In this document: positions 1 to 64,000 of the stretch, piece by piece
Numbering within the stretch: position 1 is the stretch's first letter
Layout: each line of letters begins with the position of its first letter
Origin: Nanoarchaeota archaeon
GTDB lineage: Archaea; EX4484-52; LFW-46
Length of the DNA: 64,000 nucleotides
Direction of reading: 5' to 3'
Assembly (NCBI GenBank): GCA_018897155.1
Contig: JAHILE010000048.1
Location: forward strand, 1-64,000
The notes under the pieces: generated by a model
The model's input: the letters and a program-made list of their open reading frames with translations, nothing else
The model's database searches: none
What the model was told of the DNA's origin: nothing
Position numbers and translations under genes: made by a program

Positions 1-3000
1 ATTGGGTGAACCGCGGCAATTACACCCTTGCCGGAGGAAAAGGAAACTGCTCCATAGTTGTCTGGAACTTCCTACCTTCGGATGTCAACGAAAACGTAAC
101 GTATCTGTTCCAGATTGAGGATGCAGAAACGACAAACGCAAGAAACACGACACTTTTTGGCGGGCTTAATATAACAAAGCCGGCTATCGAATTAAATTAT
201 TCGTTTGGAAACAATTCTAATGTCAATAGAAGCGCCGGTTTTGCATCGCTTGGTGTAAGGGCATATGACAGGGACAACAAAAGCTTTGTAAACGGCATTA
301 ATGTCTCGTTCTGGATTACGACAGACGGCGCGACTTACGATGCGGGCAACATCACGCAAACAAATGCGTCAGGGTATGCCAACACAACATTTAATCCAGT
401 ATGCGCGTATTCTGCAGGAATCCAGATATGGATGGCAGGCATTGTTGATTCAAGATACGCAAACAGCAATACCACTGAAAATTATACGACTAAAATATGG
501 GGCGACCTGAATGCGAATCTCATGCAGCCGCTCAACGGGCAGATATTTTTGCGCGGCTCAAACATAACGATACGCGCAAACATAACTGACGACTGCGGAA
601 CATTATGGAATATGGACAACACAACAATGGCAACGAAAAGCACAAACGCCGGAACACTATATGCGTGCTCGCCGATTGCAAATGAATCTACAGGAATCTA
701 CAATTGCACATTCAATACTTCAAGCCCTACAGTTATGCCTGCAAGATATTACAATGCGACTGTATTTGCGAACAAGACATATTATAATTTCGCGAACACG
801 ACCTATGCAAACTCGTTTTTCATAGAAACGTCCCCTGTAATCACTGCATCAAACGTAAACCCTGACGGCGGCGGATGGGGAAAGACATACACCTTTTTTG
901 TGAATGTCACTGACGAAGATTATGACGGCGTTGAGGTCACATTCTATGAGCGCGCATTAGGCGGAAGCTGGGTGTCATCGGGAATAAAAACATGCGCATC
1001 GCCTTGCATAAACCAAACCCTGAACTTTACAAAAAGCTATCTTTGCTCCAACTACCAGTCTCAGCCAGTAAGAGAATATACGTTTAATGCAACAGACACC
1101 AAATATATCAGCGAAATTGCTAAAAAGAATATGACGCTTACAAAAGATACAATCCTTGTTGAAGCAATAGACAACATCACAACAGACGGCAATATATCTA
1201 TATACCGGCCAGTCGGAGACTATAATCTGGCTTTGCGCCTTTTTGACAACGACAAAAGCGCTTATGTCGATATCCCCTACACACTTACAAAAATATGGGT
1301 AACGCAAAGTGGCCCGGGCACTAACTATATTGACCTTGAAGGAGCGTACCTATACACTAACGAAACTGGCCACTTCAACAAAACATTCAACCCAGGATGC
1401 ACCCCGAAATATTCTATAGGGATACATGGCTGGAAGGGCGGGGTAACTGACGATTCCTGCTATGTAAACACAAACAGCTCAATATACAGCCTTAACATAA
1501 CCACAGCCCCGCTAATTGCTGCAATAGAGCAGCCAAACGATGCAATGTTTAGAAGAGATATAGATAACATTACTTTGCGCGGCAATGTAACCGACGACTG
1601 CGGCCTTGTAAACGGCTCGACAACAAGCCTTTCGGCGTATAACGGCCAGAGCTACCAGAACTGTACTGCAGGAATGATAAATGACGAGGGCGCCGGCTGG
1701 TACAACTGCACGCTTACCCCGGTTTCTCCAGAATGGAGTGTCGGGCAATACGGCAAATACAATACAAGCATGTATGCCTCAAAGCAGTATTACAACATAT
1801 CAAATATCACAACAATGTCGCCGTCTTTCAACCTGACAGACCCTCCTGAAATAAAGGATATGACCTGGACATCAAGCAACCCGGTAACAAGCGGATGGGG
1901 AACAAGGCACACATTCACTGTGAAAGTAAAGGACGATGAAGCAGGATATGATACAGACACGGTTTATTTATGGAAATGGCATACTTCAACAGGGTGGGCG
2001 CTTATAAATTCAACCACTGTAATAAACAACCCGCTGTTTACAACAGTTTCATTTGAACAAAGATTCACGTGCGCAGATATCGGGACAAATTATTACAAAT
2101 TCAATGTCTCGGACAGATGGGGAAATACTAATGAAACGCAAAATGCAAGCTTTACAATAGGAAAAGATGCCGTATTTGTCCAATTAATACCTGCAAGCAA
2201 TGTTGACCGAGAAGGCCCTGCAACAACAAACCTGAAAGTGCGCGTCAGAGACACTGACAACGACTCGGTTGCATTCAACTGGATACCTGAAGGATATAGC
2301 GGCAAAATGTTTGTAACTACAAACGGCTCCGGAAGCAATGTATGGACTGTAGCAAACGGATCTATGTATACGGATTCCGGAAGCTATTTGAGTTTTGATT
2401 TCAATCCCGAATGCGCTCCGCTATATAAAGTCGGGGCCCAGGACTGGCGCGGAGGAATGGACAACGACACCTGTTTTGTAGACACCAACTCATCATCCGG
2501 CACGTTCACCATAACCGGCCAGCTTAAAGAAGGCATTGATTTACCGCCTTACGGCTCCGTATACGCAGTAGGCACAAACGTGACAATACGGACAAATTCA
2601 ACAACAGACTGCAGCGAATTGGTGAATGACTCTGCAATCAGCATACAATTAAGCAGCCCGCTGTCCGTATGGGAAAACTGCTCGGCAACAATAAACAATG
2701 AAGGAAACGGATATTATAACTGCTCATGGAACACGGAATTCCACTATGGAGGCTACTATAATGTGCAGATGAATTCGAGCAGAACTAATTATTATTTCAA
2801 TACAACTACGTGGAATAGCCAATTCTATATGAACAACACGCCTCCAAATGTAGAAAACTTTTCAGTTTCCCCCGAATCCGAAGGCTGGGGGAGTGTATAT
2901 ACATACCGCGCAGAAATATATGACGCGCAAAAAGACAACATAACTTGCGCGTTATATGTAAACACATCAGAATCAACCGGGTGGGTGCTGAAAAATAGCA

Positions 3001-6000
3001 CAACAATAGAAACTCAGCCAGCCCAAGGGCGTGCAAACTGCACGCTTTCAGTTTCAAACTTTGCTTGCGGCGAAATGGGAACAGACAATAGCTACAAATT
3101 CCAGATATATGACGGAACAAACCTGCTGAACACAAGCGTAATCTCTGGCCCGAACCTGACAGAAGATTCTGTTTCGATATCTTATTTCTACGGAAACAAT
3201 TCTGTTGTGAATAGGTCCGGAACCGAAACAACGCGCTTCATTGTGAGCGCCCTAGATACTGATAGAGGAAGCATCCCGGTACTGACTGGATCAAACATAA
3301 AATTCTGGGTAACTAAAAACGGTGCCGTATATGATGCGGGAACTGATATTGCGACCAATTCTTCGGGATATGCAAATTATGATTTCGACCCGACATGCAG
3401 CCCGACAAAATATGATGTGGGTCCGGAATATTGGGCTGCCGGCATTATTGACGGATGCTATGTTGCAACAAACCTGTCACAGAATCTCACTACAACCGTA
3501 ATTGGAAGCCTGATAAACACTATACAAATCCCGGATATCGGAACAGAATTCCTGCGAGGAGAAAACATCACGATAAAAAGCAACTCTGTAGCTACTATAC
3601 AAAGCGATTGCGTGCCCGAAGGCCTTGACGGCGTAAATAATGAAATAATTTTCCATAATGAAAACGGAATCAACAACTATTCCTGCGTAACCGGTCCCGG
3701 TACGGAAGGGTATTATGAATGCACAAGAAACACAACAGACATGAAAGCGAGATGGTACAACACAACAATGCGCTCATGGATGCAATACTACCACAATGGA
3801 ACGTCACTAAATGCAAGCCATTTCTTTGTCAAAACATTGCCTGTTCTAACAAACGAAACAGCAATCACAAATCCGGGCGGCTGGGGCGAAACATTCTATT
3901 TTAAAGTAAACCTTACTGATGAGGACCTTGATAATGTTACTGTAAACTTATATGCAAGAGATACTGCAGGCGGCTCATGGGGTGGGGCAAAAAACTCAAC
4001 AATTATATCGGCCCCGATAAATCAAACTGTTGTAATTTACTGGAACACCGTGCCTTATTGCGCCATAGGAACGTGGGAATATTATTTTGATGCAACAGAC
4101 ACGCACAACCCGTTAGATATAGTATCTACAACACCAAAGAATTTCACAATAGAACAAGACGATGTACAAATAGCTCTTGTGAGCGGCGACAATTCGTTCG
4201 CGTGGAGAAACGGCACATATAATACAACATTTACGCTCAATATAACCGACACTGACAGAAAAAACATAACAATAGGCGATAGCTCTTCGCGCTTCTGGGT
4301 GACTGTCAATGCAAGCAACCCAGGCTCTTTTGATGCCGGAAAAGACACAATGAGCTCCGGCGGATTAATAACATATTATTTCATGCAGCAGCTGCCGGAT
4401 GGCGGGCAAAAATGCGACTATTCTGTCGGAATTCAAAAATGGAAAGGCGGCACATTCAATGACGTCTGCTACAAAGATGCAAATTCAACCGCGTATTCCG
4501 TAATTATAAACTCAAGCCTAATGCCGAACATAACAAACCTGCATGACCAGGGATATTTAAGAGGGGACAAGATTCCAATAAATGTATCTGTAATTGATGA
4601 TTGCCAGACAGTCGAAAATGCAACAGTTATAAACAGCTTAGTAAATCCGCCAAACACATACTACTGCAGCAAACAAGATAACTGGGCATGGAACGAAAGC
4701 AACGGAACGTATATATGCATATGGGATTCGACAAACAAGCCGTATAAATGGTACAATGTCACGGCAACAGTTTCAAAGAATTATTATGTGCAAAGCTCAA
4801 CACCGGGCACAGACAGGTTCTTCTTAGGCACAACGCCGAAGCTGGATTTCCCTTCAGTAAACCCGACATTCGGCGGATGGGGTGAGAACCATCAATTCAG
4901 CGTGAGGCTGACAAGCCTTGACCTTGCAACAAACAATGTATCCCTCTGGAAAAGCCTTGACAACATTTCATGGAACGTTGTCAACTGGCAGTTAGTAAAT
5001 ACACCGGTAAACCAGTGGGTCTACTTCAACGAAAGATTTACTTGCAATGACTACTTGACGCCGCCTTCGGGACGTAATTATTACCAGATAAAATCCGCAA
5101 GCGTGTTCGGATTCAGCAACGAAACGCCAATACTTAATTTCACTCTCGACTATGACAATATAACCATACCAACATTAGGGGGGAACGACAGTGTAAGGAG
5201 GCTTGGCACAACAACGGCATTCCTCCAAGCAAGAATCTATGACAGCGATTATGGAGTTTATCAAAATAATACTGCAGGAAATATTTGGATAACGTCGGAC
5301 GGAAATAATTTCAGCTCAAACCAGACGTGCACAACATCAAACGGATATTGCAATATAAATTACGATCCACAATGCGATATATCCACAGGAGTGCAAAAAT
5401 GGAAGCTGGCAGTTGAGGATGCATGCTATCAAAAAGTAAACTCCACAAATGCAACGCTGACTGTCATGGGCCAGCTATATAGCAACCACGTAAATCCGAC
5501 AACAAATGCAATCATCAACAGAAACACCACAACGCCTTTGAATACCACAGTAATTAATGACTGCAACGGCGCAATTACCGGCGCCACAATATATTGGTAC
5601 AATAGCACTCCAAAGCAGATTGCAATAGGATATAATACAACATGGAAGGTTCCTGTAACTTATGCAAAAGGACCTGAAACAATAACAACAAACGCAACGC
5701 AACAGTACTATGACAACGGAACAAACTCAACACAAGTCTATATATATGGATGGAGTAAGATAAACTACACCAGCCTCTCAAACAGCTCAAGCTATCTTGC
5801 AGGTGAGTATGTTGAATCATATTGCATGGTAATAGATGCCAACACAACTGCATATCTTCAAAATTACAACGTAAGCTATTACAAAAACGGAAGTTTGCAG
5901 ACCTCTGCAATGACAAATGAAAACGGAACTGCATTATGGAATTGGTCCACAGCATCTGAAAACTTCGGATGGTATAATATAACGTGTATAATTTCAAATG

Positions 6001-9000
6001 ATAACGCCCAATACTATACGCCGTCAATTCCGCAAATTGAAAGCAATGTGAGAATAAACAGATCCACGGTTCTTAAGTCCCTATCGCTTTCCAACTCATC
6101 AATATTCAGGAATGATTCCTATAACCCGTACAAAACAAACATATCAGTAACTATCTATGACGCAGTTATAGGGCCTGCAGACGGGGCAAACGTCACATTC
6201 TATAATTCAACCGAACTTATCGGCAATTGCACGACTAATCCGAGTGGCAACTGCTTCATAACATATAATGCGCCAGACAATTCAACTCCGGGAATTTACA
6301 TAATATATATAAACTCAACCAAGACAGGACTTGAGCCATCCATAACAAATCAGACCAACATCACTGTGACAGGAGTACTATTCATAAACATAACACAGCC
6401 AGCAAACGATTCGTCGTGGGGTAAATCGACGACGCTCAATGTAACGTCCGATATATGGAATGAAAACGGCTATATTGATAACGCAACTGTAAATTGGTAT
6501 ATTGATACAAACTATGTTGCAAGCGGACAAAACGCGTCGTTTTCGCTATCGTCGCAAACGCCAGGAAGCAGAAAATTGACCGCGAATGCAACGAAATCAT
6601 ATTACCAACAGGCAGCGTCAAATATATCCCTAAGAATAAACGGTCTTGCTGACGTAAACTGGTGGTACCCGCCGGACAGCTCTCTGCAGCCATATCCGGT
6701 TCCATTTGAAATACAGTGCCGCGTAACAGACAACACGTCAGCAAGTGTCATTCAGGGATATGATGTCAATTTCTGGTACTGGAACGGCTCAAGTTATATC
6801 TTCAACGGAACATATGCAACAGATAATTTCGGCATTGCAGGCACTACATGGTATCCGGATTCAAAAGGAAGCATAACCTTCATGTGCAACATAACTGAGA
6901 ATACAACAATGTATTATTCGCCGAATATTAAAAGTGCAACTGCAACAATAATGGTGCAGGATACAAACCCGCCGTCAATAACGAATACAAGCATACTGCC
7001 AAACCAGAGCATTGAAGCAAATCTCAACTCAACAGCAATAACTGCAAATGTTACTGACGATTTAAATGTTTCTTCAGTCATCGCAAGAATAGTTTTACCC
7101 AACAGCAGCGTAATAAACCGAACAATGGCAAATATATCACAAAACATATACACAGTCCAATACCTGCCGCCCATAGGAGGAAATTATTCAGTGACAATAA
7201 TGGCGTGGGATTCGCCGCCCGAAAGCAACTTAAATGCAACGTATGCGGGAAACTTTACTGTATGGGGAAAAATAAACATGACTTCTGTTCAAACCGATGA
7301 AGCAGTAATAAACGGCATAACGCAATCAAACGGGGCACAATTTGTAATTGAAGCCAATGCAACTAATCTCGGGCCTGCAAACGCGTATAATGTAACACTG
7401 ACCATGTCTGATTCCCCGCCGGGCGTCTTATCCTACAACACCACGCAATACTCTTGCGGAAACCTCAGCACAGGCCAGAATTGCTCGCGCGCGTTCCTTG
7501 TAACTGTACCCCCGGCAACGCCGCCACAAATAATATATTCAAAAGTCACAACATCCTGGCGCAATCCGGATCTGACGCTTGAAAATGTCGAAAATATAAC
7601 AGACGTAATAATCTCGGCAAATCCAATAATTGATATATATGAGCCATCTCTCATAAACAACACTCCGCATGGAATGACAACCAAAGCAGGAACATTAACA
7701 ATAATATCTGCAGGAAACTGGCCTGTTGACAACATAGCCATAAACACCGTGGGCGGAAATCTTGCAACATCATGCCCGGGATGCAACATCACAATAAGCC
7801 AGCCCCTATGGGGAACTCTTCCGGCAGGAAGCAATTTCACAACAGACATAACTGTTGTAGTGCCGTTTGGGCAGCCGCCCGGCAACTACTGGACATCCGT
7901 GCTTGCATCATCAGATGCCGGCGTTGATTGGATAATCATGAACCTTACGGTTCCGCTCAACACTTCATGGACCAGAAATCCGGCGACATTCGGAACAATA
8001 CTCGCACTGGTAAATTCAAGCGATTCAGTAGGCAATATAGTTGCAACGCATATAGGCAACCAAAAGATAGATTTCAAGCTATATGAATCACAAAACGGAA
8101 GCGCGCTTGTTTCATTTGCTCCGCTGGCATTCACATTAAATGTCCTTTCATCAGTCAATATTTCGCTGAATTACACAATTCCGATAAGCCAGACACCGGG
8201 CATGTATTACTATCAGCTTCTGATAAGAAACACATCGGCAAATCCGCCGGAATACATAACAGACATGTGGCTGAATGTAACCGACACACCGCCGACAATA
8301 TCAAATGTCATCATTAATCCGATGGGCTATGAGGCGGGCACAGAATACACAAACATAACCGCAAGAATAACAGACAATGTGGCTGTGGCGTCAGCATGGA
8401 TAAACGCGACAAAGCCGAACGGAACAGAATTCATAAAATACTTTGATACAAACGGCCCCGAAGTTTTCACAAACTACAGCGAAAATGAAACAGGAATACA
8501 CAGAATCAGAATATGCGCAAGCGATGTTATGGGGCTTGAAGGATGCACGCAGGAGTATAATGTCAGCGTGATGATGAACACTACGCTTTTGGCAGAAACA
8601 AACATAACGAATTCATCAATAGGCGGGGTTCTTCTTGCGTCCGGAGTAAATGTTTCGTTCAATTTCAGCATAAGAAATATCGGCTATTCACGGGCACTGA
8701 ACGCAAACACCACAATAAGCGTTCCTGAAAACTGGAGCGTAACGGACAGCTTTTTCACTGCCGGAAACATCATAAAAGACAATGCATATAGCAATACGAC
8801 AATGCTTCAGATTGCACCCGACTCCATGGGCACATATTACATAAACTTCACATCAAACTGGACAAACTTCGATAATACAACCGATTGGAGCCTAACACAA
8901 ATAAAGATAATTGTGACTTCAAATCCCGCACTGGATGTTATTGATGATCCGCTTACGATGTATGTTGAAAGCGGAAGTTCCGGCAATTACACATTTGTTT

Positions 9001-12000
9001 TGAATTCAACCGGAAACGACATTGCACAAAACATACAAATAAACTGCACGGGTGGTATTGCATGCACTGCATTCAACATGTCACTCAACCCACAGTACAT
9101 AGCATCTCTTGTAAAGGGAAATGCTTCAAACATCACCATCAATGCATCTATTCCAGTAGGATATATTCCCGGAGTATATAACGGCGTGTTAAATGTGTCT
9201 TCCGACACATCAAGTATAAAAGCAAACATCTCAGTAATTGTTCCTGCAAACCTTACGTGGAGGCATTCTCCGACATCAATAAAAATGGAAGTCGCGGCAG
9301 GCACTAACGGAACATTCGGAATTGTGACGGTCTCAAACATAGGCAATCTTCCGGTTGTCTTGCAATCGCTGTCAACCAATACAACACTATTCACAGTAAA
9401 TGCCAGCACAATAAACCTGCCGGTTGGAACTTATTCGACAGTGGCTGTAAACTACACTGCCCCGCTGGTAAGTGCAATTGAAAATTATATCGCTTATTTC
9501 AGGACAGTCAATTCAACCGCAGTTCCGCAGAACCAGTCGACACTCCTAAATATCACTGTGCAGCCAATATATTTGTATATTGTATCGCCAACTACCGCTT
9601 CTCCAAAAATAAATGTATCAAGCGGAAACACTGTAGAAACCACAATAAACCTCACCTATTCATTGCAGCCTTTGTATGAAAATGTGACCTGGGAGATCAA
9701 TCTTACAAACGAAGGCTCGCTTGTAACCGTGAACACAACATACGCCAACTACTCAAACACAACAAAGCTCTGGACAATAAACTTTACAGCACCGGCAATA
9801 ATGGAAGGCGCTGCACACACGCTTATTGCAAAGGCATTCTACTCCACAAAGAACATATCGGTTGAAGGCATTCAGAAAGATGCTATTGTGTATGTGGACT
9901 CTGCAGCGCCTCTAATATCTCTTTCGGCGCCCACTGCAGCAAACCGCAACTCAATAGTGCCGATATATGTAAACATTACTGATTCCGGCGGCGTGAGAAA
10001 CGCATTGCTTGAAATAACAGATCCAAGCAGCCTATTGCAGAGTGTTAATGCAACATTGATGGGTTCTTCCGGAAACTTGTATAGATTCAATTATAATTAT
10101 AGCAATACATCACTCCTTGGAACATATAGAATTGTTGCAAAGGGCTATGACCTTTCAGGAAATATGAACACCACAAATACGACATTCGACATATATAATC
10201 CGGCTTACATAAGCGGATACCTGCTTGACATAGAAAGCCCGAACAGCACGGCACCAATTCCGGGCAATTTCAGGATGTATAAAAATGATACTGGCACGCT
10301 TTTGCACAGCTTTGCAACTAACAACATAACAGGATATTACTATCAAAGCGCATTTGTACGAATGTATGATGTTCTTTTAGACGCCCTAAATGTCAGCATG
10401 AAATTCAAGAACTTTAATATGCCGTCAGAAGGAATTACCGATCCCGTATCGCTTGGAAACATACCTTTGTCGCTCATTGGTTCGGGGCCGCTTAAGGCGG
10501 TTTATGTAACAAGCAAAATGAATGCGCAATATATGAATATAACATTCGACTATTCGCCATACATCGGAGTAAGCGCAAATGATGTGCAGGTTTATTATTG
10601 CGGCAACTGGACAAACCAGATTGGATGCACTGGAACGTGGTTCAGGCAAAACAGCTCTGTTGATACGCTCACAAGAACAGTAATGCTAAATACTCAGGCA
10701 TCTGCAGGAGCATATGCCCTATCGCAGTTTATCTGCGGAAACAAAATGTGCGAATCAATTTACGGAGAATCGAATGCAAACTGCCCGAAAGACTGCCCGA
10801 TTCCTGAAGGCCAGGAAATACCGCCCATAATAGGCGGCGGAAGCACTAGCGGAGGCGGTGGAGGAGGAGGAGGAGGAGGAGGCACTAGCGGAGGCGGCGG
10901 AAGCAGCGGCGGAGGCTCTGCAGGAGTTCCTGTCGCAACAATTAAACCGGATAACAGAACAACCACTGACAACGTGCCAATTGAAATAAAGTCAACCCTG
11001 CTTTACATAACGCTTGCTCCTGGAGAGCGGGAAATCCATTCAATAGAAATAAAGAACAACCTAAACGAAATAATAAATTCAAAATTAACTGTTGAAGGGC
11101 TTGTCTGGGAACTGATAAAAATTGAAAAAACTGATTTCGATTTAGGCCCAAAATCAACCGAAAACGTAAAGATAGAAGCATATGCGCTTCCATCAACACG
11201 GCCCGGAATATATACCGGAGATATTGTTGCAGTAACAGGAAATATGACATACAGGACGCCGATTACAATAAAGATTGAACTAAAGGAAGAGCCGCTGCTT
11301 GACGTAATACTAAAAATGCTTTCAGACATTGTAAGGCCCGGAGACGATGCACAATTCCTTGTAACTATCAAAAACATGGGAGAAACTGCATCTGTAGAAG
11401 ACATAATAATGAATTATGTTGTGAAAAACCTCCAGGATGGAACTGTTCTGACAACTGATAAAGAAACTCTTGCAGTCAATCAGACGCTCACCTATACAAA
11501 GACTATAAGAATACCGAATGGTACCGCAGAGGCGCGCTACGTAATTGATGCAAACGCAACTTATGCGAACGGAGTAAAATACGCCGGCTCTGCTGCGACC
11601 TTTGACGTAAGCATGCAGCCATGGCCAGTCATTATTCTGCGAAGGCTATTCACAAGCTGGCTGACGTATATAATATTACTAATAGTAATTCCGGGAATTT
11701 ATTTTGGAAGGCGCGCCTACAATGCATATAAGGACAAGAAAGCAAGAGATGCGCGATATATATTCCCGATGGACTACGCCAAGCTGCCGCAAAAAGGCGA
11801 TAAAAGCCTGCAGGTTGGAAAGATTGCAGAAACAGACATTAATTCATACCTTGATATCAAGAACCTGACAATGCATTCAATAGCAGCAGGGGGTACAGGT
11901 TCAGGAAAGAGCGTAACTGCAATGGTCACTGCAGAAGAACTTCTCAAGCGCGGAATACCTGTCGTAGTATTCGACCCGACAGCACAATGGTCCGGTTTCA

Positions 12001-12851
12001 TCAGGCCATGTAAAGACCCGCACATGATTGAACTTTACGCGAAATACGGCCTCAAGCCGGAGGATGCAAAGGCATTCAAAACAAATATAATAGTTGTCAA
12101 CAGCGCGAACAGCCTTACCGATGATGAAATAGACCTACGCAAATACATGAAACCCGGAGAAATCACAGTATTTATAATGAGCAAATTGCGCTCATCAGAA
12201 CTCGACGCGTTTGTCAGGCGCACTATCCAAAAAATATTCAGCATACAATGGCCTGAGGCAAATACGCTCAAAGTGCTTGTTGTCTACGACGAAATGCACA
12301 GGCTGCTTCCGAAGTACGGAGGCAAAGGCGGATATGTAGAACTTGAGAGAGGGTGCAGAGAATTCCGTAAATGGGGCATCGGCTTATTCTTGATATCACA
12401 AGTCCTCTCAGACTTCAAGGGTTCAATCAGGGCAAACATTGCAAACGAAATACAGCTGCGAACCAAGTACAATGGAGACATAAATCGTGTCAAGCAAAGA
12501 TACGGAACAGACTACGCGCTTCGGGTTGTCAAGCTAACAGTTGGCGCAGGGCTCCTGCAGAACCCGGAATTCAATGAAGGAAAGCCGTGGTTCATACAGT
12601 TCAGGCCGCTGCTTCACGACACAGGCAGGCTGAGCGAAGAAGAGCTTACCACATATACGAACATAAAGCAGAATATCTTGAATATGGAAACCAAGATAGC
12701 GGCGCTAAAATCGCGAGGTATCGACACATATGATATAGAGCTTGAACTGAATATGGCGCGCGACAAAACAAAACAGGGAATGTTTAAGATGGCGGAGACC
12801 TACATGGAATCAGTTAAAGCAAGGCTGAGTTCCATGGGTGGCGGAGCATAG
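1..12851 (+). CDS. Giant Ig-repeat surface protein fused to a cytoplasmic HerA/VirB4-like ATPase (5' partial)
   Basis: The frame is open to the left window edge. The first possible start (GTG at 6) has no signal peptide, so the true N-terminus lies outside; residue numbers below count from position 6. Residues ~1-3550 are Asn/Thr/Ser-rich, beta-type and dense in N-x-S/T sequons, as expected of a glycosylated archaeal ectodomain. A tandem array of ~332-residue units comes first, then single Ig-like and NEW3-like modules. A Cys motif of the C-G-N-x2-C...C-x3-D-C kind (nt ~10735-10800) precedes a poly-Gly linker (~3609-3640). One hydrophobic span (~3886-3906) followed by Arg/Lys places the rest in the cytoplasm. 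There, Walker A GGTGSGKS (3962-3969) and Walker B VLVVYDE (D4095-E4096) define a HerA/DUF87-type ATPase, ending in a helical hairpin. Known: HerA/VirB4/FtsK ATPases are hexameric motors for DNA or protein export. Inferred: an energised surface fibre or secretion device. The fusion looks real, because one frame runs unbroken. Confidence 0.85.
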   Translation, partial: WVNRGNYTLAGGKGNCSIVVWNFLPSDVNENVTYLFQIEDAETTNARNTTLFGGLNITKPAIELNYSFGNNSNVNRSAGFASLGVRAYDRDNKSFVNGINVSFWITTDGATYDAGNITQTNASGYANTTFNPVCAYSAGIQIWMAGIVDSRYANSNTTENYTTKIWGDLNANLMQPLNGQIFLRGSNITIRANITDDCGTLWNMDNTTMATKSTNAGTLYACSPIANESTGIYNCTFNTSSPTVMPARYYNATVFANKTYYNFANTTYANSFFIETSPVITASNVNPDGGGWGKTYTFFVNVTDEDYDGVEVTFYERALGGSWVSSGIKTCASPCINQTLNFTKSYLCSNYQSQPVREYTFNATDTKYISEIAKKNMTLTKDTILVEAIDNITTDGNISIYRPVGDYNLALRLFDNDKSAYVDIPYTLTKIWVTQSGPGTNYIDLEGAYLYTNETGHFNKTFNPGCTPKYSIGIHGWKGGVTDDSCYVNTNSSIYSLNITTAPLIAAIEQPNDAMFRRDIDNITLRGNVTDDCGLVNGSTTSLSAYNGQSYQNCTAGMINDEGAGWYNCTLTPVSPEWSVGQYGKYNTSMYASKQYYNISNITTMSPSFNLTDPPEIKDMTWTSSNPVTSGWGTRHTFTVKVKDDEAGYDTDTVYLWKWHTSTGWALINSTTVINNPLFTTVSFEQRFTCADIGTNYYKFNVSDRWGNTNETQNASFTIGKDAVFVQLIPASNVDREGPATTNLKVRVRDTDNDSVAFNWIPEGYSGKMFVTTNGSGSNVWTVANGSMYTDSGSYLSFDFNPECAPLYKVGAQDWRGGMDNDTCFVDTNSSSGTFTITGQLKEGIDLPPYGSVYAVGTNVTIRTNSTTDCSELVNDSAISIQLSSPLSVWENCSATINNEGNGYYNCSWNTEFHYGGYYNVQMNSSRTNYYFNTTTWNSQFYMNNTPPNVENFSVSPESEGWGSVYTYRAEIYDAQKDNITCALYVNTSESTGWVLKNSTTIETQPAQGRANCTLSVSNFACGEMGTDNSYKFQIYDGTNLLNTSVISGPNLTEDSVSISYFYGNNSVVNRSGTETTRFIVSALDTDRGSIPVLTGSNIKFWVTKNGAVYDAGTDIATNSSGYANYDFDPTCSPTKYDVGPEYWAAGIIDGCYVATNLSQNLTTTVIGSLINTIQIPDIGTEFLRGENITIKSNSVATIQSDCVPEGLDGVNNEIIFHNENGINNYSCVTGPGTEGYYECTRNTTDMKARWYNTTMRSWMQYYHNGTSLNASHFFVKTLPVLTNETAITNPGGWGETFYFKVNLTDEDLDNVTVNLYARDTAGGSWGGAKNSTIISAPINQTVVIYWNTVPYCAIGTWEYYFDATDTHNPLDIVSTTPKNFTIEQDDVQIALVSGDNSFAWRNGTYNTTFTLNITDTDRKNITIGDSSSRFWVTVNASNPGSFDAGKDTMSSGGLITYYFMQQLPDGGQKCDYSVGIQKWKGGTFNDVCYKDANSTAYSVIINSSLMPNITNLHDQGYLRGDKIPINVSVIDDCQTVENATVINSLVNPPNTYYCSKQDNWAWNESNGTYICIWDSTNKPYKWYNVTATVSKNYYVQSSTPGTDRFFLGTTPKLDFPSVNPTFGGWGENHQFSVRLTSLDLATNNVSLWKSLDNISWNVVNWQLVNTPVNQWVYFNERFTCNDYLTPPSGRNYYQIKSASVFGFSNETPILNFTLDYDNITIPTLGGNDSVRRLGTTTAFLQARIYDSDYGVYQNNTAGNIWITSDGNNFSSNQTCTTSNGYCNINYDPQCDISTGVQKWKLAVEDACYQKVNSTNATLTVMGQLYSNHVNPTTNAIINRNTTTPLNTTVINDCNGAITGATIYWYNSTPKQIAIGYNTTWKVPVTYAKGPETITTNATQQYYDNGTNSTQVYIYGWSKINYTSLSNSSSYLAGEYVESYCMVIDANTTAYLQNYNVSYYKNGSLQTSAMTNENGTALWNWSTASENFGWYNITCIISNDNAQYYTPSIPQIESNVRINRSTVLKSLSLSNSSIFRNDSYNPYKTNISVTIYDAVIGPADGANVTFYNSTELIGNCTTNPSGNCFITYNAPDNSTPGIYIIYINSTKTGLEPSITNQTNITVTGVLFINITQPANDSSWGKSTTLNVTSDIWNENGYIDNATVNWYIDTNYVASGQNASFSLSSQTPGSRKLTANATKSYYQQAASNISLRINGLADVNWWYPPDSSLQPYPVPFEIQCRVTDNTSASVIQGYDVNFWYWNGSSYIFNGTYATDNFGIAGTTWYPDSKGSITFMCNITENTTMYYSPNIKSATATIMVQDTNPPSITNTSILPNQSIEANLNSTAITANVTDDLNVSSVIARIVLPNSSVINRTMANISQNIYTVQYLPPIGGNYSVTIMAWDSPPESNLNATYAGNFTVWGKINMTSVQTDEAVINGITQSNGAQFVIEANATNLGPANAYNVTLTMSDSPPGVLSYNTTQYSCGNLSTGQNCSRAFLVTVPPATPPQIIYSKVTTSWRNPDLTLENVENITDVIISANPIIDIYEPSLINNTPHGMTTKAGTLTIISAGNWPVDNIAINTVGGNLATSCPGCNITISQPLWGTLPAGSNFTTDITVVVPFGQPPGNYWTSVLASSDAGVDWIIMNLTVPLNTSWTRNPATFGTILALVNSSDSVGNIVATHIGNQKIDFKLYESQNGSALVSFAPLAFTLNVLSSVNISLNYTIPISQTPGMYYYQLLIRNTSANPPEYITDMWLNVTDTPPTISNVIINPMGYEAGTEYTNITARITDNVAVASAWINATKPNGTEFIKYFDTNGPEVFTNYSENETGIHRIRICASDVMGLEGCTQEYNVSVMMNTTLLAETNITNSSIGGVLLASGVNVSFNFSIRNIGYSRALNANTTISVPENWSVTDSFFTAGNIIKDNAYSNTTMLQIAPDSMGTYYINFTSNWTNFDNTTDWSLTQIKIIVTSNPALDVIDDPLTMYVESGSSGNYTFVLNSTGNDIAQNIQINCTGGIACTAFNMSLNPQYIASLVKGNASNITINASIPVGYIPGVYNGVLNVSSDTSSIKANISVIVPANLTWRHSPTSIKMEVAAGTNGTFGIVTVSNIGNLPVVLQSLSTNTTLFTVNASTINLPVGTYSTVAVNYTAPLVSAIENYIAYFRTVNSTAVPQNQSTLLNITVQPIYLYIVSPTTASPKINVSSGNTVETTINLTYSLQPLYENVTWEINLTNEGSLVTVNTTYANYSNTTKLWTINFTAPAIMEGAAHTLIAKAFYSTKNISVEGIQKDAIVYVDSAAPLISLSAPTAANRNSIVPIYVNITDSGGVRNALLEITDPSSLLQSVNATLMGSSGNLYRFNYNYSNTSLLGTYRIVAKGYDLSGNMNTTNTTFDIYNPAYISGYLLDIESPNSTAPIPGNFRMYKNDTGTLLHSFATNNITGYYYQSAFVRMYDVLLDALNVSMKFKNFNMPSEGITDPVSLGNIPLSLIGSGPLKAVYVTSKMNAQYMNITFDYSPYIGVSANDVQVYYCGNWTNQIGCTGTWFRQNSSVDTLTRTVMLNTQASAGAYALSQFICGNKMCESIYGESNANCPKDCPIPEGQEIPPIIGGGSTSGGGGGGGGGGGTSGGGGSSGGGSAGVPVATIKPDNRTTTDNVPIEIKSTLLYITLAPGEREIHSIEIKNNLNEIINSKLTVEGLVWELIKIEKTDFDLGPKSTENVKIEAYALPSTRPGIYTGDIVAVTGNMTYRTPITIKIELKEEPLLDVILKMLSDIVRPGDDAQFLVTIKNMGETASVEDIIMNYVVKNLQDGTVLTTDKETLAVNQTLTYTKTIRIPNGTAEARYVIDANATYANGVKYAGSAATFDVSMQPWPVIILRRLFTSWLTYIILLIVIPGIYFGRRAYNAYKDKKARDARYIFPMDYAKLPQKGDKSLQVGKIAETDINSYLDIKNLTMHSIAAGGTGSGKSVTAMVTAEELLKRGIPVVVFDPTAQWSGFIRPCKDPHMIELYAKYGLKPEDAKAFKTNIIVVNSANSLTDDEIDLRKYMKPGEITVFIMSKLRSSELDAFVRRTIQKIFSIQWPEANTLKVLVVYDEMHRLLPKYGGKGGYVELERGCREFRKWGIGLFLISQVLSDFKGSIRANIANEIQLRTKYNGDINRVKQRYGTDYALRVVKLTVGAGLLQNPEFNEGKPWFIQFRPLLHDTGRLSEEELTTYTNIKQNILNMETKIAALKSRGIDTYDIELELNMARDKTKQGMFKMAETYMESVKARLSSMGGGA
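300..5470 (+). repeat. Tandem ~332-residue (about 1 kb) protein-level repeat units
   Basis: Five copies of a G-W-G turn followed by a beta-rich Ig-like stretch have their Trp codons at 876, 1896, 2886, 3882 and 4878. The spacings are 1020, 990, 996 and 996 nt. Each unit reads GWG module, then a module containing a 'FW(I/V)T..G..YDAG' type motif and 'W..G..D..C', then a module starting near 'LRG.NITI' with a 'DDC' motif. A partial unit precedes the first GWG. Similarity is clear in protein but weak in DNA, so the expansion is old. Confidence 0.8.
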
Positions 12852-12870
12852 AGTAAAAAGGGCGATAATA

Positions 12871-12910
12871 TCTTGAAAGCGTTTGCAAAAATGCGCTTTC
12901 AAGATTTTTA
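12871..12910 (+). terminator. Perfect 11-bp hairpin with T-run after the giant gene
   Basis: Arms at 12871-12881 and 12894-12904 (TCTTGAAAGCG and its exact complement) are followed by ATTTTTA. The hairpin lies between the giant gene and the coiled-coil gene. It could end transcription, limit read-through, or be a processing hairpin in a polycistron. Confidence 0.6.
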
Positions 12911-12951
12911 GCCCAGATAGAATGGCAAAAAATTAATGGAGATGGCTAAAA

Positions 12952-15534
12952 ATGGCGGAAAAAAAGAGCAAAAAGACAAACGAACTTGACGAGATGAGCC
13001 TCGACGAGCTGATAGAAAGATGCAAGCAGATAAAAGAGCTTCTTGCGAACCTTGAGAACCAGTACAGATCTGCGGAAATTACTGAACAAAGCTACAAGCA
13101 GACAAAGGACGCAAACACAAAAAAGCTCGGTGAAGTAAGAAAGCGCCTTGAAGACTGGGGAATTAAGGACGAAGATATTCCTGCGCCACTTTCCGCTGCG
13201 CAAAAGCCTGCCGCGAGCACTTCCGCCGCTCCAGCATCAGCACTTTCGCAGCCTCAAGCCTCCGCAACGCCAGCCGCTACAACACTATCGTCAGCAGCCC
13301 AAAAACCCGCACCGGTTCCGCCGCCGGTACAAGCGCCGGTTTTTACTCCGCCGATAGAAACACAAGAAACAAACGAATCTGCCCAAGAAACGCCGGTTGC
13401 CCCGCCAGCACCGAGCACTCCAATATCATTCACGCAAAAACTGAAACAACAATTTATGCCGTCTTCCCAAAGGTCGCCGGAAGATCCCGCATATATTTCG
13501 CAGACTGTGCAGCTTGAGCTCCAAAAATTCCAGGAAAAATTCAATGTGGATCTTGAGCGCATAAAGGCATCAATCGATGCTATTAAAGAGACACGCGCAT
13601 CATCTGAAGAAAGAATACATATGCTGACTGAAGGAATTGCCGAACTCAGGTCAAACGTATTTCAGCGCGAGGCAAATTTAAAAGAGCAGGAAATGAAGCT
13701 TACTAAACTGAAGGAAATGGTTGATGACGTCGAGCCGCAAAAAATAAGCAAAGAATTCTCAAAACGCGACAAGACATCTTCGGACATTGAAGTCCGGCTT
13801 GAAAAGCTGGAAGTAAAAACAAACGACCTCATAAAGACAGTTAATGAAATAAATGCTTTGCTCAAAAGCATTGGAGGGCTTGAAAATGTGGCAGATGTAA
13901 ACCATGAAGTTACGAAAAAATTCGAAGAGATACGCGAAATAAACACCGCCACAGAAAGGCTGTCTTCAAAAGTCGAAAAGATATTCATAGATATAAACAA
14001 GCGGCTTGAAAAATTCAACATATACGAAGCCAGGCAGGACAATATAAGCGAAATTGTCAACGACATGATACGAAACTTCGACGCACTTTCGCTGAAGTTT
14101 GAATCCTATGCGGAAAAAAAGGATCTGACCACTACCAAAGAAGACATCACAGACATCCAAAAAAAAATGGAAGAGCTGAAAAAGACGCTGAAAAGGGTAG
14201 TGCCATTTGCAGAGGCGCAAGTTCCGGAAGAAATCCAGGCGCTTCAGACTGAGCGGGAAGATATCGAATCGCTTCTTTCCTCAATAGAATACGAACATGA
14301 AAAAAAGCAAATCACCGACGATGAATACGCATCAATAAGGGAAAAGAATGGCGTACGGCTCAAAGAAATAAAGCAGAAAATCGCAAACGCTGTGAAAAAA
14401 ATCGCGCCTGCCGATGAAGAAAAGGATGCTGCGTCAAATACGAAAAATCAGAACCCATCATTGGTTGATGCGATGTCAAAAGACATGGACGCAATCAAAA
14501 CTGCGGCAAAAAAGAATGCTGAAGAATCCAAAAAGAAAGATGAAGCTGCCAAAAAAGAAGCTGAAGAAGCAGCTGAAACCGAAAATGAAAAAAATGTTGA
14601 AGAAACAACTGATGAAGAAAATGATGAGTCCGACAAAGAAAACGAAGCTGAAAGCCCTGACGCAAAAGAGAAAAAAGAAACGCAGGGAAAAAAGCATTCA
14701 AATGCAAAATCGGCTAATCCAAAAAGTTATGAAAATGCACCTGAAAAAACAGAGATAATTAATGAAGCGGGAAAAGAACCGCTGCCGGAAATAAAAAAAG
14801 AAATGATGGAACAAACAGTTGCAGAAGAAAATAAAGATGAAACGTTTGCGCAACATGTGCCCGTTCCCGCCGCCGATACAAAACATAAAGAAAAATGGCG
14901 CGCCAAATCCAAAAAGGCGAAACATAACAAACAGAAAATAGTTCGAAAGGCACGCGAAACAAAAGAGAAAAATGAACAAGTGGAGCGCGCAACGCGAATG
15001 TTTTTGCGCGCAAATGAAATTGAGCGTCCGAATGCTGTTCGCGCAAAAAAAGCAGCTTTAAAAAAGAAACTAAAGAAAAAAGTGGCGCCATCAAAACAAA
15101 ACAAAATGCATGCAAAAAGACATGCACATCATGCAGCCAAATCTACCGCGAAAAAAACAATAGCATCTTCGCGTGCAGTGAGGCTCGAAAATCGCGCAAT
15201 TGCAAAAGAGAAAATAAAAACAGCCACAAATAACGCAGCCCAAACATCAAGAAAATCTCTTCGCTCATCCCACGGCCTGTTTGTTCCTGCAAAAGAGATT
15301 ACAGATATAAAAAGTGTTATATCAGCCGGCGCGCAGAATGCGCAAACGCCAAAAAAACAGGATATTTCGCCGCAGAAAAATGCCGAAGCTGCAAAAGAAA
15401 TAGCAAACGCGCCGGCAAAAAAAGGCGAAAATGAAACAAATCCACTGCTTGCAGAACTCACTGAATCGCTGAAGCAAGGGCTTATTTCAAAAGAGACTTA
15501 CGAAAATACAAAGAAGCTGCTAATGATGGGTTAG
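12952..15534 (+). CDS. Large charged coiled-coil protein with SHOCT-like hairpins at both ends
   Basis: This is an 860-aa protein without signal peptide or membrane span, so it is probably cytoplasmic. A GGAG ribosome site lies ~10 nt before the ATG. Residues ~12-65 form a Leu/Glu/Lys helical hairpin with an 'aeITeqsY' turn. A Pro/Ala-rich linker (~80-160) follows, then a long coiled coil (~180-420) and a second hairpin (~425-480, 'kqITddeY'). After that comes a very Lys/Glu/Ala-rich disordered stretch (~490-810), and the last ~30 residues form a third hairpin ('qGLISketY'). The turns resemble SHOCT domains, short oligomerisation modules. The gene sits between two surface-protein genes whose cytoplasmic tails carry similar hairpins. 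Inferred role: an intracellular scaffold or adaptor linking them. The sequence shows no enzyme motif. Confidence 0.75.
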   Translation: MAEKKSKKTNELDEMSLDELIERCKQIKELLANLENQYRSAEITEQSYKQTKDANTKKLGEVRKRLEDWGIKDEDIPAPLSAAQKPAASTSAAPASALSQPQASATPAATTLSSAAQKPAPVPPPVQAPVFTPPIETQETNESAQETPVAPPAPSTPISFTQKLKQQFMPSSQRSPEDPAYISQTVQLELQKFQEKFNVDLERIKASIDAIKETRASSEERIHMLTEGIAELRSNVFQREANLKEQEMKLTKLKEMVDDVEPQKISKEFSKRDKTSSDIEVRLEKLEVKTNDLIKTVNEINALLKSIGGLENVADVNHEVTKKFEEIREINTATERLSSKVEKIFIDINKRLEKFNIYEARQDNISEIVNDMIRNFDALSLKFESYAEKKDLTTTKEDITDIQKKMEELKKTLKRVVPFAEAQVPEEIQALQTEREDIESLLSSIEYEHEKKQITDDEYASIREKNGVRLKEIKQKIANAVKKIAPADEEKDAASNTKNQNPSLVDAMSKDMDAIKTAAKKNAEESKKKDEAAKKEAEEAAETENEKNVEETTDEENDESDKENEAESPDAKEKKETQGKKHSNAKSANPKSYENAPEKTEIINEAGKEPLPEIKKEMMEQTVAEENKDETFAQHVPVPAADTKHKEKWRAKSKKAKHNKQKIVRKARETKEKNEQVERATRMFLRANEIERPNAVRAKKAALKKKLKKKVAPSKQNKMHAKRHAHHAAKSTAKKTIASSRAVRLENRAIAKEKIKTATNNAAQTSRKSLRSSHGLFVPAKEITDIKSVISAGAQNAQTPKKQDISPQKNAEAAKEIANAPAKKGENETNPLLAELTESLKQGLISKETYENTKKLLMMG

Positions 15535-15551
15535 ATACAAGATACAATTCA

Positions 15552-18500
15552 ATGGGATTCAAAATGAAACAAAGAGTTATTTTGTTTGCAATGATTGCAG
15601 CGATAGCTCTGCTTTTATCACCTCTACTTGTCAATATTGCCAATGCGCCGACAGACCCTTACTGGTTCGATACGTCGTGGCATTTCAGGATTGCGCTGGC
15701 AATCAACAATACAGATTATGCGCGAGATAACTGGCCGATTGAACATGATATGAATTTCACCGCATTGATAACACAAACTGGAAAAAGCGGCACTTTCGAT
15801 TACAATTCCATACGCATTTACGCGCATAACTCAACCGGCGGCGTAATGCACCCGATGAAATACCAGTTCGACAACGCGTCGGACTCAAGTGCAGCATCAA
15901 ATGCCGCAGGAACTCTTGTATTCCTCTTGAATGGCACAACAGCGGCAAATGAAATCCGGTATTTCTACGTTTATTTCGACACAATTGAAAATGGCGCGAA
16001 AAGCCCGCCGTCATTTTCCACAAACCTCAACTATTCATGGGATGGCAAAGAAGCGCATGTGAATAACAGCATGCTGCGATGGAAAATAGATACGATGCGA
16101 AATGAAAATACTTCTGGATTATATGATGCAAAAGGAAACTCAGCAACCATATTTACGCAGGCAACTTCAAACAGAACAATCGAATACATACAATATTCAA
16201 ACGGAACAAATAATTTTTCTTTTGATTTTAGGAACAATGCGACGTTTATTTCAGGACCTATAATGCTGAGGCTCGAACAAGCCGGAAATGAAATGCTTTG
16301 GAACAACCCCGACGCAATAACTGGAGCCGGATGGATGAAAAAGACGTACGTATTTTATGAAAATACAAAATGGCTTAAGATAATTCAAAACTTCACAAAT
16401 ATCGGCGGCTCTTCCATAACAAGAAACTCAACAAACGGAGGCGCGCTTTCCGTGAATGAACTCATAGACAACAGCTTACTACCGCCTTTTGGAAACGAAA
16501 GCAATCCGATGTCCAGATACGGCGCTTCTGACGGCAGCAGAGGTGTCGGAATAATAAATGTGAATTCCAGCAGCAACGCGAATTACTCCGCAGTTTACGA
16601 TGCGGCTCTTGACAGGATAGGGATTAATCTTAACAGCACAACACTGGCTCCGCAGGAATCCATAATACAAACAACAGTAATGCAATTCGATGATGTCCAG
16701 TACAGCGATGACCAAAACCTTCTTCCGTTAAGAAACCAGCTGCTTTACCCTCCAATAATTACGCAAGACAATCCGCAATACATAACATTTATGCTGGAAT
16801 CAAAAACAAACTACACCATCCACAACAGAAACGAAAGCGTGCTGATTACTGGAAATACTACATTCGATCCGTACAACATCAGTTCATCAATGAATGCCAC
16901 TCTTGATATGGGAACGGCGGATTCTGCGGACGATATAACAATAGTTTTGTATGACGACGGAAGTGCTGAACATGGCGATGCAACTGCATCAGACACTATA
17001 TTCTCCAACTACTTCAACTTATCCGAGGATAGCGTATTTGGAACATGGAATATCACCATAAACGCGTATGATATTTCAGACATTCTTCTGAACCAAAGCA
17101 TCACAGCATTCAATGTAACAAATGAATACAGTACAAGCATAAATATAAGCAATCCTGACGGGTTTGTCGACCGCATAATAAACACTACACTAAATGTGAA
17201 AAATAAAAGATACGACACGTTTATTCCGGGCGCAACGCTTAACTGCAGCTACAGCGGCTCCGGCGAGCTGACAAATATAACAGACTACGGCAATGGCACA
17301 TACCTCTTGAATTTTACAGCCCCTTCAATAACCGGCTCATATCTTCTTAATTGCAGCGCGATAAAATTCAACAACACTGGATGGGCCGCCCAATGGTTCT
17401 ATACTGAAACCAGCGAGACAATGCTATTACTGAACATAACTCCGGAAAACCACACAACAAGCAATATAACGCGAGCAACAGGCAATTCATTTATAATTAA
17501 TCTTAATGCCACAGACATTGGAGGCGCAAATGCAAAATATACGAATATGACTCTTTCGCTGCCTCAAAACATCACTGCAAATGCAACAAACGCAAGCTGC
17601 GGAACTGTAATAATGGGAACCTCTTGCCTGAGGGATTTCAATATAACAATAGCCAACGGAACCTCGCCCGGAAACTATACACTAAATACAAGCGTGGTGT
17701 GGGAGAACCCGGACACTTCAAAAAATACAACAAATTCATCAGTTACCATATACGTCTTATCAAATCCTCAAATTAATATAACTCCAGCAAATATTTCCGG
17801 TAACGCTCCTGACGGGAAAACGGTTACCATAGGAACATTTACGGTATGGTCTATAGGAAATGACAACATCACAAACACTACGTTTAATGTGACCGGAATT
17901 CCGGACTTTTCAGTGTCTTTCAGCCCGCAAAACATATCCGGCCTTGCAGCCGGAAGCTCACAGCCGGTTTCAGTAAACGTGACTGTTCCATCAGATTATG
18001 CGCCGGGAAACTATACTGGAACAATAAATGCCAGCACAATAAACGATGGATGGAAAACAATAGAGCTTAATGTAGCCGTGCCTTCAACAACAAACCTATC
18101 GATAAACATAACGCCTCAAAACTACACATCCCGAAACATATCTTATTCAAACAGCGAATCATTCAACATAACTATCAATACTAGTAACACGGGCGTAACC
18201 GGCGCAAAAGACGTAAACATAAGCCTATCGCTTCCGCAAAATCTCAGCGCAAATTCGACAATTGAAAACTGCGGCAACATCAGCACAAATTCATTCTGCA
18301 TAAATCAATTCAACATAACAATAAGCAATCAAACAGCTCCGGGAAATTATACATTCAACATAACGGCAACATGGAAAAATCCCGATTTGTCGATAAATTC
18401 AACAACCACCAATATGACCGTTGCTGTGCTATCCAATCCACTATTAAATGTTTCAGAAGGCGGCATATCAACAATACTCTTTGACAATACGACAGCATAT

Positions 18501-21500
18501 GCGGGCAATTTCACAACATACTCGCTTGGAAATGACAACCTGACAAACATCACGTTCAATGTTACCGGACTCTCGAACTTTACATTCACCTTTTTGCCGG
18601 CAAACATCTCAACTTTAGGAGTAAACAGCTCACAGCTTGTCTCTGTAAATGTTTCTGTTCCGTTCGCATATTCTCCAGGTAACTATACCGGAACAATAAA
18701 TATGAGTTCGATTAATGACGGCTGGAAGGTTATTGAAATAAATGTAAGTGTCCTTATAAGACGCGAATGGAGCATTTCTCCGACACATTGCGAAAGGGCG
18801 GAAAATCCCGACACCGGAACAGTATGCTCTGTAGCCGTATCCAACACAGGAAACGCACCCATAAACTTTACTGTCAATCCTTCCGGAATAAATTATACTT
18901 CGGCAAATGAAACCAATTTCACAGTGGCTAAGAATTCAACACACTCGCTCGTATTTCTTTATAATGTCTCAAACATCACAAAGGATTTTTTCTATTCCTT
19001 TTATACCATTAACGCCACAGACGCGGATGCATCTCCGCAGTATAGCAACTTCAACATAACCTTAATACCCTATGTTATACCGTTGTTTTCAGTGAACGTC
19101 CTGCCGAACGAAACCGAGCAGAGAAAAAATGTCGAGATAATGGTAAATGTTACCGACCGCTCCACAACCGGAATAAACTGGACTCAAATGAATATAACGC
19201 TTCCAAACGGCACGCTTGAAACGCATAACCTGACGCGTATAGACGTAAACGGAACTTTCAGCCAATGGTATTTTAATTATTCAGGAATTATGAATATCTC
19301 CAATCTGACAAACATGAGCGGCAATTTATCAAACATCACATTAAATTACACGGGAAGCACAGCATTGCGCGGCACCTATAATATATCCATCACATCACAG
19401 GATAATACTGGAGTTGCTGGAGATGTAAATGGAAGCTTCAAAATACATGCAAAAATGCTTATTGGATTCCTTCCGGGATCAACAAAATATTATCAGGGCT
19501 CAACAGGTTCTCTTTATTATGCTGCAACTGATTCTGAGGATAATGCGCTTAGCGGAGCAAATGTAACTATAAAGATAAAAGACTCTTCAGGAAACTTGAC
19601 TTATCTCCAAACATTCTCAACAGGATCAAGCGGACAAATACTTCCAACCCCGACATTCCTTTTGCCAAATGATGCTAAAGTCGGGCAATACAACATTTCT
19701 GCATACACAACATATTATGATGCGATTGCAGACAAAATATTAAATGCAACTAACAATGCATCATTCAGCCTGCAATCCGGTTCATCTGGCGGTGGAGGCG
19801 GACTTGCCGCATATGTGGACACTGCTGTTGTCTGGTACCCTGACAATGTGATGCGCTTTGAAATGTGGTTCTCATATGCAGGAAATGTGACTGATCCAGA
19901 CAATATGACTTTGTTTGTGTATGATCCTGCGAGCAACCTGTATTTTAACATAAGCCTTACAAACGCAAACAGATCATCCGCAGGATTGTATAATTACAGG
20001 TATGCTATGCCGATTAATACTGCTTCAGGATATTACTTCGCCATCCTCACAGCATCAAAAGAAGGCTTTGTAAGCCAGATGGTAAAGCCTTTCAGAGTTG
20101 CAAAAGGCGGCCCCTATGACGTAAAGCTGACAGTATTGCCGCCTCTTGAAGTGTCGCGGCAAGACTACCTTAGCTTTGAAGTGCTTGTGGAAAACATGGG
20201 AGAAGTCACGCAGGACGTTTATATCGATTATTGGACGTCCTATGAAAACAATACATATTATTATAGTGGAGAAGCCATACTGACGCCCGTGGGCGTGAAT
20301 ATAACAATAATAAGAACGGCATACATCTTTTCCAATCAGCCTCTTGGGATGAACACGCTAAACTTAAAAGTGACATACGACAGCGTACAGGCACCGATAC
20401 TTTTGAGCGCCAATTTTGAAGTAGTTGATGATTATATAAACATACCTCCTCCTCCGCCACAACCGCCTCCGCCAGACTATGACTATGAAAGTGGAGGGGG
20501 TGGTGGGGGAGTTATTGAAAGAATAATTTATTTGCCGCCTGAAGAACTTCCGGAAACCGATGCGGCTGGAATTGGCAAAAGATCAAGCATAGAAATAGAG
20601 AGCTATAACAAAGAAATAAACATAGTGCGAGGATGGACATCGCTTGAAAGCGTAAAAGTGAAAAATACAGGCAACACAACACTGAAAAACATAACGCTTT
20701 TGTTATCCGGAATACCTTCTTCATGGTTCAAAATAACTCCAAAATATTATGAAAGCCTAACTTCCGGAAACAGCACAATATTTTTGATAGAATTCAAAAT
20801 ACCAAATAATGCCGAGTCTGGAACATACAACATCGTTTTCACAGCATCATCTATTGAAAGAACAACTGAAAAAGTCGGCCGCCTGATAATTTTCACATCG
20901 ATTGAAGAACTCGTAAATCAAGAGATTATAAACCTTAAAATAGATGTAGAAAAGCTTGAGGAAGACACAGACTATTCCGAACGGCTTGGAAGAAATATTT
21001 CGCAAATCCGGGATATTATAGCATCTGCGCGAGCCCAAATAAAACTAGCTGAAGACAATGCAAAAAAGAAGGTATTTGATGACGCGCTCCTTAACACGCA
21101 AACAGCGTCAGGCCTGATAAAGCGCGGAAAACGCCTGCTTGAGTCCCTTGTAACCGAAGAGCCATCAGTCTCGCAGAAACCAACACGAAATGTCTGGCTT
21201 ATGGGGCTTGAAGCGCTTTTAATAATTATTTTAATAGCTGCAATAGCGCTATGGACGATACGGTCGCGCGGGAAGCTCAAATGGGAAAACATAAAGGCAT
21301 ACCTCAAGAAGAAAACCGAAAAGAGCGCGACAAATGAAGAATTGAAGAAAGAGCTTGTTGCAGAAAAGGAAAAAATAGCCCGAATGACAAAACTCCTTGA
21401 AAGCGAGCTTAAAGAAGGCATAATAACGCAGAACGCATATAATGAGCTGAAGAAGAGAAATGATGAAAAGCGAGCTAAGATAGAGCAGCAAATCAAAAAG

Positions 21501-21506
21501 ATTTAA
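15552..21506 (+). CDS. Secreted, C-terminally anchored Ig-like surface protein
   Basis: The 1,984-aa protein has a clear signal peptide (~5-32, ending near 'ANA') and a DUF2341-like start ('WFDTSWHFR'). Many Asn-rich beta modules with sequons follow. Two adjacent copies (~620-860 and ~860-1090) of a paired domain both carry a 'SLPQN(I/L)...CG' motif and a 'P.(D/A)Y.PGNYTGTIN' NEW3-like motif. Similar modules occur in the giant upstream protein, so the two are related by domain duplication. Near 1640 there is a Pro-rich then Gly-rich hinge, followed by another NEW3-like domain and a short coiled coil. A single membrane span ('LEALLIIILIAAIALW') leads to a ~75-residue basic cytoplasmic tail ending in a SHOCT-like hairpin ('eGIITqnaY'). 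It starts 17 nt after the coiled-coil gene and is probably co-transcribed with it. Probable role: S-layer-like or adhesin partner of the giant protein. Confidence 0.8.
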   Translation: MGFKMKQRVILFAMIAAIALLLSPLLVNIANAPTDPYWFDTSWHFRIALAINNTDYARDNWPIEHDMNFTALITQTGKSGTFDYNSIRIYAHNSTGGVMHPMKYQFDNASDSSAASNAAGTLVFLLNGTTAANEIRYFYVYFDTIENGAKSPPSFSTNLNYSWDGKEAHVNNSMLRWKIDTMRNENTSGLYDAKGNSATIFTQATSNRTIEYIQYSNGTNNFSFDFRNNATFISGPIMLRLEQAGNEMLWNNPDAITGAGWMKKTYVFYENTKWLKIIQNFTNIGGSSITRNSTNGGALSVNELIDNSLLPPFGNESNPMSRYGASDGSRGVGIINVNSSSNANYSAVYDAALDRIGINLNSTTLAPQESIIQTTVMQFDDVQYSDDQNLLPLRNQLLYPPIITQDNPQYITFMLESKTNYTIHNRNESVLITGNTTFDPYNISSSMNATLDMGTADSADDITIVLYDDGSAEHGDATASDTIFSNYFNLSEDSVFGTWNITINAYDISDILLNQSITAFNVTNEYSTSINISNPDGFVDRIINTTLNVKNKRYDTFIPGATLNCSYSGSGELTNITDYGNGTYLLNFTAPSITGSYLLNCSAIKFNNTGWAAQWFYTETSETMLLLNITPENHTTSNITRATGNSFIINLNATDIGGANAKYTNMTLSLPQNITANATNASCGTVIMGTSCLRDFNITIANGTSPGNYTLNTSVVWENPDTSKNTTNSSVTIYVLSNPQINITPANISGNAPDGKTVTIGTFTVWSIGNDNITNTTFNVTGIPDFSVSFSPQNISGLAAGSSQPVSVNVTVPSDYAPGNYTGTINASTINDGWKTIELNVAVPSTTNLSINITPQNYTSRNISYSNSESFNITINTSNTGVTGAKDVNISLSLPQNLSANSTIENCGNISTNSFCINQFNITISNQTAPGNYTFNITATWKNPDLSINSTTTNMTVAVLSNPLLNVSEGGISTILFDNTTAYAGNFTTYSLGNDNLTNITFNVTGLSNFTFTFLPANISTLGVNSSQLVSVNVSVPFAYSPGNYTGTINMSSINDGWKVIEINVSVLIRREWSISPTHCERAENPDTGTVCSVAVSNTGNAPINFTVNPSGINYTSANETNFTVAKNSTHSLVFLYNVSNITKDFFYSFYTINATDADASPQYSNFNITLIPYVIPLFSVNVLPNETEQRKNVEIMVNVTDRSTTGINWTQMNITLPNGTLETHNLTRIDVNGTFSQWYFNYSGIMNISNLTNMSGNLSNITLNYTGSTALRGTYNISITSQDNTGVAGDVNGSFKIHAKMLIGFLPGSTKYYQGSTGSLYYAATDSEDNALSGANVTIKIKDSSGNLTYLQTFSTGSSGQILPTPTFLLPNDAKVGQYNISAYTTYYDAIADKILNATNNASFSLQSGSSGGGGGLAAYVDTAVVWYPDNVMRFEMWFSYAGNVTDPDNMTLFVYDPASNLYFNISLTNANRSSAGLYNYRYAMPINTASGYYFAILTASKEGFVSQMVKPFRVAKGGPYDVKLTVLPPLEVSRQDYLSFEVLVENMGEVTQDVYIDYWTSYENNTYYYSGEAILTPVGVNITIIRTAYIFSNQPLGMNTLNLKVTYDSVQAPILLSANFEVVDDYINIPPPPPQPPPPDYDYESGGGGGGVIERIIYLPPEELPETDAAGIGKRSSIEIESYNKEINIVRGWTSLESVKVKNTGNTTLKNITLLLSGIPSSWFKITPKYYESLTSGNSTIFLIEFKIPNNAESGTYNIVFTASSIERTTEKVGRLIIFTSIEELVNQEIINLKIDVEKLEEDTDYSERLGRNISQIRDIIASARAQIKLAEDNAKKKVFDDALLNTQTASGLIKRGKRLLESLVTEEPSVSQKPTRNVWLMGLEALLIIILIAAIALWTIRSRGKLKWENIKAYLKKKTEKSATNEELKKELVAEKEKIARMTKLLESELKEGIITQNAYNELKKRNDEKRAKIEQQIKKI

Positions 21507-21533
21507 GCCGCAAACAAATCAAAAACCATGCGG

Positions 21534-21839
21534 TTATTTGCTCAAAATTCTCTTCTTTTCAAAAACAATCGCTATAAATACAAGGCCCATAAACGCAGTT
21601 ATCACAAGAATGCTTGCGGTATAGCTGACAATATCATTTATTATGTGATATGCACTTCCTTCTTTTGTGGTGCATGTCGTTTCACCGCCCTGCATAAAAA
21701 AAGAGTACTTTATTTCCGCCGCACCTCCGAAACTTTCGCAGATTTCCGCATGTATCGATTCGTGAAAGTATGTCTGTATTGAATTTACAAAAAGAAACAT
21801 AATTATGAGAACAATTATGTCGAAAATATAGTGCTTCAT
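21534..21839 (-). CDS. Small membrane protein with an HExxH motif
   Basis: The 101-aa protein has a hydrophobic helix at ~5-20, then HESIHAEIC (H26, E27, H30), a Cys-containing loop and a second membrane helix (~72-92). HExxH beside a membrane helix is the arrangement of integral-membrane zinc peptidases (zincin or M50-like). The protein is far shorter than a site-2 protease, and no second zinc-ligand motif is obvious. Peptidase activity is therefore only a suggestion. It converges on the surface-protein gene. Confidence 0.55.
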   Translation of the reverse strand: MKHYIFDIIVLIIMFLFVNSIQTYFHESIHAEICESFGGAAEIKYSFFMQGGETTCTTKEGSAYHIINDIVSYTASILVITAFMGLVFIAIVFEKKRILSK

Positions 21840-21897
21840 GAAATAAGATACTGCATCACAAGCTTAAAAATCGATAAATAATTGCGCGACAGATAAT

Positions 21898-22467
21898 TCA
21901 AGACTTTCTTCTAATGCTTACAACGGTTTTTCCGTTCTGAACCCCTTCATTTTTAACAATAAGCGAATAGGTTCCTGGAGATAGCTTATAATCTCCTGTC
22001 AAATTTATTCCTTTTTCGAAATATTCAAGTCCAACAGCCACCATATTTTTTTTAATAAAGGGAAATGCAAATGAAGGGATCACATATGTTTCAAAAACGC
22101 CGGACAAAACATCAGGCATTCTATCAGAGATTGTTCCAACATTGCCTTTTGTGAAAACAAAATACGCATTATTGTAATCCAAATCTTCGCTGATTGTCAT
22201 TGAAGTCGCTGTAGAATCAACATTGTAAAAAATGCCGCCGCGGCTTACTACCGCAATTACTGTGGAATTTGCAAAATTCGATGCACCATATCTGCCTGAT
22301 GTGCTTGTGACCGGCGCAAGTGTTGGAGATTCCACAGACACTTCAACCGAATGGCCCGAAGATGCATACGAAACATATGCCAGGGATGCAAATAATACAA
22401 CTATACTCAAAGAGAGTAAAATGCAATTACTGCGTTCTTTGAAAAAAGCAGACATTTTACATAGCAT
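21898..22467 (-). CDS. Secreted or membrane-anchored protein of unknown function
   Basis: The 189-aa protein has a basic N-terminus and a hydrophobic helix (~16-36), then an extracellular-type, Ser/Val-rich beta domain of ~150 residues ending 'KTVVSIRRKS'. No family is recognised. A TATA-like GTATATAAG on the minus strand at ~22495-22505 lies ~30 nt before the start, divergent from atpD. Confidence 0.6.
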   Translation of the reverse strand: MLCKMSAFFKERSNCILLSLSIVVLFASLAYVSYASSGHSVEVSVESPTLAPVTSTSGRYGASNFANSTVIAVVSRGGIFYNVDSTATSMTISEDLDYNNAYFVFTKGNVGTISDRMPDVLSGVFETYVIPSFAFPFIKKNMVAVGLEYFEKGINLTGDYKLSPGTYSLIVKNEGVQNGKTVVSIRRKS

Positions 22468-22584
22468 AAAAACACAATATACTATTATTTGCGCCCGCTT
22501 ATATACGTACGGCGCAGCTCTTTGTGGTTCGCATCGAGTGGCGAAAACATATAAATCTATAGAATTATCTATTAGTGTGATGCT

Positions 22585-23199
22585 ATGGAAATAAAGCCGA
22601 CGCGCTCGGAACTAATGAAGCTAAAGAAGAAAATCAAGCTTGCTAAAAGCGGCCATAATCTTCTTAAGAAAAAACGCGACGGATTAATCATAGAGTTCTT
22701 TGAAATTCTAAAACAGGCAAAAACAGTGCGCAAAGAGCTAACTGACGCTTACAAAAAAGCCCGCCATAATGTTGATGTCGCATCTGCCGTTGAAGGTGTA
22801 TTTCCGCTTAAAACAGCAGCTATGACAGTAAGCCCCTATACCCCAATAGAGCTTTCTAGCAAAAACATAATGGGTGTGGTGGTGCCGAAAATAAAGACTG
22901 AAAAAAACACCAAAACACAAGTTTACAGCTATATAAGGGGCTCAATAGCGATTGATGAAGCGATAGCGACATACAAACAGGTTCTTGAAAAAGCAGTGAC
23001 TGCTGCCGAAGTAGAGACGGCGATGCTTAAGCTTCTCCAAGAGATAGAAAAAACAAAGCGCCGAGTAAACGCACTCGAATTCTCACTCATACCAAAAATG
23101 CAGAAAGAGGCTTCTTTTGTCACGCTGCGCCTCGAAGAAATGGAACGTGAGAATATCTTCAGACTGAAGAGAATCAAAAATAGACTTAAGTCAGCTTAA
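22585..23199 (+). CDS. atpD: A/V-type ATP synthase subunit D
   Basis: The 204-aa protein begins with the family signature PTRSELMKLKKKIKLAKSG. It has the expected two long terminal helices that form the central-shaft coiled coil, at the usual length (~200-210 aa). Subunit D is the rotor stalk linking the A3B3 head to subunit F and the membrane ring. No other ATPase subunit is nearby, so the gene is detached from the usual atp operon. A TATA-like element (CATATAAAT, ~22548) lies upstream, with GTGTGAT just before the start codon. Confidence 0.93.
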   Translation: MEIKPTRSELMKLKKKIKLAKSGHNLLKKKRDGLIIEFFEILKQAKTVRKELTDAYKKARHNVDVASAVEGVFPLKTAAMTVSPYTPIELSSKNIMGVVVPKIKTEKNTKTQVYSYIRGSIAIDEAIATYKQVLEKAVTAAEVETAMLKLLQEIEKTKRRVNALEFSLIPKMQKEASFVTLRLEEMERENIFRLKRIKNRLKSA

Positions 23200-23247
23200 A
23201 AACAACATACTAGTAACGCTTATTAACTGTCTTAAGCAATATATATT

Positions 23248-23994
23248 ATGGTAGTTTCCAGCAATCCCATAACAAAAATACTTCTCGAAGTGCCCGCCAA
23301 TGCAGACTTGGGCGATATTTCAATAACACACGGCGCTGTTGCAGAAGTTTTTGATTCAACAGGGGCTCTTTCGCGCAAGCCTTTCGAGCTTGCGGAACAT
23401 GCACATCCTGCCGAGGTTTGGTTCGAGCTGAATATTTCAAATAGCCGCTTCAAAGATGGGCTTGAGGAAATGAATAAACTGGCGCACATGGGATTTTCAA
23501 ACTTTAAAATACTGCTCTCAGGGTTAAAAGATCCAAGCGACATCTATCGCGTGCGCCTTATTGCGGCTGAGCAAGGATTTTCCTTCGGCATGGAAATTCC
23601 TTTCGGAATTCTTGTCGAATACCCTGCAATGGCCCTTTCATACGAAGCGATTTCAAAAGCAGGCGCCTCATTTGCCCTTATGGATATAGACACCCTCTCA
23701 AAAAGAATATTATTTTCTGAAAAAACGCCTGACGGACTTCCTGATCCGGTGGCTAAAGTAATGGAAGATTCAATAACGCACTTCAAAGGTATGCGAATGC
23801 ACGTCTCTGCGCGCGGAAATATGCTTGAAAATGCCGCAGTCATAAAGGAACTGACAAATTTGGGAATTGATTCTGTCGTATCACACCCCGATAAAAAGGA
23901 AAGACTGAAGCTAAAACTGCTTCATGCAGAAAAAAGCCATGAGATTGATTTCTTAAAGGCTAAGATGCGCATGCACCTCAAGTCGCGAGCGTAA
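23248..23994 (+). CDS. Stand-alone PEP-utilising-enzyme C-terminal barrel homologue, probably inactive
   Basis: The 248-aa protein matches the TIM-barrel end of PEP synthase/PPDK in several places: 'FGILVEYPAMAL' resembles 'GIMvEiPsaal', 'ASFALMDIDTLSKRIL' resembles the '(F)fSIGtNDLtQ' strand, and 'GIDSVVSHPDK' resembles 'GIDSiSvNPD'. The phosphohistidine and nucleotide-binding domains are absent. Where these enzymes have the active-site Cys (CG(E/Q)...), this protein reads 'HVSARGN'. It is thus likely a non-catalytic or repurposed barrel. It lies 48 nt after atpD on the same strand and may share its transcript. Confidence 0.55.
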   Translation: MVVSSNPITKILLEVPANADLGDISITHGAVAEVFDSTGALSRKPFELAEHAHPAEVWFELNISNSRFKDGLEEMNKLAHMGFSNFKILLSGLKDPSDIYRVRLIAAEQGFSFGMEIPFGILVEYPAMALSYEAISKAGASFALMDIDTLSKRILFSEKTPDGLPDPVAKVMEDSITHFKGMRMHVSARGNMLENAAVIKELTNLGIDSVVSHPDKKERLKLKLLHAEKSHEIDFLKAKMRMHLKSRA

Positions 23995-24007
23995 AAAATC
24001 ACAATCC

Positions 24008-24105
24008 AGTTGATTTTCAAGCTTTCGACGTGGCCAAAAAGTTTGTCGAGCAAACGGCATGAGTTTCATCGCATTCATACTCACATTGCAATGAAAAATC
24101 AATAG
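24008..24105 (+). other. Multi-hairpin intergenic segment, candidate structured RNA
   Basis: In the 206-nt gap before tbp, an outer stem (24010-24017 with 24095-24102) encloses three smaller stems. These are GC-tt-TCGAC (24021-24029) with GTCGAGC (24045-24051), TGAGT (24060-24064) with ACTCA (24079-24083), and the palindrome CATTGCAATG (24084-24093). The strand of any transcript is unknown. It could also be a degenerate palindromic repeat. Confidence 0.3.
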
Positions 24106-24165
24106 ACGTACAGAGATTGAACAAAGAAGCGGTCGGAAATATATCAAAGTATTTAAATAGCGGTG

Positions 24166-24175
24166 TATATATAAT
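24166..24175 (+). promoter_or_regulatory. TATA box of tbp
   Basis: TATATATAAT begins 35 nt before the tbp ATG, which predicts transcription starting within a few bases of the start codon. Confidence 0.6.
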
Positions 24176-24200
24176 AGACTATCATTTCTAAGGGATTCTA

Positions 24201-24743
24201 ATGGGGGGTAATACAATAATAAGAAACGTAGTTGCATCTTGCAGCACTGATTCAAAAATACCGCTTTCTCGCCTGGCTGTGGGCCTTGAGGGTACTGAAT
24301 ACGAGCCGGAGCAATTTCCGGGACTCGTCATGCGCCTGACTGATCCAAAAGCTGCTGCGCTAATATTCAACTCGGGAAAAATCGTGTGCACTGGAACAAA
24401 ATCGCCCGAAGATGCAAAATGCGCAATCGATAAATTAGTGCAGACAATACAGACTCTTGGCGTAAATATCGGAAAAGTAAGAGACATCACAATACAAAAT
24501 ATTGTGGCGTCAGCAAACATGGATGCAAAATTGAATCTTAATAAAATAGCTGTGGAACTTGAAGGAACAGAATATGATCCCGAACAGTTTCCCGGACTGA
24601 TTTACCGGCTTGATGATCCACGGGTTGTGTTTCTCTTATTCACATCCGGAAAAGTGATATGCACCGGAGGAAAAAGCCAAAAGGAACTGAATAGAAGCAT
24701 TGAAAAGCTTCGTGAGAACCTGATTGGAATTAACGCGCTTTGA
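24201..24743 (+). CDS. tbp: TATA-box-binding protein (TBP)
   Basis: The 180-aa protein is the archaeal basal transcription factor that bends TATA-box DNA and recruits TFB. Both direct repeats of the saddle are visible. 'IRNVVASCSTD...YEPEQFPGLVMRL' (~7-50) is mirrored by 'IQNIVASANMD...YDPEQFPGLIYRL' (~98-140), each followed by a 'F.SGK(I/V)(V/I)CTG' strand. The length is normal and the acidic C-terminal tail is very short. The gene stands alone behind its own TATA box. Confidence 0.97.
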   Translation: MGGNTIIRNVVASCSTDSKIPLSRLAVGLEGTEYEPEQFPGLVMRLTDPKAAALIFNSGKIVCTGTKSPEDAKCAIDKLVQTIQTLGVNIGKVRDITIQNIVASANMDAKLNLNKIAVELEGTEYDPEQFPGLIYRLDDPRVVFLLFTSGKVICTGGKSQKELNRSIEKLRENLIGINAL

Positions 24744-25127
24744 ATATCATTCGCAATTTTCGGCAAATAAAATCCGAAAATCCCGATAGACATTTATCAA
24801 ACTACGAACACAAAAAAATCGGGGGGTTTTTAATAAGGCTATCTTCTACGCTGATTCCCAGCCGGAATAATTTGATATCCCATTCTGTCGGCCGCCTGTT
24901 TTTCGGCAATGTCTATATATTCGCATATCAGCGCGCATCATTCAACAAAAATAGGCAACGAATGGATAAGAAGAATGTTTTTTGTTGCAGTGCTTCGTAT
25001 GTTGCTGGAATTGATATTAAAAAATTAAAATAATAAGAAAAATATAAAGCGAAACCCCGAAATGCCGGGAGTTTCGCAAATTAATTAATTTAGAGAGATT
25101 AAAATTGAGTTAAAATAAATTTCGGGA
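24744..25127. other. 384-nt intergenic stretch without a convincing gene
   Basis: Reading frames here have no family-like features and poor starts. The only clear elements are a C/G-tract pair after tbp (ATCCCGAT near 24782 and ATCGGGGGG near 24818), which could be a weak terminator, and the hairpin at 25049-25077. Confidence 0.5.
25049..25077 (-). terminator. Hairpin downstream of the lysine-rich micro-ORF
   Basis: GCGAAAC-CCC pairs with GGG-a-GTTTCGC around a short loop. On the minus strand it is followed by TTTATATTTTT, which fits a terminator for the small minus-strand ORF. Confidence 0.5.
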
Positions 25128-25178
25128 TTATTTTTTCTTTTTCTTGCCCTTTGCTACTGCTTTCTTCTTTGCTGCCAT
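25128..25178 (-). CDS. 16-residue lysine/alanine-rich micro-ORF
   Basis: The ATG at 25178 encodes MAAKKKAVAKGKKKKK and then TAA. A near-perfect archaeal Shine-Dalgarno (GGGGTGAT) ends 4 nt before the ATG, and a hairpin with T-run lies downstream. The peptide resembles histone-tail-like or nucleic-acid-binding basic peptides. A chance ORF in AT-rich DNA is possible, but the ribosome site and terminator argue for expression. Confidence 0.4.
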   Translation of the reverse strand: MAAKKKAVAKGKKKKK

Positions 25179-25337
25179 TTTATCACCCCATAATTTTGAA
25201 TTGCTTGAAAAATACACAAGTATTTCAAGATAGTAACTATTATATGCCCCATAGTATATATAGTTTTTTTTAAAAATACTTTTTTCAGAAAAAATTTCAG
25301 AATTTTTTTCAAATATTTTTTTAGAAAAAAATAAAAA

Positions 25338-27164
25338 TTATTTTGCAATAATTCTTTTCAGCACCTCTGCAATCTCTTTTCCGCTTGCGCGCCCGGCAAG
25401 CTCTTTCATTGCCGCGCCGATAATGACATTCATTTTGCCGGTTTTTTCGCGCAAAATTATTTCTTCAAGTATTTTTTCAAGATCCTGCGCAGAAATTTTG
25501 GGCGCTGCTGAAATTATTTCTGAAATCGGCTTTCCTGTGCGCGAATATTCCAGAACAACCTGCGCAATTTTGTTTTTTTCGATTTTCCCATTTGAAAGCA
25601 ACTCAAAGATTTCACGAAAAATAGCTTCGCTGATTTTCTCAATCTCAATGTTTTCCCGGGATTTTAATTGTGGAAGCGTGTTTGTAAAAAATATTGCGAT
25701 AGTTTTTTTCTCGGATTCGTGTTTTTCTGCGATGCTTTCAAAAATATCCAGATAATCCGACGCAATTATCTGGCCTGCAAGCTCTCCGCCGATTTCTTTT
25801 TGGATATGCGCAAATTTTTCATCAAGCGTTTCAGGTCTCTTTATTTTCCGAATTTCCGATTTCAAAACAACAATTGGCGCGACATCAGTTTCCGGATACA
25901 TCCTTGCCGCGCCCGGAAGAGGGCGCATAAATTCCGAATCGCCATTTGCAAGGGCGCGGCGCGTCTCTTTAGGAACGCCATCAAGCAATTCATTTACACG
26001 ATTTAGAACTGCATTCATCGCATTTTCCGCAGTATTTTTATCTGCGGCGACAATCGCGATAAGGTCACCATCCTTTGCTCCGAGAAATTTTCGCAGCTCG
26101 ACAAATTCATTTATTATGCCGTATTTTGCCAGGTCTTCATCAGAATGTATTATTCCTTTGACTTTTGCTTTTGCGCGCGCGAAACCTGCGACTTCATTTC
26201 CAAGAGTCCTAAAATCATTAAGCTTTTCCTTGAAAAGTCCTGCGATTTTTTCCAGCTTTATTGCATAAATCTCTTTTCCGCCAAGTATTTTTGACTGCGA
26301 GCCCTTGAAAACCGATGTTGCGTTGATAAAATACAATTCCTGTTTTTTGAAATCCCTTTCTTGGAGTTTTTGTTTTATATTCAAAAGCCCCGTCTGGCGC
26401 AAAACTTCCTGATTCACAAGTTCAGGAATCATTTTAAGGTCCTGCGCGCCTTTTATTTCCGTCCGTGCGCCGTCTTTTATTGAAACATTTACATCCTGCC
26501 TGATTGTGCCTATGCCGCGCATCACATTTCCCGTGCTTTTCAGAAGCATGCCGATTTTTTCCGCGGTTTCTTTTGCATGCTCAGGGCTCTTTATATCCGG
26601 CGCAGTCCCGATTTCAACAAGCGGAATTCCGAGGCGGTTAAGGCCAAAAACAGTTTCCCCATCGCGAGTTTCAAGAATCTGGCAGCTTTCCTCCTCAAGC
26701 GAAATATTTGCTATGCCGACAAACCCTTTGGATGTTTCCAGATTTCCGTCAATTCCGACAATCGCGGTTCTCTGGAATCCTGAAGTGTTTGAGCCGTCAA
26801 TCACTGTCTTTCGCATGAAATGAAGCTCTTGTGGAATTTTTGCAGAAAACATTTTTGATATAAGAAGCGAGATTTTGAGGGCGTCCTGATTTACGCTATG
26901 CGGCGGCTCTTCATCCATTTCCACAAGGCATGATGATTTCGGATAGATCTTGTAAATAAATTCCTTTTCGCGGCCAAGCTCGTGCATTACTGCGGCATCC
27001 ACTTTACCAAGCTCGCCAGCCACTGCGCGCAGCTTGCGCGTTATTTCTGATTTTGAGGCTTCATCCACATCAGTCGCGCAATTGCAGAATAATTTCTTTG
27101 TCTTAAGGCGGCGGTGTATTTCAATGCCGCATTTAAATCCCATCTTCTGGTAATCAAGTTCCAT
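25338..27164 (-). CDS. gatE: Glu-tRNA(Gln) amidotransferase subunit E
   Basis: The 608-aa protein is the archaea-specific GatB-like subunit of GatDE, which converts Glu-tRNA(Gln) to Gln-tRNA(Gln). The N-terminus 'GFKCGIEIHRRLKTKKLFCNC' and 'YPKSSCLVEMDEEPPHS' are typical of GatE. The cradle domain (~1-250) contains the kinase/transamidase core, a GAD/AspRS-like insertion (~270-410) is present, and the YqeY-like tail domain (~460-608) ends 'RASGKEIAEVLKRIIA'. Its partner gatD lies ~13 kb away on the same strand. AGGCGG precedes the start. Confidence 0.95.
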   Translation of the reverse strand: MELDYQKMGFKCGIEIHRRLKTKKLFCNCATDVDEASKSEITRKLRAVAGELGKVDAAVMHELGREKEFIYKIYPKSSCLVEMDEEPPHSVNQDALKISLLISKMFSAKIPQELHFMRKTVIDGSNTSGFQRTAIVGIDGNLETSKGFVGIANISLEEESCQILETRDGETVFGLNRLGIPLVEIGTAPDIKSPEHAKETAEKIGMLLKSTGNVMRGIGTIRQDVNVSIKDGARTEIKGAQDLKMIPELVNQEVLRQTGLLNIKQKLQERDFKKQELYFINATSVFKGSQSKILGGKEIYAIKLEKIAGLFKEKLNDFRTLGNEVAGFARAKAKVKGIIHSDEDLAKYGIINEFVELRKFLGAKDGDLIAIVAADKNTAENAMNAVLNRVNELLDGVPKETRRALANGDSEFMRPLPGAARMYPETDVAPIVVLKSEIRKIKRPETLDEKFAHIQKEIGGELAGQIIASDYLDIFESIAEKHESEKKTIAIFFTNTLPQLKSRENIEIEKISEAIFREIFELLSNGKIEKNKIAQVVLEYSRTGKPISEIISAAPKISAQDLEKILEEIILREKTGKMNVIIGAAMKELAGRASGKEIAEVLKRIIAK

Positions 27165-27246
27165 TATATCCGCCTAAATATAGTTATTTATCTAATGAAG
27201 TATATTAATAATATGAATATACGCCTATTAAGGGGTTGAAAGATCA

Positions 27247-28170
27247 ATGAAATCAGGAATTGTAGCATTTTTGGCAGTGCTTGTAATTATGTCAAGCACT
27301 AGCAATGCGATGAAAATAGAATCATACGGCATTGTATCGGAAATTACTGATGATAACGCGGTTCGCCAGAAAATGCTGATAACAATATTAAACAATGAAG
27401 CCCGCGAACTTAACAGCGGCTCAATTTCCGCGCCTTTGGATTCCAAAATAGTTTCAATAACTGACAATTACGGCGACCTCGATTACAATATCGAGAAAAA
27501 CGGCAAGTCAGATATCCTATTCAGGTTATCAAAGCCGTTGCAAAGTGGCGAGCCGCGCATCATAGTGATATATCTCGAAACCACAGGCCTTATAAAGAAT
27601 ACGGGGGATTATTTCGAATACTTGTTGGTATTTACGCCAAAACAAAACATATCTAATTTCGAGCATCTCCTGAAACTTCCCGAGGGCGCAAAGCTATACT
27701 CTTCCGAGCAATTTGCAGTTGTTTTCCCGGAGGCAAAAATCGGAAAAATAAATGATGTGATCTCTGTTGAATGGATTTCTGATCTGGCTGCCGGAGAGCC
27801 GCAGGTATTTCTCGCAAGATTCAAAACAGAACACATTAACTGGAAATCCATGGGCATGGCGGTTGCATTAATTATGGCAATGATTGTTCTGGGGCGTTAC
27901 CTACAAAAAATTCTGAAAAAAAACATCAACAGAAAAAAAGAAGATTTTGTAGTGCGCTCGTTGAACCTGTTAAACGAAAGCGAAAAGCCCATTGTAGAAT
28001 CAGTTATAAGACATCCTGGAATAAAGCAGAATGAACTTCGCGAGATGCTAAATTACAGAAAATCGGCGATAAGCAAAATTATAAGCAGGCTTGAAGCAAG
28101 AGAAATAATAGAGCGCAAGAAATCCGGCAAGATAAACCGGATTTATCCGGGAGATCGCCTGAAAAACTAA
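27247..28170 (+). CDS. Membrane-anchored winged-helix transcription regulator
   Basis: The 307-aa protein has a signal-like helix (~3-20), a ~170-residue extracellular beta domain and a single membrane span (~203-218, 'MAVALIMAMIVLG'). A basic linker leads to a MarR-like winged helix (~240-300; 'GIKQNELREMLNYRKSAISK' recognition region, 'IERKKSGKINRIYPGDR' wing). Archaeal membrane HTH proteins with this plan are common and are thought to relay surface signals to promoters. The target is unknown. The neighbouring secreted repeat protein and lipoprotein are plausible candidates. Confidence 0.75.
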   Translation: MKSGIVAFLAVLVIMSSTSNAMKIESYGIVSEITDDNAVRQKMLITILNNEARELNSGSISAPLDSKIVSITDNYGDLDYNIEKNGKSDILFRLSKPLQSGEPRIIVIYLETTGLIKNTGDYFEYLLVFTPKQNISNFEHLLKLPEGAKLYSSEQFAVVFPEAKIGKINDVISVEWISDLAAGEPQVFLARFKTEHINWKSMGMAVALIMAMIVLGRYLQKILKKNINRKKEDFVVRSLNLLNESEKPIVESVIRHPGIKQNELREMLNYRKSAISKIISRLEAREIIERKKSGKINRIYPGDRLKN

Positions 28171-28279
28171 TTTTTGCAACGGTTTCCACAACAGATAGTT
28201 ATATGGTTTCCGCCAAAAAAATAAGAGGCTTAAATAACAGCCCAAGGTGAAATTATGAATTGTGCGTATGGAAAAGACA

Positions 28280-28287
28280 TATATAAA
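28280..28287 (+). promoter_or_regulatory. TATA box favouring a leaderless start at 28309
   Basis: TATATAAA lies 29 nt before the ATG at 28309, matching the spacing at several leaderless genes here. It falls inside the longer reading frame that starts at 28255, behind AGGTGA. Confidence 0.45.
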
Positions 28288-28308
28288 CAAGAAAACAAAG
28301 AGTATTTC

Positions 28309-30417
28309 ATGAAACTAAAAAAACAGTTTGTTTTCTTATTTACAATATTGGTTGTGAGTGGATTTCTATTCGGAAATGTTTTTGCCGAAAATACTGCTCT
28401 AACAGCGGCTGGTGCTCGAACAGTATCCGCCCCGAGTGACGCTACCACTGCAAACGCGGCGGTAAATGACGCGACAGGCACTATAAAATCATACGCGTCT
28501 GGTGCTGTAACCAGAAATGTTCTAAAGGCAAAGCTTGAGGAAAAATATGCCGCAGGCACGCTTACGAGGCAGGACTTAAAAAACGCCCTTACAATAGCTT
28601 ACCGCTACAACGTTCTGAAAAGAGAAGATCTAAGATATATCATTACCAACATGTACAAAGAGAACACGCTTACTCGAGATGACCTTAAATGGATTCTTAA
28701 CCAGGCATATGCCCACAAAGAGCTTACCCGAGATGACCTAAGATACATAATAACTGTGGCTTACAAGAACGGCGAATTGACAAGAGAAGATATCAAGTTT
28801 CTTGTAATAGAAGCATACAAAGCGGGCGAACTTAAAAGAGATGATGTAATGTGGCTGATTGTACGCGCATACAAGAACGGCGAGCTTACAAAAGAAGACC
28901 TTAAATGGCTTGTTGTAAACAGCTATAAAGAAGGCAAGCTCACGCGAGATGATTTAAGAGCGCTCATAACCGCAGCATACAGCCAAGGCGAACTTACAAA
29001 AACGGATGTTAGATGGCTGCTTGTGAACTCCTACAAAGAAGGCGTATTAACAAGAGACGATTTAAGAACCGTAATTGCCGCAGCATACAATCATGGAGAG
29101 CTCACAAGAGCAGACATTAAGTGGCTGTTCATTAACAGCTACAAGGAAGGTATCCTGACAAAAGAAGATGTTAAGGAACTCTTAAGGGCTGCTTATAAAA
29201 AGGGCGAACTCAGAAAGTCCGATGTTGAATGGATACTGAACGAAGGATACAAAACAGGAGAAATCACGCAATCTGAAATCAGCATTGCTGAAACTACCGG
29301 GGAAACAGTTGCTGTTGAAGCCCAGCCGGCATCGGTTGCAAGCATGCCTGAAGTAACGACAACAACAGTAGCCACTGCAGCAGAATCTTCTGACACAACA
29401 ACATCAGGAACTTCAGCCACAACCGCTGTAAGAGATGAGCTTAAGACAACACAAGCATGGATGCTATATAAATACGCTCTTGTACCTATGGAAAGGCACA
29501 GGATTGGCATGGAAGCGCTTATAGGCTATGTTGAAGGCATAAACGGAAGCACCGCAAAACTTGTCGAGCTTAAAAACCAGTTCGTAGCACAGCAGGATAG
29601 CCTCAAGGCAGCTGCAGAGAAATCAGATTACACCGGCGGAAGGGCTATTGTTGAACAGATGAAAAAGACAGTTGCCGACTTCAGAACAAATGTAAGGGCG
29701 CAAATAGGAACCAATACAGAAGCCGCAAAAGCCGCTTTGAACAATGCGCTTGAAGCAAACGAAGAATATCTTGATTCATTAGTAACTGAAGCAAGAGAAG
29801 CTAAAAAGAACAGGAACCTTGAAGCTTTCGACTTTACAAACGCAAAAATACAGGCGCGACTTGATAAAGAAAAATCAAACGGAGCCGATGTATCTGCACT
29901 GCAAGCAAAACTTGATGAAATAAAAGACACAAGAAGCGCTTTAATTGATGCAATGAATACTGGAATAGAGTCGTGCAAAGGAGAAGGAATCGGAAAATGC
30001 ACTAAAACCGAAGCGCAGAATCATATAAAACTGCGGGCAGAGCTTGAAACAGACTATATGCAGCTGCGCGAGCTTGCAAAGCAAATCGGACAGAGCCAGA
30101 AAATAGGCAATGCGATTACGCAGGCATATAATATAATAGCAAATGCCGAAAAAACAATTGCCGCTGCAGAAAGAAATGGCTTAGATGTTTCTGTCCAGAA
30201 AGCAAGACTTGCGGAAATAAAAGGAATAGTTAATGGCGCCAATGCAAAGTACCTGGCAAGAGAGTATACTGGCGCAGCCAATGACCTTAAATCAGCACAA
30301 TCTGCTTTCGAAACGCTGAAGAAAAACACTGTGACAACTGCCGCACCAACCGGTGCAAGACCCGCTACTGCAACCAATCCGGCCGGTACAAGGCCAATAG
30401 CAGCAACTAATAGATGA
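28309..30417 (+). CDS. Secreted protein with fourteen 18-residue helical repeats and a coiled-coil region
   Basis: With the ATG at 28309 the protein is 702 aa and opens with a standard signal peptide (MKLKKQFVFLF...FAEN). A start at 28255 has a better Shine-Dalgarno (AGGTGA) but adds 18 residues before the signal. Residues ~67-318 are fourteen uninterrupted 18-residue repeats with consensus L-T-R-(D/E)-D-L-(K/R)-W-L-(I/V)-x2-A-Y-K-x-G-E. A Thr/Ala linker follows (~325-365), then ~290 residues of helical coiled coil with one Cys pair, and a low-complexity tail. The repeat resembles chained SHOCT-like turns. No known family is recognised. It is followed after 10 nt by a small lipoprotein gene. 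Probable role: a surface structural or binding solenoid. Confidence 0.75.
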   Translation: MKLKKQFVFLFTILVVSGFLFGNVFAENTALTAAGARTVSAPSDATTANAAVNDATGTIKSYASGAVTRNVLKAKLEEKYAAGTLTRQDLKNALTIAYRYNVLKREDLRYIITNMYKENTLTRDDLKWILNQAYAHKELTRDDLRYIITVAYKNGELTREDIKFLVIEAYKAGELKRDDVMWLIVRAYKNGELTKEDLKWLVVNSYKEGKLTRDDLRALITAAYSQGELTKTDVRWLLVNSYKEGVLTRDDLRTVIAAAYNHGELTRADIKWLFINSYKEGILTKEDVKELLRAAYKKGELRKSDVEWILNEGYKTGEITQSEISIAETTGETVAVEAQPASVASMPEVTTTTVATAAESSDTTTSGTSATTAVRDELKTTQAWMLYKYALVPMERHRIGMEALIGYVEGINGSTAKLVELKNQFVAQQDSLKAAAEKSDYTGGRAIVEQMKKTVADFRTNVRAQIGTNTEAAKAALNNALEANEEYLDSLVTEAREAKKNRNLEAFDFTNAKIQARLDKEKSNGADVSALQAKLDEIKDTRSALIDAMNTGIESCKGEGIGKCTKTEAQNHIKLRAELETDYMQLRELAKQIGQSQKIGNAITQAYNIIANAEKTIAAAERNGLDVSVQKARLAEIKGIVNGANAKYLAREYTGAANDLKSAQSAFETLKKNTVTTAAPTGARPATATNPAGTRPIAATNR
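28507..29262 (+). repeat. Fourteen tandem 54-nt (18-residue) coding repeats
   Basis: Every repeat is exactly 18 codons with no insertion. Positions L, T, D, L, W/Y, A, Y, K, G and E are conserved. Copies alternate slightly: 'W(L/I)(V/L)(V/I)NSYKEG' versus '(A/T)(L/V)I.AAY..GE'. This suggests duplication of a two-repeat unit in the C-terminal half. Confidence 0.9.
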
Positions 30418-30427
30418 GGTTGATGAT

Positions 30428-30661
30428 ATGAAAAAAACAACTGTTTTGTTTTTGGCATTTTTAGTGCTTGTAGTGGCTATAAGCGGCTGCTTTGGGAATA
30501 AAGAAACAAATACACCTACAACAAGCGGCTCTCAGCAAACCGTGCCAAGCGGCATCAGTACAAGTGAAAGCATACCTTCTGCAGATGATGGCGCGGGATT
30601 AACTATTGAAACACCGCAGGCATCAGCTGACGAAAATGTCGATCTTGGAAGCCTAATATAA
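30428..30661 (+). CDS. Small lipoprotein
   Basis: The 77-aa protein has a classic lipobox: basic N-terminus, hydrophobic core and 'VVAISGC' with the Cys at ~21. The mature part is Thr/Ser/Gln-rich and probably disordered. A GAGGTTGATGAT ribosome site precedes the ATG, and the gene follows the repeat protein by 10 nt, so it is likely in the same transcript. Its function is unknown. Confidence 0.7.
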   Translation: MKKTTVLFLAFLVLVVAISGCFGNKETNTPTTSGSQQTVPSGISTSESIPSADDGAGLTIETPQASADENVDLGSLI

Positions 30662-30688
30662 ACAAGCCAAAAGAACTATAAATCAAAT

Positions 30689-30728
30689 GAGTTAAAGCGG
30701 CAAACGCTTTAACTCTTTTTTATTTTTT
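30689..30728 (+). terminator. Strong intrinsic-type terminator
   Basis: GAGTTAAAGCG (30689-30699) and CGCTTTAACTC (30705-30715) form a perfect 11-bp stem with a 5-nt loop, followed by a long T-run. It ends the repeat-protein/lipoprotein transcript. Confidence 0.8.
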
Positions 30729-30776
30729 AAAGAATAATCTCTTTCAAACATGCGTTTGATTAATAAATTCGATAAT

Positions 30777-31331
30777 CTACAAACTCAACTTCTCCGCAAT
30801 CTCTTTCATTGCCTTAAGCGAAATTTCAACAAACAAGTCATAAGGAATTCCCGCGTTCTCACATTCCATAATATTCTCGCGCTTTGAGCCCGCAGCAAAG
30901 CCTTTTTTCTTGAACGCGTTTTTGACAGAATCCTCGCTGACGTTATCAATCTTTTTGCCTTTCACCATCGCGCAGGCGATTATCAGGCCGGTCATCGAAT
31001 CTGCGGCAACTAATATGTGCTCCATTTTTGTTTCGCGCGCAACCGGATTTGCAATCATTGAGTTGTGGGCAAGAATCGCGCGCAAAACATCATCCGGAAT
31101 TCCTTTGCCTTTCAGCAGCTCCTGCGCCAAAACTCCGTGCATCACCGGATTTTCCTTTGTCTTCTCGAAATCTATGTCATGCAAAAGGCCGCAGAGCGCC
31201 CACATCTCGGCGTTTTCGCTCAAAAACTGCGCGGATGATTTCATTATTGCCTCTGTCGCATACATGTGCTTCAAAAGAAATTCGCCTTTTACGTGCTGTT
31301 TTACTAATTCTCCTGCTTCTGAACTGTTCAT
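30777..31331 (-). CDS. HD-domain phosphohydrolase
   Basis: The 184-aa protein has the metal-binding HD layout: early His ('LLKHMYATEAI'), 'GLLHDIDF' (HD pair), 'MHGVLAQELL' with 'ILAHNS', and a late Asp ('VAADSMTGLI'). This is the order seen in HDIG-type predicted nucleotide or phosphate-ester hydrolases. GTGATATT precedes the ATG. The substrate cannot be told from sequence. Confidence 0.85.
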   Translation of the reverse strand: MNSSEAGELVKQHVKGEFLLKHMYATEAIMKSSAQFLSENAEMWALCGLLHDIDFEKTKENPVMHGVLAQELLKGKGIPDDVLRAILAHNSMIANPVARETKMEHILVAADSMTGLIIACAMVKGKKIDNVSEDSVKNAFKKKGFAAGSKRENIMECENAGIPYDLFVEISLKAMKEIAEKLSL

Positions 31332-31352
31332 AATATCACAATTTATTTTTCG

Positions 31353-32090
31353 TTACTGATTTTTAAAAGCATATTCGACAGCCGCTTTTGCATGTATTTC
31401 CGCAGTGTCAAACAGCGGAATTCGGCAATCTTTCTGTTTTATCAATAAAGGTATTTCAGTGCAGCCAAGAATAACACCATCTGCGCCGTTTTTTTCGAGG
31501 TTCGCGATTATTTTTTTGAATTGTTCCCGCGAAGTATCGCTTATTTTTCCGATGCAAAGCTCATTGTAGATTACATCATGCACAACCTGCCGCTCTTTTT
31601 CATTAGGCATAATAACTTCTATGCCGTGATTTTTGCTTAATCTGCCTTTGTAAAAATCCTCTTCCATCGTGTACTTTGTGCCAAGAAGGCCAACTTTTTT
31701 AATTCCCATTTCCTTGATATTTTCCGCAGTGGCATCAACAATGTGCAGTATAGGAATCTTGATGTTTTTCTGCAACTCATCAAATACTTTATGCATGCTG
31801 TTTGTGCAAATGATAATAAAATCCGCGCCAGCGCGCTCAAGGCTTTGCGCAGCATCAATCATCATTTTCGTTGCTTCACTCCAGTTTCCGGAATGCTGCA
31901 GTTTTGCAATTTCATCAAGATCGAAAGAATACATAATGCATTTTGCAGAATGAAGCCCGCCAAGCATCTTTTTAACGCCCTCGTTTATAATGCGGTAATA
32001 TTCTATAGAAGATTCCCAGCTCAATCCGCCTATTAGGCCGATGGTTTTTATTTTCAGTTCTGTGCTGCCATTCTCTTTTTTCGGATACAT
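31353..32090 (-). CDS. Aspartate/glutamate racemase family protein
   Basis: With the ATG at 32090 the protein is 245 aa; the longer frame starts at TTG 32141 and is less likely. 'KTIGLIGGLSWESS' opens the first domain. The two catalytic Cys of the cofactor-free racemases lie in 'ICTNSMHKV' and 'LGCTEIPLL'. The family interconverts L/D-Asp or Glu, often for cell-wall or signalling pools. The length is normal. It is followed by the HD hydrolase after 21 nt. Confidence 0.88.
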   Translation of the reverse strand: MYPKKENGSTELKIKTIGLIGGLSWESSIEYYRIINEGVKKMLGGLHSAKCIMYSFDLDEIAKLQHSGNWSEATKMMIDAAQSLERAGADFIIICTNSMHKVFDELQKNIKIPILHIVDATAENIKEMGIKKVGLLGTKYTMEEDFYKGRLSKNHGIEVIMPNEKERQVVHDVIYNELCIGKISDTSREQFKKIIANLEKNGADGVILGCTEIPLLIKQKDCRIPLFDTAEIHAKAAVEYAFKNQ

Positions 32091-32155
32091 TTTTCTCACA
32101 GCGCATATTATGCGCGGCAGATTATAAGTAATTATACCCAATCCTTACGGGTATT

Positions 32156-32794
32156 TCATATGCCAAATTCCCTGTTCATAATCTTTATCTCGGCTTTTCT
32201 CAAATGCTCAAGAAGCGTTGCTTTGTTGAACCCTAACTTTTTTGCCAAATCCTGCGCAGAGATTTTTCTCGGCCAATTGTAATAGCCGCGCGCAACGGCA
32301 TACTTCAGCACCATTTCCTGCTGGTCTGAAAGATTAAATCCATCAAATGTTGATTTTTTGACATATAGAAGTTCAAGCGCGCCGAGTTTTTTAATCGCTT
32401 CAATTGCATTTTTTATCGCGCCCTTTTCCGGCGCGGCAATTGTCCAGATTTCCCATCCGCCTTTCAGAAAGACTTTGCGCGATGCAAAGCAGTTGTTTTT
32501 CAGGATTGTGTGAACAACTGACTTGAATTTTATGCCTGATGTGTCCGTAAATACCTGCACAATCAGCTTCTTTTCAATTTCTTCAAGGACATTCCACTTC
32601 GCGATTATTTGGGATTTATCAAAATATTTCTTGATTGCATCTGCTTCGCCTTTTGCCAAAGATATTTCGGTAATATCCTGCACAAAATCCTTTGTAAGGC
32701 TAACTGTGATGTGCGTGAGAAATTCACTTTTAAATTTCACAAGACCGCCTGTCCAGCAGCCGTTGTGCTTCAATTTGAATCTGGCTTCGAACAT
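32156..32794 (-). CDS. HTH_10 (bacterio-opsin-activator-like) transcription regulator
   Basis: In this 212-aa protein the last ~55 residues ('LSDQQEMVLKYAVARGYY' ... 'AQDLAKKLGFNKATLLEHLRKAE') match the archaeal HTH_10 DNA-binding domain. The N-terminal ~150 residues are a predicted sensor region typical of these regulators. A TATA-like TTTATATG at ~32817-32825 lies ~25 nt before the ATG, implying a leaderless mRNA. It may control the adjacent racemase (about 65 nt downstream on the same strand) or the MATE gene. Confidence 0.85.
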   Translation of the reverse strand: MFEARFKLKHNGCWTGGLVKFKSEFLTHITVSLTKDFVQDITEISLAKGEADAIKKYFDKSQIIAKWNVLEEIEKKLIVQVFTDTSGIKFKSVVHTILKNNCFASRKVFLKGGWEIWTIAAPEKGAIKNAIEAIKKLGALELLYVKKSTFDGFNLSDQQEMVLKYAVARGYYNWPRKISAQDLAKKLGFNKATLLEHLRKAEIKIMNREFGI

Positions 32795-32855
32795 AGAATA
32801 TGATTACATTTCTGAATTTATATGTGATTTCAAAGCAGTGGGCTAAACAAGGGCA

Positions 32856-34310
32856 TTACTGCACACCCTCATCCGCAATTGCCTCTTCAATGACTTCCTC
32901 GCGCATCCTGAAGTTCTCATTTAGTTTTGATTCGCGCCACGAGCCGCTCCGGTACCACAAAACTGCGGCAACTCCGGCAACAACATTTGCAACAGGAAAC
33001 GCCCACCATATGCCGCTTGCTGCAAGAGCGGTGTGCTTTGAAAGAACGTATGCCAAAGGAAACCTCAGGACCCAAAGCGCGAAAATTGCAAGGATCATAG
33101 GAATGAATGTATCGCCCCAGCCGCGAAACGCGCCTGCCAGCACCTGCTGCACGCCGATAAAGCCGAATGTCAGCGCAGTAATGCGAACAAAAAGCGCGCT
33201 TCCTTCAATAACCGCGATGTCTCCTGGTATGAACAATGCCGCAAGCGGCTTTGCGAATATGAAAATTATTATGCCGGCAAAAGTCAGGATAAGAAACGCC
33301 ATAATCGCGCCCTTTTTTGTAATCTCACGCGCCCGGTCTTTTTTTCCGGCGCCGATATTCTGGCTGACAAGAGTTGATGTGGCAATCGAAAATCCTATTG
33401 CCGGTATTATAACAAAGCTGATTATTCTTCCGCCGATGCCGTACATTGCCACTACCTCAGTCCCGAAACTTGCGACAAGAAAAGTCATCACTGCCATTCC
33501 GAGAGCCTGCGAAGACTGCTCAAGAGATGCCGGAACCCCGAGCGCAAAAATCCGTTTTATAACCGAATAGTCCGGCGCAAGATTTTTCAGATTCAAATGT
33601 ATGCCGTACTTCCCGCTGAAAAGCATCCAAAGGCCGATTATTGCAGCAAGCCCTTGAGTAATGACTGTCGCAATAGCTGCTCCGGCAACGCCGTATGCTG
33701 GAATGGGGCCGTAGCCCATGATAAACAACGGATCAAGCACGTAATTCAAAGCAACTGTGCCAAGGACAACGTATATCGGCGTTTTTACGTCTCCGACCCC
33801 GCGCATGAGCGACTGGAAAACGAAATAACCGAATACGAAAACAAGGCCTGCAAAAGAGATCTGAAGGTATGAAACCGCGCCAGTAAAAACTGCCGCATCC
33901 GCACCCATCAGCTTTATGAGGTACGGAGATGCAAAATACCCTATTATTGAAAGCGGTATAGATACCAAGACCATCATCAGAAATGTCTGGGCTGAAACAT
34001 AATTAATGCTGTGCTGCCTGCCTCCGCCCTTATGGTGGGCGACAAGTATTGTCCCTGCGATTGCAAGCCCTCCGCCGATGGATATTATCAAAAAGAGTAT
34101 CGGAAAGCTTAATGAAACCGCGGCGATTGCATTCGCGCCAAGCCTGCCGACCCAGAACGTGTCGATAAGCTGGTACATTGTCTGGAGAATATTTGCAAAG
34201 ATAATCGGCAATGCAAGGGCAAGCATTGATGATATTATGGGCCCTTCAGTGAGGTGGTTTCCGGCGCCTTTGGGATGGATTTGCGCGCCGCGCGATTTTT
34301 CAGAATCCAT
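32856..34310 (-). CDS. MATE-family multidrug/Na+ antiporter
   Basis: The 484-aa protein has twelve predicted membrane helices in two homologous halves. Helix 1 carries 'LALPIIFANILQTMYQLIDTFWVG', and the second half begins with 'LGVPASLEQSSQALGMAVM'. MATE transporters export cationic compounds in exchange for Na+ or H+. The N-terminal ~20 residues and the acidic C-terminal tail are cytoplasmic. The gene stands apart on the minus strand. Confidence 0.93.
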   Translation of the reverse strand: MDSEKSRGAQIHPKGAGNHLTEGPIISSMLALALPIIFANILQTMYQLIDTFWVGRLGANAIAAVSLSFPILFLIISIGGGLAIAGTILVAHHKGGGRQHSINYVSAQTFLMMVLVSIPLSIIGYFASPYLIKLMGADAAVFTGAVSYLQISFAGLVFVFGYFVFQSLMRGVGDVKTPIYVVLGTVALNYVLDPLFIMGYGPIPAYGVAGAAIATVITQGLAAIIGLWMLFSGKYGIHLNLKNLAPDYSVIKRIFALGVPASLEQSSQALGMAVMTFLVASFGTEVVAMYGIGGRIISFVIIPAIGFSIATSTLVSQNIGAGKKDRAREITKKGAIMAFLILTFAGIIIFIFAKPLAALFIPGDIAVIEGSALFVRITALTFGFIGVQQVLAGAFRGWGDTFIPMILAIFALWVLRFPLAYVLSKHTALAASGIWWAFPVANVVAGVAAVLWYRSGSWRESKLNENFRMREEVIEEAIADEGVQ

Positions 34311-34348
34311 CAGAACTCATTGTGCGCCAAATATATAAGGATTTGTTT

Positions 34349-34795
34349 TTAGCGAATGTACTTAAGGGAATCAACCGGATACAATTTACCGGAAAGATAA
34401 TCGCGCACCACAGCCTTTATTGTTTTTCCGCGCAACTTTGAATCATCCATTGCAAGAATTTCTTTGGGGGTGAACCAGCGCGCGTCCATAATTTCGTTCT
34501 TCGGAATATTCAATTCGCCGGAAACTATTAATGCTTTGAAACGAAAATGGATCCTCATAAAATCGTTGTCTGTGTTCGGAGGGTTCTGATATATCCCCAC
34601 AAGGCCATCAAGTTTAACATCAAATCCGGTCTCTTCCTTTACTTCGCGCCGGGCCCCGTCAGCAATATCTTCCGGAGGGTCAAATCCGCCTGCAGGAAAA
34701 TTCCATAGCCCACGCACCCGTTCTTTTGCTTCCTGCACAAGCAATATTTTTCCATCCTTCTGGACAAGCGCGCCGACAGTTATTATTATTTCCAT
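34349..34795 (-). CDS. Nudix hydrolase
   Basis: The 148-aa protein contains a complete Nudix box, G-G-F-D-P-P-E-D...R-E-V-K-E-E-T-G-F (~37-60), with the Glu residues that bind Mg2+. The family hydrolyses nucleoside diphosphates linked to another moiety. The substrate is unknown. It starts 7 nt after the EamA permease gene and is probably co-transcribed. Confidence 0.92.
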   Translation of the reverse strand: MEIIITVGALVQKDGKILLVQEAKERVRGLWNFPAGGFDPPEDIADGARREVKEETGFDVKLDGLVGIYQNPPNTDNDFMRIHFRFKALIVSGELNIPKNEIMDARWFTPKEILAMDDSKLRGKTIKAVVRDYLSGKLYPVDSLKYIR

Positions 34796-34802
34796 ACAAT
34801 AC

Positions 34803-35678
34803 CTATACGATCGCCAAAATATAAATTCCCATTATAAGCAAAATCGCGCCGATTACGCGCGCAACCCCGTGTTTCTCTTTCAGCGCGAGCCATCCAATCA
34901 GAGCGGCAAAAAGCGGAAGCGTTCCTGATATCGGAAGAACTTTTGCAGCGTTCTGCATTGAAAGCGCGTAGAACTGGAAAGCGACCCCAATAGGCGCGGC
35001 AATCGATGCCGCAAAAATCAGCCGGACGAGTTTTTTTTCGGAACGTATGGCATTGATTGTTTCTATAAGTTGTTTGCGCTTTGTTGCAAACGAAAAAAGA
35101 ACAAAATAAATCGCAACAAAAACATACATGTAAAGCGATAGCATTAGAGGATGCATTGAGCCGACGCCAAGCTTTGCAACTATGCCGATAAGCGCAAGAA
35201 AAACAGCGGATATTGCTATAAGAACCATTCCGGCGGATTTTTTCGGGACTATTATTTTTCCATCTGTCCAGACAATGTATCCGCCCAAAACAATAACCAC
35301 GACTCCAAGAAAATCAATCGCAAGAAATTTTTCTGACAAAAGAATTACTGCGAAAAAAAATGACAAACTCACGGAAATGGCATCGCGATAAGGAATCAGT
35401 TTTGACACTTCACCTGCTTTAAGCGCGTAAAAATATGTTATTGCAGCTAAAAAATAAAGTAGGGACAACGCAATCGCCAGATAATTTATGCCGAATGCGG
35501 AGAACGGAATTGCAAGGGCAAGAACAAAAATATATGCGACAACCGCATTGATAGAAAACCTTATTGCAGAAAGCGCGAGAGCATCGACTTTCGCGCTCTT
35601 CAGAATATGCCTGTCAAAAACAGCAACAAGCGCGTGCAAGAACGCAAAGGTCAAAGCGAAAATAAGCCATGTTTGCAT
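34803..35678 (-). CDS. EamA/DMT-family permease
   Basis: The 291-aa protein has ten predicted membrane helices in two EamA halves (~1-135 and ~148-291). The second half ends with the typical 'P(L)FAALIGWLALKEKHG...GAILLIMGIYIL'. The ATG at 35678 is preferred over the TTG at 35693 because a TATA element lies ~26-35 nt upstream. Such transporters move small metabolites; the substrate is undetermined. Confidence 0.85.
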   Translation of the reverse strand: MQTWLIFALTFAFLHALVAVFDRHILKSAKVDALALSAIRFSINAVVAYIFVLALAIPFSAFGINYLAIALSLLYFLAAITYFYALKAGEVSKLIPYRDAISVSLSFFFAVILLSEKFLAIDFLGVVVIVLGGYIVWTDGKIIVPKKSAGMVLIAISAVFLALIGIVAKLGVGSMHPLMLSLYMYVFVAIYFVLFSFATKRKQLIETINAIRSEKKLVRLIFAASIAAPIGVAFQFYALSMQNAAKVLPISGTLPLFAALIGWLALKEKHGVARVIGAILLIMGIYILAIV

Positions 35679-35701
35679 ACTATTCAATATCAATTAATAA
35701 A

Positions 35702-35714
35702 CCATATATTTAAA
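35702..35714. promoter_or_regulatory. Shared bidirectional TATA element
   Basis: CCATATATTTAAAG lies 23-34 nt from both the EamA ATG (35678, minus) and the restriction-methylation ATG (35737, plus). It could serve both as a leaderless promoter. Confidence 0.45.
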
Positions 35715-35736
35715 GATTGAAACGAATATGTAATTA

Positions 35737-38697
35737 ATGATAAACGAGAGCGGTGTAAGGGAGCGCATTACATCTTTGCTGATGGATTACAATAAACTGC
35801 ATAATAAAGAAGACGAAGCAGAAAAACTGGCAGAGGAATTCATAAGAGAGCTTTTTGAATCGTTGGGCTGGAGCTGGCGCGGCGGCGAGATAAAATTTCA
35901 AAAAAGGATAAAAAGTGCCCAGAAAACAACGCGCGTGGATTTTTCTTTCAAAAAAAGCGGCGAGTTGCGCCCTTCATTCTATCTTGATGCAAAACGCTTT
36001 TCAAACCGCCTTGAAGACCAAAAAGACGTACAACAGGTTCTTGATTACGGCAAAAACAGCGGGATACGATGGGTTATTTTGACCAATTTCATAAAATGGA
36101 GAGTATTTAATTCAGATTATTTCGATGAACCAGAACATGCGGAGCTATTTGAGTTTGATTTAAACGGCTGCCTGGGAAATCCGGAATATATGCGTTGGTT
36201 ATTACTGTTCTCAAGAGACACTAGCGGAGTTGCGCTGAACGAGTACGCAAAAAGCCATAAAAAATGGAAAGAAAGCGCGGATATAGAGGATTTGCTAACT
36301 GAACAATTGCTTGAAGCACGTCAAAAACTCGGCGTTGCAATCAGAGATCAAAATCTTCCGAAATTCGACACTGGGCAAAATATGGAAGAATCAATTGATT
36401 ATTGCGTACAAACAATCCTTGACAGGATTATTTTTTGCAGAATGCTTGAGGATAACGGCTGCGACCCTGACAGAAAAATGCAGGATGCTCTTGAGCGATG
36501 GGAAAACGGAGACAAACGAATTCAATTCTACAAGGATTTTCTTTGCCCATTTTTCGGAAAAATGCATGACAAGTACGACAGCACCATATTTGACCAAGAC
36601 AGAATAGACAGATTATCGATCAAAAATGAAGATTTTGTCCCTGTTTTGAAATCATTCTATAATCACCCGAAAACAAATTTAAGATACCGATTTGATGTTA
36701 TCAACACAGACGTTTTAGGGCATGCATACGAAAATTATCTATCTTACAAAGTAACTGCTAAGAAAAGGGGGCTTGAAGAGGAACAGTACAAAAGAAAGCA
36801 AAGCGGAATATACTACACTCCGGAATTTCTTGTCGATTTTCTTGTGCGTGCGACGCTTGGAGAGCGCCTGAAAAAATGCAAAAATCAGGCAGATGCGCTT
36901 AAAATCAGGGTTATTGACCCTGCTTGCGGCTCAGGCACATTTCTTGTCCGTGCGTTTGAGGAATTTAAAACATGGTTTACGGAACATGAAAGAAAAAAGG
37001 AAAAATCCGATAACAGTTCGCAAACTCAGCTGGATGCGCATAGTGAAACAGGAACATCCGGCTTTCTTGACAAAGTTTTAGAGAACTGCCTCTACGGCAT
37101 CGATTTGGACTCGCGCGCCGTGAGGTTGGCGAGACTAAACTTATTTTTGCGCGCTGTCGATACGCCAAAACAGCTCCCGCAGCTTAAAATTATCGAAAGA
37201 AATTCGCTTGTATGGGATAATGAAATCCCGGGAGCGCTCAAAATAGAAAGAGATTTTCCGCTTGTCGCGGAAGCCGGAGGATTTGATATAGTTCTCGGCA
37301 ATCCGCCGTGGGAAAAATGGAAGCCGGATTCACAGGAATTCTTTGAACAATTTTATCCGGGCTTCGGCAAACTGCCTGTTCAAGAGGCGAAGAAAAAAAT
37401 AGAGGAGCTTACCAAAAAGCCGTACATAAAGAAAAAATGGATTGAAACGCAAGCGCATTACGAGATGTATTCCACGATTTTCCGGGAAAATTACGAATTC
37501 CAGAGCGCGGAAAGCAACGGAAAAAGCGTATCCGGAGATTTGGATTTATACAAGATATTCACCGAACGCGCGCATCAATTGCTTAAAGACGGCGGCATGT
37601 GCGGCTTTGTAGTTCCAAGCGGAATTTACACGGATTTGGGGGCAAAAGGATTAAGGACCATGCTTTTCGACCATTCAAAGATTAATGCGCTTTACTCGTT
37701 TGAAAACCGAAAGTTCATATTCCGGGATATTGACCAGCGATACAAGTTTGTTCTTTTAGCTTATGAAAAAGGCGGAAAAACAAAATCGTTCCCGTGCGCG
37801 TTTTTCCTGCACGACAAAGAAGATTTAGAGATGGCAGAAGAAAATCCAACAATACTCGACGTTGAATTTGTAAAGAGTTCATCGCCTACTGCATGGAGTA
37901 TGCTGGAAATAAAAACGCCAAAAGATTATGGAATTGTCAAGAAATTGCTTAAAAATCCTTTACTTGGAGAAAAAATAGAAGGCGCGTGGAATGTGGGAAT
38001 GCAAAGCGGCTTCCACATGACAAATGATAGTCATCTCTTCAAAACAGGACTTTATGGCGTGTCGATGCTTGAAGGAAAAAATATCCACCAATTTACACAT
38101 AATTTTAGTGAATCGCCAACGACACGATTTAAGATATTAGAAAAAGATATCGAAGCGAATCTGAAACCAGATAAAATATATCATAAAAGCTATTGGATGG
38201 CGTATAGATTGATTGCGAGGTCGATGGATACAAGAACTTTCATATCTACGATAGTGCCGCCGGGTTATGTGTGCGGAAACTCAATAGCCATAGTAAGAAC
38301 GCCGGACTTAAAACAATTATGCTTCCTTTGCGGTGTGATGAACAGCTTTGTAGTCGATTACTTTATGAGACAGAAAGTCAGCGCGAATATCAATATGTTC
38401 TACTTCCTTGAAACACCGATTCCTCGCCTTTCTTCAGGCAAAGAATTTGACTCAATCGTGCGCAAAGTCGTTCAATTAGTGGCAGTAACGCCTGAATTTG
38501 ACGCGCTGAAAAAAGAAGCCGGAGTTGAACACGCGCTGACAAATGAAAATGACAGGATGCATGCACGCGCGCAACTTGATGCAATAGTGGCGAAACTCTA
38601 TGGCATTACAAAAGAAGAATTGCAATTTATTCTCGCGCAGTTCCCGCTTGTGGATGAGAAGCAGAAGGAGATGGTGTTAGAGAATATTAAAATATAA
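35737..38697 (+). CDS. Type IIG-like restriction endonuclease/N6-adenine methyltransferase
   Basis: The 986-aa single-chain protein has an N-terminal PD-(D/E)XK nuclease with D68 in 'RVDFSF' and D84-A-K86. A helical connector follows (~150-380), then an N6-adenine methyltransferase with motif I DPACGSGTF (394-402) and motif IV NPPW (522-525). The C-terminal target-recognition region includes 'GYVCGNSIAIVRT' (~848-860). Known: such fused enzymes both cut and methylate DNA without separate subunits. All key residues are present, so it looks functional. The adjacent gene encodes a TIR protein, which suggests a small defence block between the transporter genes and gatD. Confidence 0.88.
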   Translation: MINESGVRERITSLLMDYNKLHNKEDEAEKLAEEFIRELFESLGWSWRGGEIKFQKRIKSAQKTTRVDFSFKKSGELRPSFYLDAKRFSNRLEDQKDVQQVLDYGKNSGIRWVILTNFIKWRVFNSDYFDEPEHAELFEFDLNGCLGNPEYMRWLLLFSRDTSGVALNEYAKSHKKWKESADIEDLLTEQLLEARQKLGVAIRDQNLPKFDTGQNMEESIDYCVQTILDRIIFCRMLEDNGCDPDRKMQDALERWENGDKRIQFYKDFLCPFFGKMHDKYDSTIFDQDRIDRLSIKNEDFVPVLKSFYNHPKTNLRYRFDVINTDVLGHAYENYLSYKVTAKKRGLEEEQYKRKQSGIYYTPEFLVDFLVRATLGERLKKCKNQADALKIRVIDPACGSGTFLVRAFEEFKTWFTEHERKKEKSDNSSQTQLDAHSETGTSGFLDKVLENCLYGIDLDSRAVRLARLNLFLRAVDTPKQLPQLKIIERNSLVWDNEIPGALKIERDFPLVAEAGGFDIVLGNPPWEKWKPDSQEFFEQFYPGFGKLPVQEAKKKIEELTKKPYIKKKWIETQAHYEMYSTIFRENYEFQSAESNGKSVSGDLDLYKIFTERAHQLLKDGGMCGFVVPSGIYTDLGAKGLRTMLFDHSKINALYSFENRKFIFRDIDQRYKFVLLAYEKGGKTKSFPCAFFLHDKEDLEMAEENPTILDVEFVKSSSPTAWSMLEIKTPKDYGIVKKLLKNPLLGEKIEGAWNVGMQSGFHMTNDSHLFKTGLYGVSMLEGKNIHQFTHNFSESPTTRFKILEKDIEANLKPDKIYHKSYWMAYRLIARSMDTRTFISTIVPPGYVCGNSIAIVRTPDLKQLCFLCGVMNSFVVDYFMRQKVSANINMFYFLETPIPRLSSGKEFDSIVRKVVQLVAVTPEFDALKKEAGVEHALTNENDRMHARAQLDAIVAKLYGITKEELQFILAQFPLVDEKQKEMVLENIKI

Positions 38698-38720
38698 ACT
38701 TTCGAGAAAACACTCTAATT

Positions 38721-39425
38721 ATGGAACACGAAACTAAGCCACTTAAAATATTTCTAAGTCATGCTGATAGAGATAAACTACTAGCATCAAAAATCAAGGC
38801 TGGGTTGGGAACTTATGGATTGAATGTTTTCTTAGCACACGAAGATATAAACCCAACTTCTGATTGGAGTGCTGTATTGATTGATGAACTAGAAATGTGT
38901 GATATTTTTATCGCGTTATTGACTCCAAATTATAAAGAAGCCGATTATCCCGATCAAGAAGCGGGAATAGCATATTATATGACAACAAAGTACAACAAGG
39001 TTATTCTATCTCTATCGACAGAAAGAACGCCTCATGGGTTCTTATGTAAGTTTCAGTCTTTGAAAATAGATGAATTTCTCCTAGATATAGGAAAGGGCAA
39101 ACCATTTCATTTTTGTAAGGCTGTATTAACTGCGCTTTACGAAAACAAACTATGTAAAGAAAGGATAAAAACAAGTCTTATAGATACTTTCTGCAATAGT
39201 CATAGTTTTGAGCAGTCTAGTAGAACTATCTATATGGTGTATAGGTTATTACACCCAAAGTTACTAACTTCGGAAGAAGCGGATAGATTAGTTGATGCAG
39301 CCCTAATTAATTGCCAAATATATGGCGCAGCTGGCGTTATAGAACGTCTAAAAACTGTTGTGGAAAAACACTATGCAGAACCATCTAAAAAAATCAAACT
39401 CAATCAATTATCAAATTTAATGTAA
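38721..39425 (+). CDS. TIR-domain protein, likely NADase-type defence effector
   Basis: In this 234-aa protein residues ~7-130 are a TIR fold: 'LKIFLSHADRDK' (strand A), 'LNVFLAHEDINPTSDW' (BB loop region) and 'CDIFIALLTPNYKEADYPDQEAG' with the putative catalytic Glu at E80. The C-terminal ~100 residues are helical and unrecognised. The sequence is visibly more AT-rich and uses different codons (AGA, TTA, CTA) from most neighbours, suggesting recent transfer. It starts 23 nt after the type IIG enzyme. TIR effectors deplete NAD+ on phage sensing; that role is inferred here. Confidence 0.78.
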   Translation: MEHETKPLKIFLSHADRDKLLASKIKAGLGTYGLNVFLAHEDINPTSDWSAVLIDELEMCDIFIALLTPNYKEADYPDQEAGIAYYMTTKYNKVILSLSTERTPHGFLCKFQSLKIDEFLLDIGKGKPFHFCKAVLTALYENKLCKERIKTSLIDTFCNSHSFEQSSRTIYMVYRLLHPKLLTSEEADRLVDAALINCQIYGAAGVIERLKTVVEKHYAEPSKKIKLNQLSNLM

Positions 39426-39428
39426 ACA

Positions 39429-39491
39429 TCAATACAAAAACATCTCATCCGCAACGCGCCCGTAAATCTCGCCGGCGCAGTTTCCCAAAAA
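39429..39491 (-). pseudogene. Displaced, diverged 3' end of gatD
   Basis: Read on the minus strand this encodes FLGNCAGEIYGRVADEMFLY and then a stop, against FLANCAGEISERIVDEMFLY and a stop at the end of intact gatD 1 kb away. 52 of 63 bases match. Nothing further upstream resembles gatD. It forms a direct repeat with 40493-40555 and brackets the MNT/HEPN pair. Confidence 0.8.
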
Positions 39492-39533
39492 CTGCCCGGA
39501 ACCTTTTTATACTTTGACCACCAGTAATCATGT

Positions 39534-40121
39534 ATGAACACTGATGTTCAAAAAATCATAAAGTATCCGCAAATACTGCGGCTTTTTCTGAAGTATCCTG
39601 AAAGGAGATTTACGCCGCTTGAGCTATCGAAAATTGCGCGCATTCCATACCCGACAGCACGCCGCTACGTTCTTCTTCTAGGAAAAGCTGGAATTGCGGA
39701 TATCGAGCGCGTCGGGGCATATAATGTATGCCGGCTTAACGCCGGCTCGCCGCTGATTCCGGAAATAAAAAAAGTTTTGCAGTCCGAATTATCGCCGCAT
39801 AAGCATGCCATCAGGGAATTCGCAGATAATCTGAAGCAAATAAAAGAAATAAAAAGGGCCATCCTTTTCGGAAGCGTCGCCGGAGGAAAAGAGACGCTTT
39901 CAAGCGATATAGACATAGCGGTTATTGCAGAAAAGAAATCGGGCGCGCTTGAAAAGAAAATAATCATGCTCTCCGGAAAAATACTTGATAAATCGCGCAT
40001 GAGGATTGTTCCAATACTGCTTACGGAAACCGAAGCAAGAGAGACCCCGCAATTCAGAGAGGAATTGAAAAAAGGAGTTGTAGTATATGAGCGACATAAA
40101 AGAATCCGAATTTTGGCTTGA
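39534..40121 (+). CDS. HTH-MNT nucleotidyltransferase, probable antitoxin of a HEPN pair
   Basis: In this 195-aa protein residues ~20-60 form a winged HTH ('LELSKIARIPYPTARRYV'), and ~105-190 form a minimal nucleotidyltransferase with 'LFGSVAGG' (G113-S114) and 'SSDIDIAVI' (D125, D127). Known: in MNT/HEPN modules the MNT protein inactivates the HEPN RNase by adding nucleotides. A TATA-like TTTTTATAC at ~39504 lies upstream. The last 35 nt overlap the HEPN gene, so the two are translationally coupled. Confidence 0.85.
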   Translation: MNTDVQKIIKYPQILRLFLKYPERRFTPLELSKIARIPYPTARRYVLLLGKAGIADIERVGAYNVCRLNAGSPLIPEIKKVLQSELSPHKHAIREFADNLKQIKEIKRAILFGSVAGGKETLSSDIDIAVIAEKKSGALEKKIIMLSGKILDKSRMRIVPILLTETEARETPQFREELKKGVVVYERHKRIRILA

Positions 40122-40473
40122 AGGCGCAAAAAAAGTAAGCAATTCCGGAGAATCAGAAAAGGAAAAATACACCGTAGCAGTTGCCATGACTATTCACTCA
40201 ATAATAAAGGCCAATGATGCCCTTACGGTAAAATTTATGAATAAGCGCGCTGTTAGACACGATGAAGCGCCGGAGCTTTTCCGCCAGCTTGTGCAATTCA
40301 ATAAAATCCCGGCAAAATTCTCGGATTTGCGGCTGTCGGTGCTTGCCCCGGCAATTCAAATAAAATCGAAAGCGGATTATAAAGGATTTGAAGCAAGCAA
40401 ATCAGATACAGAACGATGGATTAGAAGCGCAGACAAATTCCTGAATGCTGTCAAGGAGTGTTTGAACGAATAA
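40087..40473 (+). CDS. HEPN-domain protein, probable toxin partner
   Basis: The 128-aa, all-helical protein has the HEPN pattern 'YTVAVAMTIHSIIKANDALTV' followed by 'KRAVRHDEAPELFRQL'. The Arg...His spacing differs from the canonical R-x4-6-H (R-A-V-R-H here), so RNase activity is uncertain. Its start lies inside the MNT gene, and together they form a MNT/HEPN toxin-antitoxin-like operon. Confidence 0.75.
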   Translation: MSDIKESEFWLEGAKKVSNSGESEKEKYTVAVAMTIHSIIKANDALTVKFMNKRAVRHDEAPELFRQLVQFNKIPAKFSDLRLSVLAPAIQIKSKADYKGFEASKSDTERWIRSADKFLNAVKECLNE

Positions 40474-40492
40474 TCTTGTATGATATTATGAC

Positions 40493-41818
40493 TTAATACA
40501 AAAACATCTCATCTACAATCCTTTCGGAAATCTCGCCGGCGCAGTTTGCCAGAAACATTTCGCGCGCTTTCTTCATATCTTTCGTATGCCCGAGAACCCA
40601 GCCGAGCTTGACATAAGCGACTTCCGGCAGCATGTCCTTTGCAAAAATAACGCCTGCCTCGTCCATCTCGATTGCTGCGCGATAAACATGCGGATGCGTG
40701 CTGCCGTAAAGCGTCTGCGATGCACTCACAAGAACAACTCCGGATTTTATTGCATTCTTTACTGCTGTTTTCCACGATTTTTTCGCATCTATTGTGTCCC
40801 ACGGAACATGGCCGAGCGCGGTTGTCTGCATAACAATTCCGCGAAAGCCTTTCTTGACGTAAAAATCAATTATTGACGGGTCTGAACCGGGATAAACTGC
40901 AACCTGAGCAACTTTTTCCTCGAACTTTGTATCTGCAACAACTTTAGATTCAGAGCGCATTCTGAAATTTCCGTCCATAACATCCAATTTTCCGTCAGGC
41001 CAGATTTTTCCGATTGGAAGCGAGTTTATCGGCCTGAATGCGTCGCGTCGGGATGTGTGCATTTTCCTGACTTTTGTGCCGCGGTTTATCAGGCAATAAT
41101 CGTCATTTGTTGTTCCGTGCATCACGATTGCAACTTCGGCAATATCCGACAGGCAGTAATGCGCCGCGCATGCAAGATTCATTCCGCCGTCAAAGCTTGC
41201 GCGGTCAGGAGAACGCTGCGCTCCGACAACTGCAACGGGCTTGCTCAAATTTTGTAGCATAAATGAAAGCGCGGCTGAGGTATAATGCAAAGTGTCTGTT
41301 CCGTGTGTGATAATTATTCCGCGCGCGTCAGTATTCAATTCTTTGGCAGCCGCTTTTGCGATTTCCTGCCACTGTTCCGGCGCCATGTCTTCGGATGCAA
41401 TCCGAAACGGGCTCTTGATGGATTTAATATTTACAAAATCGCGAAGCTCAGGAGTTGTGCGAAGTATTTCATCAGGCTCCATCAGCATGGAAACTCCGCC
41501 GGTTTTATAATCCACGCGCGATGAAATTGTTCCGCCGGTTGCAATGAGAGATATCGGCGGCTTTGATTTATCAAAAGACAAATTGCCTATCGGCGCAGTT
41601 CCGATTTTTGCTGAGGAATGCCCTAATTTTTCCAGTTTTGCGCCTTTTTCGAATTTAATGCCGACATTATATCCGCTGTCAAGCTTTAGAACAATACTAT
41701 CAGTATCGCCGACATCAGAGCGTGGCATAAGAATGCCTTCGAAATCATCAATTTTAATCCTATCTCCAACCGCGATTTTTTTTGACTTGAGAATCTGCTC
41801 GACATCTTTGGAATACAT
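40493..41818 (-). CDS. gatD: Glu-tRNA(Gln) amidotransferase subunit D
   Basis: The 441-aa protein is the asparaginase-like subunit that frees ammonia from Gln or Asn for GatE. An N-terminal beta-barrel (~1-85) precedes the L-asparaginase core. 'LIATGGTISSRVDYKTGG' holds the first catalytic Thr, 'GIIITHGTDTLHYT' the second Thr-Asp pair, and the Lys lies in the region after 'VVGAQRSPDRASFDG'. The C-terminus 'ISERIVDEMFLY' is duplicated at 39429. Length is normal. Confidence 0.96.
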   Translation of the reverse strand: MYSKDVEQILKSKKIAVGDRIKIDDFEGILMPRSDVGDTDSIVLKLDSGYNVGIKFEKGAKLEKLGHSSAKIGTAPIGNLSFDKSKPPISLIATGGTISSRVDYKTGGVSMLMEPDEILRTTPELRDFVNIKSIKSPFRIASEDMAPEQWQEIAKAAAKELNTDARGIIITHGTDTLHYTSAALSFMLQNLSKPVAVVGAQRSPDRASFDGGMNLACAAHYCLSDIAEVAIVMHGTTNDDYCLINRGTKVRKMHTSRRDAFRPINSLPIGKIWPDGKLDVMDGNFRMRSESKVVADTKFEEKVAQVAVYPGSDPSIIDFYVKKGFRGIVMQTTALGHVPWDTIDAKKSWKTAVKNAIKSGVVLVSASQTLYGSTHPHVYRAAIEMDEAGVIFAKDMLPEVAYVKLGWVLGHTKDMKKAREMFLANCAGEISERIVDEMFLY

Positions 41819-42166
41819 ATCAATTTATTGAAAAAGAGAATTTATATAAAACAAAATATGTTGGAAATTGAAAAGTGAATAAAAAAATCCGCAAAAATTG
41901 AAAGAAAAAATCCAAAAAAAATCCGTTATACGCTTATTGTCGAATAATATTTTGCGCGCAAAAAAATCTATATATACTAGTTCAGCACATATACTTTTTG
42001 TGAGCAAAATGGCACAAACAACAACGCTTTGGAGTTCTATGAATTCGTTTGTGTCAGTGTCCACAAAATATTTTGTATCCTGCATTAACCTATACCCAAT
42101 AACTGCTTAATGCGGGATGATTCCTACAAAATAAAATTCTTGGATGACCGTACCTTTTTCATATTA
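41819..42166. other. AT-rich intergenic region with a TATA box and a possible 33-aa ORF
   Basis: ATCTATATATAC at ~41967-41978 is followed after ~30 nt by GTGAGC and an ATG at 42009. That ATG opens a 33-codon frame (MAQTTTLWSSMNSF..., to 42110) with no recognisable family. Nothing else is seen. Confidence 0.3.
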
Positions 42167-42322
42167 TTAATTAGTATTCAATCTATCCCAAAAGGCTTTG
42201 ATGCGCTTCGAGTTGCCGCTTGACGCGCCGATATCAGGGTTCGGACCGAATGTTTCCGGAGCAATTCCGTTTTTTACCATTGCAGGATCCGAACCCTGAC
42301 GAAGCCTAAAATTTGTTAGCAT
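42167..42322 (-). CDS. 51-residue small protein of unknown function
   Basis: ATG at 42322 to TAA at 42167 encodes MLTNFRLRQGSDPAMVKNG...IKAFWDRLNTN, a balanced, charged composition. A TATA-like TTTATATA lies ~50 nt upstream. The DNA also contains a 12-bp inverted repeat (TCAGGGTTCGGA / TCCGAACCCTGA, ~42234-42299), so it could instead be, or overlap, a structured RNA. No family is recognised. Confidence 0.4.
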   Translation of the reverse strand: MLTNFRLRQGSDPAMVKNGIAPETFGPNPDIGASSGNSKRIKAFWDRLNTN

Positions 42323-42368
42323 TGTATTAAATTAAAGAGCGCAATAGCTCCAATTATGTATTTTGCAG

Positions 42369-42376
42369 TATATAAA
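42369..42376 (+). promoter_or_regulatory. TATA box of the 142-aa gene at 42398
   Basis: TATATAAA starts 29 nt before the ATG at 42398, which predicts a leaderless transcript. The reverse complement may also serve the small minus-strand ORF. Confidence 0.5.
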
Positions 42377-42397
42377 TGTTTTTAGTTGTCTAAATGT

Positions 42398-42826
42398 ATG
42401 GTTGAAAAACTTCCGAAAGCAGTTATAATCCTTCATAAATGCACATCCATATATCCGCGATTTTACGAGATTGTGGCGCAAAACGAATATTTGGAAGAAG
42501 TCAAAACGTCTTTTGAAAGATATCTCAAACATTCAAACGTAGATACCGCAGAAAGCAAAACCTGTAGTGCCATTTCTAAAGATTCTGCAAAAAAATTAAA
42601 AGAATTGTTCAGAATTGATTGGATTCCTGTCGGTTCTCAGAGCCTTATTGGCCGCCAATACATACATCCATTTCTAAAGCTTGCCTTAGAAAAAGAGTAT
42701 CCAGTATATTATCACGATGGCAAAGAACTTATCGAAACGGATTCGACAAAAGAAAATTTAGAATGGATGGTTTACGATTCAGATAGAAAAGAAAAACTCC
42801 GAATGCCTCACGTCCACAACCTTTAA
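42398..42826 (+). CDS. Conserved-looking protein of unknown function
   Basis: The 142-aa soluble alpha/beta protein begins MVEKLPKAVIILHKCTSIY. It contains two Cys and a Tyr/Asp-rich C-terminal part ('EYPVYYHDGKELIETDS'), ending 'HVHNL'. The ATG at 42398 is chosen from the TATA spacing; the upstream TTG at 42386 is less likely. No motif allows a function. Confidence 0.6.
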   Translation: MVEKLPKAVIILHKCTSIYPRFYEIVAQNEYLEEVKTSFERYLKHSNVDTAESKTCSAISKDSAKKLKELFRIDWIPVGSQSLIGRQYIHPFLKLALEKEYPVYYHDGKELIETDSTKENLEWMVYDSDRKEKLRMPHVHNL

Positions 42827-42907
42827 AAACCTTCCTAAAGAACATAAGGTATTTAGCATTCATGTTCTTGAACAGAATAGAATGAAAAGAAACTGTAGGG
42901 AATTTAT

Positions 42908-45103
42908 ATGGCACGAGCAAGTTTTATCGAAGACCTGAAAACGATTATCAAAGACGCAAAACAGATTAGAAATATCGCTATTTGCGCGCATATTGACCAT
43001 GGAAAAACAACGCTTTCCGACAACTTACTGTCAGGAGCAGGCTTGATCTCAAGCGACCTGGCAGGAAAGCAGTGCTTCATGGACTTTGACAAACAAGAAC
43101 AAGAGAGAGGCATAACAATTTATTCTGCAAACGTATCAATGATTCATAGTGTTGGTAACAAAGACTTTGCCATCAATCTTATAGATACGCCCGGCCACGT
43201 AGATTTTGGCGGAGATGTGACAAGAGCCATGAGGGCGGTTGACGGCTGCGTTGTTGTGGTTTGCGCAGTAGAAGGCGCAATGCCGCAGACAGAAACAGTT
43301 CTAAGGCAGGCATTAAAGGAGCAGGTAAAACCGATTCTATTCATAAACAAAGTCGACAGATTGATAAAAGAACTCAAATTATCACCTGAGGAAGTTCAAC
43401 AGAGGCTTGCAAAGCATATTGCTGCAGTGAACACACTTATCAAAAAATACGCACCTCTTGAACGCCAGGCAGATTGGATGGTTGATGTAAACTCAGGAAA
43501 GGTTGTATTTGGCTCAGCATATCATAACTGGGCGATTTCAATTCCTTTCATGAAGAAATCAGGAATAACATTTAAAGATATTTTTGACGCAGTAAACGGA
43601 GGAACTGAAAAAGAGTTCGCAAAAAGAGCGAAAGCATATGAAGTGCTTCTTGATTCAGTCATTATGCACCTTCCAAGTCCTTTCGAAGCTCAGAGATACA
43701 GAATCAAGAAAATCTGGACTGGTGAGCCCGACAGCCCTGAAGGAAAATCAATGTCCGAATGTAATCCAAACGGACCTCTTGTTGGCGTTATAACTAATGT
43801 CAGCGTAGATATGCACGCAGGTAGCATCAGCACAGTAAGGCTTTTCTCAGGGACTATAAAAGAAGGCCAGGCAGTCTATCTTATAAGCCAGGAATCAGAT
43901 GAACGGGTACAACAGGTTGGAGTCTATGCAGGACCGCGAAGAGTGCAGCTCGGCGAGATTTCATGCGGAAATATCATTGCAATATCAGGGCTTTCAAAGG
44001 CATTTTCAGGAGAAACAATCTGCTCTGCAGAAATAAAGACTGCGCCATTTGAGAGCATAAAGCACATATTCGAGCCGGTTGTGACAAAATCCATTGAAGT
44101 AAAAGATGTCAAGAATCTGCCAAAAATGATTGAGCTTCTAAGACAGCGCTCAAGAGAAGATCCAACAATAGCGATAAAAATCTCTGAAACCACTGGAGAA
44201 ACACTCGTATCTGGTCTTGGAGAACTTCACCTAGATGCAAAAATCGAAAGATTTTTGCGCGACAGAGGCATAGACATCATTGTTTCAAAGCCGATAATTA
44301 TCTATAAGGAAAGTATTTTCAACAGTTCGAACGAATACGAAGGCAAGTCCCCCAACAAACACAACAAATTCTTTGTAACGGTGACTCCAATGCCTGAGAG
44401 CGTACTCTCTGCAATGAACGCAGGGCTTGTAGAAGAAGGAAAAGTCCGAAAGCAGGATGTAAAATCCACTGTCGAAGAGCTAGTTACTGCTGGAATGAAT
44501 CGTGACGAAGCAAAAAAAGTAATTGACCTTTACAAGGGAAATATACTTTTGAACGACACAAAAGGCATAGTGCAGCTCAGCGAAGTTATGGAGCTTGTAG
44601 TGCAGTCTTTCCATGAAATAAGCGACCAGGGCCCTCTTGCAGGAGAGCCGGTAACTGGAATGCTGATACATCTCACAGATGCCAAGCTTCATGAAGATGC
44701 AATACATCGAGGCCCGGCACAGGTGCTTCCGGCAGTCAAGGGCGCGATAAAGAACGCGATGGTTGATGCCAAAGCAGGCCTTCTTGAACCGAAGCAAATA
44801 CTTAGGGTCGATACGCCAATGGAGCGAATCGGCGACGTAATGAATGAAATACAAAACAGGCGAGGCCAGATTCTTGAAATGACTGAGGACTCAGGAATGT
44901 CAGTCATCAAATGCAAGCTTCCGGTAGCCGATATGTTTGGTTTTGAAGGTGCGCTTAAATCTGCAACAGGAGGACGAGGATTCCAGTCTCTCATAGACAT
45001 CATCTACGAGAAGCTTCCGAACGACATGCAGGATAGAACAATTCTTGCAATAAGGAAGAGAAAAGGCATGAAAGAAGAGTTGCCGAGCATAGATGTTGAA
45101 TAG
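42908..45103 (+). CDS. fusA: Translation elongation factor aEF-2
   Basis: The 731-aa ribosomal translocase GTPase has G1 'AHIDHGKT' (27-34), G3 'DTPGHVDF' and G4 'NKVDR'. Domains II-V follow in normal order. The diphthamide loop 'DAIHRGPAQ' places the modified His at H600, the archaeal/eukaryotic hallmark. Length matches the family. It stands alone, without the rpsL-rpsG-tuf string that often precedes it. Confidence 0.97.
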   Translation: MARASFIEDLKTIIKDAKQIRNIAICAHIDHGKTTLSDNLLSGAGLISSDLAGKQCFMDFDKQEQERGITIYSANVSMIHSVGNKDFAINLIDTPGHVDFGGDVTRAMRAVDGCVVVVCAVEGAMPQTETVLRQALKEQVKPILFINKVDRLIKELKLSPEEVQQRLAKHIAAVNTLIKKYAPLERQADWMVDVNSGKVVFGSAYHNWAISIPFMKKSGITFKDIFDAVNGGTEKEFAKRAKAYEVLLDSVIMHLPSPFEAQRYRIKKIWTGEPDSPEGKSMSECNPNGPLVGVITNVSVDMHAGSISTVRLFSGTIKEGQAVYLISQESDERVQQVGVYAGPRRVQLGEISCGNIIAISGLSKAFSGETICSAEIKTAPFESIKHIFEPVVTKSIEVKDVKNLPKMIELLRQRSREDPTIAIKISETTGETLVSGLGELHLDAKIERFLRDRGIDIIVSKPIIIYKESIFNSSNEYEGKSPNKHNKFFVTVTPMPESVLSAMNAGLVEEGKVRKQDVKSTVEELVTAGMNRDEAKKVIDLYKGNILLNDTKGIVQLSEVMELVVQSFHEISDQGPLAGEPVTGMLIHLTDAKLHEDAIHRGPAQVLPAVKGAIKNAMVDAKAGLLEPKQILRVDTPMERIGDVMNEIQNRRGQILEMTEDSGMSVIKCKLPVADMFGFEGALKSATGGRGFQSLIDIIYEKLPNDMQDRTILAIRKRKGMKEELPSIDVE

Positions 45104-45137
45104 TTCATTTAAAAAATTTTGAAATCAATCCGAAGAC

Positions 45138-45350
45138 ATGACATACATCGGTCCAATGGCGAGCTTTAATCAAGAAAAAAAGAATCATCCGGCAGATATT
45201 AAGATTTTCAGAGATATTGTAGACATCTCTGCTGAAGAATGGCTGGAATACATGGAAAACCAGAAAAACTGGACTAAGGACGACTGGAAACTACACATAC
45301 AATATGTTGATGCATTAGGCAGTAAACGTATGCACGGATATTGTAAGTAA
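45138..45350 (+). CDS. Small acidic/aromatic protein of unknown function
   Basis: The 70-aa soluble protein is rich in Trp and Tyr ('EEWLEYMENQKNWTKDDWK'). It follows aEF-2 by 34 nt and may be co-transcribed with it. No family is recognised. Confidence 0.45.
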   Translation: MTYIGPMASFNQEKKNHPADIKIFRDIVDISAEEWLEYMENQKNWTKDDWKLHIQYVDALGSKRMHGYCK

Positions 45351-45419
45351 AACAAATAGTATGTGAGGATGGTGCGCGAACTACAAACACACACAAGTTT
45401 TCTATAGAGTGTGAAACAT

Positions 45420-46187
45420 ATGCCTCAAGCGCACATAAAAAAGAAAGTTCTTATCACAGGTCATGCCGGATCTATCGGCACGGTTCTTCGGGAAAGCTAT
45501 CTAAAGGAAAAATACGATTTCTCGTTCTTAGACAAGAAAAAAATGGATGGCGTAACTTCTTTTCTGGCGGATATTAGCAGTGACGACATATCGCCGGCTT
45601 TCAAAGGCATCAATACAGTAGTGCATCTGGCTGCAGACCCTCGCGAAGACACTCCGTTTGAAAGCGTTTTAAAAAATAATATTCTTGGAACAGAAAGGGT
45701 TTTCGAAGCTGCAAGAAATGCGAATATCAAAAAAATAATATTTGCAAGCTCTGTAAGAGCCACTGATATGTATTTGTTAAGCAAAATGCCTAAAGGAACT
45801 GAAGGCAATTGGTGGGACTTATGGGAAAAATTCGGCACAAAACCGCCAAAAATCATAACTCCAAAAGATCCTGCGAATCCATATAATCATTACGGCATAA
45901 GTAAAGTATACGGCGAAAATCTGGGGAGATACTATTCTGAAAGATATGGCCTATCAGTAATCTGTCTTAGAATTGGCGGATTCGGGCGCGAAAAACCGGC
46001 AAACTATTTCTTAAAAAGCGTGTGGATAAGCCACAGAGATGCAATTGACGGCTTTGACAAATCAATTGAAACCAAGAATATCAAATTCGGCATATACTAC
46101 CTGATTTCAAACAATAAGACAAATGTCTATGACATATCAAGCACAATCAAGGACTTAAAATACGCTCCAAAAGATAATTCGGATTAA
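45420..46187 (+). CDS. NAD-dependent epimerase/dehydratase (extended SDR)
   Basis: The 255-aa protein has an N-terminal Rossmann motif 'VLITGHAGSIG' (GxxGxxG), 'VVHLAADP' (NAD-binding strand 4), 'FASSVRA' and the active-site 'YNHYGISK' (YxxxK). It is shorter than typical sugar-nucleotide epimerases (~310 aa) and resembles the short uronate dehydrogenase-like group. GTGTGA lies 7 nt before the ATG at 45420; the GTG at 45411 overlaps that site and is less likely. Confidence 0.85.
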   Translation: MPQAHIKKKVLITGHAGSIGTVLRESYLKEKYDFSFLDKKKMDGVTSFLADISSDDISPAFKGINTVVHLAADPREDTPFESVLKNNILGTERVFEAARNANIKKIIFASSVRATDMYLLSKMPKGTEGNWWDLWEKFGTKPPKIITPKDPANPYNHYGISKVYGENLGRYYSERYGLSVICLRIGGFGREKPANYFLKSVWISHRDAIDGFDKSIETKNIKFGIYYLISNNKTNVYDISSTIKDLKYAPKDNSD

Positions 46188-46219
46188 TCAAAATTCTAAT
46201 CAATAAAAAAGAAAAAACA

Positions 46220-46249
46220 AGGCGCGCCACCCACGAAAGCGGCGCGCCT
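46220..46249 (-). terminator. Convergent-gene terminator hairpin
   Basis: AGGCGCGCC (46220-46228) and GGCGCGCCT (46241-46249) form a perfect 9-bp GC-rich stem. On the minus strand it is followed by TTGTTTTTTC and more T-tracts, so it ends the thioredoxin-like gene. It also lies just past the epimerase gene on the plus strand. Confidence 0.8.
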
Positions 46250-46268
46250 CTATTAATTAAATCCTAAT

Positions 46269-47357
46269 TTATGCCCCGCATCCGCCTGCCGGAACTTCCG
46301 CAGTTTGAACTGCTGATGTATCTATTGCCCGATCACATTCTGCAGGAGCTGTATTAAATGCCGCGCAAATACCACTAAGGAATGCGTCAGCTGTTCTCTG
46401 ACCATTATAAGCTCCAGAGTTTATCTTTATTGTGGGCGAGCCGCCAACTCCAAGCTCATCAGCAAGCTTTATATTCTCTGCAAGAAGATCCGCACCTTCT
46501 TTGCCTTCAGAGCAGATTTTTATTTTGGCAACATCTATTTTTGCCTCGGTTGCGCATCCCTGCCATTCTGTGCTTCGGTAATCCTTGTTCCTGCAAACAA
46601 CGTAGTTCATATAGGTGGTAGGAGCATATTTTGCTGCGCACAACTGCCTTACATTTTCATCAACTTCTGCTTGTCCGTGAAGTGATGAGAATGTTCCGTC
46701 AGCTTTTTGGTTTGCTATAAATCTGAGCTCGAAGGAAATTTTATCCTTAAGTGTATCAAGAACCGGCTTTATTGCATTTTCAGCCTGCACTCCGTATGGA
46801 CACTGGCTCATTACAAAGAGCTGAACAATAGGTTTATCGGATTTAATCGCCGCTTGAACTGGAGGTGCCTCGGTTGCTCCGCTTTCCTTTATCTGCTTTG
46901 CCTGTTCTGCGACTTTTGCAACATCTAATACTTGCGGGAATAAAAGAGCCCCGTCCTTGGTTGCGTATGATAGTGCTGCAAGCTTTCCATCAATCATAAC
47001 TGAAAATTTGTAAAGGCCGTTTTCTTCAGTAAGATTCTCTATAGCAACCTCGGCAGCGTTCTGTGTAAGGGATTCCTGTATGAAGTTCTTCATATTAAGA
47101 GAAAACTGCTGCGCATCAAGGCTCTTTGACGCACCGGGCGCGTTTGAGCTGACAGTCTGGCCGGAAAACAAAGAAATCAAAAGCAGTGCTGCAAGAACTG
47201 CCGAGAGGGCTGGCCAGAACGGGATTTTGTTTTTTCCTTGTTTTGCATCATTCGAAACGCTTTTCTTGTGCGCCTCATGATGTGCATCATGCTTTGCCTC
47301 GTGCTTCACTTCGTGTTTTACTTCAGGTTTTTTGCTTTCAACATTTTCGGTTTCCAT
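46269..47357 (-). CDS. Membrane-anchored DsbA/thioredoxin-fold protein with a His/Lys-rich N-terminus
   Basis: The ATG at 47357 is chosen because GGTGAT lies 3 nt upstream. The 362-aa protein has a cytoplasmic segment (~5-40) with a repeated 'KHE(V/A)KHEAKHDAHHEAH' pattern, a possible metal-binding tail. One membrane span (~45-62) follows, then a ~95-residue extracytoplasmic domain. The thioredoxin fold begins 'QLFVMSQCPYGVQAE' with CPYG in place of CxxC, so the resolving Cys is missing there; several later Cys could pair. 'GGSPTIKINSG' supplies the cis-Pro. Likely role: a disulfide-linked reductase or isomerase outside the cell. It follows the COG2522 regulator gene after 17 nt. Confidence 0.75.
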   Translation of the reverse strand: METENVESKKPEVKHEVKHEAKHDAHHEAHKKSVSNDAKQGKNKIPFWPALSAVLAALLLISLFSGQTVSSNAPGASKSLDAQQFSLNMKNFIQESLTQNAAEVAIENLTEENGLYKFSVMIDGKLAALSYATKDGALLFPQVLDVAKVAEQAKQIKESGATEAPPVQAAIKSDKPIVQLFVMSQCPYGVQAENAIKPVLDTLKDKISFELRFIANQKADGTFSSLHGQAEVDENVRQLCAAKYAPTTYMNYVVCRNKDYRSTEWQGCATEAKIDVAKIKICSEGKEGADLLAENIKLADELGVGGSPTIKINSGAYNGQRTADAFLSGICAAFNTAPAECDRAIDTSAVQTAEVPAGGCGA

Positions 47358-47374
47358 AGAATCACCAATTAATA

Positions 47375-47758
47375 TTATCCGCATATATTCCCATTAATGC
47401 ATAAATTACAGTTTTTAAGCGTTGGTATTGCTTCCCGATGAAGCTTGCATAAAATCCCTGATTTTCTTATATCGCGGCATACTGTGCAGAGGATTCCGGA
47501 CTCAAAAGGATTTTTAGCAGTACTAAGTATTTTTGCTGCGTCAGTTATCGATTTTCTCACCACGATATTTTCCTCAAGCAGCTTTGCCTTTTTGCCGCGC
47601 AATTCGCGCTTGTACTGCGATATCGCCGGCTGCGTCACACCCATTTTCAGCGCGGTTTCAGCCTGATTGTAATTGAACGTTTCCATAAGGTCGCGCGCGA
47701 TAAGCGCCCGAACGGTCGGAAATATCTCCTGAACCATGATTTCGCAAAACGGGCGCAT
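47375..47758 (-). CDS. COG2522-type HTH regulator with a Cys cluster
   Basis: The ATG at 47758 fits a TATA box ~25 nt upstream, giving 127 aa. 'MRPFCEIMVQEIFPTVRALIARDLM' and 'GVTQPAISQYKREL' form the HTH. The C-terminal 'CTVCRDIR...CKLHREAI' and 'CNLCING' give a CxxC...CxxH...CxxC set that could bind zinc or an Fe-S cluster. This fits the archaeal COG2522 family of predicted regulators. A redox-sensing role would suit its thioredoxin-like neighbour but is inferred. Confidence 0.8.
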   Translation of the reverse strand: MRPFCEIMVQEIFPTVRALIARDLMETFNYNQAETALKMGVTQPAISQYKRELRGKKAKLLEENIVVRKSITDAAKILSTAKNPFESGILCTVCRDIRKSGILCKLHREAIPTLKNCNLCINGNICG

Positions 47759-47778
47759 AATATAGTTTGACACCATAA

Positions 47779-47788
47779 ATATAAATAT
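47779..47788 (-). promoter_or_regulatory. TATA box of the COG2522 regulator
   Basis: On the minus strand ATATTTATATTTA lies ~25 nt before the ATG at 47758, predicting a leaderless mRNA. Confidence 0.45.
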
Positions 47789-47807
47789 CCCTGCCAAAAG
47801 AAAGAAG

Positions 47808-48884
47808 TCATTCAGAATCCGGGGACACAACCAAGTTTATACGGTTGCTCAAAAACTTAGCTCTAAGAACAGGATCTAATAAAACTTCGGCTTTTTTTAG
47901 TTTCTGCCCAATCTCGCATATAAGCGGGCGGCACAATTCTTTATACGATTCAAGCGGTGCGGCGGCGGCACTTTTAATTGCTTGCGCGCAATTAAATCCG
48001 CTCCTTAAGGCAAAACTAATGCCATCTCCTGTGCTTGGCGATACCAAGCCCGCTGCCTCACCCACAAGGAATATGTTATTGCTTCCCAGGCAGATTTCCT
48101 CCGTCGACTTTATCTTTGTAAGAAGACATGCCTCCTTTTTGTAAAAAGCAGCATCATTGCCCATTACATGTTTAATCTTCTGCTTAAGCAGCTGAAATTT
48201 TTTCAAAACATCCGTCCCTATAGGAAATGCTGTACCGCATACAAAAGAATTTCCTTTGGGTATTAGCCAAGAATAATAATTTGTCACATCTTTTGAAAAG
48301 ATAAAATAAAATGCATCTATATTGTGATTGCCCGAGAACCATTCCTGCATAGCGATAAGCTGATTCATTTTAGTGCCCGTTGCTTTTTTCCTTACTGTCG
48401 AAAGAGCGCCATCCGCCCCTATTAAAAACCGCGACTTAACAGCCGTTTTTTTGCCGTTTTTTTCCAAAATCATCTTATATCCATCTGCACCTCCGTTTAT
48501 CTCTTCAGCGCCTAAAAACCGTGTGTTAGAAGAAAAATCAATGCTGTTTTTTGAAAGATTTAAAAGCTCAAAATCAAAGGCATTTCGGTCTACATTCAAA
48601 TAATTTTTTTTTTGTCTTACATCTATGCCATTGTCATGATCCATATAGGTTATATCCACATATTCCGGCGTAGAGAACACCGAATCAGGAAGCTTGATCT
48701 TTTTTATAAAATCCTTTGATTCTTCTGTCAATAGGCCTCCGCAAGGCTTGCTTCGGGGAAATGCGGCGCTGTCAACCATCAAAACTTTAAAATCGTTTTT
48801 TAGAAAATTAGCCGTAAAGCATCCGCCAGGTCCTGCACCGACAATAACTGCATCATAAAAAGAAGACGTTGTAAACTGCTCCAT
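47808..48884 (-). CDS. Geranylgeranyl reductase family FAD protein
   Basis: With the ATG at 48884 (GGGTGG 6 nt upstream) the protein is 358 aa. 'DAVIVGAGPGGCFTANFL' is the FAD Rossmann motif, 'SKPCGGLL' matches the conserved Cys-Gly-Gly segment, and 'FLVGEAAGLVSPSTGDGI' is the second FAD-binding motif. Known: in archaea the family saturates isoprenoid chains of membrane ether lipids; ChlP/BchP do the same for phytol. Together with the nearby UbiA and V4R genes this suggests a dedicated isoprenoid-modification route. Confidence 0.9.
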   Translation of the reverse strand: MEQFTTSSFYDAVIVGAGPGGCFTANFLKNDFKVLMVDSAAFPRSKPCGGLLTEESKDFIKKIKLPDSVFSTPEYVDITYMDHDNGIDVRQKKNYLNVDRNAFDFELLNLSKNSIDFSSNTRFLGAEEINGGADGYKMILEKNGKKTAVKSRFLIGADGALSTVRKKATGTKMNQLIAMQEWFSGNHNIDAFYFIFSKDVTNYYSWLIPKGNSFVCGTAFPIGTDVLKKFQLLKQKIKHVMGNDAAFYKKEACLLTKIKSTEEICLGSNNIFLVGEAAGLVSPSTGDGISFALRSGFNCAQAIKSAAAAPLESYKELCRPLICEIGQKLKKAEVLLDPVLRAKFLSNRINLVVSPDSE

Positions 48885-48988
48885 ATTTGCCACCCATTAA
48901 CCAACCATATGATTTTAGTATATCAATAACTTTAAAAAAGCATTACAGAACCCCCCGTACAAAACATACCTACAGGCATATTAGCCTG

Positions 48989-50122
48989 CTACTCTGATAC
49001 AACCACGCTAAAATAACCTTGCGAGATGTCTGTCTTAACGCGGGATAAAATAACTTTCTTTCCAAAAAATCTGGTCAGCATACCCGATAATATTCCCCGA
49101 AACATAGTATATTTTATATCTTTTGAAAGCTTTGTCCACGGGAAAAAATTCGAGAAAACACTATATTTCCCAGATTTTTTGAATACAGATATATCCCCCC
49201 ATCCAAGCGAAGACATGAACTCAGAAATAAATTGCTCAGGATGCATATTTAAAGAAATTGATTTTCCTTCAGAATCTTTTTCTTTTCCCGCAATCTGCGC
49301 CCCCCAATCAAATGATACATTGAATAAAATCTTATCCGCGTCTTTACTGCGCACAATCATTTTTTCCATAATGTACATCAAGCTTGATTCACAAAGAAAA
49401 AACCGTTCGTTTTTATAATCAATCGTTCCGTGGTCATATTTAAAAACGCCAAAATCTATGAATTTTTTAAGAGAATAGCTTGAAAATTGGGTCTTATGCT
49501 CTTTATTAACTTCAAGATATTCGTAATCTATCAAGAGGTCATAAATTTCCTTTGAAATATACTGCTTAATCCCTTTTTTAGCAAGAATTGCTGATGGCGC
49601 GCAAATCACTTCGCAAAGAGTATCTTTCCGTCCCTGACATTTCAACTGTATGCCTTCTATGGATTTGTCTGAAAAAGCATAAGCACAGAAGCCTGCAAAG
49701 GTCCCTTCAATAATTGTGTGACCAATACCGTTCTTGGAGCATATTATAAAATCTTTTGCAGTCATCTGAAATATTTTATCGCCATAATCTATTGTGTGAT
49801 TCAATTTACGGCCATAAGAAATGCTTTCTATATACCGAACCATGAAGTAAAAGCCGTTAAGAAACTTATTTTTATCAACAGCTCCGATAACCAACGTGTC
49901 AGTATTTCGCGCATAATTGTATCCGAAGATTTTACCTGCAGTATAAAGCATTTGCCCATCGAGCTTTTTTTCAAGCTCAATAAAAATATACTCCGGAAAT
50001 GCGATATCCCGAAGATATTTCTTATTGCCGTTTACAAAAATGAATCCACTCTTATCGATAACTTCTATCCTTGGAAGGTATACGTTCCTAAGAAACCAAT
50101 TCAGAATTTCATCTTTAACCAT
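48989..50122 (-). CDS. Protein with two V4R-like domains
   Basis: The 377-aa protein has two similar halves. The first contains 'IIEGTFAGFCAYAF...IQLKCQGRKDTLCEVICAP' (~135-175), the G...E/K...C...G...C end of V4R (4-vinyl-reductase-type) domains. The second ends with 'MFRGILSGMLTRFFGKKV' and 'SQGYFSVVVSE' (~340-377), a Cys-poor version. V4R domains are ligand-binding folds found in BchJ and in archaeal regulators. The start overlaps the UbiA 3' end by 8 nt, so the two are translationally coupled. The ligand is unknown. Confidence 0.6.
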   Translation of the reverse strand: MVKDEILNWFLRNVYLPRIEVIDKSGFIFVNGNKKYLRDIAFPEYIFIELEKKLDGQMLYTAGKIFGYNYARNTDTLVIGAVDKNKFLNGFYFMVRYIESISYGRKLNHTIDYGDKIFQMTAKDFIICSKNGIGHTIIEGTFAGFCAYAFSDKSIEGIQLKCQGRKDTLCEVICAPSAILAKKGIKQYISKEIYDLLIDYEYLEVNKEHKTQFSSYSLKKFIDFGVFKYDHGTIDYKNERFFLCESSLMYIMEKMIVRSKDADKILFNVSFDWGAQIAGKEKDSEGKSISLNMHPEQFISEFMSSLGWGDISVFKKSGKYSVFSNFFPWTKLSKDIKYTMFRGILSGMLTRFFGKKVILSRVKTDISQGYFSVVVSE

Positions 50123-50963
50123 AAAACACGCCGTATATACAAATCATGCCTGCAGTAAAAATAAAGACGCCATCAACAAACAAGTCATAATACACTAGTT
50201 TATTTAGTTTTCCATTCATATATAGGTATATGTAGGTGTATGCAAATAGTAAAGACAAAATTATTGCCTTTTTTGGAAAGATTCCTGAAGCCAGCCCCCA
50301 AACAAACAGAAAAAATGAAATTGTAGTTACTACATAACCAATAAGGACTGTATTTCTTGATCCGATGATCTCAGGAATCGTCTTAATATTAACCGCTTCA
50401 TCCCCCTTCACATCTTTTATGTCCGAGATTATAGTGTTTATGAAAAATAATGCAGAAATTATTAGAGAAAAAAGAAGCAGAGGCATTGTAAACGCGCTGT
50501 TATACAATCCGACAAAAATAATAATCATTCCCCACACAATGGCGATATATATATTTTTTATCAAAAAATATTTCTTTATGCGGTATACGCTATATACCAG
50601 TCCAAATAGCGTTTGCACAAAAATGAAAAGAAACGCATACAGGTTTACCGCAATAACTTGCAATAATAAATAAATGTATATCATCACTCCTGCAGTAATC
50701 AATGGTTTTGTATATTTATTGACAAATAACCTTCTTTCCGGAGCATTTATAGCATCTTCGTCAAAATCCGTCAAGCGATTAAGATTATATGCAATAAAGA
50801 ATTCAAAGAAAATGATTGAAAGAATAATAGGATTTGAAGAAAGATTCATCAAAAAAAGAGTGATGTAAGCAACGCACGACGCTCCTAATGCTATATAAAT
50901 GTTGCTTTTTAGCAAAAAATTAATCGCAGATTCAAAAAAACTTTTTTGCATAAGATCAGTCAT
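50115..50963 (-). CDS. UbiA-family prenyltransferase
   Basis: The 282-aa integral membrane protein has about nine helices. The first Asp-rich motif is 'NRLTDFDED' (N-x3-D-x3-D) and the second is 'ISDIKDVKGD', both needed for Mg2+-prenyl-diphosphate binding. Possible roles include DGGGP synthase (archaeal ether lipid), quinone or heme prenylation, or chlorophyll-synthase-like chemistry. The V4R and GGR neighbours favour a pigment- or lipid-like product, but the substrate is undetermined. Confidence 0.9.
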   Translation of the reverse strand: MTDLMQKSFFESAINFLLKSNIYIALGASCVAYITLFLMNLSSNPIILSIIFFEFFIAYNLNRLTDFDEDAINAPERRLFVNKYTKPLITAGVMIYIYLLLQVIAVNLYAFLFIFVQTLFGLVYSVYRIKKYFLIKNIYIAIVWGMIIIFVGLYNSAFTMPLLLFSLIISALFFINTIISDIKDVKGDEAVNIKTIPEIIGSRNTVLIGYVVTTISFFLFVWGLASGIFPKKAIILSLLFAYTYIYLYMNGKLNKLVYYDLFVDGVFIFTAGMICIYGVFYG

Positions 50964-50986
50964 ACAGTAATCAAAAAAATATTCTT

Positions 50987-52081
50987 TTACTCAAATTGTT
51001 TAGTGGTGTAATAATCATAAACTAAGTTCAATCCCCCACCAATGGCTTCGTAAAAATATATATTTATTAAATCCAAATAGTCTTTGGGTTCAAATAACCT
51101 GAAAAAAATCTCCGCAAACTTCCCTTGACATTCGTATTCTGTTCCTGGAAAGCAATTTATCACAGTATCAAATTCCAATTCTTTTTTATCATTTAACTCT
51201 GCCGCTTGCATCATCCGGCATATCGGCGTGATAGAACAATAATTTTTATCAACTTTTTCTTTTGTAGAGCCTGTTTTATTATTCCAGTCAGCTGCCCTGC
51301 CTATAAGAATATTGCTGCCCGTTTTTTCAAGATTCAACTGATAAATATCCCCATTACGTATTATTTTATTCGAGTGACAACCTAAAGTAAAAATGTCTTT
51401 AGTTTCATTCTTAAGGGTTCTTTCAAAAAACTGAATTATTTTGATTTTTGAAGATAAGGCATCGAGTTCATATTTCTTATCAAAACACTGCACCATAGAA
51501 TGGCCTGTTCGATTACCTCGATTTTTCTGATTTAAAAGATCTCTTATTTTTCCATATTGTTTCACAGACATAAACGCAATTTCCTTATTAGTTGCTTCAA
51601 TTATTTTTTCTTTATAGGTTTTTGGAACTGGAGCACCTTCTCTTCTATATTTCTCCCAAATTGCTTTATTCGTGTCATTGAGATCATTGTATAATAATGT
51701 AATAATTTTTGTTTTGTTGGGTAATAGATTGTAAACTTCAAGTCCTAAATCAAGGGAATCAAGAATCACTTTAGGTATATCTGTTTGTAGATTATTTTTA
51801 GAGTGTGCGCAGGTAATGGCCACCTTATCTTTTGATTCGACGTAAGGCAATAATGCAGATATTATTTCAGACATTACTTCTCCATGATTCGATCCATAAA
51901 ATGAACCGCTTGCTTTGTAAACTATAGTGTCTCCTTTAACTATGTGTTTCTTAAAATCAAGACCCCCATCACGTAAGCATGAGGCGTATGTGTCTTCTAA
52001 TACCATACTATTAAGAAGAAAGAAAACTATAAAAACTAATGTATAAAAGCGCGCGCGCATGTTAAACATATGGCGGCACAT
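50987..52081 (-). CDS. Secreted protein of unknown function
   Basis: The 364-aa protein has a signal peptide ('FYTLVFIVFFLLNSMVLEDTYAS'). ATGs at 52081, 52069 and 52060 are all possible, and the last gives the neatest signal. The mature domain is Lys/Asn-rich with six or more Cys ('VAITCAHSKNN', 'TLGCHSNK', 'CSITPICRMM', 'NCFPGTEYEC'), suggesting disulfides outside the cell. It precedes ubiA by 23 nt on the same strand. No family is recognised. Confidence 0.65.
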   Translation of the reverse strand: MCRHMFNMRARFYTLVFIVFFLLNSMVLEDTYASCLRDGGLDFKKHIVKGDTIVYKASGSFYGSNHGEVMSEIISALLPYVESKDKVAITCAHSKNNLQTDIPKVILDSLDLGLEVYNLLPNKTKIITLLYNDLNDTNKAIWEKYRREGAPVPKTYKEKIIEATNKEIAFMSVKQYGKIRDLLNQKNRGNRTGHSMVQCFDKKYELDALSSKIKIIQFFERTLKNETKDIFTLGCHSNKIIRNGDIYQLNLEKTGSNILIGRAADWNNKTGSTKEKVDKNYCSITPICRMMQAAELNDKKELEFDTVINCFPGTEYECQGKFAEIFFRLFEPKDYLDLINIYFYEAIGGGLNLVYDYYTTKQFE

Positions 52082-52174
52082 CTAACCCCATCAGACTACC
52101 GCATATAACTATAAAAATTCCTCAGGTTAGCTTCATGACGCCTATAACCCTAACTAAACTATGGCGAAGTTCGC

Positions 52175-52879
52175 TCACACCACAACAATTCCTTTCGAAG
52201 TCATTTCAATACTTTTTATCCCTTCAGACGTGCTTGTCCTTCGCATCTTACGCACTTCAAGAGTCCTGTTCACGGTAGAACCCATTGCCAAGTAACGCAA
52301 AACAATAACGCCATCAACGACAAATTCCTCTACGCCGTACCTTGAAAGCAGCTTGCTATCCTCAGTTATTTCAGAGGAAAGAACTGCGGTGCAATTTGAG
52401 GATTTTATTGCAGAAACAAGCGAAAACAGACCTTTTCGTATTTTATACTCATCTTTTATGTACATGCCGAAAAGAGATGTCGAATCAATTGCAACGCGCC
52501 GGTAATTATTTGTAGTTATAAGGTCCTTGAGCCGAAGGTTTATGTCGGTAAGCTCAAACGGATCATATATCTCTATTCTCAGCTGCCCTGTTTTTTCATA
52601 TTTCATCAGGTCCCAGCCAAACTGCATTGCATCTGCTCTTAAATCCTCAATAGGCTCTTCAAGAGTTATGTAGATACAGTTTTCGCCGTTTTTCAAGCCT
52701 TCCCAAATAAATTGAAGCATGAGTGTGGTTTTGCCGGTGCCGGCGCCGCCAGTAATCAATATGCACGAACCACTTGGAAATCCACCCAACAGCATCTTAT
52801 CAAGACCGATTATACCTGTTGATACACGGATGGATGCCCGAGACATATTTGAGAGTTTAGAAATATTTTTTTTAGACAT
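52175..52879 (-). CDS. KaiC-like RecA-superfamily ATPase
   Basis: The 234-aa single-domain protein has 'TGIIGLDKMLLGGFPSGS', Walker A 'GGAGTGKTT', a Glu pair 'ITLEEP' and Walker B 'YRRVAIDS'. The order is that of archaeal KaiC-like proteins, which often act in signalling or with other ATPases. The ATG at 52879 is chosen because a TATA box (TGTATATATACG, ~52901-52912) is ~27 nt upstream; the ATG at 52891 is the alternative. It lies 36 nt after endA on the same strand. Confidence 0.88.
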   Translation of the reverse strand: MSKKNISKLSNMSRASIRVSTGIIGLDKMLLGGFPSGSCILITGGAGTGKTTLMLQFIWEGLKNGENCIYITLEEPIEDLRADAMQFGWDLMKYEKTGQLRIEIYDPFELTDINLRLKDLITTNNYRRVAIDSTSLFGMYIKDEYKIRKGLFSLVSAIKSSNCTAVLSSEITEDSKLLSRYGVEEFVVDGVIVLRYLAMGSTVNRTLEVRKMRRTSTSEGIKSIEMTSKGIVVV

Positions 52880-52900
52880 ATATATAATCATGCATGCGGT

Positions 52901-52912
52901 TGTATATATACG
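52901..52912 (-). promoter_or_regulatory. TATA box of the KaiC-like gene
   Basis: CGTATATATACA on the minus strand sits between endA and the KaiC-like gene, ~27 nt before the ATG at 52879. Confidence 0.5.
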
Positions 52913-52915
52913 TTA

Positions 52916-53611
52916 CTACGGCTTTGTTCTGATTATCTTATAGTAAGTGACATCACCTTCTTCATCTACAATAGCCATAAGAGCGGTCGCCCTTATGTTG
53001 TGAGAAAGCCTCACATATCTCGACCATTCCTGAGGCATTAGCATGTGGTTTTCAGAATATGCATGAACATTATATTTTGTATGCTCTTTGGTTTCCTTGC
53101 TGCCTTCTTTGTAGGGATTCACGCCCCTGTCGTAAACTCTAAAATGCGTTCCGAATTTGAAGCCGGATTTTACGATATAACCGCGGTTTCTTAAATCCCT
53201 GTAAACAGTAAATTTCTGCGGGAACTCCTTATCAACAATCATGCATTTTTCATAGAATACCTGTGAAGTTATGGGTTTTCCTTCATAGTTAATTTTTATG
53301 TGTCCTCGGTCAATCAGAAGCATCGCTTCCTCCAGGCTTAGCTGAAGATAAGTTACTTTTTCCTCATCAATCCATTTTCCGAAATATTTCTCTGAATATA
53401 TCCGATTCCCTTCGTCCTTGCTCCAAACAACGACCTTGCTTTCAAGGAATTCCGCATTTGCAAGAATTTCGCCGATCTTAAATAAGGGTTGAGCCTCCGG
53501 CTTTTGCATCTCAATAGTGTCTGAGACTTTAGAATTTTCAATTAGCTCTAGAGACTCACCAGTAAGTTCCGGATTTTCTGCAGAAGCCTTATTTTTTTGT
53601 TTTTTTGACAT
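52916..53611 (-). CDS. endA: tRNA-splicing endonuclease EndA with the catalytic Lys replaced
   Basis: With the ATG at 53611 (GAGG 7 nt upstream, TATA further up) the protein is 231 aa. A ~45-residue disordered N-terminus precedes a homodimer-size EndA core. Diagnostic segments are 'YRDLRNRGYIVKSGFKFG', 'FRVYDRG' with catalytic Tyr ~160 and 'KEHTKYNVHA' with catalytic His ~177. In M. jannaschii EndA the third residue is the Lys of 'SVRKKLL'; here the same place reads 'NIRATAL' (Ala ~208). The fold end 'MAIVDEEGDVTYY' is intact. It may be a structural subunit or use another residue. Two tRNA genes lie just upstream. Confidence 0.88.
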   Translation of the reverse strand: MSKKQKNKASAENPELTGESLELIENSKVSDTIEMQKPEAQPLFKIGEILANAEFLESKVVVWSKDEGNRIYSEKYFGKWIDEEKVTYLQLSLEEAMLLIDRGHIKINYEGKPITSQVFYEKCMIVDKEFPQKFTVYRDLRNRGYIVKSGFKFGTHFRVYDRGVNPYKEGSKETKEHTKYNVHAYSENHMLMPQEWSRYVRLSHNIRATALMAIVDEEGDVTYYKIIRTKP

Positions 53612-53750
53612 AAATTGCCTCAATTCAATAATATTACAATCCAAAGCATATAAGATAGGTTGTAACTCTTCTCGCTTCGCCACATTAACCATTAATCGCG
53701 AAGCTCGAAGCTTTTTTGTTTTGCAATGCATAAAACATATGCAAAACAAA

Positions 53751-53824
53751 TGGGGCCGACGTGATTTGAACACGTGACACCTAGATCTTCAGTCTAGCGC
53801 TCTCCCAGGCTGAGCTACGGCCCC
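53751..53824 (-). tRNA. tRNA-Phe (GAA)
   Basis: A complete 74-nt cloverleaf. Acceptor GGGGCCG pairs with CGGCCCC, discriminator A. The anticodon arm is CTAGA-CTGAAGA-TCTAG with anticodon GAA, and the T-loop TTCAAAT has a good stem. CCA is not encoded and there is no intron. Confidence 0.96.
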
Positions 53825-53828
53825 ATAG

Positions 53829-53901
53829 CGCCCTGGGCAGGACTTGAACCTGCGACAACATGGTTAACAGCCATGCACTCTACCTGCTGAGTTACCAGAG
53901 C
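53829..53901 (-). tRNA. tRNA-Asn (GTT)
   Basis: 73 nt. Acceptor GCTCTGG pairs with CCAGGGC (one G-U), discriminator G. The anticodon arm is CATGG-CTGTTAA-CCATG with anticodon GTT. It lies 4 nt from tRNA-Phe in the same direction, so the two are likely co-transcribed. CCA is not encoded. Confidence 0.96.
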
Positions 53902-53985
53902 ACATATAAAGTTTTGCATTTTTGCAGCTAATCAAATATCAAAATTATGTGAATAAATGTTTATAAATCCGTTCACAGCGTTCTC

Positions 53986-54016
53986 GGCTTTTCAAATTTT
54001 CCGAATTTGAAAATCC
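53986..54016 (-). repeat. Long palindromic hairpin after dcd
   Basis: TTTTCAAATT (53989-53998) pairs perfectly with AATTTGAAAA (54004-54013), extended by GG/CC across one mismatch, with a 5-nt loop. It resembles the hairpin inside the broken csaA gene (GGCTTTTCAAGC...). It may act as a terminator for dcd, though no T-run follows. Confidence 0.6.
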
Positions 54017-54024
54017 TTAGAACA

Positions 54025-54633
54025 TTACGCTTTCTTCACTTCATCCGCCCTGCTTTGGCTCGCGCCGCGTTCATTAAAGTATTTCGCGGTCTTTTTCGCG
54101 CCGTAAGGCACTTCCGCTGGGCTTGAAAGCAATTCAAGAACAAGCTGGCATATCCGCATACCAGGCGTCAGCTTTATCGGAAGCTTCCCTATATTTGCAA
54201 GCTCAAGCGTCAAATGACCTTTGTATCCTGCATCAACAACGCCTGCGGTGCTGTGCACTTGCAAGCCCAATCTGCCAAGCGAGCTTCTGCCCTCAAGCCG
54301 GCCAACAAGATCTGTCGGCATCTCGACATGCTCCATAAGCGATGCCAGAACGAATTCTCCTGGATGAAGAACAAACGGCTTTTCGGAAATTATGAGCGTG
54401 CTATATTCATATTCCTCGATTTCTGCACCATCCGACTGCCACTCAGATATTTTTGTATCGCTAAATGTCGCAGGATCTATTATGGAATGGTTCGACAGCT
54501 TGAATGTGCGGAACCGCGTGCCTAGGCGCAAATCAACAGAGCTTGCGCCCAACTGGAGCGAAAGATCAATCGGCTCGGCTTTGAAGTCGCCCTTTAAAAG
54601 GCGCGCCTTTATATCGCGGTCTGAGAGAACCAT
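54025..54633 (-). CDS. dcd: dCTP deaminase (possibly bifunctional with dUTPase)
   Basis: The 202-aa protein has the trimeric dUTPase/Dcd fold with 'GRSSLGRLGLQVHSTAGVVDAGYKG' carrying the active-site Arg-Ser-Ser and 'LTLELAN' with the catalytic Glu. 'LHPGEFVLASLMEHVEMP' is typical of Dcd. It makes dUTP (or dUMP) from dCTP for dTMP synthesis. Length is near normal. A TATAAA ~25 nt upstream suggests a leaderless mRNA. Confidence 0.92.
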   Translation of the reverse strand: MVLSDRDIKARLLKGDFKAEPIDLSLQLGASSVDLRLGTRFRTFKLSNHSIIDPATFSDTKISEWQSDGAEIEEYEYSTLIISEKPFVLHPGEFVLASLMEHVEMPTDLVGRLEGRSSLGRLGLQVHSTAGVVDAGYKGHLTLELANIGKLPIKLTPGMRICQLVLELLSSPAEVPYGAKKTAKYFNERGASQSRADEVKKA

Positions 54634-54654
54634 ACCACATTATTCCAAAAGAAG

Positions 54655-54664
54655 TTTTATAAAT
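54655..54664. promoter_or_regulatory. Shared TATA element between dcd and the cupin gene
   Basis: TTTTATAAATT lies ~25 nt from both the dcd ATG (54633, minus) and the cupin ATG (54686, plus). Confidence 0.45.
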
Positions 54665-54685
54665 TATGGCGCGCGCATATAACTT

Positions 54686-55027
54686 ATGCCAGTCATACGT
54701 CTTCCAAAAGAATATTCTTTTGAAAAATTCGGAATAAAAGGCAGAACATTTGACACAAAATCTATAAACAACGCCATCAAGTTCAATATTATCGAAACCG
54801 AAAAAGGGCATGAAACGCGAATAAGGGAGAAAGAATGCACATTCCACTACTTCATAATTGAAGGCGCAGGAAATTTTGAAATTGACGGCAACGTAAAAAG
54901 TTGCCAAAAAGGCGATTTAGTGATTGTGCGTAAAGGCGCGGCTTTTAAGTACACCGGAAAAATGAAGATGCTGTTGGTTTCGCAGCCCTGGTGGAATCCA
55001 GAGCAGGAAGAGATATTGGCAGATTAA
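54686..55027 (+). CDS. Small single-domain cupin
   Basis: The 113-aa protein has the cupin beta-barrel pattern: motif 1-like 'CTFHYFIIEGAGNFEIDG', then 'CQKGDLVIVRKGAAFKYTG' (motif 2-like, PxG replaced by RKG). Only one metal-type His is obvious, so metal binding is doubtful. It ends 'VSQPWWNPEQEE', common in small sugar-isomerase-like cupins. Function is not assignable. Confidence 0.75.
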   Translation: MPVIRLPKEYSFEKFGIKGRTFDTKSINNAIKFNIIETEKGHETRIREKECTFHYFIIEGAGNFEIDGNVKSCQKGDLVIVRKGAAFKYTGKMKMLLVSQPWWNPEQEEILAD

Positions 55028-56203
55028 TTAAAACCATTTCTTCTCTTTCTTCTTTTCCTCTTCCTCTTCTTTCTTCTGCACCTTCCAAACAGGCTTGAGC
55101 TTTTCGTCAAGGCCTTTTAGCGATGCTTTTGTATTGCCTACGCCGCAGGTATTTCCAACACCGACAATAAGGATTTTCTTCTTTTTAGTTTCAGTCACAA
55201 GCCGCTCAAGAATATTTACAACGCCTTCCTGCGCGTCAAAGACCTCTTTCTTCAAAGGTATTGAAGCTTCATCAGGCGCCATTTTTATCGCAATGCCGTC
55301 TGTTGGGATGTCATATTTCACCGCAACTTCTTCAATCTGCGAGCGCTCGACTCCCACACCACCCATCATGACGCCCACGCCTTCTGCAATAGAGCCGGTC
55401 TCTTCTCCTTCAAGCTTTCCTGCAGCATCTATTGTAATTATGTAGTCGATTTTCTCTTTCTTATGAAGCGCTTCAACCGCTTTGCCAAGCTTTCCAAGCG
55501 CGCTTCCAGGACCTTTTGCCTTAAGAACATATACCGTACGTCCTGCAAAAGTTTCTTTGCTCACAACAACCTCTTTTGCAACTTCATCGCCTTCTTTTGT
55601 CTTCAGGCTTGCAACAACCATTGGGCCTATCGCATCGCCAATCGGAATGCCGTCTGCAAATGCCTTTGTGGCTTTTGTATTTGCCTTTGCGACTTTCATA
55701 ATCATCGGCATAATCATCTGAAGCATCATTGCATATTGCAGATTGTTCGTTTTCCGGATCATTATGACATAATGCCTTATAACTTTGTAAATTTGGTTAA
55801 CCCCCATAGCGCCAATCATTGCAAATTTCAAGTTTGCTTTTTCAACCGCATCCATTTTAGGGGCAACGCTTTCGACAAAATATGAAAATCTGCGCTCGGA
55901 CTGGTTCATTATGTGCTCAATCTTATGGACGATTCCATAGGGGTCCAGATCAACCGGTGGTGCGATGAAGAAATCCATAAAATTCTTTACAGCATTTTTC
56001 TGCTTTGCGTCCGGCTTGTCGCTGATTTTTTTCAGAACATATTCTTCGGACGCTTTTCGATAGCCTTCAAGCTCTTTTAGATCACCATCAAGCTTGTAGG
56101 TCATCTGCCAGATCATAATTCTCGGATAGAGAAAGAAAAAAAGCATCATCAGTATAAACGAAATTATACCGTTATCGCCAGTCAAAAAGTTTGCATATGA
56201 CAT
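55028..56203 (-). CDS. DUF1512 archaeal membrane protein
   Basis: The ATG at 56203 gives 391 aa; the longer frame to 56371 adds 56 residues not typical of the family. An N-terminal membrane helix ('GIISFILMMLFFFLYPRIM') is followed by 'WQMTYKLDGDLKELEGY' and a large soluble domain with 'GVNQIYKVIRHYVIM' and the Gly-rich 'ILIVGVGNTCGVGNTKASL'. This is the layout of the archaea-specific DUF1512 family, whose function is unknown. A TATATAAAG lies ~25 nt upstream. The C-terminus is very Lys/Glu-rich. Confidence 0.8.
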   Translation of the reverse strand: MSYANFLTGDNGIISFILMMLFFFLYPRIMIWQMTYKLDGDLKELEGYRKASEEYVLKKISDKPDAKQKNAVKNFMDFFIAPPVDLDPYGIVHKIEHIMNQSERRFSYFVESVAPKMDAVEKANLKFAMIGAMGVNQIYKVIRHYVIMIRKTNNLQYAMMLQMIMPMIMKVAKANTKATKAFADGIPIGDAIGPMVVASLKTKEGDEVAKEVVVSKETFAGRTVYVLKAKGPGSALGKLGKAVEALHKKEKIDYIITIDAAGKLEGEETGSIAEGVGVMMGGVGVERSQIEEVAVKYDIPTDGIAIKMAPDEASIPLKKEVFDAQEGVVNILERLVTETKKKKILIVGVGNTCGVGNTKASLKGLDEKLKPVWKVQKKEEEEEKKKEKKWF

Positions 56204-56295
56204 GCAGTTACTTTTTATTTTCAGCTTTATATAGGTTAAACAACATAGTATATTATAATCGTTAATGTCGTAGTAATCACTTAAAGTGAGCAAAT

Positions 56296-57009
56296 ATGTC
56301 CGACTCAGATTCAGGTCATTCTGAAAGAAAAATCGCTGCATTGCTATTGATTGCAGTTGTTGCGGGTGCAATAGGCATTTATAGTTATGGGCAGGAACAT
56401 CCGGAAAGCATGGATTCTTTCAGCTCTGTTTTTAAAAGCATAACTTTGCCGACGGGTTTTGCAATTTTCGGAAGCGAAAAATCGGAAGAACTTGTAATTG
56501 ATGCAGAACTGATATTTGATATGCCTCCAACTGCTGAGGCAGAAATCAAAAGCCCCGCAGAATCCATACTAATTTCATTTGCAAATCCGAACAATACATT
56601 TATAATAGAGAACACACCATGGCAATATCCTTCAAAAACAGAAATCATTCTTAAAAACTACACCGGTAAAATAGGTATTTCAGCTCCAACTTCGATAAAA
56701 GGTATTGCAAAAGGAGTTACTGTAAATTCGGCAACGATTCCATATTCGGACAAGAGTATCAGCGTATCCGCATCTTCTTTTGCATTTGATTATATTGCTT
56801 TCAATAATGTATTGGGATTGAATCTGGAACTTAAAAACATAAGCGGAACCATAAAGGCAAAGAACAGCAAGAACTCCGCAGTATATACGGTTTCAAACAG
56901 CATTCTTTCACTTTCCTCTTTTTCGGGCGATATAACATACTATGGAACAAAACTCATTCTTCAAGGCTCCGGAAAAATTGACACCGAGCTGTTAGGGGTA
57001 AAAAAGTAA
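56296..57009 (+). CDS. Membrane-anchored beta-rich protein of unknown function
   Basis: The 237-aa protein has a short cytoplasmic N-terminus, one membrane span (~13-31) and an extracellular domain of repeated short beta strands with Ser/Ile/Asn bias. GTGAG lies before the ATG. It is 14 nt from the next membrane gene, likely one operon. No family is recognised. Confidence 0.6.
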   Translation: MSDSDSGHSERKIAALLLIAVVAGAIGIYSYGQEHPESMDSFSSVFKSITLPTGFAIFGSEKSEELVIDAELIFDMPPTAEAEIKSPAESILISFANPNNTFIIENTPWQYPSKTEIILKNYTGKIGISAPTSIKGIAKGVTVNSATIPYSDKSISVSASSFAFDYIAFNNVLGLNLELKNISGTIKAKNSKNSAVYTVSNSILSLSSFSGDITYYGTKLILQGSGKIDTELLGVKK

Positions 57010-57023
57010 CGGATGTTACAGCC

Positions 57024-57455
57024 ATGTTTGAAAATCTTGCACTTACAGACAGTATGATTCTTGTATTCATACTTGCGGCTTTTCTTGTGATAGGATACAA
57101 GGTCCTGTCGATATTGAAAAATGTTGCGATAATAGCGTTTCTTGCATACATATTTCCGCTCGTTCTGAACAACATTTTCGGCGCGTCTTTTCAGACCGGC
57201 TTTGAAGCGCAACTGCATTACGTCACTATTGCTCTTGGGCTATATCTTGTGTATGAAGTCCTTGAGCTATTTGTCGGAATTGGCAGCATAATTTTTGGAA
57301 TTTTCGAAATTCTTGCAATGCCAATTGTGTGGATATATGATGCGATAAAGGCGCTTCTTGGCGGGAAGAAGAAAATGAAAGAAATAAAGAAAGAGAAACA
57401 AAAAGAGAAGGAGACAAATAATGATGATGAAAATCATACGGTTTCAAAAAATTGA
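57024..57455 (+). CDS. Small multi-helix membrane protein
   Basis: The 143-aa protein has four predicted membrane helices (~10-30, 32-52, 64-82, 85-110), then a Lys/Glu-rich cytoplasmic tail. It follows the previous membrane gene by 14 nt. Its 3' end overlaps the convergent nuclease gene by 22 nt. Function unknown. Confidence 0.6.
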   Translation: MFENLALTDSMILVFILAAFLVIGYKVLSILKNVAIIAFLAYIFPLVLNNIFGASFQTGFEAQLHYVTIALGLYLVYEVLELFVGIGSIIFGIFEILAMPIVWIYDAIKALLGGKKKMKEIKKEKQKEKETNNDDENHTVSKN

Positions 57456-57991
57456 ACTGCAAATTTGCAGAATTCTATAATAATTTCACGGTCTGTTTCA
57501 AATTCTTTCCTATTGCCCAGATACTGAAACTCTTTTCCATTTTTCAGTTCTTCTACTGTCGCGCATTTTATGTGCTTTTTTGAAACAAGAACTATGTGCG
57601 CGTTTCTATACGGATACTCATCTCCGCCAAGGTCTTTGTAGGTAAATTCTCCACTCGCCCTGAATTTCACTTCGACAAAAAAGACATCGTTAGTCTTTTT
57701 AGATTGAACTACGAAATCAGGCATTCTTTTGATATTTGTCGCAACATCGCCATGCACTCCTTTGAGCAAAGTCATAACACCGGGAATGCTGTTTTCCATT
57801 CCGTATCTGAAAACATTATAATTTAAAGTCAGAAATAGCTCCTCAATAATAGTCTCTGCAATGCGGCCCTTGATGACATTATATCTGTAGTCCAATTCGT
57901 TCTCTTTTTTGCTTTCTTTTTTGAAGCAATCAAGACATAATGTATGTGTGCTGTTTTCGAGTTGCTTTCCGCATTTGGAACAAGAAACCAT
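57434..57991 (-). CDS. Zinc-ribbon plus PD-(D/E)XK nuclease-like protein
   Basis: With the ATG at 57991 (185 aa; the TTG at 58000 is the alternative) the protein opens with 'CSKCGKQ' and 'LCLDCFKK' (CxxC...CxxC zinc ribbon). A helix with 'IKGRIAETIIEELF' follows, then 'RMPDFVVQ' and 'FFVEVKFR', the PD...ExK core of restriction-type nucleases. 'RNAHIVLVSKK' continues the fold. It probably cuts DNA or RNA; the target is unknown. Confidence 0.75.
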   Translation of the reverse strand: MVSCSKCGKQLENSTHTLCLDCFKKESKKENELDYRYNVIKGRIAETIIEELFLTLNYNVFRYGMENSIPGVMTLLKGVHGDVATNIKRMPDFVVQSKKTNDVFFVEVKFRASGEFTYKDLGGDEYPYRNAHIVLVSKKHIKCATVEELKNGKEFQYLGNRKEFETDREIIIEFCKFAVQFFETV

Positions 57992-58066
57992 AATAAACAA
58001 TGTGTTTCGGAGTTAATAAACAAGTGACTTCTTAAACTTTTTCGCGCACTATATATTTTATATCAC

Positions 58067-58268
58067 ACGGCAATGGTCTAGGGGTATGACATGAGCTTCC
58101 CACAACCGCATAATCGGTGACGTTTTTTGGCTCGAAAGAGACAAAAAAGCTTGGCACGTTAGTGCCATGACTTAGGGCGACCGCGCTTTGGCACGGTCAC
58201 CTGTTTAGAGTCATCAATTATAGGCTCGGAAATAGCTTATAGCCTGGGTTCGATTCCCGGTTGCCGTA
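58067..58268 (+). tRNA. tRNA-Gly (CCC) with a 131-nt intron
   Basis: Exons are 58067-58102 and 58234-58268, giving a 71-nt mature tRNA. Acceptor ACGGCAA pairs with TTGCCGT, discriminator A. The D-arm is GTC...GAC, the anticodon arm TGAGC-TTCCCAA-GCTTA (one G-U), and the T-arm CTGGG-TTCGATT-CCCGG. The intron sits after position 37, the usual archaeal site. A splice motif is visible: TTCC (58097-58100) pairs with GGAA (58228-58231), leaving 3-nt bulges CA|C and AT|A cut at the predicted junctions. The outer intron helix is weak (relaxed bulge-helix-bulge). Confidence 0.9.
58103..58233 (+). other. Structured tRNA intron
   Basis: 131 nt with at least three hairpins: TTTTTTG-g-CTC-GAAA-GAG-a-CAAAAAA, TGGCAC-GTTA-GTGCCA and GACCG...CGGTC. 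No clear box C/D pair or homing-endonuclease frame is seen. Confidence 0.7.
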
Positions 58269-58316
58269 TATTTCATTATATTCTCAATTTAAAAATCTTG
58301 CGCCCGCACTTATTTC

Positions 58317-58862
58317 ATGGAATTCGGACTTAGCCCAAGAGAAAAAATCCTGCGCGAATTCGGCATAAGCGCGCATGATGTATGGTATGTGGGCGCGATT
58401 GACGAGCGGATATATGCAGACGAGATCCTCAAATCAAATGGCGTAACGGTGCAATCGGCAGTGCGTGAAGATGGCGGGATTAAAATCGACCTCGATGTTG
58501 CATCTCACAAAAGCAGTGGCTCCTATAACGTAACGCTTTTTCTGGAAAAGCAATTCGAAATAGGCGGAATCGGCTATTATGCCGCAAAAATGGAAGAATC
58601 GATGCATAGATGCTTTGAAACCAGTTTCCGGCGCAGGGAGGCAGACCACCACATTCTTGCAGCCAATGAGTATGTTAAAAAGAATCTCCAAAAAATAGGC
58701 AAAAAACATGGCTTGGGAAATATCGCATCCCATACTGAGCACAAGCCTATCCCGCCTACGATTGTAGATTATTTTTATACCTGCAAGTATGTCAATGCGA
58801 ACGACCGCCTGAAAAATACTTATAATTATATAAAACAAAGATATGAGAAGGAAAGAAGGTAA
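58317..58862 (+). CDS. Protein of unknown function
   Basis: The 181-aa soluble alpha/beta protein contains 'HDVWYVGAIDERIYADEIL', a beta-rich middle ('GSYNVTLFLEKQFEIGG') and a basic helical end ('NTYNYIKQRYEKERR'). His-rich 'ADHHILAANEY' and 'ASHTEHKPIPP' could bind metal. It lies 5 nt before the broken csaA gene. No family is recognised. Confidence 0.55.
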   Translation: MEFGLSPREKILREFGISAHDVWYVGAIDERIYADEILKSNGVTVQSAVREDGGIKIDLDVASHKSSGSYNVTLFLEKQFEIGGIGYYAAKMEESMHRCFETSFRRREADHHILAANEYVKKNLQKIGKKHGLGNIASHTEHKPIPPTIVDYFYTCKYVNANDRLKNTYNYIKQRYEKERR

Positions 58863-58966
58863 GTGCTATGGATGGCGATAAATTGAACATAACCTGGTCA
58901 GACTTTGAAAAAGTCGAGCTGCGCGCCGGCACAATCATAAAGGCAGAAGATTTTCCTGAAGCCAAA

Positions 58967-59016
58967 ATCCTTTCGCAAGCTTCTCTTGCTCTAGGCTTTT
59001 CAAGCTTCGCTTGAAA
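58967..59016 (+). repeat. Insert 1 in the csaA-like gene
   Basis: It holds a small hairpin (GCAAG-cttct-CTTGC) and most of a strong one, GGCTTTTCAAGC (58994-59005) with GCTTGAAAAAGCC (59009-59021). The second arm runs into the restored csaA frame. Confidence 0.65.
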
Positions 59017-59070
59017 AAGCCGGCATATAAGCTTCTGATTGACTTCGGCGAATTCGGGATAAAAAAATCA

Positions 59071-59165
59071 AGTCATGAAAATCTTCATGCATAATGTTCA
59101 GATTTTCAAGCCTTTGAAAGTTTCGCTCCGCAGTATTAATTAGCGGGGCTTCAACTATTCAAAAC
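59071..59165 (+). repeat. Insert 2 in the csaA-like gene
   Basis: TGAAAATCT (59076-59084) pairs exactly with AGATTTTCA (59100-59108), and CCGC/GCGG flanks a second loop near 59128-59146. The stretch ATTTTCAAGC also occurs upstream of tbp (~24013). Confidence 0.6.
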
Positions 59166-59360
59166 GCGCAAATCACAAAGCACTACAAGAAAGATGAACT
59201 GGTCGGAAAGCAGGTAATCTGCGTGGTAAATTTCGCGCCGAAGCAAATCGGAAATTTCATATCCGAAGTTCTTACAACAGGATTTCCGGACGAGCGCGGC
59301 GATATAGTGCTGGCAGAGACTGAAAGAAAAGTACAGAACGGCGCGAAACTTATGTGAATT

Positions 59361-59972
59361 TCAAATTTTAACGCCGGTTGCAGAAAGCTCTTTAATCAGT
59401 CCAACAAAATCCTTTTTCTCAAAATCAAAGAAGAGTGTCTTGAATCCCATGCGCGCGGGAATCTCAAGATTCTTTTTCGAGTTGTCGATAAAAACACATT
59501 CCTCTGGCTTTACTTTCAACGCGTCAAGCGCAACTTTAAATATTCGCTCTTCCTTTTTTGTCGAGCCGACATCTGCCGAAAGAATTATGGCATCGAATTT
59601 CTCGCGCAGCCTGAACTCATCAACAATCGCGCCGAAGCGCGCTTTGGTGTTGTCGGTTATGATTCCGACTTTGTAGTTTTTGCGCAATTTTTCCGAAAGC
59701 GCAAGCATTTTTTCATTCACCGGCGTATTCCTGAATGCAGAATCAAGCAATGAAATGTCGATTTTTTTGCTGGTGCATTTGCAGAATCCTTCCCAAAAAT
59801 CAGAATGAGAAATTTTCCCGGTATCAAGGCCGTTGCAATGCCTGAAATAGCACGTAAGGAGTTTCTCAAGTTCTATTCCCGTCTCATTATGCAAATTGAA
59901 GCAGACATTATAGGCTCCAAAACCGAAATTAGTAAGCACGCCGTCAAAATCAAAGAAAATGGCTTTTATCAT
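59361..59972 (-). CDS. HAD-superfamily phosphatase
   Basis: The 203-aa protein has motif I 'FFDFDGVLTNF' (DxD), motif II 'VGIITDNT', and motif III/IV Lys and Asp in 'ADVGSTKKEERIF' and 'CVFIDNSKKNL'. An alpha-helical cap lies at ~15-85. It resembles beta-phosphoglucomutase/haloacid-dehalogenase-type members that act on small phosphates. It converges on the broken csaA gene with 3 nt between stops. Confidence 0.88.
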   Translation of the reverse strand: MIKAIFFDFDGVLTNFGFGAYNVCFNLHNETGIELEKLLTCYFRHCNGLDTGKISHSDFWEGFCKCTSKKIDISLLDSAFRNTPVNEKMLALSEKLRKNYKVGIITDNTKARFGAIVDEFRLREKFDAIILSADVGSTKKEERIFKVALDALKVKPEECVFIDNSKKNLEIPARMGFKTLFFDFEKKDFVGLIKELSATGVKI

Positions 59973-60036
59973 AGATATTTTTGCGCGCCAAAACTTAAAT
60001 CATTATTACATTCTTACGGCGCTGATCAATCGGTTC

Positions 60037-60183
60037 TTACGCATCAACAATTTTCCAGAACTTCCTGTAATGCCTGCAGTAGCCTTTCATCTCTTTGCAG
60101 CCGTCTTTGTCGCGCACGCGCTTGTGGCTGAAAGCCATGCAGAACGTCCGCGCGCATTTTTTGCCAAGCATTTCACAGTGCAT
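60037..60183 (-). CDS. 48-residue Cys-rich small protein
   Basis: ATG at 60183 to TAA at 60037 encodes a basic protein with five Cys and two central His: 'MHCEMLGKKCARTFC' then 'FSHKRVRDKDGCKEMKGYC'. The spacing suggests a zinc-binding or disulfide mini-domain. GGGAG lies ~8 nt before the ATG, and a TATA-like AGTATATAAT (~60228-60237, minus strand) is ~45 nt upstream. The gene is too short for usual gene callers and no family is recognised. Confidence 0.55.
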   Translation of the reverse strand: MHCEMLGKKCARTFCMAFSHKRVRDKDGCKEMKGYCRHYRKFWKIVDA

Positions 60184-60227
60184 CAGATATCTCCCGATTT
60201 ATGTTCTGCACCAATTACACCAAAAAC

Positions 60228-60238
60228 ATTATATACTT
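60228..60238 (-). promoter_or_regulatory. TATA box of the Cys-rich small gene
   Basis: AGTATATAAT on the minus strand, with start-site spacing that leaves a ~25-nt leader carrying GGGAG. Confidence 0.4.
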
Positions 60239-60242
60239 TCAT

Positions 60243-61175
60243 CTACTGCGCGAATATTGCCTTCATCTCTTCATTCATCATCGGCGCCATCCCATCAGCC
60301 CATCCGTGCGTCTTGTAGTCAACAGTTATGAATTTCTTCGGCTCCAAAGCATAGCCGAAAGTCTTTTGCGCCATTTCAATCGGGATGACCGTATCGTTTG
60401 TCGAGTGAACCATCAAAACAAATCGCTGCGAAATCTTCGCTACATAAGCATCAGGATCTATTGCCTTATAGAAGCGCGCGACATCGCCGTTCTGGAACTG
60501 ATTATCCAGGGAATCGTATCCTGCAGTGCTTACTCCGACAACAGCCTTTATCCGCGGCTCTATTGCAGCAGCCATTACCGCAAATCTTCCGCCCATGCTC
60601 TCGCCGAAAACAATGATGTTTTTAGAATCAACATCATCGCGCTCTGCCAAAAAATCATACGCGCGGAGAACGTCAAAAACCATCTTGTGCGTAACCGGCT
60701 CACGGTTATCGATAAATGTCGCGTATTCTTCATCCCTCGAATTGATTCCGCCGCCTGTTTCACCGCTATTGCCGCGCTCATCAAGTGTCAAAGTAACATA
60801 ACCCCATTCGGCGAATTTTGCCGCCCTGCCGTCTTCGCCTTCTTTTGTTACTTGCGCGCCCGGAAGAAGAATTATTGCAGGTTTACGCGCATCAGTTGTT
60901 TTTGGAACGCGGAGAAGCGCATAGATGTTCTCCCCCTTGCTTTTATAAACAATCTTTGAAAGCTCGACTTGGGCAGTATCGTTCAGAATAGTTTTTGTGA
61001 ATTCAACAGCGCCGCGATTTTGCGGATATGTGAGAAGCCCCTCCTCGGTAATGTCCCACTTGTCGCTTGGTGAAAACGGCGCGATAATCTCGTTAAAATG
61101 GCGCACAAAAACAATGAGAAGAAAAATCGCAAGCATCAATCCGACAAACTTTCTGCCCTTCAGATAGCCGTTCAT
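60243..61175 (-). CDS. Membrane-anchored alpha/beta hydrolase
   Basis: The 310-aa protein has an N-terminal membrane helix (~9-25), then a dienelactone-hydrolase/acyl-peptidase-like fold. The triad is Ser in 'FGESMGGRFAV', Asp in 'HSTNDTVIP' and His in 'KTHGWADG'. 'LLPGAQVTKE' likely forms the oxyanion side. It probably hydrolyses esters or peptides at the cell surface. Substrate unknown. Confidence 0.88.
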   Translation of the reverse strand: MNGYLKGRKFVGLMLAIFLLIVFVRHFNEIIAPFSPSDKWDITEEGLLTYPQNRGAVEFTKTILNDTAQVELSKIVYKSKGENIYALLRVPKTTDARKPAIILLPGAQVTKEGEDGRAAKFAEWGYVTLTLDERGNSGETGGGINSRDEEYATFIDNREPVTHKMVFDVLRAYDFLAERDDVDSKNIIVFGESMGGRFAVMAAAIEPRIKAVVGVSTAGYDSLDNQFQNGDVARFYKAIDPDAYVAKISQRFVLMVHSTNDTVIPIEMAQKTFGYALEPKKFITVDYKTHGWADGMAPMMNEEMKAIFAQ

Positions 61176-61217
61176 GATTATTTTTCTGCATATATTTATA
61201 AATAACCCTTCTAAAAT

Positions 61218-61775
61218 ATGTCTATGGCCTTAAAGCAAATCCGCATACATGGAAGGGGCGGCCAGGGCGTTGTAACATGCGCAGAGCTTCTTGCTGCCGC
61301 TGCATTCAAGGACGGCAAACAATGCCAGGCATTCCCGTTTTTCGGGGTTGAAAGAAGGGGTGCTCCTGTGGCTGCTTTCTGCAGAATTGATGACAAAGCA
61401 ATACGCACGCACGAGCAGGTTTATGAGCCGGATTATGTCATGGTTCTTGACGCAAGCCTTCTTGAGAAGGTCAATGTTGCAGAAGGATTGAATGAAAATG
61501 GAATCATAGTCATAAACACAACAGAACCTACGGAAAATATAAAGCTGGCGACGTCCGCTAAAATAAAAACAATCGATGCCACAAAAATCGCGCTTGACGC
61601 AATCGGAAAGCCTTTTGTCAACGCGCCGATGCTCGGCGCTTTTGTCGCTGCCACAGGGCTTGTAAAGCTTGACTCGCTGATTAAATCTGTTGAAGAAGCG
61701 TTTAGCGGGGAAATCGCGCAAAAGAATGTGGTCGCGGTTAAAAAAGCGTATGAGGAAATGAAAAATAAAAAATAA
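61218..61775 (+). CDS. porG: Pyruvate (2-oxoacid):ferredoxin oxidoreductase gamma subunit
   Basis: The 185-aa protein shows the gamma-subunit hallmark 'IRIHGRGGQGVVTCAELLA', then 'FFGVERRGAPVAAF', 'YVMVLDASLL' and 'APMLGAFVAATG'. It forms part of the enzyme that makes acetyl-CoA and reduced ferredoxin. The delta subunit lies 1.3 kb downstream, separated by foreign-looking genes. The alpha and beta subunits are not in the window. Confidence 0.93.
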   Translation: MSMALKQIRIHGRGGQGVVTCAELLAAAAFKDGKQCQAFPFFGVERRGAPVAAFCRIDDKAIRTHEQVYEPDYVMVLDASLLEKVNVAEGLNENGIIVINTTEPTENIKLATSAKIKTIDATKIALDAIGKPFVNAPMLGAFVAATGLVKLDSLIKSVEEAFSGEIAQKNVVAVKKAYEEMKNKK

Positions 61776-61802
61776 TAGTTAAATTGAGTTAAGGCGTCAT
61801 CT

Positions 61803-62543
61803 ATGAGATTCAAAAATAAAGTTGTTATTATAACGGGTTCTGGCAGAGGCATTGGAAGAGCAACTGCATTACTTTTTGCAAAAGAAGGCGCAAAAGTTGT
61901 AGTTGTTGCCGATGTTAATGACAAAGAAGGAGAAGAAACCGTAACGTCCATAAAAAATGCCAAAGAAGATGCGTTTTATGTAAAATGCGATGTTTCAAAA
62001 GAAGAACAAGTTAAACAAATGATTGAAAAAACAATAAAAACTTTTGGCAAAATCGACATATTAGTAAATAACGCGGGCATTGTTTTCGATGTGCCGTTTG
62101 CAGAAAGAACTGTTGAGCAGTGGAGAAGAACTCTTGACGTAAATCTGATTGGCACCTTTCTTTGCGCCAAATACGTTGCGCCGCATATGAAAAAACAGAA
62201 TGGCGGCAAGATCGTCAATATATCATCCACTAACGGAATAGATAGCTTTAATCCGGCATCGATGGATTATGATGCGTCAAAAGCAGGAATTATTATACTC
62301 ACAAGAGATCTTGCAAAAGAACTGGCTCCTACAATACAAGTTAATTCAGTAGCTCCCGGTTGGGTGAATACGGATATGAATAAAGATCTTCCCGAAGATT
62401 TTGTTGAAGAAGAGAGTAAAAAAATATATGCGAAACGGTTTGCCACGCCAGAAGAAATTGCAAAAGCAGTTTTATTTTTAGCGTCTGATGACGCGAGTTA
62501 TATTACCGGAGTTACTTTAAAGGTCGATGGAGGATATGGCTAA
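61803..62543 (+). CDS. Short-chain dehydrogenase/reductase (FabG-like)
   Basis: The 246-aa classical SDR has cofactor motif 'TGSGRGIGRA', 'NNAGI', catalytic Ser in 'NISSTNG' and 'YDASKAG' (YxxxK), and the C-terminal 'ITGVTLKVDGGYG'. The substrate could be 3-oxoacyl-ACP or a sugar or alcohol. Archaea generally lack fatty-acid synthase, so the latter is likelier. It interrupts porG and porD. Confidence 0.92.
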   Translation: MRFKNKVVIITGSGRGIGRATALLFAKEGAKVVVVADVNDKEGEETVTSIKNAKEDAFYVKCDVSKEEQVKQMIEKTIKTFGKIDILVNNAGIVFDVPFAERTVEQWRRTLDVNLIGTFLCAKYVAPHMKKQNGGKIVNISSTNGIDSFNPASMDYDASKAGIIILTRDLAKELAPTIQVNSVAPGWVNTDMNKDLPEDFVEEESKKIYAKRFATPEEIAKAVLFLASDDASYITGVTLKVDGGYG

Positions 62544-62606
62544 TTGAATGCTTTTTTATTCGAATTATGTTTTTAAACATGTCTTCACAAATAGGTGTGT
62601 GATATT

Positions 62607-62849
62607 ATGGAATATACGTTTCCGGCAGTTGTGGTTAAGGAAGGCAAATTTTTTGTAGCGACCTGTCCTGAACCTGAAGTAACCAGCCAAGGCGAAACTA
62701 TAGAAGAAGCGCTTGACAACTTGAAAGAAGCAATAGAACTATATCTGGAGGATGAAGACGCAAAAATACCAAACACTTGCGAAAGCCCTATAGTTACAAC
62801 AGTGCGAGTAGATGCTAATGAGCAAAACACCTGTGTTATCCGGGCTTGA
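62607..62849 (+). CDS. hicB: HicB-like antitoxin
   Basis: The 80-aa protein has the HicB partial RNase-H-like fold: 'FPAVVVKEGKFFVATCPEPEVTSQGETIEEALDNLKEAIELYLE'. The ATG at 62607 follows AGGTGTGTGAT, whereas the GTG at 62595 overlaps that site. It probably neutralises the overlapping HicA mRNA interferase. Confidence 0.9.
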   Translation: MEYTFPAVVVKEGKFFVATCPEPEVTSQGETIEEALDNLKEAIELYLEDEDAKIPNTCESPIVTTVRVDANEQNTCVIRA

Positions 62850-63045
62850 AGTTGTAAAGGCTTTAAGAAACGCGGGTTTTGAAATTGTCGGAAGAAAGGG
62901 AAGCCATGTAAGGATGAAAAGAAAAAGCGAAAATAAATCTTCAATAGCGCTTGTGCCGCAACACAAAGAACTTGCAATCGGCACTTTAAAATCCATTCTA
63001 AAGCAGGCAAATATGAATATTGAAGAACTTATGGAATTGCTATGA
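62818..63045 (+). CDS. hicA: HicA-like mRNA interferase toxin
   Basis: The 75-aa dsRBD-like protein 'LSGLEVVKALRNAGFEIVGRKGSHVRMKR' carries the catalytic His of HicA. The C-terminus 'LAIGTLKSILKQANMNIEELMELL' is typical. It overlaps hicB by 32 nt. Order hicB-hicA is less usual than hicA-hicB but known. Confidence 0.9.
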   Translation: MSKTPVLSGLEVVKALRNAGFEIVGRKGSHVRMKRKSENKSSIALVPQHKELAIGTLKSILKQANMNIEELMELL

Positions 63046-63055
63046 GGCCATAATC

Positions 63056-63322
63056 ATGAAATCAAAAACTAGTGTCGGATGCATAATACTTGAGCCGGGA
63101 AATTCCGGAGTCACAAAAACAGGCAGCTGGCGCACCTTCAGGCCAGTGGTTGATAAGGCCAAATGCACAGGATGCTCGATATGCGCGACTTTCTGCCCTG
63201 ACGGCTGCATAGACATTGTCGAGAAAAAGGCAATTGTCAATTACGACTACTGCAAGGGCTGCATGATTTGCAAGACCGAATGCCCGTTCAGCGCTATAAA
63301 AGAGGAAAAGGAGAAGAAATAA
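63056..63322 (+). CDS. porD: Pyruvate:ferredoxin oxidoreductase delta subunit
   Basis: The 88-aa ferredoxin-like subunit has two 4Fe-4S motifs, 'CTGCSICATFCPDGC' and 'CKGCMICKTECP'. The N-terminal 'KTGSWRTFRPVVD' is specific to the delta subunit. It passes electrons from the TPP centre to external ferredoxin. The ATG at 63056 is chosen over an upstream codon inside hicA. Only 10 nt separate it from hicA, so it now depends on the inserted genes for transcription from porG. Confidence 0.95.
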   Translation: MKSKTSVGCIILEPGNSGVTKTGSWRTFRPVVDKAKCTGCSICATFCPDGCIDIVEKKAIVNYDYCKGCMICKTECPFSAIKEEKEKK

Positions 63323-63333
63323 TTGGTGTTATT

Positions 63334-63711
63334 ATGGCTTACTCGGAAAAAGTATTAACTCAAGCAGATAATGAAGAACTCAAAAAAATAAGAAAAAAAC
63401 TTCCGGAAATAACTGCCGCGTTACGGCTCGATCCAAAAGAAATTCCAGAAATCATGCGCACTACAAAATACCTTTCCGGCTTAACCGAGAAGGATGTTTT
63501 TGAGCCCTTAGATACTAATGAAATCCGAAGTGAAACAAATAATCCTCAAAACATAAAAAAAATTCTTGCATCGTTAGATGCTATTGGAATCCCGAAAAGA
63601 AATGAGAATGGCTATTGGCCGATAGAAAGTTCGAAGAATCCTATTTCAATCAGAAATCCGGGACTTGGATATTTCTGGGAACTGGATAAAAAAGAGAAAA
63701 GATATCAATAA
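63334..63711 (+). CDS. Protein of unknown function downstream of porD
   Basis: The 125-aa, mostly helical and charged protein has a C-terminal 'ENGYWPIESSKNPISIRNPGLGYFWELDKKEK'. GGTGTT lies before the ATG, 11 nt after porD. This is where porA is usually found, but the sequence is not a por subunit. No family is recognised. Confidence 0.55.
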   Translation: MAYSEKVLTQADNEELKKIRKKLPEITAALRLDPKEIPEIMRTTKYLSGLTEKDVFEPLDTNEIRSETNNPQNIKKILASLDAIGIPKRNENGYWPIESSKNPISIRNPGLGYFWELDKKEKRYQ

Positions 63712-63721
63712 AACATTCCAT

Positions 63722-64000
63722 CTATAAAGCATCCTTGTAGAACTCATCAAAAAATTGCTTATTCTTCAAAAGTTCATCATTATACAACACAATAAAAATC
63801 TTATCTATCGAATTTCCCGAACTCTCAATTGCAAAAAGTGTGGCTTCTGATGATTCTTCTTTTGATAAACCCCCTTTTCGCGTACACATCACCGGAATTG
63901 CAACGCTTTTACACCCCAGTTTTTTCGCAAATCCAAAGCTTTTTTCAAGTGAATCCTGCACAGTTTTTTTTGTTGCCGGAATAAGTTTGGGCGGCGATTT
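63722..64000 (-). CDS. Macro-domain protein, C-terminal part (partial at window edge)
   Basis: The frame continues past the right edge. Visible 'QDSLEKSFGFAKKLGCKSVAIPVMCTRKGGLSKEE' followed by 'IDKIFIVLYNDELL' matches the second half of macro domains (ADP-ribose binding, often de-ADP-ribosylating). The ADP-ribose-binding N-terminal half is outside the window. Confidence 0.75.
   Translation of the reverse strand, partial: KSPPKLIPATKKTVQDSLEKSFGFAKKLGCKSVAIPVMCTRKGGLSKEESSEATLFAIESSGNSIDKIFIVLYNDELLKNKQFFDEFYKDAL

Follow-up and report, generated by a model that had tools for sequence, protein, structure and literature searches.

A giant SPEARE-type surface protein fused to a HerA-like ATPase, with a conserved coiled-coil partner gene, in a DPANN archaeon

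The stretch of DNA analysed here (the window, 64,000 nucleotides; G000:C48:1-64000) comprises the first 64 kb of contig C48 (73.1 kb) from a genome of 1.43 Mb, and the organism is a DPANN archaeon related to the Nanohaloarchaeota and EX4484-52. At the start of the window lie three genes on the same strand, whose products are called P0001, P0002 and P0003. The giant gene is separated from the second gene by 100 nt, and the second from the third by 17 nt. The features of the three genes are as follows.

3..12851, + strand: giant SPEARE-type protein (P0001), C-terminal 4282 aa, 5' end cut by the contig end
828..5882, + strand: ectodomain super-repeats of about 332 aa with Ig/FN3-like beta-sandwich domains
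11628..11711, + strand: single transmembrane helix of P0001 (aa ~3876-3903), C-terminus inside
11889..11912, + strand: Walker A, GGTGSGKS, aa 3963-3970; K3969 corresponds to HerA K154
12279..12293, + strand: Walker B, VVYDE, aa 4093-4097, with DE at 4096-4097; E4097 corresponds to HerA E356
12357..12377, + strand: REFRKWG, aa 4119-4125; R4122 corresponds to the HerA trans arginine R381
12555..12848, + strand: C-terminal helical extension after the ATPase
12952..15534, + strand: soluble coiled-coil partner (P0002), 860 aa, no transmembrane (TM) helix, with homologues beside nearly all such motors
13009..13167, + strand: helical hairpin of P0002, N-terminal copy, common to the P0003 tail (approximate limits from family members)
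13609..13746, + strand: coiled-coil family signature, aa ~220-265 (E227, G/A230, E231, R233, P262)
14221..14376, + strand: helical hairpin of P0002, middle copy (approximate limits from family members)
15448..15531, + strand: helical hairpin of P0002, C-terminal copy (LTESLKQGLISKETYENTKKLLMMG)
15552..21506, + strand: second anchored surface protein (P0003), 1984 aa, with a signal peptide, NEW3/MG2 Ig-like domains, a helical stalk and a C-terminal TM helix
21183..21245, + strand: TM helix of P0003
21339..21503, + strand: cytosolic tail of P0003 with the hairpin common to the coiled-coil partner

The giant gene is an open reading frame (3-12851) of 4282 codons without a stop that runs off the start of the window, which is also the contig end. 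As the original prediction had stated, this unbroken frame joins an ectodomain of more than 3,800 residues, here Ig/FN3-like, to one membrane helix and a P-loop ATPase (Pfam DUF87) with intact Walker A and Walker B motifs. N-glycosylation sequons occur at 6.1 per 100 aa before the membrane helix and at 0.27 after it, and C-terminal to the helix is an Arg/Lys-rich stretch; because of this stretch and the contrast in sequons, the ATPase is placed in the cytosol. Five super-repeats of 330-340 aa, starting at aa 291, 631, 961, 1293 and 1625, lie within the first 1,960 residues of the ectodomain, and in them a G-W-G, a W and several Cys are invariant. A structural model of one super-repeat unit was all-beta, with a pLDDT of 66 overall and ~80 over the first 120 residues, and its first domain matched FN3/Ig sandwiches with Z 10.6-11.2 over about 100 residues. 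The model supports the predicted Ig-repeat character for at least the first domain of the repeat; for the remaining ectodomain the label rests on secondary structure and on Pfam NEW3 matches, which were found in both P0001 and P0003.

Another contig of the same genome carries a frame (C9:11175-14810) of 1212 aa, in which a signal-like helix is followed by the same type of repeat up to the contig end. We infer that this frame is the true N-terminus of the giant protein and would join to the C48 piece. When the two are compared with a fragment of 9591 aa from a relative (G015), the C9 piece ends near residue 975 and the window fragment begins at 5345; about 4,300 aa are therefore missing between them, which would put the complete protein at close to 10,000 aa. 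Recovery of the 5' end, which the original prediction had proposed as a check, thus succeeded for the N-terminal 1212 aa on C9 only, and the middle of the gene was not recovered in genome G000.

The 5' end of the gene coincides with a contig end here and in several related genomes, as might be the case if an assembly artefact or a frameshift had fused two separate genes. However, the fusion also occurs in a genome that consists of a single contig (G050) and in interior genes of other assemblies, and because it is seen in many DPANN genomes from independent assemblies, we reject an artefact as exceedingly improbable. The longest frame with an ectodomain-motor fusion has 12,145 aa, and the interior genes range from 10,914 aa to that length. 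A separate ATPase gene in relatives had been named beforehand as the sign of an artefact. No plain cytosolic motor gene was found among the complete loci examined, and the short motor frames checked in context were either cut by contig ends, like the frame of 458 aa in G089, or carried a TM helix of their own. The premise that HerA/VirB4-type ATPases normally act as separate proteins fails in DPANN, where such fusions recur.

Giant proteins of this kind have been named SPEARE (Hamm et al. 2019, PMC6642349), and the window protein is one of them. It is giant and mostly extracytoplasmic with an adhesion-type ectodomain, it has a C-terminal TM helix with a cytoplasmic end, and it carries a homologous intracellular ATPase. 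Laminin-G, which Hamm et al. listed for SPEARE, gave no Pfam match in the 4282-aa fragment, and the domains of the older SPEARE account gave no Pfam or NCBIfam match there, a result compatible with the family as now understood; a re-analysis of 2023 likewise denies these domains (PMC10266531). In 2021, SPEARE of 8146 + 3105 aa (KA24) and 12,127 aa (KA27) were reported from mud-volcano EX4484-52 MAGs (PMC8470020), which by frame length correspond to our G004 and G010; that account gives lengths and TM helices only, with the older protease/endonuclease reading. A study of 2023 reinterpreted SPEARE as secretion "straws" in which an ATPase resembling VirB4/TraG is fused to Ig fibres (PMC10266531), and the giant gene of G050 (256299-282941; 26,643 nt, 8880 aa) agrees exactly in length with BNXNv_0298 of that study. 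Both the symbiont context and the surface synthesis of one SPEARE protein have been published (PMC6642349), in keeping with the symbiotic setting predicted for this DPANN locus. The claim that the system is undescribed therefore does not hold for the giant protein (PMC6642349, PMC8470020, PMC10266531); its conserved partners look new.

The motor domain matched Pfam DUF87, the HerA central domain, with an E of 7.5e-10, and its best solved structure by profile was HerA (E 4.7e-13). An AlphaFold model of the cytosolic part (pLDDT 89.8, pTM 0.88) was again closest to HerA (4d2i, Z 25.9 over 256 residues), with further matches to VirB4 (4ag6; Z 23.2, 238 residues, rmsd 2.8), TrwB (Z 20.3), FtsK (Z 18.1) and the type VII ATPase EccC (Z 16.9), so that the motor is HerA-like by profile and by fold, as predicted. 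In HerA, residues K154, D176, E356 and R381 are essential by mutation, R381 acting in trans (PMC4351679). Their counterparts in the motor (K3969, D3991, E4097 and R4122) are invariant in 24/24 sequences; judged from sequence, the catalytic residues are intact, and the loss of sensor or arginine-finger residues, which had been named as evidence against the prediction, was not seen. Four further DUF87 proteins are encoded elsewhere in genome G000.

While HerA and the HerA-type defence ATPases are closest in fold and their Walker A, D176, E356 and R381 all have counterparts here, the window motor does not have the HAS barrel, which is the N-terminal domain of HerA (PMC11291478), and only about 60 aa lie between its TM helix and Walker A. 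It also differs in being membrane-anchored, fused to a fibre and without a NurA or nuclease partner; NurA was not found beside the motor, nor was PF09376 found in genome G000. With neither a HAS barrel nor NurA, and with the four further DUF87 proteins encoded elsewhere, the motor was rejected as a HerA-NurA repair system. A role in anti-phage defence was rejected as well; PADLOC returned partial HerA and mad8 matches of the ATPase core, and the locus otherwise gives no support. VirB4 (Z 23.2) and VirD4-TrwB (Z 20.3) have folds similar to that of the window motor and, like it, are membrane-proximal motors. However, no other type IV secretion gene was recognised in the window unit. The VirB4 N-domain PF03135 had no match in P0001 and none over the cut-off in 5 genomes, and the VirB6 and VirB8-10 channel domains, whose archaeal forms diverge strongly, had no Pfam match in P0001-P0003. 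Beside the three-gene unit we identified neither a substrate nor a channel, and no component for secretion or DNA transfer.

One possible function for such a motor could be DNA transfer, in which a membrane DNA translocase would serve uptake or export between symbiont and host, like crenarchaeal Ced or FtsK/TraG. HerA and CedD were the closest profiles (NCBIfam, 35 bits each), HerA was the closest fold, and DPANN archaea need their hosts as a nucleotide source. Nevertheless, the NCBIfam scores lie far under the cut-offs (800 and 600), the unit has no relaxase, nuclease or NurA beside it, the G000 search for NurA was negative, and the fold is also that of protein-secretion ATPases such as EccC. 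We consider this explanation unlikely.

The motor domain occurs in the window's order, in most of its families, and in 53 of the 145 Aenigmatarchaeota genomes searched; it is also present in Woesearchaeota, Nanoarchaeota and one Micrarchaeota genome, in 3/28 genomes of another archaeal phylum and in G050, although the relatives compared are not phylogenetically independent. In Woesearchaeota the ectodomain is short, with about 600 aa between two TM helices. The motor of G004 is 78% identical to that of the window, and its locus contains the same three genes. Identity to the BNXNv_0298 motor is 46% over ~385 aa, and both belong to a joint 47-row clade with support of 100/99. The Nanohaloarchaeota SPEARE (NAR1_1133, SVXNc_0300 and BNXNv_0298) resemble the window protein in their secreted Ig-like giant ectodomain, C-terminal TM helix and cytosolic ATPase with a helical end, and BNXNv_0298 has a coiled-coil homologue nearby, as in the window locus. 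The window protein, however, lies on a different branch of the tree and has no tandem short paralogue, and its coiled-coil gene is directly next to it, followed by the second anchored fibre. Neither of these two genes is described in the published account, so far as its text was searchable (PMC6642349, PMC10266531).

P0002 is the coiled-coil neighbour that had been predicted, and a homologue of it accompanies the motor almost always. By BLAST, a homologue lies 1-3 genes downstream on the same strand in 61/71 motor loci, counting each locus once and only where 700 bp or more of sequence follow the motor. Of the 62 ORFs that matched P0002 in a set of 652, 61 sit 1-3 genes downstream of a motor. 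A profile search added two of the ten loci lacking a BLAST match (G009 and G014), bringing the count to 63/71. Some of the loci still without a homologue are at contig ends. When 61 genomes were classified by profile search, motor and partner occurred together in 27, the motor only in 1, the partner only in 3 (two of which have motor fragments) and neither in 30, a co-occurrence with a Fisher p of 7e-13, in which shared ancestry is ignored. E227, R233 and P262 are each conserved at 97% in 62 proteins of the family, and these near-invariant positions therefore point to more than coiled-coil likeness. Assignment of the family to the archaellum protein FlaC was rejected, since FlaC_arch was matched by 2/30 members with E ~1e-4, amid generic coiled-coil matches. 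The matches of P0002 to SMC/Rad50 were likewise generic coiled coil, and a CdvA-like coiled coil at its N-terminus scored 26.3 bits, below the cut-off of 30. The conserved P0002 gene beside the motor appears to be new, as no description of it was found in the searchable literature.

The third gene encodes the second anchored Ig-like surface protein of the original prediction. P0003 homologues follow in the window's subfamily and in many Aenigmatarchaeota, with 32-59% identity over up to 1,970 aa, and the three-gene order, for which a search in relatives had been proposed as a check, was in this way recovered. An HMM built from 14 P0003 tails only matched 29/67 coiled-coil proteins, several of them at three places, and one further ORF, which was matched weakly (E 0.0065). 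This sharing suggests that P0003 and P0002 may meet in the cytosol, although the shared hairpin is a short coiled-coil-like element, and possession of the same hairpin suggests contact rather than proving it. A SHOCT domain was suspected by eye, but there was no Pfam match and the hairpin was left unnamed. The presence of a second fibre beside the motor also looks new, no description having been found in the searchable literature.

The most likely role for the unit, to which we give about an even chance, is contact-dependent translocation, in which the three genes of this DPANN archaeon would encode a motor that has its host-binding fibres built in. The ATPase subunits would assemble into a hexameric ring beneath the membrane, with one fibre projecting outwards from each of them; a ring is suggested because all of the close folds belong to families that operate as translocating rings. 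Once the fibres had bound a host cell, the motor would be positioned at the contact site, while the coiled-coil protein could dock on the cytosolic face of the motor and either link it to the second fibre's tails or bring substrate. Powered by ATP hydrolysis, the motor might then move a polymer, either protein or DNA, across the membrane of the symbiont where the two cells meet. Against the translocation reading, one helix per subunit would give a narrow bundle at most, and the unit has no recognised channel or transport component beside it. The one proteomic study recovered the outer part of a SPEARE protein and its cytosolic part in different size fractions (PMC6642349), and fibre and motor might therefore be cleaved apart.

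It is also conceivable that the fibres are the motor's own target, in the export, assembly, clustering or retraction of the ectodomain, since it is covalently tied to its fibre, a second fibre and a possible coupling coiled-coil protein are in the neighbourhood, and no substrate gene is seen beside the unit. The ectodomain, however, starts with a signal-peptide-like helix, both in the C9 ORF and in other genomes, and Sec export is therefore the simple route. Rings of the HerA class translocate polymers through a pore, and none is known to reel in its own membrane helix, which counts against a mechanical role; we consider it decidedly unlikely. A third explanation would be an adhesin with a regulatory tail, in which the fibre attaches and the ATPase serves for contact sensing, clustering or anchorage. 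The ectodomain is indeed by far the largest part and the most variable in length, from the short Woesearchaeota forms to ~10,000 aa elsewhere, but it is the ATPase that is conserved while the ectodomain varies, with all catalytic residues kept, and we find this explanation improbable.

Extending the translocation reading, we propose tentatively, and with somewhat more doubt than confidence, a translocation machine found across DPANN that depends on cell contact and differs both from HerA-NurA and from the type IV secretion systems known so far. It would consist of a membrane ring motor, host-binding fibres on each subunit and an always paired coiled-coil adaptor (E..xGELR...P), with a second fibre docked via cytosolic hairpins in one lineage, and the giant SPEAREs would be the extreme of a range that includes the short-ectodomain Woesearchaeota forms. 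A motor with a constant partner gene that bears a short signature offers a concrete candidate for molecule exchange between DPANN and their hosts. The focus thereby shifts from the fibre to the motor and adaptor, and what is added to previous accounts is the conserved motor-plus-coiled-coil core, in which the second fibre is optional.

The gene that follows the giant one in the Nanohaloarchaeota locus, BNXNv_0297, has been taken as a separate VirB4 with PF03135 (PMC10266531). We found no PF03135 at E<=0.05 in this protein and none at E<=1 in the G050 genome. BNXNv_0297 (L073:14413-16299, - strand) carries the same motor, with TM helices at 4 and 236, and its ATPase is sister to that of the giant protein (100/100); we read this gene as a probable short tandem copy of the giant one, and similar tandem sisters are present in G010, G023, G031 and L047.

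The giant gene, which encodes the SPEARE-type protein with its Ig/FN3-like ectodomain, membrane helix and cytosolic HerA/VirB4-class motor, breaks off where a contig ends in all the assemblies seen of the window's subfamily (the window's own genome, G000, and the related genomes G001, G004, G015, G019 and G028). Its repeats are probably the cause of these breaks. Because of such truncation, published SPEARE lengths (8146 aa, for example) may fall short of the true ones.

Between the giant gene and the coiled-coil gene that follows it lies one further feature:

12869-12914, a strong RNA hairpin with a 13-bp stem, followed by T5

Folding of the 100-nt gap between the two genes gave a minimum free energy of -28 kcal/mol (z -4.05), and the hairpin is possibly a terminator or an mRNA end. 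In G001, from the same genus, an inverted repeat of unlike sequence occupies the equivalent place (L061:13300-13349); the 37-nt gap in G004 contains no evident inverted repeat.

In Woesearchaeota loci the motor is preceded by a PKD/CarboxypepD_reg surface protein (L054:5083-8094), and a large Big_13/CARDB protein follows the coiled-coil gene (L054:13811-21062), so the core of motor and coiled coil stays the same and the flanking surface proteins vary. In G050, BNXNv_0297 (L073:14413-16299), the gene next to the giant gene, is a separate VirB4-type ATPase in the published account (PMC10266531). It appears to be a short-ectodomain tandem paralogue of the giant SPEARE protein; a search for PF03135, the VirB4 N-terminal domain, did not detect it in this protein.

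A 3.5-kb contig labelled Heimdallarchaeota (JAEOTG010000200.1) carries motor, coiled coil and second fibre as in the window. The contig was probably binned wrongly and belongs to a DPANN archaeon; a symbiont present in that sample is a possible source.

Elsewhere in the window, an Eco57I/MmeI-like restriction-modification methylase of 986 aa (35737-38694) lies in an otherwise ordinary archaeal region encoding ATP synthase D, GatE, GatD, MatE, EF-2 and two tRNAs.
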